DNA of 39,049 nt from assembly GCA_001563325.1 (NCBI GenBank), contig LRSK01000201.1, positions 1-39,049 on the forward strand, given 5' to 3'. The position numbers and the translations under genes are program-made. This document shows, one piece after another, positions 1 through 39,049 of this stretch (positions within the stretch are counted from its first letter, which is position 1; each line of letters starts with the position of its first letter). Below the pieces are notes generated by a model. It saw only the letters and a program-made list of their open reading frames with translations, was not told where the DNA came from and did not search any database. Source of the stretch: Candidatus Thorarchaeota archaeon SMTZ1-83. Lineage in GTDB: Archaea > Asgardarchaeota > Thorarchaeia > Thorarchaeales > Thorarchaeaceae.

Positions 1-126
1 TTCGCACCCGACATTGAATTGCAGCTGAACGATTACTATGACTACAGAGGTTGGAATCGGGTAACGGGAGTCCCGTCCGCAGAGGCCCTCAAAAAACTGG
101 ATCTGGAAGGCTTGAGCAGCCCCTAA
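1..126 (+). CDS. Aldehyde:ferredoxin oxidoreductase, C-terminal fragment (cut by window edge)
   Basis: Frame 1 is open from the first base and ends at TAA 124-126, giving 41 residues. The peptide contains LNDYYDYRGWNRVTGVPSAE followed by LKKLDLEGL. This matches the characteristic end of the tungsten/molybdenum aldehyde:ferredoxin oxidoreductase family (typically L-x-E-Y-Y-x-x-R-G-W-...-G-x-P-T-x-x-x-L-x-x-L-G-L). Known role of the family: ferredoxin-dependent oxidation of aldehydes to acids with a pterin cofactor in the cytoplasm. The cofactor and cluster ligands lie outside the window, so substrate class and activity cannot be judged. The next gene starts 66 bases later behind its own promoter-like element. 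Confidence 0.8.
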   Translation, partial: FAPDIELQLNDYYDYRGWNRVTGVPSAEALKKLDLEGLSSP

Positions 127-160
127 CCAGTTCGCATCGTGCACAATCCTACATCTCAAT

Positions 161-170
161 GCATATATCG
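161..170 (+). promoter_or_regulatory. TATA-like promoter element for the coiled-coil gene
   Basis: GCATATATCG lies about 25 bases ahead of the GTG at 193. This fits an archaeal TATA box with near-leaderless transcription. No SD precedes that GTG, which agrees with leaderless initiation. Inferred from sequence only. Confidence 0.4.
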
Positions 171-192
171 AATCTACTCTCGATTTCATGTG

Positions 193-561
193 GTGTCAGT
201 CTTGGAGGAGAAAAAGGATCCCGCCAGCATCAAGGAATCATTGGACGATGTAGTTGAAAGGCTTGAACAAGACCAGAAGTCAGGGGAAAGCTGGGGCACA
301 TCGATCGCATCTAACCGCGAACGATGGGAAGAGCTGAAGAAGAAGATTAGAGTACGACAGTCTGAATTGAAGCGACTTGTTGTGGAGAAGAAGGCGGGCA
401 CAATCGGCATAAACGAGTTTGAGGAGAAATATCGCAGAATTCAGGATGAGTTGACTGAGTTGGAGTTCGAAGTCTACAATCTCAGGCTTGGAAACGCCAT
501 TGAAACCGTCGGTATCTTTAAGTGCGAGACGGAGGCTTCTCGGACTCCAAGGCCGGTGTGA
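193..561 (+). CDS. Hypothetical coiled-coil protein
   Basis: I do not recognise a family. From GTG 193 the product is about 122 residues, strongly charged and predicted alpha-helical. Long heptad-like stretches rich in Glu/Lys/Arg (WEELKKKIRVRQSELKRLVV and FEEKYRRIQDELTELEFEV) suggest a two-helix coiled coil. The start is uncertain. The frame is open back to GTG 139, but the TATA-like element at 161-170 points to GTG 193, and TTG 202 is also possible. The stop TGA at 559-561 is 6 bases ahead of the next start and its surroundings supply that gene's SD, so the two genes are probably co-transcribed. A structural or adaptor role is possible but unsupported. Confidence 0.6.
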   Translation: MSVLEEKKDPASIKESLDDVVERLEQDQKSGESWGTSIASNRERWEELKKKIRVRQSELKRLVVEKKAGTIGINEFEEKYRRIQDELTELEFEVYNLRLGNAIETVGIFKCETEASRTPRPV

Positions 562-567
562 GAAACC

Positions 568-966
568 GTGAGTGATGAGATTCCTGAACGAAGGCAAATT
601 GTACGCTCCACAGTACTGACTGGCTTCTTGACGGCAGCGCTAATGGTTCTTGGGTTGGCATTCTGGGTATGGTCTGCACCTGATGTTGTTGATGCCAGCC
701 CAGTGGGCACATTGAATGCATTGAACCCATTTCTTGCACTCGTCCTAGAGATGCTGACTATGGCCGGTGTCTTCGTGTTTCTCACCGTGACAGTGGTCAA
801 TCTCAGGCTCTATATGACTCAGATTAGATCCGGCTGGACTGAGATCATTCTTCTACTGATTGCAGTCTTCATCATGACCTTCATGATGTTTGAATCAGGA
901 GTCGCCTTTGTGACTCTTCTTCTGTCGCTGGCGTTCGTGGTCTACTTGTATCTTCTACAGGAATAG
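568..966 (+). CDS. Hypothetical four-helix membrane protein
   Basis: A 132-residue protein starting at GTG 568, preceded by an SD-like GGTGTGAG at about 554-561. Four hydrophobic segments are visible, at roughly residues 15-36, 55-79, 90-108 and 111-130, with short loops and a charged N-terminus (MSDEIPERRQ). There are no catalytic motifs and no family that I recognise. It sits 6 bases after the coiled-coil gene, so a membrane/coiled-coil pair in one transcript is likely. A strong hairpin follows 64 bases after the stop and probably ends the unit before the proteasome operon. Confidence 0.65.
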   Translation: MSDEIPERRQIVRSTVLTGFLTAALMVLGLAFWVWSAPDVVDASPVGTLNALNPFLALVLEMLTMAGVFVFLTVTVVNLRLYMTQIRSGWTEIILLLIAVFIMTFMMFESGVAFVTLLLSLAFVVYLYLLQE

Positions 967-1029
967 GCACTATCGAGAATGGACGTGTACCAGAAGCTTT
1001 ATGAGCCTAGATTAAGGAAGACCGACCAA

Positions 1030-1059
1030 GCTCACTAGGCAGAACTGCCTAGATTGAGC
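1030..1059 (+). terminator. Long stem-loop after the membrane protein gene
   Basis: CTAGGCAG (1035-1042) and CTGCCTAG (1045-1052) are perfect inverted arms. They are extended by GCTCA (1030-1034) pairing with TGAGC (1055-1059) across a two-base bulge. In RNA this is a stem of about 12 bp with a GAAC-type loop. It lies between two transcription units (968-1167) and could be a terminator, an RNA processing site, or a dimeric operator for the proteasome operon. No U-tract follows. Confidence 0.45.
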
Positions 1060-1167
1060 GAGAACAAAGCAGTTTGACGGCAACTCACCGGAACTGCCAG
1101 GTGTTGCCCTTTGAGAGGCTCTGGCTTCCGGGAGGTTGTAGTTTTGACTACTTGGAGGAGTAAACGC

Positions 1168-1218
1168 ATGTTTGCACTGTTCTGCTCCGCCAGCAGACAT
1201 CTCTGGAGGTGTCCATAG
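1168..1218 (+). CDS. Possible 16-residue leader peptide upstream of proteasome alpha
   Basis: A GGAGGAG SD at 1154-1160 precedes ATG 1168 by seven bases. The reading frame runs 16 codons (MFALFCSASRHLWRCP) and ends at TAG 1216-1218. The last G of that stop is the first base of the preferred GTG start of psmA, a TAGTG overlap. The arrangement suits translational coupling or a leader peptide. The protein is too short to judge by composition, so chance cannot be excluded. Confidence 0.35.
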   Translation: MFALFCSASRHLWRCP

Positions 1219-1220
1219 TG
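1205..1220 (+). promoter_or_regulatory. Shine-Dalgarno deciding the psmA start
   Basis: GGAGGTG at 1205-1211 lies six bases before GTG 1218. It overlaps the alternative GTG 1209, which therefore cannot use it. This favours 1218. Confidence 0.6.
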
Positions 1221-1958
1221 TTTGGCATTCGCGGTGAAGGTTACGATACATCGACAAGCATCTTCAGTCCTGATGGACGCATATTCGCTGCTGAGTATGC
1301 CAAGAAGGCTGTCGAACAGGGAGCGACATCTATAGGAATACTTGTGAATGAAGGGGTCGTGCTCATGGCAGAAAAGAGGATTATGCCCCTTCAAGAGCCT
1401 GACTCCATCGAGAAGATATCCAAGGTTGAGGAGCATGTTGGAGTCGCAACCTCTGGCTTCATGGCTGATGCTCGAAGGCTGGTCCAGCAGGCGCGTCTGC
1501 AAGCGCAATCATATTGGCTGACCTATGAGGAGCCAGTCCCCGCTGAGGCCGTTGCTGAATACATCTGTGATTTGAAAGCAAGGTTCACTCAGGCGGCCAG
1601 AGGGAGGCCATACGGAGTTTCCATGATTATAGGGTCTGTAGACCATGACGGTGCTCCAAGACTCTTTGTAACGGATCCAGTCGGCACATATTGGGGGTTC
1701 TTGGCGGCTGTGATAGGTCGTGGTAGCGCACGTGCCGGTGAATTCCTTGAAAGCAAGTATGACCAGACGCGAAAGCAATCACTCGACCAAGCAATCAAGC
1801 TTGCTCTTGATGCCCTTCGCGAGGCTACAGACTCCGATCTAACTCCAGAGAATGTCGAGATTGCCAAGATACCGACTAGCACACGCACATTCCAGAGACT
1901 CACTCCTGATGAAACGAAGGCTGTTCTGAAGCCACCTAGCGCTAAAGAGAAGGAATAG
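1218..1958 (+). CDS. psmA: 20S proteasome alpha subunit
   Basis: Forms the outer heptameric rings of the archaeal 20S core. These gate substrate entry and dock ATPase regulators such as PAN in the cytoplasm. The N-terminus carries the alpha-type signature GYDTSTSIFSPDGRIFAAEY followed by AKKAVEQGATSIGI, and there is no N-terminal propeptide or catalytic threonine, as expected for alpha. From GTG 1218 it is 246 residues, the normal length. The start was chosen from GGAGGTG at 1205-1211; GTG 1209 would add three residues. It heads the archaeal exosome superoperon, and SBDS starts 14 bases after its stop. The C-terminal 20 residues are lysine/glutamate-rich. The family call is very secure. Confidence 0.95.
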   Translation: MFGIRGEGYDTSTSIFSPDGRIFAAEYAKKAVEQGATSIGILVNEGVVLMAEKRIMPLQEPDSIEKISKVEEHVGVATSGFMADARRLVQQARLQAQSYWLTYEEPVPAEAVAEYICDLKARFTQAARGRPYGVSMIIGSVDHDGAPRLFVTDPVGTYWGFLAAVIGRGSARAGEFLESKYDQTRKQSLDQAIKLALDALREATDSDLTPENVEIAKIPTSTRTFQRLTPDETKAVLKPPSAKEKE

Positions 1959-1972
1959 GAGATGACTGACAC

Positions 1973-2698
1973 TTGATGGGTTCCGGAAGGAAGTCTGGGG
2001 AGAAATGGCTGGAACTAGATGCAGTTGTCATTGGGATGAAGAAGGGCCATCTGAGATTCGAGCTATTCGTTGATCCTGACCTTGCATTCGAATATAGACG
2101 TGGTGCTGAGATACCGATTGAGGATATTCTCAAGAGCTATGATTTGTACGAGGACGCAAGAAGGGGCGAGAAAGCCTCAGAAGACTTGGCCGCAGAGGAA
2201 TTCGGAACGTCAGACATCTTCGAGATGGCCTCCGAGATAATCAAGAATGGCGAGTTTAGACTGACACACGAACAGCGGAATCAGCTCATACATGAGAAGA
2301 CAGAGTCCATTATCGAGAACATTTCGAAGCGTGCGATGAACCCACAGACGGGCCACCCCCACCCACCAGACAGGATCAGGCAGGCCATGGAAGACGCCAA
2401 GGTCACCGTTGACCCGTTCATCAAGGTTGATGAGCAAATACCTGGGATAGTCAAATCACTCCTAGTGATTATCCCCATATCCTTTGAGAGCGCGAAGCTA
2501 CAGGTCACGCTTCCTGCGGCCTACTCAGGAAAGGGCTACAATATGGTCGCAAACACTGGAGTCATCAAGTCCGAAACATGGGCGCAAGATGGGTCCTGGT
2601 CTGGATTGATCGAGATTCCCGCGTCAAAGAGGCAGGAGTTGTATGATGACCTGAACAAACTCTGCAAGGGGCAAGTGAAGATAGAAACCGTTCGATGA
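1973..2698 (+). CDS. SBDS / Sdo1 ribosome maturation protein
   Basis: Archaeal orthologue of the Shwachman-Bodian-Diamond protein. In eukaryotes it works with EFL1 to release the anti-association factor eIF6 from 60S subunits. The 241 residues match the usual three-domain size. The N-terminal FYSH domain includes the stretch WLELDAVVIGMKKGHLRFEL, then a central helical domain (LTHEQRNQLIHEKTESIIENI, NPQTGHPHPPDRI) and a C-terminal ferredoxin-like domain (ISFESAKLQVTLPA). TTG 1973 is followed directly by ATG 1976; an SD (AGGAGATGA, 1957-1965) serves either. Position between psmA and rrp4 is the classic archaeal order. Confidence 0.95.
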   Translation: MMGSGRKSGEKWLELDAVVIGMKKGHLRFELFVDPDLAFEYRRGAEIPIEDILKSYDLYEDARRGEKASEDLAAEEFGTSDIFEMASEIIKNGEFRLTHEQRNQLIHEKTESIIENISKRAMNPQTGHPHPPDRIRQAMEDAKVTVDPFIKVDEQIPGIVKSLLVIIPISFESAKLQVTLPAAYSGKGYNMVANTGVIKSETWAQDGSWSGLIEIPASKRQELYDDLNKLCKGQVKIETVR

Positions 2699-2703
2699 CG
2701 GAC

Positions 2704-2727
2704 ATTTACATTAATCGATGATTTAAG
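2704..2727 (+). promoter_or_regulatory. AT-rich promoter-like region before rrp4
   Basis: The 55-base gap between SBDS and rrp4 holds TTTACATTAAT (2704-2714) and ATTTAAGAAA (2721-2730), both TATA-like. They suggest an internal promoter for the exosome genes. An SD-like GAGGGA lies at about 2743-2748. Confidence 0.35.
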
Positions 2728-2753
2728 AAAAACGACAGAAATGAGGGAAAACA

Positions 2754-3686
2754 TTGGCAGTATACTTTCAAAAACGAGAAGTTGTGGTCCCAGGACAGTT
2801 GTTAGCTGAGGGCAGATATCGTCCCTCCTTTGGGACCTGGATGGATGAAGGAGGCAAGATCTACTCTACATTGGTTGGCCTTGCCGAGCTGCGTGGAAAC
2901 ACTGTGAAAGTGGTGGCACTCGAAGGAGTCTACATTCCTCGGGAGGGCGACCTCGTAATCGGTACAATCACAATAGTAGCGGGCAATAACTGGAAGGTGA
3001 ATATTGGTTCTCCATACATTGCTTCACTCCACGCGAACAACGCACTCCGAAGACCATACGCTGACGACATATCTCAGTACATGGACATCGGTGATGTGAT
3101 TGCAGCAGAGATTATCGCATATGACCGAGGAACGGGGCCATTCTTGGGCATGAAAGGACGCGGACTACGAAAGCTCACGGATGGGATGATACTCGAGATC
3201 AGTCCTGCCAAGATACCGCGTGTCATAGGCAGGAGAGGCTCCATGATCAACATGATCAAGGACCAGACTGGAATTCAAACAATGGTCGGCCAGAACGGTC
3301 GCATTTGGATACGTGCTCCCAACAATGAGATTTTGCGTCTAGCAATTAAGGCATTCAAGATGATAGAGGTGCAGGCTCACACATCAAAGCTCACAGATCG
3401 AGTGCGGCAGATGCTTGAAGAAGAAATGGCAGAGGTACGTGGCAAAGCACCTCCGTCTAAAGACGCCGTTGATGAAGAAGAGCCAAGCGACCCCGAACCA
3501 GTTGAGGAATCAGCAGAAGCTGAATCATCTCCGGAGGCCGAAGAGCCTGCGAAAACCGAGGAATCAGAGGCGGAGGTTGAAGCGGCCGAAGAAGATGCCG
3601 AACCGGTTGCAGAGGAAAAAGCCGAAGAAGCGAATGAGACTGAAGAATCAGAAACGAAAGATGATGAGGAAGTGAAAGAAAAATGA
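2754..3686 (+). CDS. rrp4: Exosome RNA-binding subunit Rrp4
   Basis: Cap subunit of the archaeal exosome that feeds RNA to the Rrp41/Rrp42 ring and binds poly(A)-rich RNA. In order: an N-terminal domain (residues about 5-55, VVVPGQLLAEGRYRP), an S1 domain (about 60-140), and a KH domain with its GRRGSMINMIKDQTG loop (about 155-215). From about residue 220 to 310 there is a low-complexity tail dominated by Glu/Ala/Ser, which is unusual: archaeal Rrp4 is normally about 230-260 residues. TTG 2754 is used after GAGGGA. Its stop overlaps the rrp41 ATG by four bases, so the two are translated together. Confidence 0.94.
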   Translation: MAVYFQKREVVVPGQLLAEGRYRPSFGTWMDEGGKIYSTLVGLAELRGNTVKVVALEGVYIPREGDLVIGTITIVAGNNWKVNIGSPYIASLHANNALRRPYADDISQYMDIGDVIAAEIIAYDRGTGPFLGMKGRGLRKLTDGMILEISPAKIPRVIGRRGSMINMIKDQTGIQTMVGQNGRIWIRAPNNEILRLAIKAFKMIEVQAHTSKLTDRVRQMLEEEMAEVRGKAPPSKDAVDEEEPSDPEPVEESAEAESSPEAEEPAKTEESEAEVEAAEEDAEPVAEEKAEEANETEESETKDDEEVKEK

Positions 3687-4498
3687 GTCCAGAACAGAAA
3701 CCTGACTCTCTTATGACCGCAGAGGGCCTTCGATTTGATGGCAGAAGGCCAGATGAGATGCGGCCAATACAGATGGAAGTTGGTGTGCTGAAGACAGCCG
3801 ATGGATCTGCATCGATAAGGCAGGGCAAGACGTACATTCTTGCAGCCGTCCATGGCCCCCGTGAGCTGCACCCAAGGCATCTCACGCTCAATGACAGAGC
3901 CTACCTGCGCGTTGTCTATAGAATGGCCACGTTCTCTGTGCCTGATAGAAAGAGACCTGCTCCTTCACGAAGGGAAAGAGAAATCTCCATGGTGATTGCC
4001 AATGCGCTTGAGCCCGCCTTGTTCCTGGAGGAGTTCCCTAAGGCTGTTGTAGACGTCTTCATTCAAGTAATCCAAGCGGATGGAGGCACACGATGCGCTG
4101 CAATAAACGCGGCTTCGCTTGCATTGGCTGACGCCGGGATTCCGATGAAGTCTCTGGTACCCTCGGTAGCTGTGGGTAAGGCTGAAGGCACACTGATTGT
4201 CGACCTAGGTGATGAAGAAGATAAGTACGGTCAGGGTGACGTTCCCATGGCAATTCTGCCGAATACCAATGAACTGACCTTGCTCCAGCAAGATGGCTCG
4301 TTCACTCGTGAGGAGTTAATGGAGGCAATGGAGATGGGCATGAACGCTTGCAAGTACCTTCACGAGCTGCAGAAGGACGCTCTCAAGCGCGCCTATGCCA
4401 AGAGAGCAGCTGAAGAGGATGATGAGGACGAGGACGATGAATATGATGACGACCTCGAGGCCGACCTTGGAGAGGCCGACATAATGGAGGATGAGTAG
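3683..4498 (+). CDS. rrp41: Exosome catalytic subunit Rrp41 (RNase PH family)
   Basis: 3'-5' phosphorolytic exoribonuclease and polyadenylating subunit, active as a hexamer with Rrp42. Visible motifs are GLRFDGRRPDEMRPIQMEVG near the N-terminus, the phosphate/RNA-binding arginines in RPAPSRREREIS, QADGGTRCAAINAAS, and the catalytic aspartate in YGQGDVPMAILP. The last 25 or so residues form an extremely acidic tail (EEDDEDEDDEYDDDLEAD) beyond the usual end. ATG 3683 overlaps the rrp4 stop (ATGA), and the C-terminus overlaps the rrp42 start. Active-site residues appear intact. Confidence 0.95.
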   Translation: MSPEQKPDSLMTAEGLRFDGRRPDEMRPIQMEVGVLKTADGSASIRQGKTYILAAVHGPRELHPRHLTLNDRAYLRVVYRMATFSVPDRKRPAPSRREREISMVIANALEPALFLEEFPKAVVDVFIQVIQADGGTRCAAINAASLALADAGIPMKSLVPSVAVGKAEGTLIVDLGDEEDKYGQGDVPMAILPNTNELTLLQQDGSFTREELMEAMEMGMNACKYLHELQKDALKRAYAKRAAEEDDEDEDDEYDDDLEADLGEADIMEDE

Positions 4499-5327
4499 AA
4501 TGGGGGACTTTAGTGCGGAAGTCATTAGTCACATTGATAGAAACTACATCGCAGACCTTCTCGCCAAGGGCGAGCGTGTCGATGGTAGAGAATTCGGTGA
4601 GTACAGGCCAATTGAGATTGAGCCTAACCCGGTCGCGGCAAAGGCTGAAGGTTCTGCCATGGTACGCCTTGGAGGAACTAGTGTGGTAGCTGGTGTGAAG
4701 GTCCTCACTGGCGAGCCATATCCAGACACTCCAGACGAAGGAGTTGTGATGGTGACCGCAGAGTTGGCCCCTATTGCTTCGCCTCTGTTCGAGCTCGGAC
4801 CTCCAAAGGAGGATGCAATCGAGCTTGCCCGAGTCGTGGACCGGGGTGTCAGAGAGTCGGAGTCTGTAGATGTACATAAGCTCTGTATTGAGCCCGGGAA
4901 GAAGGTCTACATGATCTTCTGCGACATCTACCCGTTGGAGTACGATGGAAACCTTATTGATGCATCATCGATTGCGGCGAACGCAGCATTGCTTGGCACA
5001 AGATATCCTGAACAGAAGCTAGAGAAAGACCAACTCGTAGAAACCGGTAAGATGTTGGAACTCCCTATGAAGAATATGGCCATAGAACACACCGTGTCCA
5101 AGATTGGAACTCACCTTGTCATCGACCCCCTCCTCAAGGAGGAGATGGTCCAAGACTGTCGACTGACCATGGCCATCGACCAGAACGACAATTTCACGGC
5201 AATGCAGAAGGGAGGCGGGAAAGGGCCGATGTCACTGGAGCTGATCAATAATGCCATGGGCATGGCACTCGACAGCACCAAGGTGATTCGTGACCTAATC
5301 CGGGAGAGCATGAAAGCCGCGAAGTGA
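4491..5327 (+). CDS. rrp42: Exosome ring subunit Rrp42
   Basis: Non-catalytic RNase PH-fold partner that completes the hexameric ring and helps bind RNA. The N-terminal signature (AKGERVDGREFGEYRPIEIE) and GSAMVRLGGTSVVAGVKV are typical. Later blocks include EPGKKVYMIFCDIYPLEYDG, NLIDASSIAANAALLGT and the end region DNFTAMQKGGGKGPMS. At 278 residues the length is standard, and it has no acidic tail, unlike its two neighbours. ATG 4491 lies eight bases inside the end of rrp41; ATG 4500 is a close alternative. Third gene of the exosome operon. Confidence 0.95.
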   Translation: MSRMGDFSAEVISHIDRNYIADLLAKGERVDGREFGEYRPIEIEPNPVAAKAEGSAMVRLGGTSVVAGVKVLTGEPYPDTPDEGVVMVTAELAPIASPLFELGPPKEDAIELARVVDRGVRESESVDVHKLCIEPGKKVYMIFCDIYPLEYDGNLIDASSIAANAALLGTRYPEQKLEKDQLVETGKMLELPMKNMAIEHTVSKIGTHLVIDPLLKEEMVQDCRLTMAIDQNDNFTAMQKGGGKGPMSLELINNAMGMALDSTKVIRDLIRESMKAAK

Positions 5328-5428
5328 AAGCCGAAGAAGCGTCTTGGCCCTATCCAAGGCGCAATTCTCACTTCACGGATAGATACTCTAATAAGCGAAA
5401 TTCGGTGGCGAACTGTTGGACTCTGACC

Positions 5429-5443
5429 CCTAGAATCTAGGAG
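5429..5443 (+). promoter_or_regulatory. Small palindrome overlapping the rpl37Ae Shine-Dalgarno
   Basis: CCTAGA (5429-5434), one base, TCTAGG (5436-5441) form a perfect inverted repeat. Its right arm includes the start of the SD-like CTAGGAG (5438-5443) ahead of TTG 5453. A hairpin here could mask the SD, a common layout for ribosomal-protein autoregulation. Otherwise the 125-base gap shows nothing. Confidence 0.3.
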
Positions 5444-5452
5444 ATCACAACT

Positions 5453-5869
5453 TTGGGAAGAAAGACCAAGAAGGTAGGCAGCACGGGCAGATTCGGCTCA
5501 AGATATGGGGCCAAATTGCGCCGTAGAGTGCTTGATATAGAGAGAAGACGTTCTGAGCCTCAACGCTGTCCTTCCTGTGCCACACGAGCGCTTACGAGAG
5601 AGGCAGTTGGTCTCTGGAAGTGCAAGAAATGTGGTCTGAGTTTTGCTGGTGGTGCATATGTTCCATTCACTGATGCAGGCAAGGCTGCGAGGAGGGCGAT
5701 AGCACAGAGAATGTCAGGCGACTTTCTTGCTCTGAGAGATGACGACGAACTTGTAGAGCCTGATGAGTTCCTTCCCAATATTGAGGACGAGGAAGAGGCC
5801 GAGGTAATCTCAGTGTCCGTGGAGGCCGGTGAGAGCACGCCTTCTGAGGAGCCAGAAGCGACTGAGTAG
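5453..5869 (+). CDS. rpl37ae: Large-subunit ribosomal protein L37Ae (eL43) with acidic tail
   Basis: The start is diagnostic of L37Ae: GRKTKKVGSTGRFGSRYGAK, then a basic helix and a four-cysteine zinc ribbon (C39, C42, C57, C60) in QRCPSCATRALTREAVGLWK-CKKC. It binds 23S rRNA. The usual protein ends near residue 85-95 after FAGGAYVPFT. Here a further 50 or so residues, very acidic (EPDEFLPNIEDEEEAEV), follow. TTG 5453 is preceded by AGGAGAT at 5439-5445. In many archaea rpoP follows this gene; here the Brix gene follows after 15 bases and no rpoP is seen. Confidence 0.93.
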   Translation: MGRKTKKVGSTGRFGSRYGAKLRRRVLDIERRRSEPQRCPSCATRALTREAVGLWKCKKCGLSFAGGAYVPFTDAGKAARRAIAQRMSGDFLALRDDDELVEPDEFLPNIEDEEEAEVISVSVEAGESTPSEEPEATE

Positions 5870-5884
5870 AATCTGCTTGGGCAA

Positions 5885-6448
5885 GTGAAACTTATGCCTT
5901 TCGCAGTCCTTACTACTTCTAGAAAGACATCAAACCGCGTTCGTTCGTTTGTACGAGACCTTTGGAGCGTACTCCCTGACACAGAGCGATTCAATCGTGG
6001 TAATATGAATTCTGCTGAGCTAGTAGCCCGCATCCAACAGTCTGGTGCCAAGATGGCACTACTTGTGACTTTGTGGAAGGGCAATCCCGGAACCATCCAG
6101 TTCATCTCATCAACGGGTAGCGAGCTTCTGACTGTGAAGTTAGAGAGCGCCGCACTTCGTCGTGAGGTTTCATCACTCAAAGGCCTTCGAATCCATTCAG
6201 TCTATGCCGTGACCATTCCCAAGAAAATCTCCAAACAAGGACGGAATCTCGCAGGCTTCATAGCTGCTTTGTTCAATCTTGAAACCACTGAGTCAGATGC
6301 ACCAGTCATGGCATCGTCTCAGGGCTCGAACAAGGTGGAGATCAGAATAGAAGATGTTGGCGGCGGAAAGATTCTTTGGACTCATCACCATGCGATCAAT
6401 GGAGAGGAGATCGGCCCTAGAATCAGGGTCCTAGGACTCCGGAGGTAG
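5885..6448 (+). CDS. Brix domain ribosome-biogenesis protein (Imp4-like)
   Basis: Archaeal stand-alone Brix protein of 187 residues, the usual size. The family assists rRNA processing and folding; eukaryotic members include Imp4, Rpf1 and Rpf2. Diagnostic features are the N-terminal TTSRKTSNRVRSFVRDL followed by a hydrophobic strand and FNRGNMNSAEL (the R-G-x-x-x block), MALLVTLWKGNPGTIQFIS, and the C-terminal strand GPRIRVLGLRR. GTG 5885 begins 15 bases after the L37Ae stop, with a weak SD (TTGGGCAA). The preceding gene encodes a ribosomal protein and the next encodes Pcc1, the conserved archaeal order. Confidence 0.9.
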   Translation: MKLMPFAVLTTSRKTSNRVRSFVRDLWSVLPDTERFNRGNMNSAELVARIQQSGAKMALLVTLWKGNPGTIQFISSTGSELLTVKLESAALRREVSSLKGLRIHSVYAVTIPKKISKQGRNLAGFIAALFNLETTESDAPVMASSQGSNKVEIRIEDVGGGKILWTHHHAINGEEIGPRIRVLGLRR

Positions 6449-6453
6449 ACCTC

Positions 6454-6732
6454 GTGTGCGCGGATATTGCTCATGGCCATGCAGTGATTGAAATCCCGAT
6501 GGAGTCGGCTCAAGTTGCTGAAACTGTTCGGTCAGCTCTCGAACCCGAAACCAACTCCGCACCATCTGACAGAGCCCGGGCGACGGTTTCGGTCCAGGGA
6601 GAAACACTTGTGATTGATATCACAGCAGAAGACATCACATCCCTCAGGGCCGCGATGAATTCGTACGTTGCTTGGGTGTCTGCTTGCATTGCATCCATCG
6701 ACTCGGTGACAACCCAACTGACCGGTCTCTAG
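6454..6732 (+). CDS. pcc1: KEOPS complex subunit Pcc1
   Basis: Small (92-residue) dimerising subunit of KEOPS, the complex that installs threonylcarbamoyl on A37 of ANN-decoding tRNAs with Kae1, Bud32 and Cgi121. The layout is a typical Pcc1 alpha/beta fold: VIEIPMESAQVAETVRSALE, DRARATVSVQGETLVIDITA and the C-terminal helix DITSLRAAMNSYVAWVSACI. GTG 6454 follows the Brix stop by five bases. Cgi121 and Sua5, which act in the same pathway, lie near 28-30 kb in this window. Kae1 and Bud32 are not present here. Confidence 0.9.
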   Translation: MCADIAHGHAVIEIPMESAQVAETVRSALEPETNSAPSDRARATVSVQGETLVIDITAEDITSLRAAMNSYVAWVSACIASIDSVTTQLTGL

Positions 6733-7089
6733 ATGAGTGAAACTCAACTCTGAGAAACTCATGCGTTCCGCCTTTCCTCTGCCAGTGTCACCACTTCCCG
6801 AAGCCCCAAGGGGTTCAAGATTGGCAGAGGCCTTGTCTACCGTCATCGGGATTGCATCCCTCCTGTATTCCTAGCATTCCTCCTCTGACGGACTCTGGGC
6901 TGAGGAATAAAGAACAAGTGCAATGGCCAGAATCCATGGAAGATTCTGGCCCATCTTTCTTCTTACGAGTTCCGATTGGAGAAACGAAAGATAGGAAACT
7001 GTACGCAATTTCGAAGGCTATTTACGTCTACATTCTCCTTATGCTGATTGTCGATATACTCCCAAGTCTAACTTTCGGTAGGTCAGCGA
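6733..7089 (+). other. Intergenic stretch with a nested inverted repeat
   Basis: A 357-base gap between pcc1 and a membrane-protein gene. CCTCTGCCA (6776-6784) and TGGCAGAGG (6822-6830) are perfect nine-base arms. Inside lies a second hairpin built on CCCCAAGGGG (6804-6813). Together they would form a structured RNA of about 55 bases. It fits a terminator or processing element, or an uncharacterised small RNA, but does not fold as a tRNA. From 6850 to 7089 there is a hydrophobic open frame that I do not think is coding, and no clear promoter. Confidence 0.35.
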
Positions 7090-8547
7090 ATGAAAAAGTG
7101 GGTCATCATTACTCTTGGTATAATCATGGTGTCAAATCAAGTACCGATTGCCAGAGCGAACTCAGAGTTGACCATCCCACCTGGAGGCTACGAAACAATT
7201 ACATGGACTGTCCGGACGCGCGGCCGGGGACTCTTCGGGCACTTCGAGGTCACTAACGGCTCAGATATCACATTCTTCATCTGCAACGAACCAGCTTTCA
7301 ATGATTGGAGAGAAGGCCATGCCATTGAGGCCCACGCGGTCATGAAGGATGTTACCGTTGGAGACTATGAGTATCTGGCTACGCCCGGGCCGACATGGTA
7401 TCTCGTCTTCGACAACACGGATGAGGCTTCCATAACGCAGACGGTCGTTGTGGACTTTCATATTGACCTGACAGCGCCAAGCATAGAGTGTAGTGTCAAG
7501 AATAATGATGTGCTCTCCGGGACGTGTGAGATCACAGTCACCGCAATCGATAGGTTCAAGATCTACTCAATTGAATACACGGTGGCCGCTTCTAGCTATC
7601 CCACTTCGTACAGTCCACTTAGAGGTTATGTACAAAACATGGAGGGCAACTCCATTTCGTTCAATCTCAACACAGAACAGATGGAGAATGGCAACTACTA
7701 CATCTCTATTCTGGTTAACGACGTGTCCTATAACGAGCAACGAATGCTATTTGATTTCCAAGTGGAAAATGACCCCGTTCTCAGCATTGTGAGGCTGCTC
7801 ACGAGTCCGCTCGTGGGAGCGTTTATTCTACTGGGAGTTGTGGGTATAGTAGTGGTTCAAAGGAGAAGACGACGAGTCATCAGAACCACTGATTCTAGAC
7901 ATGCCCCCCTAGTTGAGGCCCCTGATACGGCAGACACCACGTCTGCCAGAGAACCTGCTGACCAGATAGCTCGTCTTGAACAAGCACCCGTGGTTTCTGA
8001 GAGAGCTCGGCCACGAGAGATTGAAGTCGCAGTTGACCTCAGAGTGGTGGTGTTCATAATCGGTGCACTTGCTCTGTTCGCACCCTACATGCTAGTGTTA
8101 CAGCTGGACCAGGGGACCGTCGTGATTGATGCCATGACGTGGAAGTTCACTCGCAGTGACTCGTACTGGTGGTTTGACTTCATGGTGGACTATCTGATGG
8201 TGGTGACATTCCCCTTCACAGTCTGGCGCCTTGCGCTTGTGTATCAGATGATTCGTTACTTTCGGGGGAGAAGCACACGCAGGACGACCTTCCTGCTGGC
8301 TGTCGTGGCCGAGATGGTGGAAGTGACAGTCGATCTTGTATATACCCATGTACTCTTCACGGGCTATTGGGGGCCTCTCTTGACCATTCCGACACCCCTG
8401 ATGCTCGTGGGAGCGTCGGTCTTTCTGTGGTTGACTCCATATCCCGTACCGAAGACACCATTCGATGACCAGCCCGAACCAGACAAGTGGTGGGAAAAGA
8501 ACACTCAGCAGGAGGTCGACACACAAAGCCGACCAGCAGGCGAATGA
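7090..8547 (+). CDS. Secreted-domain membrane protein, unknown function
   Basis: I do not recognise a family. The 485 residues read as a signal peptide (about 1-24, KKWVIITLGIIMVSNQVPIARA) and then an exported beta-rich region (25-230). The latter has an early galactose-binding-like or jelly-roll part (PPGGYETITWTVRTRGRGLF) and an Ig/cadherin-like repeat (DLTAPSIECSVKNNDVLSG, ISILVNDVSYNEQ). A transmembrane helix (about 237-257) with an arginine stop-transfer (RRRRR), a charged cytoplasmic linker, and four more helices between about 317 and 450 follow. The C-tail is acidic. ATG 7090 is not preceded by a good SD. It interrupts the otherwise conserved pcc1-prefoldin order, so it looks like an insertion into the superoperon. 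A surface sensor or cell-envelope role is possible. Confidence 0.7.
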   Translation: MKKWVIITLGIIMVSNQVPIARANSELTIPPGGYETITWTVRTRGRGLFGHFEVTNGSDITFFICNEPAFNDWREGHAIEAHAVMKDVTVGDYEYLATPGPTWYLVFDNTDEASITQTVVVDFHIDLTAPSIECSVKNNDVLSGTCEITVTAIDRFKIYSIEYTVAASSYPTSYSPLRGYVQNMEGNSISFNLNTEQMENGNYYISILVNDVSYNEQRMLFDFQVENDPVLSIVRLLTSPLVGAFILLGVVGIVVVQRRRRRVIRTTDSRHAPLVEAPDTADTTSAREPADQIARLEQAPVVSERARPREIEVAVDLRVVVFIIGALALFAPYMLVLQLDQGTVVIDAMTWKFTRSDSYWWFDFMVDYLMVVTFPFTVWRLALVYQMIRYFRGRSTRRTTFLLAVVAEMVEVTVDLVYTHVLFTGYWGPLLTIPTPLMLVGASVFLWLTPYPVPKTPFDDQPEPDKWWEKNTQQEVDTQSRPAGE

Positions 8548-8627
8548 GAACAAGTAGAGAATCATAGGAAGAAACCACGCATCATCAGACTTGAGAACAG
8601 CCACGATGTTACATTTTCATATAGGCC

Positions 8628-8640
8628 AAAACCCTTAAGT
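8628..8640 (+). promoter_or_regulatory. Promoter element upstream of prefoldin beta
   Basis: AAAACCCTTAAGT has the look of a BRE plus TATA box. A start of transcription about 25 bases on would leave a leader of roughly 40 bases before ATG 8699. It implies the superoperon is restarted after the membrane-protein insertion. Confidence 0.45.
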
Positions 8641-8698
8641 CACAACCAAGAACGCGCAGCGGGAAACAACCATCAATGAATGAGGGAGTCGGAAGAAT

Positions 8699-9061
8699 AT
8701 GGCCCAGAGAATCCCCCCTGCACTTGAACAAGAACTTCAGAAGTTCGATTCAATGAGACGCAATCACGAAACTCTGCTAGCTATGTCTCAGACCATGCAG
8801 TCTGAGCTTGCAGAGGTCAAGGCTACGCTTGAGGAGCTCAGAAAACAGGCTGATGACGTGGTTACCTACAAGACCGTAGGGCAAGTCATGTTTCGAATGA
8901 ACAAGACGAAACTAGTCGAGGAACTTGATGACAAGGAGAAGACCCTAGAAATGCGACTAGCATCCACAAACAAGCAAGTGCAGAAGCTTGCTGAGCAATT
9001 GAAGGAATTGCAGTCAAAGATTGAAATCGAGCTTTCGAAACGTGACCTTAAGGTTCAGTGA
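8699..9061 (+). CDS. pfdB: Prefoldin beta subunit
   Basis: Small chaperone subunit; four beta and two alpha subunits form the jellyfish-shaped hexamer that passes unfolded proteins to the thermosome. The 120 residues show the expected two long helices (N-terminal LEQELQKFDSMRRNHETLLA, C-terminal LEMRLASTNKQVQKLAEQLK) flanking a beta-hairpin section, DDVVTYKTVGQVMFRMNKTK, whose VGQVMF pattern is diagnostic of beta-class prefoldin. ATG 8699 follows GGGAG at 8684-8688. Its TGA overlaps the GTG of the next gene (GTGA). Confidence 0.93.
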   Translation: MAQRIPPALEQELQKFDSMRRNHETLLAMSQTMQSELAEVKATLEELRKQADDVVTYKTVGQVMFRMNKTKLVEELDDKEKTLEMRLASTNKQVQKLAEQLKELQSKIEIELSKRDLKVQ

Positions 9062-9369
9062 GGGAGATGAGTCGCGAGCCTGTCGACATCGGCCTGCCTG
9101 ATCTCAATGAAGAAGACATCGAGGGCCTTGCTGAAGAATGCGAGGCCGAGATATCGACGTATGTTCTCAGAGTGGTACCAAAGAAGAGCATTGAGGAGCT
9201 GTCCATAAACTGCACGATAGAGCTTGGGAATCAGCTCGAACTTGATGTGCAAATGGATTTGGTACAGGGCTATGACACAGGACTGAATCTCGACAAGCTG
9301 CTACAGGACGCCTCCGCTTACGCAGCAGAATGGCTTGAGAAGCGACTCAGGGAGTTGAAGACTGATTGA
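9058..9369 (+). CDS. DUF3194-family archaeal protein
   Basis: About 100 residues, with GTG 9058 sharing GTGA with the prefoldin stop; ATG 9067 is a possible later start. The small alpha/beta domain (LNEEDIEGLAEECEAEISTY, then a two-strand section and a C-terminal helix) and the position between pfdB and a DHH phosphoesterase match the archaea-only DUF3194 family. That family occupies this exact spot in other genomes. Function is unknown. Its stop TGA overlaps the TTG of the DHH gene (TTGA), so three genes are tightly coupled. Confidence 0.7.
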   Translation: MREMSREPVDIGLPDLNEEDIEGLAEECEAEISTYVLRVVPKKSIEELSINCTIELGNQLELDVQMDLVQGYDTGLNLDKLLQDASAYAAEWLEKRLRELKTD

Positions 9370-10370
9370 ATCTCAAGAGAATTCTATCCAATTCATCGAA
9401 CCTTCTAATAATCGGCCACCAGAATGCAGATCCTGATGCTGTGTGCTCTATGCTTGCACTAAGATCGCTATACTTGAAGATCAGACCGAATGGAGAACCT
9501 ACTCTGGTCTGCGCCGATGTGAGCAGGTTATCCAACAAGGTTCTTTCCCTCCTTGAATCTCCAGTAGAGATTAGCGACTTCTCTGAGAAATCCCACGATC
9601 TGATAGTGCTTTTGGACACCAACAGTAAGTTGCAGCTTGGATCCCGAGTCAGCACACTCCTGAAAGAGCCAGCAAGAACACTCGTTATTGATCATCATGA
9701 GGAGAATCCCGATATTGGATCAATAGCTGAACACACCATAATCGATACTCAAGCTACGTCTACTTGTGAGATAGTCTTCGAACTCTTTCAGGACCTGAAT
9801 CTGGAAATCGATGCCGCTACAGCCAACTTGCTGCTTATTGGCATGATTTTCGATACCAGACGCTTCTTCTACTCAAACAAGGACTCACTGGAAATCGCAC
9901 TGAAACTGATTGCCGCGGGAGCAGACTATCAGGCGTGTGTGAACTCATTGATAATCAGACCAGATCGCTCAGAGAGGATTGCGAGACTCAAGGCGGCTGG
10001 GCGGCTCAATTTGCAGACAATCGGAGATTGGATTATTGTCACCACGAAGGTGAAGGCTTTTGAGGCCAGTGCTTGCAGAGGGCTACTTGACCTAGGCGCA
10101 GACGTAGCTATAGCCGGGGGAGTCACTGCGAACGATGAGGTGAGAATAAGCTCTAGGAGCACCCGCGACTTTTACACAAGGACCAATGTCAACCTCGGGA
10201 CGGACGTCATGGAACCTCTGGGTGAGCTTATCGGAGGCGAGGGTGGTGGGCATGCAAATGCTGCAGGTGCAAACGGAACGAGAAACAGGGATGAGGCGCT
10301 TGAAAGGTCTGTAGAGCTGATTCGAGCCGCATTGGAGAAGAACCAGAAGCCAATAGAAGGTGACAGATAA
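9366..10370 (+). CDS. DHH/DHHA1 family phosphoesterase (NrnA-like)
   Basis: A 334-residue manganese-type phosphoesterase of the RecJ/NrnA superfamily, whose members degrade nanoRNA, pAp or cyclic dinucleotides. Motifs: GHQNADPDAVCSMLALRS (residues 17-34), DTN near residue 95, the namesake VIDHHEENPDIG (about 111-122), and the C-terminal DHHA1 substrate motif GGEGGGHANAAGA (about 287-299). All expected metal ligands appear present. TTG 9366 overlaps the preceding TGA. The gene regularly follows prefoldin beta in archaeal genomes, beside the exosome genes, which suits a role in the last steps of RNA turnover. The exact substrate cannot be told from sequence. Confidence 0.88.
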   Translation: MNLKRILSNSSNLLIIGHQNADPDAVCSMLALRSLYLKIRPNGEPTLVCADVSRLSNKVLSLLESPVEISDFSEKSHDLIVLLDTNSKLQLGSRVSTLLKEPARTLVIDHHEENPDIGSIAEHTIIDTQATSTCEIVFELFQDLNLEIDAATANLLLIGMIFDTRRFFYSNKDSLEIALKLIAAGADYQACVNSLIIRPDRSERIARLKAAGRLNLQTIGDWIIVTTKVKAFEASACRGLLDLGADVAIAGGVTANDEVRISSRSTRDFYTRTNVNLGTDVMEPLGELIGGEGGGHANAAGANGTRNRDEALERSVELIRAALEKNQKPIEGDR

Positions 10371-10376
10371 GAGGTC

Positions 10377-11228
10377 GTGACCGTGGCATTGATTGAGTTC
10401 GCTGATTTCAGTTTCAAATACCTTGGAGCGGACTCGCTTGCTTTGAGAAGAATCACTACAACTGTTGGAGAGCGAGAATACGTGGTTGTCACTGGCCCAT
10501 CAGGCTGTGGCAAGACTACGCTCTGTCGGACAATAAACGGTCTCGTTCCTCACTTTCATCGGGGATACATTGCAGGAAATGTGTACATTGACGGGGAGAA
10601 CAAAAGGGAATCCACAGTGGCTGGTCTTGCATCGACCGTAGGTCTGGTGTTCCAAAATCCTGCCAATCAACTAGTGACACTTAACGTAGAGAGAGAGCTT
10701 GCATTCGGGCCCGAGAACTTGGGCGTGGAGCCCTCCGAAGTCCGAAGACGAGTTGAAGAGATAATCGAACTTCTCAATCTGGACTACCTTCGCGATAAGC
10801 ACCCCCACGAGATGAGTGGGGGTGAACAACAGAGAGTAGCCATGGGTGCAATCCTGGCTCTTAAACCGAAGATACTTGTAGCAGATGAACCGACGTCGAA
10901 TCTTGACCCAAAGAGCGCAGAACTAATTCTGGATATCATCGCTCAACTGAACAAGAAGAGTGGAATGACAGTAGTACTTGTGGAACACCGGCTCGATCTA
11001 GTTTCCAAAGATGCATCTCGGATTATCCTGATGGACAAGGGAAGCATAGTTGCGGATGGTCCTCCCCGTGAGGTCTTGACAATGGACCTATGTGAAGAAA
11101 TAGGTGTGGGAGTTCCAAAGGCGACTCAGATCTACAAGCGTCTGCTATCAAAAGGAATGCAGATGCGACAGGTACCACTGACAGGTGAAGAACTCGCAAC
11201 AATGGTTCAGGAGGCGAGATCCCAGTGA
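10377..11228 (+). CDS. ecfA1: ECF transporter ATP-binding protein A1
   Basis: One of the two ATPases of an energy-coupling-factor vitamin/metal uptake module. Complete ABC motifs are visible: Walker A GPSGCGKTT (residues 40-48), Q-loop FQNPANQLVTLNVERE (the FQNP-x-x-Q form is typical of EcfA), signature MSGGEQQRVA, Walker B ILVADEPTSNLD, and switch histidine VLVEHRLDLV. The C-terminal extension after the nucleotide domain is also EcfA-like. GTG 10377 starts six bases after the DHH stop, and the end overlaps ecfA2 (GTGA at 11225). Family assignment is secure; transported substrate unknown. Confidence 0.92.
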   Translation: MTVALIEFADFSFKYLGADSLALRRITTTVGEREYVVVTGPSGCGKTTLCRTINGLVPHFHRGYIAGNVYIDGENKRESTVAGLASTVGLVFQNPANQLVTLNVERELAFGPENLGVEPSEVRRRVEEIIELLNLDYLRDKHPHEMSGGEQQRVAMGAILALKPKILVADEPTSNLDPKSAELILDIIAQLNKKSGMTVVLVEHRLDLVSKDASRIILMDKGSIVADGPPREVLTMDLCEEIGVGVPKATQIYKRLLSKGMQMRQVPLTGEELATMVQEARSQ

Positions 11229-12049
11229 TTCTGGTCGAGGATGTCTACTTCTCCTATGAGGGCTTATACACAGCCCTTCGTGGAGTATCTCTGCAGATTG
11301 ACCGTGGGGAGCGCGTGGCCATAATGGGTGCCAACGGAGCTGGCAAAACCACGCTGATAAAACACCTAAACGGTCTACTTCGACCACAAAGAGGTAGGGT
11401 GTTCATAGAGGGTAGAGATGCAACAGAGCAATCTGTCGCTGAATTGTCCAGAGTAGTTGGGCTCGTCTGGCAGAATCCAGATCATCAGCTGTTTCTAGAG
11501 AGCGTGAGAAAAGAGGTCATCTTTGGTCTCAAGAACCTTGGTTTCACCGATGCAGATGCTGACGAGCGTTGTGAAAGGACTCTAGGAAGCCTCGGTCTAG
11601 AGGGGTTTGCAGAGAGGTCTCCGTTTGCTCTCTCTGGAGGTGAAAGAAAGCGTGTTGCTCTCGCATCAGTCCTCGCTACCGAACCTCGGGTCCTAGCCCT
11701 TGATGAACCAACGATTGGCCAAGACGCGAAGCAGAAGGAAAATCTCGCTGAGATGCTTGCTGACATGAACAAGAGTGGACGCACCGTGATTGTGGTTACA
11801 CATGACGTCGAGTTCGTTGTTGAACACTTCCCGCGTACAATAACCATGGCCAATGGACAGGTTGTATCCGACGGTCCGACAAGTTCAGTGCTCAGCAACG
11901 ATCAGGTTCTCGATGAGTGTTCACTGACCCCCCCTCAACTAACACTAGCCGCCCGGGCACTGAACGAGAGATTTCCAGGCATATCTGGCCGGCTTTCTTT
12001 GCTTGAGGATGTGGAGAACGCGGTGGTTAAGTTGCTAGGAGGTGACTGA
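11225..12049 (+). CDS. ecfA2: ECF transporter ATP-binding protein A2
   Basis: Second ATPase of the ECF module, 274 residues. Walker A GANGAGKTT (35-43), Q-loop WQNPDHQLFLESVRKEV, signature LSGGERKRVA, Walker B VLALDEPTIGQD and switch VVTHDVEFV are all intact. It is paralogous to the upstream gene and would form the A1A2 heterodimer that drives EcfT. GTG 11225 overlaps the TGA of ecfA1. Its own end contains the AGGAGGTGA that serves as SD for ecfT. Confidence 0.92.
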   Translation: MILVEDVYFSYEGLYTALRGVSLQIDRGERVAIMGANGAGKTTLIKHLNGLLRPQRGRVFIEGRDATEQSVAELSRVVGLVWQNPDHQLFLESVRKEVIFGLKNLGFTDADADERCERTLGSLGLEGFAERSPFALSGGERKRVALASVLATEPRVLALDEPTIGQDAKQKENLAEMLADMNKSGRTVIVVTHDVEFVVEHFPRTITMANGQVVSDGPTSSVLSNDQVLDECSLTPPQLTLAARALNERFPGISGRLSLLEDVENAVVKLLGGD

Positions 12050-12054
12050 AACTG
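12039..12054 (+). promoter_or_regulatory. Shine-Dalgarno pointing to a CTG start for ecfT
   Basis: GGAGGTGA is at 12038-12045. Exactly six bases after GGTGA comes CTG 12052. The first conventional start in that frame, GTG 12067, is 21 bases from the SD, and the frame is closed at TGA 12043-12045. Confidence 0.5.
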
Positions 12055-12822
12055 TCATTTCTTGAAGTGTTTCAATACACAAGCAAGTCGTCAATAGTCC
12101 ATGATCTAGACCCACGGTCCAAGATGTTTCTCTCCATAGTCCTGGCCATCTTGTCCTTTCTCTTCCTTAATATCATCCCTTTGCTAATCCTTCTACTCTT
12201 TCTAATCCCTCTGATTGGAGCAGCAAAGTCGCTTCGAAGATGGGCGAGAAGCATGAAGGGGCTATCTTTCCTACTGGTCTTCATAATAATCTTCAACACG
12301 CTTCTGTCGACCGTGTCGAATCCGTTCTCCCACTCTATTTCGCTTACCATCCGGTTGGTGGCCTTGATGACGGCCTTCTCTGTGTTCTTTCTTACCGTAC
12401 ATCCAGACCAGCTTGCGCAGGCGTTAATTCAGATGCGCGTTCGATTTGAGTTCGCATTTGCGATGAGCATGGCTATGCGCTACGTTCCCACTCTTGGTCA
12501 GGAGGCCTATGCAATAATGGACGCTCAAAAGGCACGTGGTGTCGAGCTTGACAAGGGAAATATCCTGAGGCGTATTCGGAACATCGTGCCCATTATCGTT
12601 CCCCTAATCATTGTGTCGATCCGGAGGGCGCTGTCTGTTGCTGAGAGCATGGAGTCTCGAGGGTTTGGAGCATGTGAAGATAGGACCTATATGGAGAAGT
12701 TGAGATTCCGCAAGAGGGACTGGGGAGTGGTCTTAGTTTCTCTTTTTGGTCTAATACTGTTAGTCTACGTCAGGCTATACGTTCCTCTTCCAGATTGGAT
12801 GCTCTGGCAACTTCCATTCTGA
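12052..12822 (+). CDS. ecfT: ECF transporter transmembrane component EcfT
   Basis: Membrane scaffold that couples the two ATPases to substrate-binding S components. N-terminal SFLEVFQYTSKSSIVHDLDP-RSK is typical of EcfT. Hydrophobic segments lie at about 27-60, 75-100 and near the C-terminus. The coupling-helix motifs are present as QKARGVEL (Ala-Arg-Gly) and MESRGFGA (Ser-Arg-Gly in place of the second Ala-Arg-Gly). The start is unusual. A perfect SD precedes CTG 12052, whereas GTG 12067 would cut the first five residues and has no SD. No S-component gene is seen in the window, so this is probably a shared (group II) module. Confidence 0.88.
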   Translation: MSFLEVFQYTSKSSIVHDLDPRSKMFLSIVLAILSFLFLNIIPLLILLLFLIPLIGAAKSLRRWARSMKGLSFLLVFIIIFNTLLSTVSNPFSHSISLTIRLVALMTAFSVFFLTVHPDQLAQALIQMRVRFEFAFAMSMAMRYVPTLGQEAYAIMDAQKARGVELDKGNILRRIRNIVPIIVPLIIVSIRRALSVAESMESRGFGACEDRTYMEKLRFRKRDWGVVLVSLFGLILLVYVRLYVPLPDWMLWQLPF

Positions 12823-12910
12823 TGTTCTCAGAGGGGTCTCTGTCGTATGTATGAATATGATTTATCAGACTCCGCATGCACATCCCACACTGTTTCGGTG
12901 GGCGAGGTCT

Positions 12911-13495
12911 ATGTCCGGTAAGAAGTCTGTCAAACTCACTAAGAGAGATAGGTACACAGTGAAGGCTCTCGTCACCGATCTGAAGAAGATTGGCTGTACC
13001 CCTAGAGTTCTAGATACTGTGGGGCGAGAGGTTCTCTACTTTGAGTGGTCTCAGGCTCAAGAACTGTTGGGCGAGGATCACCCTGTGACAGCAAATCTTG
13101 AATCTCTACTAGAGTTCATGCGCGGAGGATGCGAGAAGGCGCTGATTGACGGAGAACTCTGGCGCGCGGCTGACACTTCCAGTTCTGCAATAAACCAAGC
13201 GATAAAAGGAGCCCCCAAGGAATTCCTCTCCTATCAGCTATTGCGTTCTGCAGATCACATTCGATTTGTTTTGGATTCCGTCATTCAAGAAAGGTCCCAA
13301 GAGATGAAGGAGTATAAGAGAATGGAGAAGGGCGTGCGCCAAGAGCTGAAGTCAGACCCGGATAATCCCGATTTGTGGAATAAGATGCGGCTTCTACTCT
13401 GGATCCTTGGACGCTACAAGGAATCGAGCGAGGCTTTCCAGAAAGCCAAGAAGCTTGGATGGGACAAGTCCACAAGCCATTTTGTCGCAATCTGA
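12911..13495 (+). CDS. Hypothetical helical protein with C-terminal TPR-like repeat
   Basis: Not a family I recognise. About 194 residues from ATG 12911 (MSGKKSVKLTKRDRYTVKAL), almost entirely predicted helix. The last 45 residues (DPDNPDLWNKMRLLLWILGR, then YKESSEAFQKAKKLG) look like one tetratricopeptide repeat, suggesting protein-protein contact. The frame is open to ATG 12851, but a TATA-like GATTTATCAG (about 12858-12867) lies inside that extension. This favours the later start. It is convergent with the following VOC gene. Confidence 0.6.
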   Translation: MSGKKSVKLTKRDRYTVKALVTDLKKIGCTPRVLDTVGREVLYFEWSQAQELLGEDHPVTANLESLLEFMRGGCEKALIDGELWRAADTSSSAINQAIKGAPKEFLSYQLLRSADHIRFVLDSVIQERSQEMKEYKRMEKGVRQELKSDPDNPDLWNKMRLLLWILGRYKESSEAFQKAKKLGWDKSTSHFVAI

Positions 13496-13504
13496 CCGTA
13501 ACTC

Positions 13505-13519
13505 AGATTGAGTCAATCT
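13505..13519. terminator. Palindrome between convergent genes
   Basis: AGATTGA (13505-13511), one base, TCAATCT (13513-13519) is a perfect inverted repeat in the 51-base gap between two convergent stops. It would work as a hairpin on either strand. No clear U-tract. Confidence 0.35.
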
Positions 13520-13546
13520 ATCATTCTCTCGGTGAATCTCAACAGA

Positions 13547-13924
13547 CTAATGCTTCTGCAGAAAGGGATCTATTCTAAGTGCCTGCAGTGGATGTAGAAA
13601 GGTCTGGAATTCCAGTGCTCTTCCTTCAGGATCGACCGCGAAGAACTGATAGATGCGATATTGTTTGTTCTCTCGTGTGCCTGATGTTGCTATGTCTTGC
13701 AGTTCTGCAAACATTCTGTCTACTTCTTGCTTTGAGGGGTAGAAGAGTGTGATCATACCCTCCGTTTCGCTTCTGTCCCGCTGGCAGAACCCTACTAGAA
13801 GGTTCCCATGGCTCAGAATCACGCAGTCTCTCTGTTGGAGCCAAACCTCCAAACCCAGTCTTTCCGAATAGAAACTGACAATCTCATCGAGCATTCTGGT
13901 TTTGAAGAAGAATAGTCCTGCCAC
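13547..13924 (-). CDS. VOC (glyoxalase/dioxygenase superfamily) protein
   Basis: 125 residues with the paired beta-alpha-beta-beta-beta layout of the vicinal oxygen chelate fold. It opens with FKTRMLDEIVSFYSERLGLE, has the middle strand CVILSHGNLLVGFCQR, and ends with FFAVDPEGRALEFQTF, where the Glu in LEF is the usual metal ligand. VOC members include glyoxalase I, dioxygenases and antibiotic-resistance proteins; the first-half metal histidine is not evident, so the reaction is unknown. GTG 13924 is fixed by GAGGTGA six bases upstream. It is divergent from the histidine phosphatase gene. Confidence 0.8.
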   Translation of the reverse strand: MAGLFFFKTRMLDEIVSFYSERLGLEVWLQQRDCVILSHGNLLVGFCQRDRSETEGMITLFYPSKQEVDRMFAELQDIATSGTRENKQYRIYQFFAVDPEGRALEFQTFLHPLQALRIDPFLQKH

Positions 13925-14045
13925 TGTTGTTCACCTCATTCGCAATTCTACTTCGATTCAATCTATGTTCCCAATCCTGACACTCTTAGTTAATACGAAC
14001 GATATAGTCTTTGGGGGGAGAATCACTAGCTCATATGAGGACAAG

Positions 14046-14612
14046 TTGATTCACGTGAAGCCTCTGATTCATCTTCTGCGACATGCAGAATCCAAATTGG
14101 ATCCCAACGTACCAGCAGACAGATGGCACATTAGTGAAGAGGGGACGGAATCTGCCCGCGCCTTAGCATCAAGCGGTGTCTTCGACGATGTAGATCTAAT
14201 CGTGACTTCTGCTGAGGACAAGGCGTTCGAGACTGCCGTGCCAATTGCTAGGAGGATAGATGCAGAGGTCATCAGAAACTCCAGTTTTAATGAGCTATAC
14301 AGGGGTACGGGTCCGTTTACATCACGTGAGGAGTATCATGAACGAGTCCGCACTACTTTTAGTAATCCTAGTTCCAGTACCGGCGGGTGGGAAACTGCAG
14401 CCAGCGCGCTTCGACGTTTTGAGCAAGGCCTAAACAGAGTCGAGTCAGGAACCGGAGCACGCTCACTTCTTCTTGTTTCACATGGACTCGTGCTGTCACT
14501 CTATTTTGCTCGTCTCCTGAAGACAGAGGAAGTCTATGATAGATGGCGAAGACTGGAATTCTGCTCCTGGGGAACAGTGAGGAACAGAACGGTCCTTAAA
14601 GACATAGTGTGA
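14046..14612 (+). CDS. Histidine phosphatase superfamily protein (phosphoglycerate mutase-like)
   Basis: The catalytic RHG-type motif appears as HLLRHAES (His then Ala-Glu in place of Gly-Glu) near the N-terminus. The second part of the site includes LIVTSAEDKAFETA (the R/K region), ELYRGTGPFTSREEY, and the late histidine in LLLVSHGLVLSLY. The order fits the two-domain active site of this superfamily, which hydrolyses phosphate esters through a phosphohistidine. The frame is open to 13902, but homology begins just before the RHA motif. TTG 14046, five bases after GAGG (14037-14040), or GTG 14055 are the credible starts. Substrate unknown. Confidence 0.8.
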   Translation: MIHVKPLIHLLRHAESKLDPNVPADRWHISEEGTESARALASSGVFDDVDLIVTSAEDKAFETAVPIARRIDAEVIRNSSFNELYRGTGPFTSREEYHERVRTTFSNPSSSTGGWETAASALRRFEQGLNRVESGTGARSLLLVSHGLVLSLYFARLLKTEEVYDRWRRLEFCSWGTVRNRTVLKDIV

Positions 14613-14670
14613 CTTTGAATCAATCTCCTGGTTCAGAAGCTCGTGTTACTCAAGTCCCCAGTATGCACAT

Positions 14671-14692
14671 TTCCGAACCCCTGGCTTCGGAA
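14671..14692 (+). terminator. Hairpin terminator after the histidine phosphatase
   Basis: TTCCGAA (14671-14677) and TTCGGAA (14686-14692) pair perfectly around an eight-base loop and are followed by a T-rich tract (TTCTTCCATTT). It sits 58 bases after the stop. Of the candidate terminators in the window this is the clearest. Confidence 0.55.
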
Positions 14693-14766
14693 TTCTTCCA
14701 TTTGAATGACTCCGAGCGCATAATCCTGAATCATCCGACTACCGAGAATAGATATCCATTCTAGAT

Positions 14767-15264
14767 ATGCTAGTACCTGTGAAAGAGATGACGGACATCC
14801 CAGAGATGGCCAAGAAATACGCGGAGCTCATGGAAGCCCCGGTTGACGAAGCAAGTGTCAACGAGAACGGAGAATCTCTCTCCACACTATGCCAATCCGA
14901 GTGGGTTCGCATTCTTGTGATTAGACGTCCAAGCACTCCAGATCTCGTCACAATTGAGGCAGAGATCTCTCTCCCATCACCTGTTGTTAAGGCAACCGAT
15001 CCTGATGCGACTGATAGTGGCCCCGAGGACAATGGGAGTGACCTGCTTCAGCAAGCGATTGAACACCTACAATATCTCTCGCGACTTAGGGCCAAAGGAT
15101 TCACTCTGGATGTCGTGGGTCAGGAGTGTCTCTGGACTGCCTTCAGGGACTTCACAGAGACTCCAGTTTCGGAAGTGTTCAATCTCCTGGAACCGCCGAG
15201 TGGTTGTGGTCAGAGCACAAAAGGGAACCCGTCTGTCATCCCTCCTTTCCGATACACGATTTAG
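14767..15264 (+). CDS. Unrecognised three-cysteine family protein, copy 1
   Basis: 165 residues; no known family recognised. It is clearly homologous to the protein at 21468-21872. The shared core is TLCxxxWVRxLVIRxxSxPD (residues about 40-59), an acidic strand ending in SLP, then HLxYLxRLxxKGF and LDxVGxxCLWTA (to about 125), and a final LLxPPS(G)C. Three cysteines are conserved at C42, C121 and C147. It has an 18-residue C-terminal extension that the other copy lacks. The start is uncertain: ATG 14767, GTG 14779 or ATG 14788. A small winged-helix gene follows within 20 bases, so the two are probably co-expressed. Confidence 0.65.
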   Translation: MLVPVKEMTDIPEMAKKYAELMEAPVDEASVNENGESLSTLCQSEWVRILVIRRPSTPDLVTIEAEISLPSPVVKATDPDATDSGPEDNGSDLLQQAIEHLQYLSRLRAKGFTLDVVGQECLWTAFRDFTETPVSEVFNLLEPPSGCGQSTKGNPSVIPPFRYTI

Positions 15265-15282
15265 ACTAGAAGGTGGTAACGA

Positions 15283-15537
15283 ATGTCTGCTGAACTACCG
15301 AGAAGCGCGCTCATAGTTCTCGATTTCCTTGCAACTAGAGGTCCGCATTCTCCCAAGAGTATTAGCACGAATGCCAAGCTCCCACTGAGAACAGTTTCTT
15401 TCGCCCTTAGGCAGTTGAGACGTCTTCATTTGTGTCGCCGGATACCCAACCTTCACGATATGAGGCAACCTCTCTATCTGGCCGACCCGGAGAAGGCTAA
15501 GATGCTCTTCAGAACCATCGGGGGAATACTGGCATAA
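15283..15537 (+). CDS. Small winged-helix DNA-binding protein
   Basis: 84 residues with a single MarR/ArsR-like helix-turn-helix: ALIVLDFLATRGPHSPKSIS, then LPLRTVSFALRQLRRLHLCR as the recognition helix, and a short wing (RRIPNLHDMRQPLYLAD). There is no effector domain. AGGTGG ahead of ATG 15283 gives a reasonable SD. It follows the three-cysteine protein gene and may regulate it or itself; target unknown. Confidence 0.75.
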   Translation: MSAELPRSALIVLDFLATRGPHSPKSISTNAKLPLRTVSFALRQLRRLHLCRRIPNLHDMRQPLYLADPEKAKMLFRTIGGILA

Positions 15538-15572
15538 TACACACCTGTTGGATGTCCTAGATGCTAGCGAGG

Positions 15573-15587
15573 GAACCTAGTAGGTTC
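15573..15587. terminator. Palindrome at convergent gene ends
   Basis: GAACCTA (15573-15579), one base, TAGGTTC (15581-15587) is a perfect seven-base inverted repeat. It overlaps the stop codon of the minus-strand rSAM gene and lies 36 bases after the plus-strand stop, so it could end transcription from both sides. Confidence 0.4.
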
Positions 15588-16980
15588 GAGACCGTTTGAG
15601 ATATCCTGCCAAGTTCCGAGCCATCATCTTGAAAATCTGGAAGTTCCCTGCTTTGAGGTGTTTCCAAAGAAATCCTGCTCTTGTATAGAATCTAAGATAG
15701 GCTCTATGCAGGAGTCTCTTGATGTCACGTTTCCCAAGACCTGGGAAATGCATCACAGGGTCTAGGACGGAGTATCTTGACCATTCTCCAGAAACCAACC
15801 ATCCGTTTCTTCTCGCTTCATCAAAGAGAGGAGTCCCCGGATAGGGCGTACACACAGTGAATTGAGCAAGGTCGGGATCAAGCCTACATGCCAAGTCGAT
15901 GGTTTCATCAATCTCTTGTCTTGTTTCGCTTGGAGTCCCAATTACAAAGGAAAGAATCACGCCCAGACCCTCTTTCTTCAGAATCCCAACTGATTTCACA
16001 ATATCATCGACTAGAATTCCCTTCTTCATTATGTTGAGAATCCGCTGACTGCCTGATTCTGCGCCGATGTATACTGTGTGACAGCCAGCAGCCCTGAGCC
16101 ATCTTGCCATATCTGGATATCTTGACATTATGTCAGCTCGTGTTGAGCAAGTCCAACCGAAACGTGTGCCTTTGGCGTTTAATAGCTTACAGAATTCTCT
16201 CACTCTCTCTTTGTCAAATGTGAAGAGGTCGTCCAAGAACTCAATCTCTCTTACGCCATACTCATGTTCGAGCATCTCGATTTCTTCAACCACATTAGCA
16301 GGGCTTCTGCCGCGCCACCTCTTGCCGACAATGCGCGACGAAGAACAGAACACGCACTTGTAGGGACATCCTCTACTCGTGATCATTGTGGCCCAAGGAA
16401 AGCTGCCTGCGAAGTATTGCTTGAGGCCAAGGAGGTCATACGCCGGGAAGGGAAGACTGTCGAGGTCCTTAATATGTGGCATGTCAGGGTTTCTAACTAT
16501 CTGTGAGTTTCTGCGATAGGTGATTCCCCTCACGTCAGAAAGACCTTGCTTTGTTTCGATTGCTCTGAGCAGCGCCTCCATGATGGTCTCTCCTTCCCCT
16601 CGAACAACGATGTCAATTTCTGGGCATTCGGCAAGAGCATTTGTGTCCTCGAAGGTTACATGGGCTCCCCCCACAACAACATATGTGCCGGAATCGAATC
16701 TTTTCATTAGACGAGCCGCATGATATGTATCATAGATTGACGGTGTGGCAGTGCCACTTATGCCAACCACGTTAGGAGAGAATGATTCAAGGACGCGGTA
16801 GAAATCCTCGTCAGTTGAACGTGCAAGTAGAGCGTCATATATCATCACTTCGTGATCGCCAAAAGTGCGGATGTAGCTGGCGATATATCCTAGTCCCAGT
16901 GGGGGTGGGTGGACGCCTAATGAGTCCTTTATGTCACACTTCGAGTGGGGAACTGTGAGAAGGACTCTCACATGATTCAT
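15577..16980 (-). CDS. B12-binding-domain radical SAM protein
   Basis: About 467 residues. The N-terminal half is a cobalamin-binding Rossmann domain (RVLLTVPHSK, HPPPLGLGYIASYIR, VVGISGTATPSIYDTYHAAR, VVVGGAHVTF, VVRGEGE), then a radical SAM barrel with the cluster motif SRGCPYKCVFC (C205, C209, C212). The DxHxxG base-off histidine motif is not evident; the equivalent loop reads DALLARSTDE. Such enzymes methylate or rearrange unactivated carbons; homologues make hopanoid or tetraether-lipid modifications and natural products. ATG 16980 overlaps the upstream TGA (ATGA), which excludes the longer frame to 17088. Third gene of the TetR operon. Confidence 0.88.
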   Translation of the reverse strand: MNHVRVLLTVPHSKCDIKDSLGVHPPPLGLGYIASYIRTFGDHEVMIYDALLARSTDEDFYRVLESFSPNVVGISGTATPSIYDTYHAARLMKRFDSGTYVVVGGAHVTFEDTNALAECPEIDIVVRGEGETIMEALLRAIETKQGLSDVRGITYRRNSQIVRNPDMPHIKDLDSLPFPAYDLLGLKQYFAGSFPWATMITSRGCPYKCVFCSSSRIVGKRWRGRSPANVVEEIEMLEHEYGVREIEFLDDLFTFDKERVREFCKLLNAKGTRFGWTCSTRADIMSRYPDMARWLRAAGCHTVYIGAESGSQRILNIMKKGILVDDIVKSVGILKKEGLGVILSFVIGTPSETRQEIDETIDLACRLDPDLAQFTVCTPYPGTPLFDEARRNGWLVSGEWSRYSVLDPVMHFPGLGKRDIKRLLHRAYLRFYTRAGFLWKHLKAGNFQIFKMMARNLAGYLKRSRTY

Positions 16981-18530
16981 CCCCCTTGTGATGCCTTGGG
17001 AGTCGCTTTCAGGATTGCCGTTCTGAATCTCTCCTGTACCTTCTCTTTTGCCTTGATGGCCTTCCAGAATGCCAAGTTCCTTATGCAACCAGGGTCGGGC
17101 GCATGATAATCATCGAAGTACTGTATTGCACGTGCTCGACACCCTCCACAGACATATCGGCTTTCGCATGTGCCGCAGGCGCCTTTCAGCAGGTCTTTGT
17201 TCCTAAGGTCATTCAGGACTCTGTTCTCAGTCCAGAGTTTCTCCAAGTCATCTCTGAGAATGTTGCCTACTCTGACCTTGGGGATGTGCGGAAAGAATAC
17301 GCACGGATAGATGTCCCCGTTCGGTTCTACTGTCACGTAGAAACGGCCTGCACCACAACCTCCGATAAACGTGGATAGTTCACCCATCTGAGCAGGTAGC
17401 CGGACATTGAAGAAGTGAGTGGGATACAGCCCTTCCGAGGAGTGGCAGGAGGAAGCACACGTTTCTTCGGCAGCCATTCGTGCCACACGGCCCAACTGTG
17501 GGGCTGTTGTCAATACGTCCACGTCTTCTGAGCTGCTCTTCGAGAGAATCATGTCTAGGATGTCATGCAGCATCTTCTCTCTCTCGCTCGGTGTCAAATC
17601 TGACTCCAGGATCTCTGTCCCGCGTCCAACCGGCACAAAGTTGTAGACCATGAACCATCTGACTCCAAGACTCCTACAAAGCTGAACAGTGTCAAAGAGC
17701 TCTGCGAGATTGTGACGAGTAACAGTCATGGCCACTTCCACGAATAGACCTTCATCCACGCAGTTTCTGATTCCTTTGATAGTCTTCCTGAAGGCTCCGG
17801 GGACGCCTCTGAAACTATCATGTGTTGCTTCTGAGGCGCCGTCCAGGCTTATCTGGACAAACTTGAGGCCTGCCTCTTTGAACTCCCTGGCTCTTTCAAC
17901 CTTTGAGAGAGTCGTGCCATTAGTTGCCATTGCGACGTAGATGTCGTTGTCCGTCGCGTGTCTTATCAGAGTACGAATATCGGGTCTGAGACTTGGTTCT
18001 CCTCCTGAGAAGGCCAAGAAAACAATACCAGTATCAGCCAGCGTGTTGATACAACGGAGCGCGTCATTTGTAGTCATCTCATCCGAGGCCCTTTCGCCTG
18101 CGATTTCATAGCAATGCCTACACCTCAGGTTGCACGCCTTTGTTACATTCCAAACGACTTGGAACGGTGCGCCTGGTACAAAAGGAGTTCTAGCTCCGAA
18201 CCTAGCCAGCCCAGAAATGACGCTGGATAGTGACCTTCTGAATATCGAGTCGGAGAGACCCTTGACTACAAACTCAGAATCCGCTCCAAAGGCTGAGGAA
18301 CCACTCGAGATGATTCGTCGGATAATTGAGGTGGCCAGCCTGCAAGACCGACATGCATGCTGCCTGATTCCAGCAATCAGCTCAAGAGCCACATTCAACC
18401 TTGTGTTTCCACATGATTGACATCTCTTAACAAAGCCTCTCAGGATGCTCCTTGAAATCCTGTTCTGAGTGAGTGCCTTCAGTAACTCAATCTTCGGGTC
18501 ATGTGTTTCCTGACTTCTTATCAACGACAC
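16977..18530 (-). CDS. Radical SAM/SPASM-domain protein with N-terminal cysteine pairs
   Basis: 517 residues from GTG 18530. An N-terminal metal-site-like module has two Cys-x2-Cys pairs (C37/C40 and C60/C63). The radical SAM motif is ACNLRCRHC (C133, C137, C140), with GGEPSLRPD and QISLDGAS following as in MoaA-like enzymes. A C-terminal SPASM region has many cysteines (CGAGRFYVTVEPNGDIYPCV, then GACGTCESRYVCGGCRA), implying extra 4Fe-4S clusters. SPASM enzymes modify peptides, cofactors or lipids; the substrate here is unknown. It starts six bases after the tetR stop and overlaps the B12-rSAM gene. Confidence 0.9.
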   Translation of the reverse strand: MSLIRSQETHDPKIELLKALTQNRISRSILRGFVKRCQSCGNTRLNVALELIAGIRQHACRSCRLATSIIRRIISSGSSAFGADSEFVVKGLSDSIFRRSLSSVISGLARFGARTPFVPGAPFQVVWNVTKACNLRCRHCYEIAGERASDEMTTNDALRCINTLADTGIVFLAFSGGEPSLRPDIRTLIRHATDNDIYVAMATNGTTLSKVERAREFKEAGLKFVQISLDGASEATHDSFRGVPGAFRKTIKGIRNCVDEGLFVEVAMTVTRHNLAELFDTVQLCRSLGVRWFMVYNFVPVGRGTEILESDLTPSEREKMLHDILDMILSKSSSEDVDVLTTAPQLGRVARMAAEETCASSCHSSEGLYPTHFFNVRLPAQMGELSTFIGGCGAGRFYVTVEPNGDIYPCVFFPHIPKVRVGNILRDDLEKLWTENRVLNDLRNKDLLKGACGTCESRYVCGGCRARAIQYFDDYHAPDPGCIRNLAFWKAIKAKEKVQERFRTAILKATPKASQGG

Positions 18531-18536
18531 CTACTA

Positions 18537-19163
18537 TCATTGCCTTCCGACTTTGGGGGCACTGCCTCGTTGTTTGGACTCCTCGGACTCAAGAATGCCC
18601 CCAGTGAAGACGTCAAGGAAATTCTCGAATGACTTCTCGTGGTCCTCAATGAATTCATCACCAAGAAGCAATCGCGCAACCTGACTGTACGAAACATAAC
18701 TCATGAAAACCAGTGCCGCAATCTTTGGGTCTATCTTTCTTATACTTCCCCTCTCAATCTGCTCCTGAAAATACTCGGTCAGATGCGTCAGCACCTTTTG
18801 AGGGACTGAAGATAGAGCGTCTGCCACCGAGGGCATTCTTAGCCCCTCAGTGAACTGCAGAATCATGAGATCGCTCTCGTTTCTTGTGAACTGAATGAGG
18901 TTCTCGCCCAATGTTCGAATCGACGTCTTGACATAGGTGTCCTTGTCTTTGTCAAACACAGAATCGAATGACGCGTGTGCATTCACTTCCACTTCGGTTA
19001 ACGCCGCCTCAATTAGCCTGGCTTTCGATTTGTATTTCCGGAACAGAGTCACCTCATTAACTCCAGCGTTCCTCGCAATTCTCCTTGTTGTTGTGGCTTT
19101 GTAGCCATGCTTTACAAGGAGGTTCTTGGCCGCCTCAAGGACTCTTTCCTCGACAGGTTTCAT
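18537..19163 (-). CDS. TetR/AcrR-family transcriptional repressor
   Basis: 208 residues from ATG 19163 (MKPVEERVLEAAKNLLVKHG). The N-terminal helix-turn-helix is textbook TetR: YKATTTRRIARNAGVNEVTL then FRKYKSKARLIEA. The C-terminal helical domain (LMILQFTEGLRMPSVADAL and onward) should bind a small ligand. Other in-frame starts are ATG 19190 and a long extension to 19307. The extension is unlikely because the 26-bp operator palindrome sits at 19166-19191, just upstream of 19163. It heads an operon with two radical SAM genes and probably represses itself and them. Confidence 0.9.
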   Translation of the reverse strand: MKPVEERVLEAAKNLLVKHGYKATTTRRIARNAGVNEVTLFRKYKSKARLIEAALTEVEVNAHASFDSVFDKDKDTYVKTSIRTLGENLIQFTRNESDLMILQFTEGLRMPSVADALSSVPQKVLTHLTEYFQEQIERGSIRKIDPKIAALVFMSYVSYSQVARLLLGDEFIEDHEKSFENFLDVFTGGILESEESKQRGSAPKVGRQ

Positions 19164-19165
19164 GC

Positions 19166-19191
19166 TATGCAAGTAAGTGCTTGCTTGCATA
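19166..19191. promoter_or_regulatory. TetR operator (26-bp near-perfect palindrome)
   Basis: TATGCAAGTAAG (19166-19177), TG, CTTGCTTGCATA (19180-19191): 11 of 12 positions pair. On the minus strand a TATA-like CTTATTAT (about 19190-19197) overlaps its far edge and the tetR ATG is two bases past the near edge. Occupation would block transcription initiation, the expected mode for autorepression. Confidence 0.75.
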
Positions 19192-19393
19192 ATAAGGATA
19201 TCCCTTGACGCACACGACTCATTGTGTGCTCTCCCAGCTTTCCAATCTTTAAGTAGATAGAGTCCGACATAAGACAGTCGTTCAAAGCAAGCCACCTTTG
19301 CTGGCAATCAGAAAAGGATATAGTCTGTTCCTCCAGAACTCGTGCCACTTCGACTATAGTGTAATACATTGGGATGCTAGTTTCATCTCCGGG

Positions 19394-20311
19394 GTGCTAT
19401 TCTTGGATTTGATAGACAAGGGAATCCTCTCTGATTTGACCAGGAACTGCAGAGCAACCTACCAAGAAATGGCTGGGAAGTACGGTATCTCTGCCAACGC
19501 CATAAGGAAACGGATCCAAAAGCTTGAGGATTCTGGTGTCATATGCGAGTACGGAATTGCACTATCTCCAGCCATGTTTGACGCTGACTATGCGTTTGGA
19601 GTTCTCTATACAGACGGTTCACACGATGAGCAGGAGTTTGTAGAACGGATTGGTCGGAACCGATTTGTCAGCGCTGCATCTTCGTACACGGGAGGCATCT
19701 ATCTTCTCATCGCCGAGTTCAGAAGCATGGATGAACTACACCAAGTTTCAAGCTTCCTGAGGAGCCTTGAGGGCGTGGACCAAGTAGAATTACATACCCT
19801 TGTGATTGACAAAGGTAACCAAGTGAAGCTGGGTCAACTAGCGCTTCGTGTCCTGAACCAATTGAATTCTGACCCCAAGATGCCGATTGTGGAAGTCGCA
19901 GAGAAGACTGGCTTGACTGCCAGAAGGGTTCGCAGAATCATCAATGAGTTGATAGAAGGTAAAGGAGTCCGTTTGAGAGCACTGCTAGAGCTGGGTGTGG
20001 CAGACAGCATTCCCTTCATAGCACGGATTGTTTGGAATGAGTCCAAGACAACCCATGACGAGTTCCTGAGTTGGCTGAATCAGTCCTTTCAACTGCCGCT
20101 GTGGGAGGTGTTTATCTCTGCGTCTGAGTCCACGTTCTTTTGTCTCTTCACAGCTGGGAACCTCACAGAAACCGAAGATATCACAAGGAGTATTCGGAGC
20201 CATGAACACGTCAAGAGTATTAGGGTCTATGTCAGCATATACCACAAGTACTTCCAGGCTCTGGGACAATCCAGACTACTTGAGATGATAGGAAACGCAC
20301 GTACCTACTAG
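19394..20311 (+). CDS. Double-module Lrp/AsnC-like regulator, copy 1
   Basis: About 305 residues from GTG 19394. It has two HTH units. The first (LDLIDKGILSDLTRNCRATY, EMAGKYGISANAIRKRIQKL) is a clear Lrp-type HTH followed by a RAM-like alpha/beta domain. The second (LALRVLNQLNSDPKMPIVEV, AEKTGLTARRVRRIINELIE) is followed by a second such domain. The start is confirmed by the tandem paralogue, which begins at the equivalent residue. A TATA-like ACTATAGTG (about 19352-19360) lies upstream. It is divergent from the tetR operon. Lrp proteins respond to amino acids; the ligand here is unknown. Confidence 0.82.
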   Translation: MLFLDLIDKGILSDLTRNCRATYQEMAGKYGISANAIRKRIQKLEDSGVICEYGIALSPAMFDADYAFGVLYTDGSHDEQEFVERIGRNRFVSAASSYTGGIYLLIAEFRSMDELHQVSSFLRSLEGVDQVELHTLVIDKGNQVKLGQLALRVLNQLNSDPKMPIVEVAEKTGLTARRVRRIINELIEGKGVRLRALLELGVADSIPFIARIVWNESKTTHDEFLSWLNQSFQLPLWEVFISASESTFFCLFTAGNLTETEDITRSIRSHEHVKSIRVYVSIYHKYFQALGQSRLLEMIGNARTY

Positions 20312-20409
20312 AGAATCACGGGAATAGCAGCGGACGATATAGCGAAAAGGATTTACAATCACGTGTCGTCGTGGTACCACAGACAGCTCTTCTTTAGCTA
20401 GCTTCCCCG

Positions 20410-21330
20410 GTGGTCGCATTGGATTTCATCGACAAGGGTATTCTTCTTGACTTGGGCGACAACTGTAGAGTCCCTTTCGAAAGGCTAGCTCGCAAATATG
20501 GAGTGTCTGCAACTGCAATAAAGAAGAGGGTCGCCAATCTTATCGATGCAGGAGTGATTGAGGGGTTCTACATAGAACTCAAGCTTGCCATGATTGATGC
20601 AGATCTGATTCTAGCAATAGTCCAGACTGACGGTACCATAATGGATGAGAACTTCACACAATCCATTGCTGACATCCGGGATGTCTACGCCATACTTCCA
20701 CTTGCCACTGGCGACTATGTTCTACTGGCCCAATCTGTGGGTCCAGAAGGACTGTCGGAGCTGGGATCTTCCATCCGAGTGATAGAGGGGGTACAGAATG
20801 TCGAGCTTCACCCTGTGCTAACCGCAAAGGGCAGAAAGATCGAACTCTCGAATCTCGATTTGCGGGTGCTGGCCTGCCTTGTAGAGGATGCCAAGATGTC
20901 CACTCCTAAGATTGCTTCGCGCACAGGATTGACCGCAAGGAGGGTTCGAAAGATACTCCAAGAACTTCAAGAAGGAGAGGCAATTGACTTCAAGATCATT
21001 CGGAACCTAAACGTAGGGGCAAACTTGGCTTTCCTTGCTAGAATAACGTGGAACCCAGTCGATACAGACAGAGAGGCACTTGATCTATTTCTGAAAGAGA
21101 GATACCAGTTCGAGTATTGGTTCTCTCTTCCTTCAGCGGTTTCTCCCCTAGCAATGAGTCTCTTTGTAGTTGAACACATAAGGGATGTAGAAAGAATCCT
21201 GCGAGAACTGAAGAAGGTTCCCGGCGTGAAGCAGGTGATGACCCACCTCTTCTTCCCAGGTAAGCTCTTCCCCGCACCTACGCGTAGGAGTCTGGAAGAT
21301 TTGGTGGCCGGCATTGAGCTTCAGCCCTAG
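20410..21330 (+). CDS. Double-module Lrp/AsnC-like regulator, copy 2
   Basis: 306 residues from GTG 20410, end-to-end homologous to the protein at 19394-20311. Both begin with the same block (LDFIDKGILLDLGDNCRVPF here) and share the second HTH, TGLTARRVRKILQELQEG. A RAM-like fold follows each HTH (about 53-140 and 200-290). The genes are separated by 98 bases with a TATA-like GGATTTACAATC (about 20348-20359), so each probably has its own promoter. The arrangement is a tandem duplication that has diverged considerably. Histidine-degradation genes follow about 0.6 kb downstream, which makes amino-acid sensing attractive but unproven. Confidence 0.82.
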   Translation: MVALDFIDKGILLDLGDNCRVPFERLARKYGVSATAIKKRVANLIDAGVIEGFYIELKLAMIDADLILAIVQTDGTIMDENFTQSIADIRDVYAILPLATGDYVLLAQSVGPEGLSELGSSIRVIEGVQNVELHPVLTAKGRKIELSNLDLRVLACLVEDAKMSTPKIASRTGLTARRVRKILQELQEGEAIDFKIIRNLNVGANLAFLARITWNPVDTDREALDLFLKERYQFEYWFSLPSAVSPLAMSLFVVEHIRDVERILRELKKVPGVKQVMTHLFFPGKLFPAPTRRSLEDLVAGIELQP

Positions 21331-21467
21331 TCAAATCGAATCCCCAAGTAGCGAGCCACTTCTAAACCCCAAGGTGCGTCTTCTGCACTTCTTCTGGCTA
21401 CAGACGGTTTCCTTCAGTACCTCTAGGTTTCCGTGAATAGATAGGCCCAGAAAGACCAATCTCAAGT

Positions 21468-21872
21468 ATGAACGCATTGACCGGATTGAACCTAGTAGAG
21501 AAGTACAACGAAATGTCTAGGAACGACTTGGTCTCATCAGTACTCAATCCGGAAGGAGAGCTGATTCTAACACTATGCAAGACAAGCTGGGTACGAGTTC
21601 TCGTCATCCGCAAGTCTTCTGCTCCCGACTCAATCGAGGTTGAGCTCTCTCTTCCTGACTGTGATGCATTCGGTATGAGGCCTTATCCTAGAGAATACGT
21701 GGACACGCTCCTGTGGGGTGTGAAGAAGCATCTGGATTATCTTGAGAGGCTTCTAAGTAAGGGATTCAGACTTGACCTAGTTGGGAATGACTGTCTTTGG
21801 ACCGCATCTTACGAGTTAGATGAGAGTCCGAAGGTCGAGTTCTTCGAGCTTCTTGTTCCCCCCTCATGTTAG
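21468..21872 (+). CDS. Unrecognised three-cysteine family protein, copy 2
   Basis: 134 residues, homologous to the 14767-15264 product. The same blocks are LTLCKTSWVRVLVIRKSSAP, an acidic strand to LSLP, HLDYLERLLSKGFRLDLVGN and DCLWTA. The chain ends exactly on the third conserved cysteine (PPSC). Conserved cysteines are C37, C109 and C134. No known domain recognised. It lies between the tandem Lrp-like genes and hutU, whereas copy 1 lies beside a winged-helix gene; both copies are close to transcription regulators. ATG 21468 has no SD. Confidence 0.65.
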   Translation: MNALTGLNLVEKYNEMSRNDLVSSVLNPEGELILTLCKTSWVRVLVIRKSSAPDSIEVELSLPDCDAFGMRPYPREYVDTLLWGVKKHLDYLERLLSKGFRLDLVGNDCLWTASYELDESPKVEFFELLVPPSC

Positions 21873-21917
21873 ACGTCTTACCCCTCTTCAATGGCGACTT
21901 CTTTATGAAGGAAAGTC

Positions 21918-21949
21918 CCACTGAGAATCACGCCCAGTGGATGTGATTC
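21918..21949 (+). promoter_or_regulatory. Two overlapping inverted repeats before hutU
   Basis: CCACTG (21918-21923) pairs with CAGTGG (21935-21940). GAATCAC (21925-21931) pairs with GTGATTC (21943-21949). The loops interlock, so in RNA only one hairpin (or a pseudoknot) can form. Both cover the SD-like GGATGTGA, and the second ends one base before GTG 21951. A TATA-like TTTATGAA (21902-21909) would place transcription start near 21930, so a DNA operator is equally possible. Confidence 0.5.
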
Positions 21950-21950
21950 C

Positions 21951-23966
21951 GTGAAATTGGACGTTACCAAGGCTATGACGATTAAGCTCCCGGCAGAGCT
22001 GCCACCTGAACCTTCTTTCGACCCCAAATACAGGAGAGCCCCCAGTAGAGGCTTCAATCTCTCCCATAGTGCTACGGTCACTTCTCTCAAAAATGCTCTA
22101 CGATATATCCCTGAAGAGCTGCATGAAACCTTGGCACCCGAGTTCTTGGAGGAGCTGGTGACTCATGGTCGAATCTATGGATACAGGTATCGTCCCCCAG
22201 GCCCTATCAGAGCCAAGCCTGTGAACGAGTATAAGGGAATCTTGGAGGCTCGCGCGCTACAGCTCATGATTGACAATAACCTTGACTTTGATGTTGCCCT
22301 TTACCCGTATGAGTTGGTCACCTATGGGGAGAGCGGACAGGTCTGTCAAAACTGGATGCAGTATCAGCTAATAAAGAGATACCTGGAAGCGCTAACCGCG
22401 GAACAGACTCTGGTTGTGAGTTCCGGACATCCAGTCGGCATCTTCCCATCTAGCAGAAACGCCCCGCGGGTGATCTCTACCAACGGCCTGATGGTGGGAA
22501 TGTTTGACACACCAGAGGGATTCCATCGAGCTGCTGCTATGGGTTCTACAAACTATGCGCAGATGACAGCCGGAGGATGGATGTATATTGGGCCACAGGG
22601 AATCGTCCATGGAACCTACATCACACTTCTGAACGCTGGCAGACTGTATCTTGGTACTCGTGAGGACGATGATCTAGGCGGCAAGGTGTTTCTCACATCG
22701 GGACTTGGTGGTATGAGCGGTGCGCAGGCCAAAGCAATCGAAATAGCGGGTGGAATCGGGATAATTGCTGAGGTTGACAAGAGCCGAATTGACACGCGCA
22801 GCAGTCAAGGATGGCTTAGCAAGCACTCAGATGATCTTGGACAGGTGTTTGAGTGGGTGGACGAGTACCGTGAGACCAGAGAGCCAATATCAATTGGCTA
22901 CTATGGCAATGTCGTGGACCTTTGGCAGTACACCGTCGATCACAAAGTATCGGTGGAGCTTGCCTCAGACCAAACATCCTGTCACGATGTGTATGGCGGA
23001 GGATACACACCACAGGGGGTCACATTCGAGGAGGGTCGTGAACTCCTGAAGAACGACAGAGAGGAGTTACGCTCTCTAGTGGACAAATCACTCACAAGGC
23101 AGTTCAACCTCATCCGAACTATGACCAGCCGCGGCACCCACTTCTGGGACTACGGAAACAGCTTCATGAAAGCCGTTTTCGATGCTGGTGTGAAGGATAT
23201 CGCCAGAAATGGAAGGAATACTGATGCGGGTTTCATATTCCCGTCATACGTGGAAGACATCATGGGCCCACTATGTTTCGATTACGGTTACGGGCCCTTC
23301 AGATGGGTGTGTCTGACGGGCAGGCACGAGGACCTTTCCAAGACAGATGGCATCGCATTGTCTTGTATTGATCCGAGCAGGAGGGGCCAAGATCGGGACA
23401 ACTATGTCTGGATTAGGGACGCGGAGAAGAACGCGCTTGTTGTAGGTTCCCAGGCCAGGATTCTATACGCGGACGCCTCCGGGAGAGTCAAAATCGCATT
23501 GGAGTTCAACAAAGCTGTACGTGAGGGCATAATTGGACCCATAATGCTTGGTCGCGACCATCATGACACAGGTGGCACAGATTCGCCATTCAGGGAAACG
23601 GCGAATATTCGTGACGGCAGTAGCGTCACCAGTGATATGGCCCATCAATGCTGGGCCGGGAACTCAGCCAGAGGCATGACTCTCACAGTCCTCTCCAATG
23701 GTGGGGGGGTCGGCACTGGCAAGGCTATCAACGGAGGCTTCGGCCTTGTTCTTGACGGTAGCGAGAGAGTTGATGGCATAATCCGTTCTGCCCTGGATTG
23801 GGACGTAATGGGAGGCGTTGCCCGCAGAGCTTGGGCTAGAAATGAGAATGCAGTAGAAACTGCGATTCAATGGAACGAGACAATGGAGGGACGAGGTCAT
23901 ATCACGCTTCCCTACATCGCTAGTGACCACCTAGTGGAAGAACTGGTGAAGAAGAAACTGAAATAG
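21951..23966 (+). CDS. hutU: Urocanate hydratase, long form
   Basis: Second enzyme of histidine degradation: converts urocanate to imidazolonepropionate using tightly bound NAD as an electrophile. 671 residues, the long form, rather than the roughly 555-residue common bacterial form. Family blocks: GWMYIGPQGIVHGTYIT, FLTSGLGGMSGAQAKA, the SDQTSCHDVYGGGY region, HFWDYGNSFMKAVFDAG, GPFRWVCLTG, ILYADASGRVKIALEFN, and RDHHDTGGTDSPFRET then SNGGGVGTGKAINGGFGLV near the C-terminus. These closely follow the vertebrate UROC1 pattern. GTG 21951 follows interlocking inverted repeats. hutH follows 135 bases downstream. Confidence 0.95.
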   Translation: MKLDVTKAMTIKLPAELPPEPSFDPKYRRAPSRGFNLSHSATVTSLKNALRYIPEELHETLAPEFLEELVTHGRIYGYRYRPPGPIRAKPVNEYKGILEARALQLMIDNNLDFDVALYPYELVTYGESGQVCQNWMQYQLIKRYLEALTAEQTLVVSSGHPVGIFPSSRNAPRVISTNGLMVGMFDTPEGFHRAAAMGSTNYAQMTAGGWMYIGPQGIVHGTYITLLNAGRLYLGTREDDDLGGKVFLTSGLGGMSGAQAKAIEIAGGIGIIAEVDKSRIDTRSSQGWLSKHSDDLGQVFEWVDEYRETREPISIGYYGNVVDLWQYTVDHKVSVELASDQTSCHDVYGGGYTPQGVTFEEGRELLKNDREELRSLVDKSLTRQFNLIRTMTSRGTHFWDYGNSFMKAVFDAGVKDIARNGRNTDAGFIFPSYVEDIMGPLCFDYGYGPFRWVCLTGRHEDLSKTDGIALSCIDPSRRGQDRDNYVWIRDAEKNALVVGSQARILYADASGRVKIALEFNKAVREGIIGPIMLGRDHHDTGGTDSPFRETANIRDGSSVTSDMAHQCWAGNSARGMTLTVLSNGGGVGTGKAINGGFGLVLDGSERVDGIIRSALDWDVMGGVARRAWARNENAVETAIQWNETMEGRGHITLPYIASDHLVEELVKKKLK

Positions 23967-23968
23967 CA

Positions 23969-23995
23969 CCCACGTCCGGTAATTACTAAAGTGGG
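23969..23995 (+). terminator. Weak hairpin after hutU
   Basis: CCCAC (23969-23973) and GTGGG (23991-23995) could pair around a 17-base AT-rich loop just after the hutU stop. Marginal stability. Confidence 0.25.
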
Positions 23996-24030
23996 GTCTA
24001 GATGCTCTAGAATCGGACATGCAATCCTAA

Positions 24031-24053
24031 TCGATAGAGCCCGTTCGATAGGG
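24031..24053 (+). repeat. Direct repeat upstream of hutH
   Basis: TCGATAGAG (24031-24039) and TCGATAGGG (24045-24053) are spaced 14 bases start to start, in the leader region of hutH. They could be regulator half-sites. No inverted partner or clear TATA is seen. Confidence 0.3.
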
Positions 24054-24101
24054 TTGACATGAATCTCCCTTCTCATGAATTGGATGAACGAGGGTGAATC
24101 A

Positions 24102-25634
24102 ATGACTGTAGTTATTGATGGCGTCAGTCTAACCATTGATGACGTCATGCGTGTTTCAAGACATCGTGAACCTGCTGAGCTTGCAGAGTCTGCATTGGAC
24201 GGAATACTGAGAAGCCGTGATGTCGTTGAGAAGGCACTCAAAGAGGGCCGCGTAATCTACGGTGTCAATACTGGTTTTGGGAACCTCGCTGAGGTGTCGA
24301 TTGGCAAAAGGGATTTGGCGCAGCTTCAGGTCAACCTCATCCGTAGTCACTCCGCAGGAATCGGGCCTCCGTTCGATGAAGAGATTGTCAGGGGCATGAT
24401 GCTTCTTAGAGCGAATGCTCTTGCAAAGGGGTTCTCTGGGGTTCGGTTGGATGTCATTGAGGTCCTCATTGACATGCTGAATGCAGGTGTCACACCAGTT
24501 GTTCCACAACAGGGATCGGTGGGCTCAAGTGGTGACCTTGCACCACTCGCTCACATGGCTCTTGTCCTCATTGGGGAGGGCGAAGCTTACTTTGAGGACG
24601 AGCGACTCGATGGAGCCGAGGCCATGCGCAGGGGCGGAGTGTCCCCGATCATTCTACAGGCCAAGGAGGGAGTTGCACTCATCAACGGCACCCAGCCAAT
24701 GTGTGCCTTGGGATCAATCTGCGTCCATGATGCACTAGCCTTGATGAAGGATGCCTGCGTTGCTGCTGCGATGAGTCTGGAGGCTCTTCGTGGAACCCGC
24801 GCCGCAATGGACGAGAGAATCCACAGGGTACGTCGACATGAAGGACAGACCGACGTGGCATTGGCGATGATGGAGATTCTAAGGGACAGTGAGATCAACC
24901 AGTCTCATGCAGATTGTGGGAAGGTCCAAGACGCATATTCTCTGAGATGCATCCCTCAAGTTCTGGGGGCTTCCCTTGATGCGATTCGCTATGTACGCGC
25001 AGTCCTTGAAACAGAGATCAACTCAGCTACGGATAACCCTCTGGTGTTTCCCGAAGAAGAAGAAGTCATCTCAGGCGGCAACTTTCATGGACAACCTGTT
25101 GCCATTGCCATGGATTTCTTGGGGGTTGCCATCTCAGAGCTGGCTAATATCTCGGAGAGAAGAATCAACAGACTTGTCAACCCGAATCTGAGCGGTCTAC
25201 CAGCCTTTCTCACAAGAGAAGGGGGAATCGAGTCCGGGTTGATGATTGCACAATACACTGCGGCAGCCCTGGTATCTGAGAACAAGGTCCTCTCCCATCC
25301 TGCGAGTGTCGACTCTATACCCACTAGTGCAGATCAGGAGGACCATGTAAGCATGGGGACAATTGCGGCACGGAAGTGTCTGGACATTCTGGAAAATACA
25401 TGGAACGTGATTGCAATAGAGTACATGTGTGCTGCACAGGGTATTGATCTGTTGGCTCCATTCCAACCGTCTGACCCTCTGAATAATGCAGTAGCGGCAA
25501 TCCGAGAAGTCGTTTCTACCCTTGATGACGATAGGCCCCTACATCCGGACATTGTCAAGATTCGTGAGATCATGGCTCTCCGTAAGATAACGTCCAGTGT
25601 GGAAGAAGTGACCGGGCCTCTGCTTGAAGGGTGA
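24102..25634 (+). CDS. hutH: Histidine ammonia-lyase
   Basis: First step of histidine degradation: non-oxidative deamination of L-histidine to trans-urocanate, cytoplasmic homotetramer. About 510 residues from ATG 24102 (MTVVIDGVSLTIDDV), placed by GGGTGA four bases upstream; the longer frame from 24075 adds nine poor residues. Visible motifs: VIYGVNTGFGNLAEVSI (the catalytic tyrosine loop), the MIO-forming loop QGSVGSSGDLAPLAHMAL with Ser-Ser-Gly where Ala-Ser-Gly is most usual, and QDAYSLRCIPQVLGA, ATDNPLVFPEEE and GGNFHGQPVA. All are HAL-type rather than PAL/TAL. Substrate preference for histidine is supported by the adjacent hutU and hutI. Confidence 0.94.
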   Translation: MTVVIDGVSLTIDDVMRVSRHREPAELAESALDGILRSRDVVEKALKEGRVIYGVNTGFGNLAEVSIGKRDLAQLQVNLIRSHSAGIGPPFDEEIVRGMMLLRANALAKGFSGVRLDVIEVLIDMLNAGVTPVVPQQGSVGSSGDLAPLAHMALVLIGEGEAYFEDERLDGAEAMRRGGVSPIILQAKEGVALINGTQPMCALGSICVHDALALMKDACVAAAMSLEALRGTRAAMDERIHRVRRHEGQTDVALAMMEILRDSEINQSHADCGKVQDAYSLRCIPQVLGASLDAIRYVRAVLETEINSATDNPLVFPEEEEVISGGNFHGQPVAIAMDFLGVAISELANISERRINRLVNPNLSGLPAFLTREGGIESGLMIAQYTAAALVSENKVLSHPASVDSIPTSADQEDHVSMGTIAARKCLDILENTWNVIAIEYMCAAQGIDLLAPFQPSDPLNNAVAAIREVVSTLDDDRPLHPDIVKIREIMALRKITSSVEEVTGPLLEG

Positions 25635-25747
25635 TTAGAAACCCTGTTCGGCAAGGACTCGCAACGTTTTCTTGCGACTCGTCAAGGTTTATCTACGTTG
25701 CATTGTTCTTCAGCATATTCCCCTGGAAGTACATTCCTCGCACAGTC

Positions 25748-26221
25748 ATGGAAGTGAAGTGCTTGAAGGGTTTCACCAAGGTAATGGAGCAATATCTGGA
25801 AACGATTTATGACTTGCAGCGCGAGAAAGGATCTGCCAGTGTGACTGACATCGCCGAAAAAAAGGGTGTCAAGGCACCAAGTGTCACCTATGTGCTCCGA
25901 AAGCTCAAGAAACTAGGTCTAGCGAACTACGAGAGATATCGTAGTGTAAGTCTGACCGCCAAGGGCGAGGAGATTGCGAAGGACCTTGAGAGAGCTCACA
26001 AGACAATCAAGTGGTTCTTTTGCATGATTGGAATTGATGAACAGATTGCTGATGAGGACGCATGTGAGTTTGAGCACATAGCAAATCCCGAAACAGTCGA
26101 TAAGTTGACACAATTCGTAGAATGGGTAAAGACCGCACCCCGAAGTCCTAAGTGGCTTGAACACTTCAAGGAGTACCAGGAGTCAGGAGAACGCTCTGAA
26201 GAGTGCAAGCAATCTGACTAG
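25748..26221 (+). CDS. DtxR/MntR-like metal-responsive regulator
   Basis: About 157 residues from ATG 25748 (MEVKCLKGF; ATG 25784 is an alternative). The N-terminal winged helix is DtxR-like: MEQYLETIYDLQREKGSASV, TDIAEKKGVKAPSVTYVLRK, LKKLGLANYERYRSVSLTAK. The dimerisation helices (EIAKDLERAHKTIKWFFCMI) carry possible metal ligands in DEDACEFEHI, as in MntR/IdeR. There is no SH3-like third domain. The long upstream extension to 25631 is not expected to be translated. A TATA-like GGTTTATCTAC (about 25685-25695) lies in it. It sits between hutH and the convergent hutI. A metal link to imidazolonepropionase (a Zn/Fe enzyme) is conceivable. Confidence 0.82.
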   Translation: MEVKCLKGFTKVMEQYLETIYDLQREKGSASVTDIAEKKGVKAPSVTYVLRKLKKLGLANYERYRSVSLTAKGEEIAKDLERAHKTIKWFFCMIGIDEQIADEDACEFEHIANPETVDKLTQFVEWVKTAPRSPKWLEHFKEYQESGERSEECKQSD

Positions 26222-26233
26222 TAGCACTTGCGC

Positions 26234-27505
26234 TCAAGGGCCCAGTCTAGAATGTACGACCTGTCCTCCCGCAATCACCGTATGTACGAGATTGACCCCG
26301 AATCTCCATGACAGATACTCTGGATTTGGACACTCAAGAACCAATATATCCGCTCTCTTTCCCTGTTCGATGCTTCCCACAACATCACCTCGACATAGTG
26401 CGTGTGCCGAGTTGATGGTAGCAGCCGAGATTGCCTCTCTAGGTTGTATCTTCATCTTGTAGCAGGCCAATGCAATGGTGAAGAACATCGACTCATTTGC
26501 GCAGTTCGGATTGAAGTCTGTTGCCAAGGCGACAGGCAATCCCATCTCAATCATCTTTCGTGCATCCGCGTAGTCACTGTCCAGACTGAATGCTGTGCCG
26601 GGAAGCAGAGTAGCGATGGTCCCTGCCTTCCGCATCGCCTCGAGATCATCATCAGATGCCATAAGGAGATGGTCTGCTGATGCCGCCCCAACCTCTGCAG
26701 CCAGTCCGGCGCCTCCAAGCTGGACAATCTCGTCGGCATGGACCTTCAGTCTTAATCCAGCATCCTTGGCAGCCAGTAGGATTCTCCTCGACTGTTCAAT
26801 CTCAAATACACCTTTCTCACAGAAGACATCACAGAACTCTGCAAGCTCCTCTTCTACTACAGCCGGAATCATCTCATCGACAACAAGGTCGACATAACCC
26901 TCAGTGTTACCCTCGAATTCGGGGGGCACTGCGTGGGCCCCAATGAAGGTGGATACAAACGTTACAGGGAGCCTGTCTCTAAGAGTGTCAACGACTCTCA
27001 ACATCTTCAATTCGTTCTCGACGTCTAGGCCGTATCCGCTCTTAGCTTCTATGGTGGTTGTGCCGTGGCTCAGCATGCTCTCAGCATATGAGAAGGCTTC
27101 GCTACTCAGTTCGGCCTGCGTAGCCTTTCGAGTCGCATCAAGTGTGTTTAGGATTCCTCCCCCCGCCTTCAGTATCTCAAGATATGTCCTGCCTGCAAGC
27201 TTCATGGCAAAGTCATTCTCACGGGACCCTCCAAAGACTAGGTGAGTATGACTATCAACGAAGCTTGGCATTGCTAGCATGTTTGGAAATTCTAGAGGAG
27301 GCACGGCAGGCTCGCCATCAATCTCTGCCATGACCTCTTGGGTTGTACCGACCGCCACGATAAGACCATCTCTAATTGCCACGGCCCCATCTTCAATTAT
27401 GGACAGATCCTGCATGCTTTCTCCGGTCTTCGGCGTCTGACTGTTCCCAGAAAGAGTTGCGAGCTGGCCAATGTGATTGAGAACGATGTCGACTTTCATC
27501 ATCAT
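26234..27505 (-). CDS. hutI: Imidazolonepropionase
   Basis: Third histidine-degradation enzyme: metal-dependent hydrolysis of 4-imidazolone-5-propionate to N-formimino-L-glutamate. 423 residues of the amidohydrolase superfamily. Metal ligands appear in FVDSHTHLVFGGSRENDFA (His-x-His), FIGAHAVPPEF, LKVHADEIV and ATDFNPNCANE. The N-terminal beta-sandwich (AVAIRDGLIVAVGTTQEV) and the closing RADILVLECPNPEYLSWRFG are typical of HutI. Three ATGs in a row (27497-27505) leave the first residue ambiguous. It is on the opposite strand to hutU and hutH, so the pathway is in at least two transcripts. Confidence 0.94.
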   Translation of the reverse strand: MMMKVDIVLNHIGQLATLSGNSQTPKTGESMQDLSIIEDGAVAIRDGLIVAVGTTQEVMAEIDGEPAVPPLEFPNMLAMPSFVDSHTHLVFGGSRENDFAMKLAGRTYLEILKAGGGILNTLDATRKATQAELSSEAFSYAESMLSHGTTTIEAKSGYGLDVENELKMLRVVDTLRDRLPVTFVSTFIGAHAVPPEFEGNTEGYVDLVVDEMIPAVVEEELAEFCDVFCEKGVFEIEQSRRILLAAKDAGLRLKVHADEIVQLGGAGLAAEVGAASADHLLMASDDDLEAMRKAGTIATLLPGTAFSLDSDYADARKMIEMGLPVALATDFNPNCANESMFFTIALACYKMKIQPREAISAATINSAHALCRGDVVGSIEQGKRADILVLECPNPEYLSWRFGVNLVHTVIAGGQVVHSRLGP

Positions 27506-27620
27506 TCAAGCTTTACGACAAGCTGTCCCACATTTAGGTTGCGCTGTATTGGCTCGGGCATACTGTTAATATGGATGGAGTACACTGACTCTCAAAGTTA
27601 GTGTGGGGTCACAGAGTAGG

Positions 27621-28202
27621 ATGGATTATTTGATACTTACATGGGACGACGTCTATAATCTCACACTTCGTCTCTCCGAACAAATCGTCAAAAGTGGATT
27701 TAAGCCCGATGTGATTGTAGGCATCGCCCGGGGAGGCTGGATTCCTGCTAGGATTCTCTCTGATGTTCTATTTGCAGAAACGCTGCAGAACATCCGTATT
27801 GAGTACTATTCTGACGTTGGAAAGCGTGGCAGGGAACCTAAGATCACTCAGCCGATAACAGGGACGATGGAAGGCAAGAGCATTCTTCTCGTAGATGAAG
27901 TTGCTGACACTGGTGACAGTTTATTTCATGCTATTGAACATGTGAAGGCTCTTGGTGCCGGTCATGTGAAATCTGCAGTACTTCATTTCAAACCATGGTC
28001 AAGAGTTGCCCCGGACTACTACATGGTGAAGACGGAGAGTTGGACTGTATATCCGTGGGAGATGCGGGAGTCAATTATCGCGCTAGTCAAGGTCTTCAGA
28101 AATGAGAACCCCTCTCTCAACGTAAAGGAGATTCGCGACAAGTTAGTCTTTGAAGTTGGTTTCGAGCCGACCGTTGCTGACTACTTCATCAAGAGGCTAT
28201 AA
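27621..28202 (+). CDS. Purine-type phosphoribosyltransferase
   Basis: 193 residues from ATG 27621 (MDYLILTWDDVYNLTLRLSE); GTG 27603 would add six residues. The type I PRTase PRPP-binding loop is ILLVDEVADTGDSL, and the N-terminal PDVIVGIARGGWIPARILSD is the PPi-loop region of archaeal HPRT/xanthine PRTase-like proteins. It would make a purine nucleotide from a base and PRPP for salvage. A TATA-like TTAATAT (about 27565-27571) stands upstream. The following gene starts 20 bases later. The precise base is not deducible. Confidence 0.85.
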   Translation: MDYLILTWDDVYNLTLRLSEQIVKSGFKPDVIVGIARGGWIPARILSDVLFAETLQNIRIEYYSDVGKRGREPKITQPITGTMEGKSILLVDEVADTGDSLFHAIEHVKALGAGHVKSAVLHFKPWSRVAPDYYMVKTESWTVYPWEMRESIIALVKVFRNENPSLNVKEIRDKLVFEVGFEPTVADYFIKRL

Positions 28203-28222
28203 TCAACATTAGGGTGAATCGA

Positions 28223-28804
28223 TTGCTACTAGAACGCTTGGTCTATGGTGAAGAAACCTTCAAGGTTGTTATTGCCGAGCTCAAGAACAGCGACAGACTA
28301 AATCGTGCCACCCTGCTTAGAATGGCATTGGAATTCTCCAAGAACCTGTTGGCTTTCCAGTTTCTCAAACCCTCACTCATTGCTGGAATCGGTCATATTC
28401 TCTCAGCAGCCCAGAACGCTCTCAATGCTTGGAAGGGAGGATATGGCATCGCTCGAAGTCTAGACATCGAAGTGGCACTATATACCTCTGGTCAACATCA
28501 AATCGGCGTTGCACTTGAACACCATGGGGTGGAAGATGGACTTGATTCGGTCGCACTTGTTATGATTGACACTGATGAAACCAAGCTAGTAGAGCAGTTT
28601 GGACTTGCTGTTGAACAATTGGGAGATGAGGTTATCCCGCCGTTCGTACCGACAGAAGATCGACTTCGCGGCATAATGGTACACTACGGCATTAGCGAAA
28701 GTGAGATCTCTGCTGCATCATCCTCGGACTCGTTGGAATCGCGCTTCAAGGCGCTTGAGGGGTGTGTTGCAAGCAGAGTTTCCCTGGTATCACTAGAATC
28801 ATAG
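28223..28804 (+). CDS. cgi121: KEOPS complex subunit Cgi121
   Basis: About 193 residues. Diagnostic of Cgi121/TPRKB is the centre of the chain: FLKPSLIAGIGHILSAAQNA, LNAWKGGYGIARSLDIEVAL and YTSGQHQIGVALEHHGVEDG. Cgi121 binds Bud32 and recruits the tRNA 3' CCA end to KEOPS for t6A37 synthesis. GGGTGA (28212-28217) sits five bases before TTG 28223, which I prefer to GTG 28214 because the latter overlaps the SD. The gene is followed by convergent tan1-like and sua5 genes, which also act on tRNA. Confidence 0.85.
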   Translation: MLLERLVYGEETFKVVIAELKNSDRLNRATLLRMALEFSKNLLAFQFLKPSLIAGIGHILSAAQNALNAWKGGYGIARSLDIEVALYTSGQHQIGVALEHHGVEDGLDSVALVMIDTDETKLVEQFGLAVEQLGDEVIPPFVPTEDRLRGIMVHYGISESEISAASSSDSLESRFKALEGCVASRVSLVSLES

Positions 28805-28812
28805 AGTCCCAT

Positions 28813-29346
28813 TTAGTATTCATCGTCACGCAATGACATGATAGAGAGAATATCCTTCTCAGGGTCAATCAGTGACATGCCCGTCCAATCTCCCACAACC
28901 TCAATCCACAGCGTACTGTCTGGATTGTCAAGATTCACCTTCCTGGATATGACCGCAGCCACGGCTGTGATAACTTCCATGGTCTCAAGCGTAGAGTGCC
29001 TTCTTCTGACGGTGACCCTGAATGACTCCTCTTCTTGAATCTTGGTCCCCAGCTCCTTGGCCACTCTGACCATTTCTTCCATGTCCGAATCAATGCAGAA
29101 CTCTAGAGGCGTGAATCGCACAGCGAATCTGAACTGATATGGATTCTCAAGTGCAAACTCTCTCAGCTGATGAACCACCTTCACCGGATCCAATGTCGTA
29201 TGGCATGCTAGGAGTCCCGAAACGTTTGTGCGAGTGATTTTCAGACCCGGGTCTCCCAAAAGGTCGCCAACGAAATACCTGACTTCTGAGCTGGCGGCGC
29301 GCTCTCTTTCTCTTGGACACCCAACTAGAAGATTGTAATTGGGCAG
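28813..29346 (-). CDS. THUMP-domain protein, Tan1-like (CTG start)
   Basis: 177 residues if started at CTG 29346. The family (Tan1 in yeast, THUMPD1 in humans) binds tRNA as the adaptor for N4-acetylcytidine at C12. The N-terminal part (PNYNLLVGCPRERERAASSE, then VRYFVGDLLGDPGLKITRTN) and the THUMP core (NPYQFRFAVRFTPLEF, VTVRRRHSTLETMEVITAVA, VNLDNPDSTLWIEVVGDWTG) match archaeal members. The first conventional start, TTG 29259, would remove 29 conserved residues and has no SD. The sua5 stop is 12 bases upstream and overlaps the SD, so the two genes form an operon. Confidence 0.85.
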   Translation of the reverse strand: MPNYNLLVGCPRERERAASSEVRYFVGDLLGDPGLKITRTNVSGLLACHTTLDPVKVVHQLREFALENPYQFRFAVRFTPLEFCIDSDMEEMVRVAKELGTKIQEEESFRVTVRRRHSTLETMEVITAVAAVISRKVNLDNPDSTLWIEVVGDWTGMSLIDPEKDILSIMSLRDDEY

Positions 29347-29359
29347 ACTTTTTCACCTC
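29344..29359 (-). promoter_or_regulatory. Shine-Dalgarno pointing to a CTG start for the Tan1-like gene
   Basis: GAGGTGA (minus strand, 29359 to 29353) is followed by exactly six bases and CTG (29346-29344). The frame is closed just upstream at TGA 29355-29353, so no other start is available for the conserved N-terminus. Confidence 0.6.
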
Positions 29360-30110
29360 AGATATCCGCATAGACAAAGTGGGTTGTCCATAGCCCCAGA
29401 GCATCTGGGTCGGCTCTTAGCATCTCGGCCAATCTGTCAACAGTGAGCTGTCCTTCTCTGTATATCTTGATATCATGAGGGCCCTTCTCACCCTTAGATC
29501 CCTCGACACCGACGATTGTAGAGTCCCGGTGTGTTCTCGAAGGCCCTCCATCAATGTAGAGGTCAACGTCATCGCGGAGTTGTTCAACTGCAACAGATAC
29601 TTCGAATGGGCTTGGTCCTCCGCTTCGGTTGGCACTAGTGCCAACGATCGGTCCTTGAAGCTTCGCTGCAATGCCGCAAGGAATTGGATGGTCCGGTATT
29701 CTCACTGCCACTGACTCCCGTTTCCCGGTGATGTATCTGGGAATTCTCTGACCGGCTGCTACTAGAAGTGTCAATGCTCCTGGCCAGAAGATTCTAGCTA
29801 TAGCTCTCTCGAGATGGCGAAACTCATGGTATTCCTCAAATTGAGCCAAGTCTGAGAACAGGAGAGGAACTCCCAGTTTCCGGCCCCTTCTTTTCACAGC
29901 CAGGAGGCGCTCGAACGAGCTACTCTGTTTGGGGTCACAGGCAAGCCCATAACTAGTGTCCGTGGGATATACGACTAGCCCTCCTTTCGAAATGACTTCA
30001 GTTGCCTCCTCTATTACCCCTGCGTTACCATTGGGGTCGAGCGCTTCGAGGACTCTTGGCTTCAAATTCGTACCCGTTTCTCCTTCCCGACAAACACTCA
30101 TAAGAACCAT
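29358..30110 (-). CDS. sua5: L-threonylcarbamoyladenylate synthase (Sua5/YrdC)
   Basis: Makes threonylcarbamoyl-AMP from threonine, bicarbonate and ATP, the donor used by KEOPS for t6A37 of tRNA. The YrdC fold motifs are clear: GGLVVYPTDTSYGLACDP (the entry loop), LLAVKRRGRKLGVPLLF (K-x-R motif), WPGALTLLVA, SVAVRIPDHPIPC and GPIVGTSANRSGGPSPFEV. 250 residues, so YrdC domain plus a short C-terminal extension, shorter than Sua5 proteins with the full C-terminal domain. ATG 30110 or ATG 30101. It is divergent from the nucleotidyltransferase gene only 33 bases away and coupled to the Tan1-like gene downstream. Confidence 0.93.
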   Translation of the reverse strand: MVLMSVCREGETGTNLKPRVLEALDPNGNAGVIEEATEVISKGGLVVYPTDTSYGLACDPKQSSSFERLLAVKRRGRKLGVPLLFSDLAQFEEYHEFRHLERAIARIFWPGALTLLVAAGQRIPRYITGKRESVAVRIPDHPIPCGIAAKLQGPIVGTSANRSGGPSPFEVSVAVEQLRDDVDLYIDGGPSRTHRDSTIVGVEGSKGEKGPHDIKIYREGQLTVDRLAEMLRADPDALGLWTTHFVYADI

Positions 30111-30130
30111 GTCGTTTGTAGGAGTTCAAA

Positions 30131-30146
30131 AGGAGGAATTGGCATC
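30131..30146 (+). promoter_or_regulatory. Shine-Dalgarno pointing to an ATC start
   Basis: AGGAGG (30131-30136) followed by seven bases and ATC 30144. The frame has no ATG, GTG or TTG between the sua5 start region and ATG 30183, which lies past the nucleotide-binding loop. Confidence 0.55.
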
Positions 30147-31163
30147 CACGCTGTCATCCTTGCTGCTGGGCGGGGCTCAAGAATGAGTCCTCTCACTGAC
30201 AGAATCCCCAAACCTCTCATTCCAGTTGCAGGTATGACTCTCATCGAACGTCTCATTGCTGAACTCAAGGCCGCGGGAGTGGAATCCTTCACCGTCGGCG
30301 TTGGTTGGAGGGGTGAACTCATTGAGAAGCATCTGCTTGGATTGCCTGATCATGACAAGATTAGAATTGTCACAGCACAGGAGTACGAGAGAGGTCCTCT
30401 GGCAACGCTCATCAATACACTGGATGATACTTCACCAGATCGATTTCTGGTATGTCCTGCCGATCTCGTTGTGAATTCGAGTATCGCATCTCAACTCATT
30501 TCGGCCCATGATGAGCGCAGAGAGAACCAGTTCATGTCCATTGGGGTGGATATGTCGGCACGACAAGGGACCTTGGTCCGCATTGACGAGAACGGTTCTG
30601 TGGTCAGCTTCGACCAAAGTGGACCATCCAATTATGAGACCGGCAGAAGTGTGATGATGTCCATCATAGAAAGGGTCCTGCTTGGGCGTTTGAGGGAAGC
30701 TCTGGAGGTCGGTCATGAAACAATGTCCTCCGCGGTGAATCAAATGATATCTGAGGGGTTTGAAGTGACCCCTGTAAAAGTGTCTGGCTACTGGTCTGAC
30801 GTTGACAGCCTACTTGACGTACTGGAAACGAACCAGAGTCTTCTGCAGGATGTGGTAACATCTCCAGAGGACGGACTCTTCATCCGGCCGGGTCGTACAT
30901 TCCATGCTGATGACCACAGGGGACCTGCTAGTCAGACATTGCTTGGACCAGGAACTCGCATAGTCGGTCCGGTGCTGATATCCCCCGATTCGAAAGTTGG
31001 GTCCCGTTGTCTTGTGGGCCCGAGCGTTAGTCTTAGTGAGCATACGGAAGTAGAGGACGACTGTCAAATAGAGAATGCGGTGTTGTTCGGTAGGGGTTCT
31101 GTACGAAAGAAATCCAGAATACAGGATGCCATTGTGTATAACCGATTACAGCTCTTAGGGTGA
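30144..31163 (+). CDS. Sugar/inositol-phosphate nucleotidyltransferase with beta-helix tail (ATC start)
   Basis: About 339 residues. The catalytic loop HAVILAAGRGSRMSPLTDRI, then PKPLIPVAGMTLIERLI, is the hallmark of NTP:sugar-phosphate nucleotidyltransferases (GlmU, RmlA, GCD1 and inositol-1-phosphate cytidylyltransferase). CPADLVVNSS matches the metal-binding D-x-x motif. A left-handed beta-helix follows (GPGTRIVGPVLISPDSKVGS, RCLVGPSVSLSEHTEVEDDC). Half of the nucleotide loop is coded before the first ATG (30183). Initiation at ATC 30144, behind AGGAGG, gives the normal family N-terminus. The next gene, a CDP-alcohol transferase, starts six bases after its stop, which hints at making a CDP-polar head group. 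Confidence 0.85.
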   Translation: MHAVILAAGRGSRMSPLTDRIPKPLIPVAGMTLIERLIAELKAAGVESFTVGVGWRGELIEKHLLGLPDHDKIRIVTAQEYERGPLATLINTLDDTSPDRFLVCPADLVVNSSIASQLISAHDERRENQFMSIGVDMSARQGTLVRIDENGSVVSFDQSGPSNYETGRSVMMSIIERVLLGRLREALEVGHETMSSAVNQMISEGFEVTPVKVSGYWSDVDSLLDVLETNQSLLQDVVTSPEDGLFIRPGRTFHADDHRGPASQTLLGPGTRIVGPVLISPDSKVGSRCLVGPSVSLSEHTEVEDDCQIENAVLFGRGSVRKKSRIQDAIVYNRLQLLG

Positions 31164-31169
31164 AGAAGA

Positions 31170-31772
31170 ATGTCGCCAAGCAGGTACCGAGTTCGTAGTC
31201 TGTTCAGAGGTGCTGTCACTCATGTGGCAACTGCGTTACATAGGAGAGGGGTCAGGCCAAACACAATCACATACCTCACAGTCCTTTTGGCGATTGTCGC
31301 TATGCTAACACTGGTCTTGACGAACTCTGAGCCCCTATATGGACTGTTCGTGTTCCTGATGGGGTTCTTTGACGGAGTCGATGGGGCCATTGCAAGGAAC
31401 GCTGGCATCGCGTCTAGAACTGGCGCTCTAACTGACTCGGTGTTAGACAAAGTCTCTGAGTCTATAGTGTTGGCTGCAATTGCCTTGGCACACCTAACCG
31501 ATGTTGTCTTGGGTCTCTCAGTTTCAATCTGGGTTCTGGTGTGCCTTGCTAGCTGGCTTCTGACTAGCTACACTAGAGCACGAGCTGAGAGTCTCGATGT
31601 GACTGATCTCGATGTGGGAGTAGGTGCTAGGTCTGAACGACTTCTTACCCTTGTCGCCTTCTCACTTCTAACACTGCTATTGCTGGGCCTTGTTATTGTA
31701 ACCCTCATGGGAATTCTCACTGCAGCGTATCGTTACCAGCACTACAAGGACCAGATTGATATAACGACCTAA
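31170..31772 (+). CDS. CDP-alcohol phosphatidyltransferase (archaeal phospholipid head-group enzyme)
   Basis: 200 residues, integral membrane with about six hydrophobic segments. The catalytic motif D-x2-D-G-x2-A-R-x8-G-x3-D-x3-D is complete in FFDGVDGAIARNAGIASRTG followed by ALTDSVLDKVSES. The segment YTRARAESLDVTDLDVGVGA, then RSERLL, resembles archaetidylinositol-phosphate synthases, which join inositol-1-phosphate to CDP-archaeol. Di-myo-inositol-phosphate synthesis is the alternative. ATG 31170 follows GTGAAGAAG. Linked to the nucleotidyltransferase six bases upstream. Confidence 0.88.
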   Translation: MSPSRYRVRSLFRGAVTHVATALHRRGVRPNTITYLTVLLAIVAMLTLVLTNSEPLYGLFVFLMGFFDGVDGAIARNAGIASRTGALTDSVLDKVSESIVLAAIALAHLTDVVLGLSVSIWVLVCLASWLLTSYTRARAESLDVTDLDVGVGARSERLLTLVAFSLLTLLLLGLVIVTLMGILTAAYRYQHYKDQIDITT

Positions 31773-31783
31773 CCCAACAGACC

Positions 31784-31795
31784 ATTATACTTAAG
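31784..31795 (+). promoter_or_regulatory. Promoter element for the 31846 gene
   Basis: ATTATACTTAAG is TATA-like; transcription would start near 31815, about 30 bases ahead of ATG 31846. Confidence 0.45.
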
Positions 31796-31845
31796 AGTGG
31801 ACACATGTTGGCCCGCCGCGTCAATTGATGCAGGAGCCCATTTCA

Positions 31846-32265
31846 ATGCCCAAATTCAGAGCTGATCACTATCTCGTTGCTGAGTTTGAAGAGATCACGG
31901 ACTTCAAGACGACTGGTGAGTCTGTTCTGGCGGCCTTGAAAGAGGTCTCTGAGCTTAAGGATCTCGCGATGGTGTCAAAGCGACTCGAGGGCAAGTCTTG
32001 GTCTGAGATTCTTGGAAGAATCGACATTCCGGAAGGGTCCAAGGCCTTCTGGGCTATGATAAAGAAGGACCTGTCAGAGCGAGAACCCTACAATCTATTC
32101 ATCAGATTCGACATGAATGCCGAAGCCGAGGATATTGAGAATGCGCGAGCCAAGGTCAAAGCTTGGCTAGATAGTGAAGTAGTCCCGAGAATCCAAGCGA
32201 GGACGCCGACCAAGACAATTAGAATCCTTCAGCCTGATGAGGTCTACATGCCCAAACTCGATTAG
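31846..32265 (+). CDS. Hypothetical small cytoplasmic protein
   Basis: Not recognised. About 139 residues from ATG 31846 (MPKFRADHYLVAEFEEITDF), with CAGGAG nine bases upstream; TTG 31825 and ATG 31828 are in frame but precede the SD. Mixed alpha/beta character: an N-terminal strand-helix unit, a central helical section (SKAFWAMIKKDLSE), a strand (YNLFIRFDMN) and a helix (DIENARAKVKAWLDSEVVPR). No cysteines and no membrane segments. Own promoter; convergent with the beta-propeller gene. Confidence 0.55.
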   Translation: MPKFRADHYLVAEFEEITDFKTTGESVLAALKEVSELKDLAMVSKRLEGKSWSEILGRIDIPEGSKAFWAMIKKDLSEREPYNLFIRFDMNAEAEDIENARAKVKAWLDSEVVPRIQARTPTKTIRILQPDEVYMPKLD

Positions 32266-32268
32266 AGC

Positions 32269-33279
32269 CTATTCATTCTCCACTTCAATCACATAGAGAT
32301 TATTGCCGACAGCTTGCACAATCTCCATGGAGGAGTCTCCATCAATATCCCCAAAGGCCACGAGAGATTCACCGGGTTTAGGAGCTGTCTTCAACGAAGC
32401 AATCTCCTTTAGTTCGAGGCCGGTGAAGCCAAGTAGGAGCACTGTTGAGTCACGCAGAGTGAGCAAGACTTGCCCACCGGCCTCGTCGTCGATTATCCTG
32501 CCCATTCTCACAGCGGTCGCTACGTCAGGTGTCTTTATCTTCAGTATGCTCTCCAGCGACTGTTGCTCCACTCCGAAGAGAGTGAGTGTTCTCCCATCAG
32601 AAACAGTGGCAATCTCGTCATATCTTCCTCCCGTGATTGAACCAGTAGCAACGAGCTGAACTTCGCCTCCAACCTTGACCCTATCTATCTCATGCAATCT
32701 GTCATCAGCATACTGATACACATAGAGATAGCCGGCTTCATCTCCAAAGACAAATCGGCTGTAGGGCATGCTTGCGATGGATAAGGGCCTCATTGAGAAG
32801 ACCGGACTCTCCACAACTTTGTGCGCTAGTTTGTCCAAGACCACGTCAAACCATCCATAGCATCTTAGAGCATTGTCATTCGTGGCCACAATCACCTCGG
32901 CACTCGTATCATCCATGACATTTGTGACCACCAACGAAGTTGGCAACGTACCAATCGGGGTGGAGCACTTGACCTGAAGCTTGCCATCCATAAAGACCAA
33001 GAGGCGCAGTTGATTGTCGAGTCCTGCGACAATGAAGTCCGGTGATCCGTTGCCCAGTATGTCTCCGACATCAAGGACAGCCACAGGGGGCAGTCCACTC
33101 GTCCTGGCTATCTCCTTCAGTTTTGGTTTCTTTCCAGAAACAAAGTCGAATACTCTGAGGTCTCCATTCATAGTAGAGATCACGATGTTATCTTTCCCAC
33201 TCTCAGACAGGTCGGCCAACTCAAGTGATGTGATGGCCTCTTTGAAGGAAACTTGTGTTACTAGACTAAGCTGGGTCAT
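32269..33279 (-). CDS. Seven-bladed-type beta-propeller protein (FG-GAP/VCBS-like repeats)
   Basis: 336 residues from ATG 33279 (MTQLSLVTQVSFKEAITSLE), placed by GAGGTCA upstream; the frame extends to 33339. Repeating units of about 45-50 residues carry the D-x-x-G-(N/D)-G pattern of FG-GAP blades, for example LDVGDILGNGSPDFIVAGLD, VTNVMDDTSAEVIVATNDNA and VAFGDIDGDSSMEIVQAVGN, each followed by a W/Y-rich strand. There is no signal peptide, so unlike most FG-GAP proteins it is predicted cytoplasmic. It resembles the intracellular propellers of BBS-type proteins in layout, but I cannot claim homology. A TATA-like CTTAAAT (minus strand, about 33341-33348) stands upstream. Confidence 0.7.
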   Translation of the reverse strand: MTQLSLVTQVSFKEAITSLELADLSESGKDNIVISTMNGDLRVFDFVSGKKPKLKEIARTSGLPPVAVLDVGDILGNGSPDFIVAGLDNQLRLLVFMDGKLQVKCSTPIGTLPTSLVVTNVMDDTSAEVIVATNDNALRCYGWFDVVLDKLAHKVVESPVFSMRPLSIASMPYSRFVFGDEAGYLYVYQYADDRLHEIDRVKVGGEVQLVATGSITGGRYDEIATVSDGRTLTLFGVEQQSLESILKIKTPDVATAVRMGRIIDDEAGGQVLLTLRDSTVLLLGFTGLELKEIASLKTAPKPGESLVAFGDIDGDSSMEIVQAVGNNLYVIEVENE

Positions 33280-33340
33280 CAGAGAGTGACCTCGATTGTA
33301 TGGGCGGTGGAGTGTCGAACTGTTGAACTTGGCTTGCACA

Positions 33341-33348
33341 ATTTAAGA
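33341..33348 (-). promoter_or_regulatory. Promoter element for the beta-propeller gene
   Basis: CTTAAAT on the minus strand, about 60 bases before ATG 33279, in a divergent intergenic region with the PriL-like gene. Confidence 0.4.
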
Positions 33349-33415
33349 GTTCCTCGAACAACTATTGAATGTATGAAACCCTTGAGTTTCTCTGAGAGCT
33401 TGAAAGAAATGTGAT

Positions 33416-33427
33416 GCGTTTAAGATG
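33416..33427 (+). promoter_or_regulatory. Promoter element for the PriL-like gene
   Basis: GCGTTTAAGATG has a TATA core at 33419-33424; transcription would begin near 33449, giving an almost leaderless mRNA for ATG 33458. No SD is present, consistent with this. Confidence 0.45.
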
Positions 33428-33457
33428 CACTTTGACTCATGAAAGTCTGGAATTGTG

Positions 33458-34006
33458 ATGCGCGGAAACCAAAGACGATCCATCTTGAACGAGGAGAGCT
33501 GGATTGGCTCTGAAGAGGAGGTGATAGAGGAGCTTCAGTCTTTCGTTTCCGAATTCAGCTCCTTCACACCTGAATGGTTCACGGACATCAAGTTCCACGT
33601 TCTTCGCAAGACAGGACTTACCCTTGAGAGTCGTAATGAACTCTGCAGGCTCTCAATAAAGCATAGTTTCTGTCCTCGATGTGACTTTCTATACTCGGCC
33701 AAGAAGTGTCTTCTCTGGGGTCGACTGTTTCGACTTATCAATCCAAAGCTGTTGCACCGAGCTCCACCCTGCATCAGAAACGCCTACGAGAAGAACAGCA
33801 TCAAGATTGTTGCAGACTACTTGGTGACAGCCAACTTGATTGAGCCGCCATTCTACAAAGCACGACACGCTCCGTCCTGTGGAGCCCTGCGACGATGGGG
33901 ATTTTGTACACCTGACGACTACTGTAGAGAAATGGAACGTGAGAACACATTCGCATACACTGCTGCTCGAGAGAGGATTCGGAGGTCAAGAGAACTAGGG
34001 TCCTAG
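33458..34006 (+). CDS. Stand-alone protein like the primase large-subunit Fe-S domain
   Basis: 182 residues from ATG 33458. The C-terminal half matches the 4Fe-4S domain of archaeal/eukaryotic PriL: first cysteine in HRAPPCIRNAYEK, then HAPSCGALRRWGFCTPDDYC with the Cys-x8-Cys-x5-Cys spacing typical of archaeal PriL (the P-P-S-C...L-C...(F/Y)-C block). The N-terminal half is not PriL-like and has four more cysteines (about C63, C72, C75 and C84, the middle pair as CPRC). At 182 residues it is about half of a normal PriL, with no PriS gene nearby. It may be an accessory or PriL-derived nucleic-acid-binding protein. Terminates in a pyrimidine-rich tract. Confidence 0.75.
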   Translation: MRGNQRRSILNEESWIGSEEEVIEELQSFVSEFSSFTPEWFTDIKFHVLRKTGLTLESRNELCRLSIKHSFCPRCDFLYSAKKCLLWGRLFRLINPKLLHRAPPCIRNAYEKNSIKIVADYLVTANLIEPPFYKARHAPSCGALRRWGFCTPDDYCREMERENTFAYTAARERIRRSRELGS

Positions 34007-34035
34007 TCCTCTACGCTTCTTTCTGATGTCATGGC

Positions 34036-34043
34036 TTAAATAA
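34036..34043 (+). promoter_or_regulatory. Promoter element for the HD gene
   Basis: TTAAATAA is 31 bases ahead of the AGGTGA SD; transcription would begin near 34063, just before that SD. Confidence 0.45.
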
Positions 34044-34066
34044 CAGTGAGAACAGACATCGGCGCA

Positions 34067-34080
34067 GGTGACTTTCGATT
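34067..34080 (+). promoter_or_regulatory. Shine-Dalgarno pointing to an ATT start for the HD gene
   Basis: GGTGA (34067-34071) is followed by exactly six bases and ATT 34078. The frame is closed at TGA 34069-34071 and has no ATG, GTG or TTG before 34342. Confidence 0.6.
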
Positions 34081-35607
34081 CAACCAATTGACAACGGAGC
34101 CGATGACCTTGACAAGGAGGTAGTCCGACTAATCCGTCTAACTGGGGCTCGTGAGAGAGAAATCGCCTCTGCAAAGGCGAGGAAGGGAAAGGCCCTGAGG
34201 GAGATACAGGAGAAGATTGAAACTCATAATCGCCTGCTCTCTCTAGGAGAGAAGCATACTCGTCAGAAGGCGATTCAGGATCCTCTTTATGGAGCCATCC
34301 TACTTGAGCCACATGAGCTGGACATCATCTCCAGCTGGGAGATGTTAAGACTTCGATTCATCAAACAGCTTGGTCCTGCGCATCTCGTCTATCCGGGTGC
34401 GACGCATACGCGCTTCGAACACTGTATTGGAACCAACTTTCTGGCTCAGAAGTGCATTCGAGTGGTGAACTACTGCGAGGACTTGGATGACCCTTGTTTC
34501 ATCCCTCTCTCAAATCTGCTTGATGACCATCAGCAGAAGCTGTTTAGGGCTACCGCCCTGTTGCATGACGTTGGCCATCCACCGACATCACATTCCATCG
34601 AGTATGCTCTCCGCAGTTGGGCTGGCATAGACCATCTGGGCCTCGGCACATTCCTGATAATGAACAGCAGTCTGTCGGACATTCTTTCTCAGAATGACAT
34701 CGAGCCTAAGCTCATAGTGGAGGTGCTGCGCCGAAGGTCAAAAGATACTGTAATCCGTCTTCTTTCTGAGTTTGTAGATCATCCTTTGGATATCGACAAG
34801 ACTGACTATCTCATCAGAGATGCCCACTTCAGTGGTGTTGAGCTCGGAATCTTTCCAGCAGAACGCGTCATGATGACCAACAGAGTTGTGCGCGATAGAA
34901 AGGGGAACTACATTCGTGCATTCATGCTCAAGGCCCTGCATTCATTGGAATCATTGATTCTGAGCCGGAACTGGATGTTTAGTGACCTCTACCTCCACCA
35001 TGCGGTCAAGCTCGCTGAGGCGCTGATATCAAAAGCCACCTACTTCCGAATGCAAGAAGAGAAACTCTCAAGGAATGAGTGCTACGGATTCTTCACGAGA
35101 ATGACAGACTCAGATCTTTACAGGTGGCTCAGCGAATCGGAGATAGACTTTGTGAAAGAGTATGTGGCCAGAATCCGCTATCGACGGCTATTCAAGGTTG
35201 TACTCTCTCGCTCTCTAGCTGTCTTTGAACCCGACTTGAGAAGTGAGCTGGTAGTGACTCTCAGCGACATTAGGAAGCTGGTCGAACTCGAAACTGAGGT
35301 CGCCGAGGATATAGGGAAGGTCATCATCGACGTAGTAGATCCGGAACTTGGTGAGAAAACCCTTGGAGCTATACCTCTATTGGTTGGGGGGGAGAACACT
35401 GGTCTTGGGATCGTTCCCTTGGAAAAAGTGAATGAAGGAAAGCCACTGATGAAAATCCTAAATCAACAGAAGATGACCCTGCCGTCCGTCAGAGTGTACT
35501 CTGATTCTGAGGACGCGAAGAGAATCCGGAAGAGGTTCAATCAGCTTTTCCCAATAGATGAAGCCGCTGATGTCTTTGTCGATGATTATGACATGACTGA
35601 AGCCTGA
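34078..35607 (+). CDS. HD-domain phosphohydrolase, SAMHD1/dGTPase-like (ATT start)
   Basis: 509 residues from ATT 34078. Family motifs: DPLYGAILLEPHELDIISSW (about 68-87), then IKQLGPAHLVYPGATHTRFE, metal ligands H115 (FEHCIGT), H163/D164 (LLHDVGH), and the late DIDKTDYLIRDAHFSG block. Members hydrolyse dNTPs or other nucleotides. ATG 34342 would delete the conserved DPLYG segment. The open frame upstream contains no ordinary start but has a promoter and perfect SD before ATT. An N-terminal helical extension of about 65 residues precedes the family core. It stands alone between the PriL-like gene and the convergent RNase III-like gene; a replication or nucleotide-pool link is inference. Confidence 0.85.
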   Translation: MQPIDNGADDLDKEVVRLIRLTGAREREIASAKARKGKALREIQEKIETHNRLLSLGEKHTRQKAIQDPLYGAILLEPHELDIISSWEMLRLRFIKQLGPAHLVYPGATHTRFEHCIGTNFLAQKCIRVVNYCEDLDDPCFIPLSNLLDDHQQKLFRATALLHDVGHPPTSHSIEYALRSWAGIDHLGLGTFLIMNSSLSDILSQNDIEPKLIVEVLRRRSKDTVIRLLSEFVDHPLDIDKTDYLIRDAHFSGVELGIFPAERVMMTNRVVRDRKGNYIRAFMLKALHSLESLILSRNWMFSDLYLHHAVKLAEALISKATYFRMQEEKLSRNECYGFFTRMTDSDLYRWLSESEIDFVKEYVARIRYRRLFKVVLSRSLAVFEPDLRSELVVTLSDIRKLVELETEVAEDIGKVIIDVVDPELGEKTLGAIPLLVGGENTGLGIVPLEKVNEGKPLMKILNQQKMTLPSVRVYSDSEDAKRIRKRFNQLFPIDEAADVFVDDYDMTEA

Positions 35608-35620
35608 TCGCTGATGAGTG

Positions 35621-36307
35621 CTAATGCATGAGTTTCGGAACGAGGTCCTTGACTTTCTGGAAGCCATGTTCAATGTACACGATTCCGTAGATGGCCTCAG
35701 TGAGTGTGCCCTTGTCATGGTCTATCTCAGACTTACTTGGTTTCACAGGGTCGAAGTGTATTCGGTATTCATACAACTCCCACTTGTCGCATACCTTGCC
35801 TAGATGTTCGTTGCTTACCAAGGCCGCGCGTCGTTGAGTTAGCGTTCCGACATCCGTGGCCTTTGGTTGCCATATGTGGTGCAACACCGCCATCGAAATG
35901 GCCGCGTCTCCGACGAGTGCCAATGCCTTCGCCATTTCGCCCAACGAAACTAGAACACGAAAGACCTCATCATCAAGAGGGCTCTGTTTGTCTGAAGCGT
36001 AATGAATCTCAATTTCACTGAACAGGTTCTTCGTACTTGGCTGAAACATTGCCACTTGGAGCAGCTCATTGGTCTTCAATGATATTTCAAGCTCGGCTTG
36101 AAGGCTGACAGAGAGCTCGTCCTGGATTCGATTGAGCGATAGATTGATCTCCTCAATCTGCTCACGCCAACGCTTCGTCTTCCGGAGGGTTCGTGTGTTC
36201 TCCTTGGGGGTCTCGGTTTCGGTCTTAGTCACGGCATCTAGGAGCACTTGCAGTTTCTCCTGCAACCCAATTGGCTCCCAAGAGAGGGCTTTGTCATTCT
36301 GAGTCAT
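35621..36307 (-). CDS. Divergent RNase III-like domain protein
   Basis: 228 residues from ATG 36307. The C-terminal 115 residues follow the RNase III fold: LALVGDAAISMAVLHHIWQP, then the LTQRRAALVSNEHLGKVCDK block and GTLTEAIYGIVYIEHGFQK, which match LGDavL, the R-x-x-x-V-x-N block and EAxxGAxxxD-G of RNase III. Of the four metal ligands only D134 and E204 are kept; the first Glu is Lys127 and the Asp before E204 is Thr201. So cleavage activity is doubtful, or the site is rearranged. The N-terminal 80 residues form a basic helical/coiled-coil region (TLRKTKRWREQIEEINLSLN). It begins eight bases after the wHTH/CARF-like gene and surely shares its transcript. Confidence 0.7.
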   Translation of the reverse strand: MTQNDKALSWEPIGLQEKLQVLLDAVTKTETETPKENTRTLRKTKRWREQIEEINLSLNRIQDELSVSLQAELEISLKTNELLQVAMFQPSTKNLFSEIEIHYASDKQSPLDDEVFRVLVSLGEMAKALALVGDAAISMAVLHHIWQPKATDVGTLTQRRAALVSNEHLGKVCDKWELYEYRIHFDPVKPSKSEIDHDKGTLTEAIYGIVYIEHGFQKVKDLVPKLMH

Positions 36308-36315
36308 CTAGCCAC

Positions 36316-37098
36316 TCACTCCCTTGGAAGAACACGGGTGAGGACAGTTTCTCCCTCTTTGTGTCGAACAAAGAAGGCCGTTATAGAGTAGTGCATCGCC
36401 AAGAGTGAAAGGGCCAGGACTATGAGTGGCGGCCCGGCGGAGAGATCAATAACGAGGTCGTTCTGAGTCAGGTTGTCAACTATTATCTTGTCTATCTCTC
36501 TCTGAGTTGCCATAAGGTCTCCAGGGATATTGGTGTCGAAGTTGCCAGCTGCATCAACAGGTAGGTCATTCCATTCTACCTCCCATTCAGCTTTGGTGCC
36601 ATCAGGTAAGTATCGGTTGAGGTCTCGTGAGGACCCCCTAGTGAATGTCCTGTCTTCCACGACGACATGCACCCTCGTCACATCGAACTCCTTCTGGTCA
36701 TTGAGCCAAGTGACAAAGGGTCGCTGGTCCTCAGGTCGTGACATTGATGTGAGCATAACAATTGGCCGAGAAACCCCTAACACTCTTCTTACTGAGTGCA
36801 CAGCCCACGGGGTCAAGGCAAACTTCCGGAGTTGTGAGTCCTTCCTACTCGTGATGATTCCAAGCTCCTCGAGCCGCTTGGTGTTGAAGTATAGCTTTGG
36901 GTCTGTCACATTGAAGTCGGCCAGATTCACCTTCTCTGCTCCTGCCTCCAGAGCCTGTGCAGCCATATCCTTCCTGATGGCCTCTCTGAGTTCCTTGCCA
37001 CTCTTGTGACCGCCTTCTAGCTGGTCCAGAATGACTCTACGGACTCGTACGCTTTCTGCCTCTCGCCTGATTACCTGGTCAGCGGTATCCCAAAACAT
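36316..37098 (-). CDS. Winged-helix protein with CARF-like ligand domain
   Basis: 260 residues. The N-terminal 105 residues read as a winged HTH (VRRVILDQLEGGHKSGKELR, KLYFNTKRLEELGIITSRKD, then a strand). The C-terminal domain (110-260) has a Rossmann-like layout: RPIVMLTSMSRPEDQ, TRVHVVVEDR, and late NDLVIDLSAGPPLIVLALSL, a pattern like the D/N-x-(S/T)-G-G helix of CARF domains (Csa3/Csm6) with Ala-Gly for Gly-Gly. CARF proteins bind cyclic oligonucleotides or NAD-like ligands. A TATA tract (minus strand 37143-37132) puts transcription close to ATG 37098. It is the first gene of an operon with the RNase III-like gene. No cas gene or CRISPR array is nearby. The CARF identification is tentative. 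Confidence 0.6.
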   Translation of the reverse strand: MFWDTADQVIRREAESVRVRRVILDQLEGGHKSGKELREAIRKDMAAQALEAGAEKVNLADFNVTDPKLYFNTKRLEELGIITSRKDSQLRKFALTPWAVHSVRRVLGVSRPIVMLTSMSRPEDQRPFVTWLNDQKEFDVTRVHVVVEDRTFTRGSSRDLNRYLPDGTKAEWEVEWNDLPVDAAGNFDTNIPGDLMATQREIDKIIVDNLTQNDLVIDLSAGPPLIVLALSLLAMHYSITAFFVRHKEGETVLTRVLPRE

Positions 37099-37131
37099 GG
37101 GTAAACCCCAAGATACGCTTCTTTCTATAAG

Positions 37132-37143
37132 ATATATATATAC
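37132..37143 (-). promoter_or_regulatory. TATA box for the wHTH/CARF-like operon
   Basis: TATATATATATC-type tract on the minus strand about 35-45 bases before ATG 37098; nearly leaderless transcription. The rest of 37144-37311 is AT-rich divergent intergenic DNA with no gene seen. Confidence 0.5.
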
Positions 37144-37311
37144 CGTGTATATGTGTCCTTTCCTTAAAGAAATATCGAAACGACCTATTATGGATTTGGC
37201 GCCGACATGCTGTCTAATGCTGGTCTACGAATGTAGTAAAATCGTAAGAAATACACGACCTATGTATATCTCGTATGAAGTGCCGAAAATCGAGACTTAT
37301 CCGACGAAGTC

Positions 37312-37319
37312 TTAAATAT
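37312..37319 (+). promoter_or_regulatory. TATA box for the actin gene
   Basis: TTAAATAT, about 100 bases before ATG 37420. Transcription near 37342 would leave a leader of about 80 bases, long for this window. AGAGGA (about 37403-37408) is a modest SD. Confidence 0.45.
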
Positions 37320-37346
37320 GGTATATTCAGCACGTACATCAACGAA

Positions 37347-37360
37347 GAGTTCCAGAACTC
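37347..37360 (+). promoter_or_regulatory. Palindrome in the actin leader
   Basis: GAGTTC (37347-37352), CA, GAACTC (37355-37360) is a perfect dyad at or just after the expected transcription start. It could be an operator or an mRNA hairpin. Confidence 0.35.
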
Positions 37361-37419
37361 CGAGTTGCGATTCTAGGTTCTGAGATCTGCTACGAAAACA
37401 AAAAGAGGACCGAAACAAA

Positions 37420-38559
37420 ATGGCTGAAGACGAGTTCCTTGGCGCGAAGCCCATTGTCATAGACAACGGCACTGGACTGAGTAAAAATGGTTACGCCGGC
37501 GAAGATCAGCCACGAAGTGTTTGGCCTACACTGATTGGATATCCAAGATACGAGTCAATTATGACTGATGTTGACCACTATACACGAGACTACTACATCG
37601 GTGAAGAGGCCATCAACCTGCGTGGTGTTTTGCGATTGGTATACCCAATCACCCACGGCGTTATTGACGACTGGGACGCCATCGAGAAGATATGGAGTTA
37701 CACTTTCTATAACGACTTGAAGGTTGACCCAAGTGAGAATCCCGTACTCCTCACAGAGGCCCCATTCAACCCTCGTGAGAACAGGGAGCGAATGGCGTCG
37801 GTAATGTTTGATAACTTCGGTGTTCCAGCAGTGTACGTTGCCACACAGGCAGTGCTGTCGCTATACGCGTCCGGAAGAACGACGGGGCTTGTTATTGACT
37901 CTGGTGACGGTGTGACACACATAGTCCCAATCTATGAGGGCTTTGCTATCACACACGCCATCAAGAGGATCGACCTTGCAGGTCGTGACATCACTGAGTA
38001 CCTGCGTCGACTGCTCAGGCAAAGAGGCTACTCCTTTGTGAGCGGTGCAGAGAAAGAGATTGTCCGAGATGTCAAGGAGAAGCTCTGCTACGTCGCCCTT
38101 GATCCTGAGAGGGAGAGGACAGTAGCAGACAAGGCTGGTGTAGACAAGCCTTACATGTTGCCAGACGGCGAAGTAATCACCGTCGGTGCTGAGAGGTTCC
38201 AGGCTCCTGAGCTGTTCTTCAATCCGAGCGCAATCGGTCTTGACACCCAGCCACTAGACGACCACATCGTTGAGTCAATCAAGGCATGTGACGTCGACTT
38301 GCGACGTGACCTGTACGCCAACGTTGTGCTGTCAGGTGGTTCGACCATGTTCCCAGGACTGAAGGAGAGACTCCACAAGGAGATCACCGAGCTAGTCCCA
38401 GAGAACATCGAGGTCCGTATCATTGCTCCACCTGAGAGGCAGTACTCTGTCTGGATTGGTGGAAGCATCCTCGCCTCACTGAAGACCTTCCAGAAGATGT
38501 GGGTCAGCAGGAAAGAGTTTGAGGAAGCAGGACCCGAAGTCATACACAGGTGTATCTAG
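37420..38559 (+). CDS. Asgard actin (Lokiactin-type)
   Basis: 379 residues, the length of eukaryotic actin, with actin motifs throughout. Phosphate-1 loop [34 protein letters not shown] (the P-x-x-(I/V)-G region), the [20 protein letters not shown] block, [16 protein letters not shown], phosphate-2 loop [18 protein letters not shown], adenosine motif [16 protein letters not shown], and a C-terminus [20 protein letters not shown] then [19 protein letters not shown] that closely follows eukaryotic actin (ending CF in animals, CI here). These features separate it from bacterial MreB and crenactin. Asgard actins polymerise and bind profilins. ATG 37420 with its own promoter. No profilin or gelsolin gene is in the window. 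This is the main support for an Asgard origin. Confidence 0.97.
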
Positions 38560-38578
38560 ACCCCCAGTTTCCGAAGGT

Positions 38579-38592
38579 GGGCTGCAAAGCCC
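38579..38592 (+). terminator. Hairpin after the actin gene
   Basis: GGGCT (38579-38583) and AGCCC (38588-38592) pair around a GCAA (GNRA-type) loop 20 bases after the actin stop, followed by a pyrimidine-rich tract (TCCTTCAAACTCTCTTTATT). Confidence 0.5.
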
Positions 38593-38715
38593 TCCTTCAA
38601 ACTCTCTTTATTCAAATCTACAAAGCCGTCAGATTATTAGAATCGTCTTTGAACCCGATTCTTCCACAGAGTTCAAATCCATTCATGCTCACAATTGCCC
38701 GAGGAGATTTTGTTG

Positions 38716-38997
38716 GTGTCCCGGGAAATCAAGTTCTCAATTGGTGGCTTGCTAATCCTGATGGCTTTCTTGCCAATTGGGATTACGATACTAGGAAATG
38801 TTCCTGCACTTAATGTTGGGTTACTGATAAACTGGGGCGTACCAGGTCTATTGATTGGTTTCGCAGGATTCTATATGATTGCAGATGCCACTCTTCAGGA
38901 TTGGCGGCCGAAGATTATGCTGGGAACTTGTGTATTCTGTCCTAGAATCCCATCGCAGGAAACGAGGTTACAGCAAGGTCGCTGGGGTCATTCTTGA
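38716..38997 (+). CDS. Small membrane protein, unknown
   Basis: About 93 residues from GTG 38716 (or TTG 38713), with GAGGAG at 38701-38706. Two hydrophobic segments (about residues 9-28, LLILMAFLPIGITILGN, and 34-55, LLINWGVPGLLIGFAGFYMI) suggest a two-helix hairpin. The last 25 residues (PRIPSQETRLQQGRWGHS) look less protein-like, so the true end could differ if there is a frameshift. No family recognised. Nothing further can be assigned between 38998 and the window end. Confidence 0.45.
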   Translation: MSREIKFSIGGLLILMAFLPIGITILGNVPALNVGLLINWGVPGLLIGFAGFYMIADATLQDWRPKIMLGTCVFCPRIPSQETRLQQGRWGHS

Positions 38998-39049
38998 CTC
39001 CTTTCTACCTAGACTCCAACATATCCTCTGGATGTTCTTGTCAAGCCAT

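Follow-up and report, generated by a model that had tools for sequence, protein, structure and literature searches.

Near-cognate codons as probable translation starts in Thorarchaeota, kept across the family at two genes beside sua5

In the stretch of DNA analysed here (39,049 nucleotides from a Thorarchaeota archaeon, below called the window), four genes appear to begin at codons one base away from AUG. On comparative grounds it is very probable that these near-cognate codons are real translation starts, used by SD-anchored Met-tRNAi at one-mismatch codons, and that they are conserved at two genes, which flank sua5. Relatives, among them CP070658.1 (G001), keep or interchange such odd starts, and standard annotation can shorten the proteins that begin there.

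Results

Four starts behind Shine-Dalgarno sites

An earlier note on this DNA had placed starts at CTG 12052, CTG 29346, ATC 30144 and ATT 34078, behind Shine-Dalgarno (SD) sites at near-constant spacing, and both the codons and the spacing read as it described: GGTGA-N6 precedes the ecfT, THUMP and HD codons and AGGAGG-N7 the ATC of the nucleotidyltransferase. All four genes have an SD at a working distance and, in the column of the conserved N-terminus, a codon that differs from AUG by a single base, and none has an in-frame ATG, GTG or TTG upstream. The gene for an ecfT/CbiQ-like ECF transporter T component (12052..12822, forward strand; Pfam PF02361, E=3.7e-30) follows the SD AGGAGGTGA (12037..12045, forward strand), in which TGA at 12043-12045 is an in-frame stop. 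The THUMP-domain Tan1-like protein (28813..29346, reverse strand; PF02926) is preceded by GAGGTGA (29353..29359, reverse strand), which overlaps the sua5 stop and gives an in-frame TGA. The sua5/tsaC gene (29358..30110, reverse strand), for the L-threonylcarbamoyladenylate synthase of t6A formation (TIGR00057, 150.9 bits against a cut-off of 123.2; PF01300), lies upstream of the THUMP gene and is divergent from the gene of a sugar nucleotidyltransferase with a left-handed beta-helix C-terminus (30144..31163, forward strand; PF00483/PF12804, with a TIGR03992 score below the cut-off), which has its SD, AGGAGG (30131..30136, forward strand), seven bases before the ATC. The HD-domain phosphohydrolase (34078..35607, forward strand; PF01966, PF19276) begins at ATT behind AGGTGA (34066..34071, forward strand), whose TGA is likewise an in-frame stop.

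In ecfT, THUMP and HD the TGA within GGTGA closes the frame three codons upstream, and an upstream start is therefore impossible; the nucleotidyltransferase frame in the window stays open for 55 codons upstream, with no ATG, GTG or TTG among them. The next canonical codons are GTG +5 (ecfT), TTG +29 (THUMP), ATG +13 (nucleotidyltransferase) and ATG +88 (HD). In ecfT, GTG +5 would cost only the first residues, LSFLE; the ecfT case consequently leans on relatives. The genes had also been called unrelated and unlinked, and the second term does not hold for all of them, since the THUMP and nucleotidyltransferase genes flank the same sua5. The four are not a random draw, two of them being the conserved near-cognate loci around sua5.

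Conservation of the start columns

The THUMP start column, aligned in 39 genomes, holds CTG 33 times, ATG four times, GTG and TTG once each, and no other codon. Leu-codon entropy in this column is 0.19 bits, compared with 2.1-2.5 bits at 11 other conserved Leu columns, and therefore CTG is kept as a codon, the constraint falling on the codon and not on the amino acid. In seven genomes (the window, G001, G011, G015, G016, G018 and G027) the frame upstream of the CTG closes after 0-3 codons, and the first canonical codon downstream comes at a distance of 21-56 codons, so that only these 7 of the 33 CTG rows are strictly obligate. The remaining 26 have some canonical codon upstream in open frame, which in 10 of them includes a GTG at -5 that overlaps the sua5 stop and is probably the one used by gene finders (182-aa entries). 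Over the 28 codons from CTG to the next canonical codon, the window and G001 differ at 0, 0 and 10 first, second and third codon positions, respectively, which is how coding DNA changes.

In the nucleotidyltransferase column (24 genomes) there are 12 ATC, six ATT, four ATA, one ATG and one CTC, that is, ATH in 22 of 24. An SD match of at least 5 at spacing 7-8 accompanies 21 of the 22 ATH rows, the window included, and is missing both from the ATG row and from a row with ATG five codons upstream. Conserved ATH is also the pattern expected of an internal Ile codon, and the test of codon against amino-acid constraint cannot discriminate here. Against the internal-Ile reading argues the closed frame of 11 of the 22 ATH rows, the window included, whose open stretch upstream lacks any canonical codon; eight of these 11 carry GTG at +3. 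The 12 codons before the next canonical one again change like coding DNA between the window and G001 (1, 0 and 5 differences at the three positions, all synonymous).

The other two columns are more variable. The codon before SFLE in ecfT is ATG in 17, TTG in seven, CTG in four, GTG in three, and ATA and ATT in one each of 36 genomes, and by this comparison ecfT switches between canonical and near-cognate starts among relatives. Only two of its six near-cognate rows (the window and G011) are without a canonical codon upstream, and G011 is without an SD match of 5. The HD gene has GGTGA-N6-ATT in G003 as in the window, and ATG in G004. Reading relatives' codons at the same columns, which the earlier note had named as one part of a possible refutation, accordingly gave mostly near-cognates for THUMP and the nucleotidyltransferase, a mixture for ecfT and ATG in one relative for HD. 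Taken as a comparison of sequences, these columns show the near-cognate codons as the predicted start positions.

SD statistics and frequency in ordinary genes

A scan by SD alone, over sampled stretches, turned out differently. Near-cognates at spacing 7-10 behind an SD of at least 6 were compared with control spacing in 400 kb of G001, 200 kb each of G010 and G002, 250 kb of E. coli MG1655 and the window, giving 13/87 against 19/86 (G001), 8/42 against 7/40 (G010), 7/43 against 3/41 (G002), 6/35 against 4/35 (E. coli) and 3/14 against 3/14 (window). An excess of near-cognates is thus absent from the five sequence sets, apart from a small one in G002 and E. coli, and with an SD of at least 5 near-cognates fall below control in all five (our sums). 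The SD by itself is thereby ruled out as a detector of such starts, and what carries the case is conservation rather than the SD counts.

In a count over the ordinary genes in two syntenic regions, obligate near-cognates occupy 5 of 336 cells, and obligate starts at any other non-canonical codon 0 of 336; the region that was not chosen for near-cognates contributes 3 of 150. This count took only columns with at least 60% canonical codons, for which reason THUMP and the nucleotidyltransferase are outside it, and conservation was among the criteria that placed its start columns. Region L116 of G001 is not syntenic with the other genomes, whose stretches were compared among themselves; another anchor, L121, was rejected because it gave paralogues. 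An SD match of at least 5 precedes 79 of 208 ATG, 25 of 34 GTG, 38 of 58 TTG and four of five near-cognate starts, and five of the seven obligate THUMP starts. The obligate near-cognates of the count include CTG in the aRF1 gene of G019 and G020. In Belinky et al. 2017 (PMC5622118), of 68,906 annotated starts that were reconstructed, 6 are switches to CUG or AUU (our sums), and genes with CUG/AUU were omitted from one of its analyses of neighbouring sequence as too few. Set against these figures, the claim that near-cognates are used far more often than annotated is supported in its size; its restriction to this organism is not, given the scan without excess and the start-column count, in which other Asgard genomes show some near-cognate starts as well.

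Alternative explanations

Translational coupling, in which ribosomes finishing the upstream gene would restart at a near-cognate codon that needs little strength of its own, is rather unlikely as the general explanation but may assist in two genes: ecfT begins 2 bases past the upstream stop (12047-12049), and the THUMP start lies 11 bases past the sua5 stop, which sits inside the SD. It cannot account for all four, because the nucleotidyltransferase gene runs divergently from the gene next to it, and 71 bases separate the start of HD from the stop of the previous ORF.

Decoding by a separate initiator tRNA that has a different anticodon, or by way of an altered initiation factor, might be suspected from the several near-cognate classes in use (CTG, ATH and ACG), but every class is one base off AUG, as mispairing of CAU predicts, and we regard such a decoder as very unlikely. 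The tRNAs called by ARAGORN in G001 look ordinary, in a list that is incomplete (9 of 30 loci are without a call, and the apparent initiator is missed). That apparent initiator has a CAT anticodon, and its anticodon arm in G001 seems to be split by introns; a search of 4 genomes for an initiator anticodon arm free of interruption gave none. Loss of aIF1 was rejected as a cause, SUI1 being found in 44 of 47 family genomes. A search of G001 for the 16S gene gave none, and the anti-SD is therefore assumed.

That translation truly begins further downstream, at canonical codons (those of the THUMP protein as annotated, with 148 aa, ATG 30183 and ATG 34342), agrees with the public proteins P0001 and P0004, which are 99% and 85% identical to that of the window and 148 aa long (among the best 120 of 238 matches). 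This is highly improbable, however, in view of the conserved codons ahead of the downstream starts in THUMP and the nucleotidyltransferase, with mostly third-position changes, of the N-terminal ILAAGRGSR loop that the nucleotidyltransferase would lose, and of the SD, which is placed at the near-cognate codon and not at the downstream start. Base-calling or assembly errors that made CTG, ATC and ATT out of ATG, which the earlier note had already discounted, have a negligible chance and are refuted for THUMP, the nucleotidyltransferase and HD by relatives with near-cognates (CTG in 32 of 38 other genomes, ATA in G001 where the window has ATC, within a column with ATH in 22 of 24, and ATT in G003), the codon switching of ecfT pointing the same way.

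Discussion

In the reading preferred here, initiation by mismatched Met-tRNAi, the 30S subunit would be positioned by a strong or fair SD with a codon that differs from AUG by one base in its P site, where ordinary Met-tRNAi (anticodon CAU), the presumed decoder, could initiate with one mismatch at the first base (CUG), the second (ACG) or the third (AUU, AUC and AUA). The first residue of the protein is presumably methionine. In most genes near-cognates would be sporadic and interchangeable with AUG, GUG and UUG; the THUMP CUG and the nucleotidyltransferase AUH, both beside sua5, are kept across the family, most likely for low translation or for sensitivity to initiation stringency. The product of sua5 makes the intermediate for t6A37. 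From the neighbourhood to sua5 (TIGR00057, PF01300) comes the speculation, to which we give little credence, that the two codons sense Sua5/t6A: a drop would make Met-tRNAi more mismatch-tolerant, and both neighbours would be translated more. Archaea would then have a loop comparable to that of infC and IF3.

Prodigal, a common gene finder, by its description does not consider CTG, ATT and ATA starts (PMC2848648), and Asgard proteomes can therefore contain proteins cut short, among them, in some genomes, the release factor aRF1. These proteomes serve studies of eukaryote origin, which the truncated proteins may enter. A near-cognate kept as a codon across a family also offers a natural test of how stringently start codons are chosen in the lineage thought to be the nearest to eukaryotes. 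The part of archaeal aIF1 and t6A in setting this stringency thereby becomes directly testable.

In E. coli, infC has an AUU start, through which IF3 regulates its own synthesis, and pcnB begins at AUU as well. The Thorarchaeota genes resemble them in a conserved near-cognate start with an SD, probably limiting translation, and differ in that the codons are CUG and AUH, the genes are unrelated archaeal ones, the factors are aIF1, aIF1A and aIF2, and any regulation would be hypothetical. Compensation of GUG and UUG by the SD, as described in PMC5622118, follows the same trend as here, the weaker codon going with the stronger SD, whereas the starts tallied from that source include only the 6 CUG/AUU switches. 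In yeast, loss of SUA5/t6A is reported to raise non-AUG initiation, CUG included (PMC4717488), which ties Sua5 to near-cognate starts there, but in the setting of eukaryotic scanning, whereas in Thorarchaeota the link is suggested by gene neighbourhood alone.

Start sites of the four genes

The earlier note proposed that four genes start at near-cognate codons (one base off AUG) behind Shine-Dalgarno (SD) sites: CTG 12052 of ecfT, CTG 29346 of the Tan1-like THUMP gene, ATC 30144 of a nucleotidyltransferase gene and ATT 34078 of an HD phosphohydrolase gene. All four codons and SD sites are present in the sequence where they were described. The families are CbiQ/EcfT, THUMP, NTP transferase (with weak beta-helix matches) and HD plus an HD-associated region. 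In ecfT, THUMP and HD, the TGA within GGTGA stops the frame three codons upstream of the near-cognate codon and therefore leaves just two codons between stop and proposed start, and the nucleotidyltransferase frame in the window is open for 55 codons upstream, with no ATG, GTG or TTG (the canonical starts) within.

The closest relative found for the window is CP070658.1, Candidatus Thorarchaeota bin8 (G001), with about 82% DNA identity to 28644-32608. Sequencing error, which had been doubted on the strength of the SD spacing and of the conserved residues that begin at the codons, is ruled out by the THUMP start of G001, which is CTG behind the same SD, and by the nucleotidyltransferase start, ATA in G001 and ATC in the window. 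The HD start of G001 falls within a run of 100 N, a scaffold gap at about 9900-10000 of its stretch L001; synteny with the window ends before this gap. From the near-cognate codon through to the next canonical one, differences between the window and G001 at codon positions 1/2/3 were 0/0/10 over 28 codons in THUMP, 1/0/5 over 12 codons in the nucleotidyltransferase (synonymous throughout) and 0/0/1 over 4 codons in ecfT.

Start columns among relatives

THUMP matches were listed in 46 of 47 family genomes, and the start was read in 38 of these and the window (n=39). Only NTG codons occur there (33 CTG, 4 ATG, 1 GTG, 1 TTG), with a Leu-codon entropy of 0.19 bits versus 2.1-2.5 bits at eleven other conserved-leucine columns, where all six Leu codons are in use (five at one column). 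Because of this, the column, judged by its codons, behaves like a start codon and unlike an internal leucine. Seven genomes have a closed frame upstream, with the first downstream canonical codon 21-56 codons away. In the other 26 rows with CTG, the upstream open frame contains at least one canonical codon; CTG is retained there too, but the start is ambiguous. Ten of them carry GTG at -5, overlapping the stop of sua5 (29358..30110, minus strand), and this GTG probably gives rise to the 182-aa database entries; five carry ATG, GTG or TTG at -1.

Outside the family, the THUMP start column (0) or the codon before it (-1) is canonical in 14 of 20 further genomes of the phylum, and G162 has ACG with canonical codons farther upstream. 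Obligate near-cognates (no canonical codon in the open frame upstream) were found in 20 longer stretches of the phylum as ACG in G167 (L282) and G168 (L277) and ATT in G146 (L285); ATT or ACG is the apparent THUMP start in some Asgard genomes beyond the family too. In L269, from a relative of the set with these three genomes, the THUMP gene also adjoins sua5.

The nucleotidyltransferase start was read in 24 sequences: 13 of 47 family genomes matching at 1e-60, ten more via syntenic stretches, and the window. ATC, ATT or ATA (ATH) stands there in 22, ATG in one (G002) and CTC in one (G008, with ATG 5 codons upstream). At spacing 7-8, 21 of the 22 ATH rows and neither of the other two have an SD match of at least 5. 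A longer protein is disfavoured because isoleucine is not conserved two codons upstream, where CCC, TTC, GTT and TTA also occur. Eleven of the 22 ATH rows lack a canonical codon in the open upstream frame; eight of these eleven have GTG at +3, which would be 16 bases from the SD.

ecfT, read in 35 of 41 family genomes with matches and the window (n=36), has ATG 17, TTG 7, CTG 4, GTG 3, ATA 1, ATT 1, GCT 2 and CTT 1, the last three rows with a canonical codon immediately upstream; among its six near-cognate rows only the window and G011 lack any canonical codon upstream, and G024 and G032 have GTG at -3 within the SD. HD has matches in 39 of 47 family genomes and a variable N-terminus. Its starts were read in 30 sequences, the window included. 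The frame of the window contains no canonical codon before the conserved LIRL stretch is reached; GGTGA-N6-ATT recurs in G003, in-frame TGA included, G004 reads GGTGA-N5-ATG, and 21 of 30 have ATG, GTG or TTG 11 codons upstream of the anchor.

Frequency in ordinary genes

Start columns with at least 60% canonical rows were admitted from region 1, the window's own syntenic region, chosen for its near-cognates (19 further genomes), and region 2 (20 genomes), whose anchor gene comes from a stretch of G001 selected by its position. Of their 336 cells (one gene's start column in one genome), 300 were canonical; near-cognates accounted for 5 obligate and 13 ambiguous cells, other codons for 18 ambiguous cells and 0 obligate ones. 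Region 2 alone gave 3 of 150 obligate near-cognate. The five are ecfT CTG (window), ecfT ATT (G011), aRF1 CTG as GGTGA-N6-CTG (G019 and G020) and an FAD-oxidase-like ACG (G017). By simple arithmetic, the chance of four independent events all within 7 of 58 non-canonical sense codons is near 2e-4. The region around THUMP in 20 genomes of the phylum outside the family, their mutual kinship not given, yielded 281 cells, of which 256 were canonical and 14 ambiguous; the obligate ones were 6 near-cognates and 5 other codons. In each of the 5 others a Met follows five codons later, and their columns were probably misplaced; two of the near-cognate six, both ATA in ecfT, show the same downstream Met. 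The evidence from this set is weaker. An SD-anchored scan gave a clear near-cognate excess in none of the sequence sets scanned.

The aRF1 release factor gene at L215:481-1560 (G019) and its G020 orthologue in L217 start with CTG after AGGTGA-N6; upstream there is no canonical codon, and downstream the first lies 27-46 codons away. The same column holds ATG, TTG or GTG in most other genomes. At L133:9281 (G010), a phosphoglucomutase-like gene (LSHKLFGTSGIRG) has a seeming CTG start behind AGGAGGT, one codon after a stop and with a canonical codon 4 codons downstream.

Among the literature matches listed, no paper addresses Asgard near-cognate starts by title or abstract opening. An archaeal review names AUG, GUG and UUG as starts, and CUG and AUU are absent from its main text (PMC7531240); Prodigal considers only ATG, GTG and TTG (PMC2848648).

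Initiation and its possible basis

The near-cognate codons in use are each one base away from AUG. G001 has, read by eye, an apparently normal initiator tRNA with a CAT anticodon at about 3717-3857 of L116; it has two apparent introns, which interrupt the anticodon and T loops, and is absent from the Rfam tRNA match list. aIF1, said in PMC6237735 to promote discrimination against non-canonical starts in Sulfolobus, was found in 44 of 47 family genomes. The share of starts with an SD match of at least 5 climbs from 79/208 for ATG to 25/34 for GTG and 38/58 for TTG, and stands at 4/5 for the obligate near-cognates in ordinary genes and 5/7 for the obligate THUMP rows. Given codons one base off AUG, an apparent CAT initiator, the presence of aIF1 and SD compensation, the reading we adopt from these sequence features is that the SD would anchor initiation while Met-tRNAi would pair with the near-cognate codon at one mismatch. 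Low or stringency-dependent translation is the likely reason for the persistence of CTG and ATH next to sua5, a t6A gene; the boldest form of this idea, a putative Sua5/t6A feedback, seems improbable. Compensation of weaker GUG and UUG starts by a stronger SD is reported in PMC5622118, and the same SD trend is seen here, the obligate near-cognates included.
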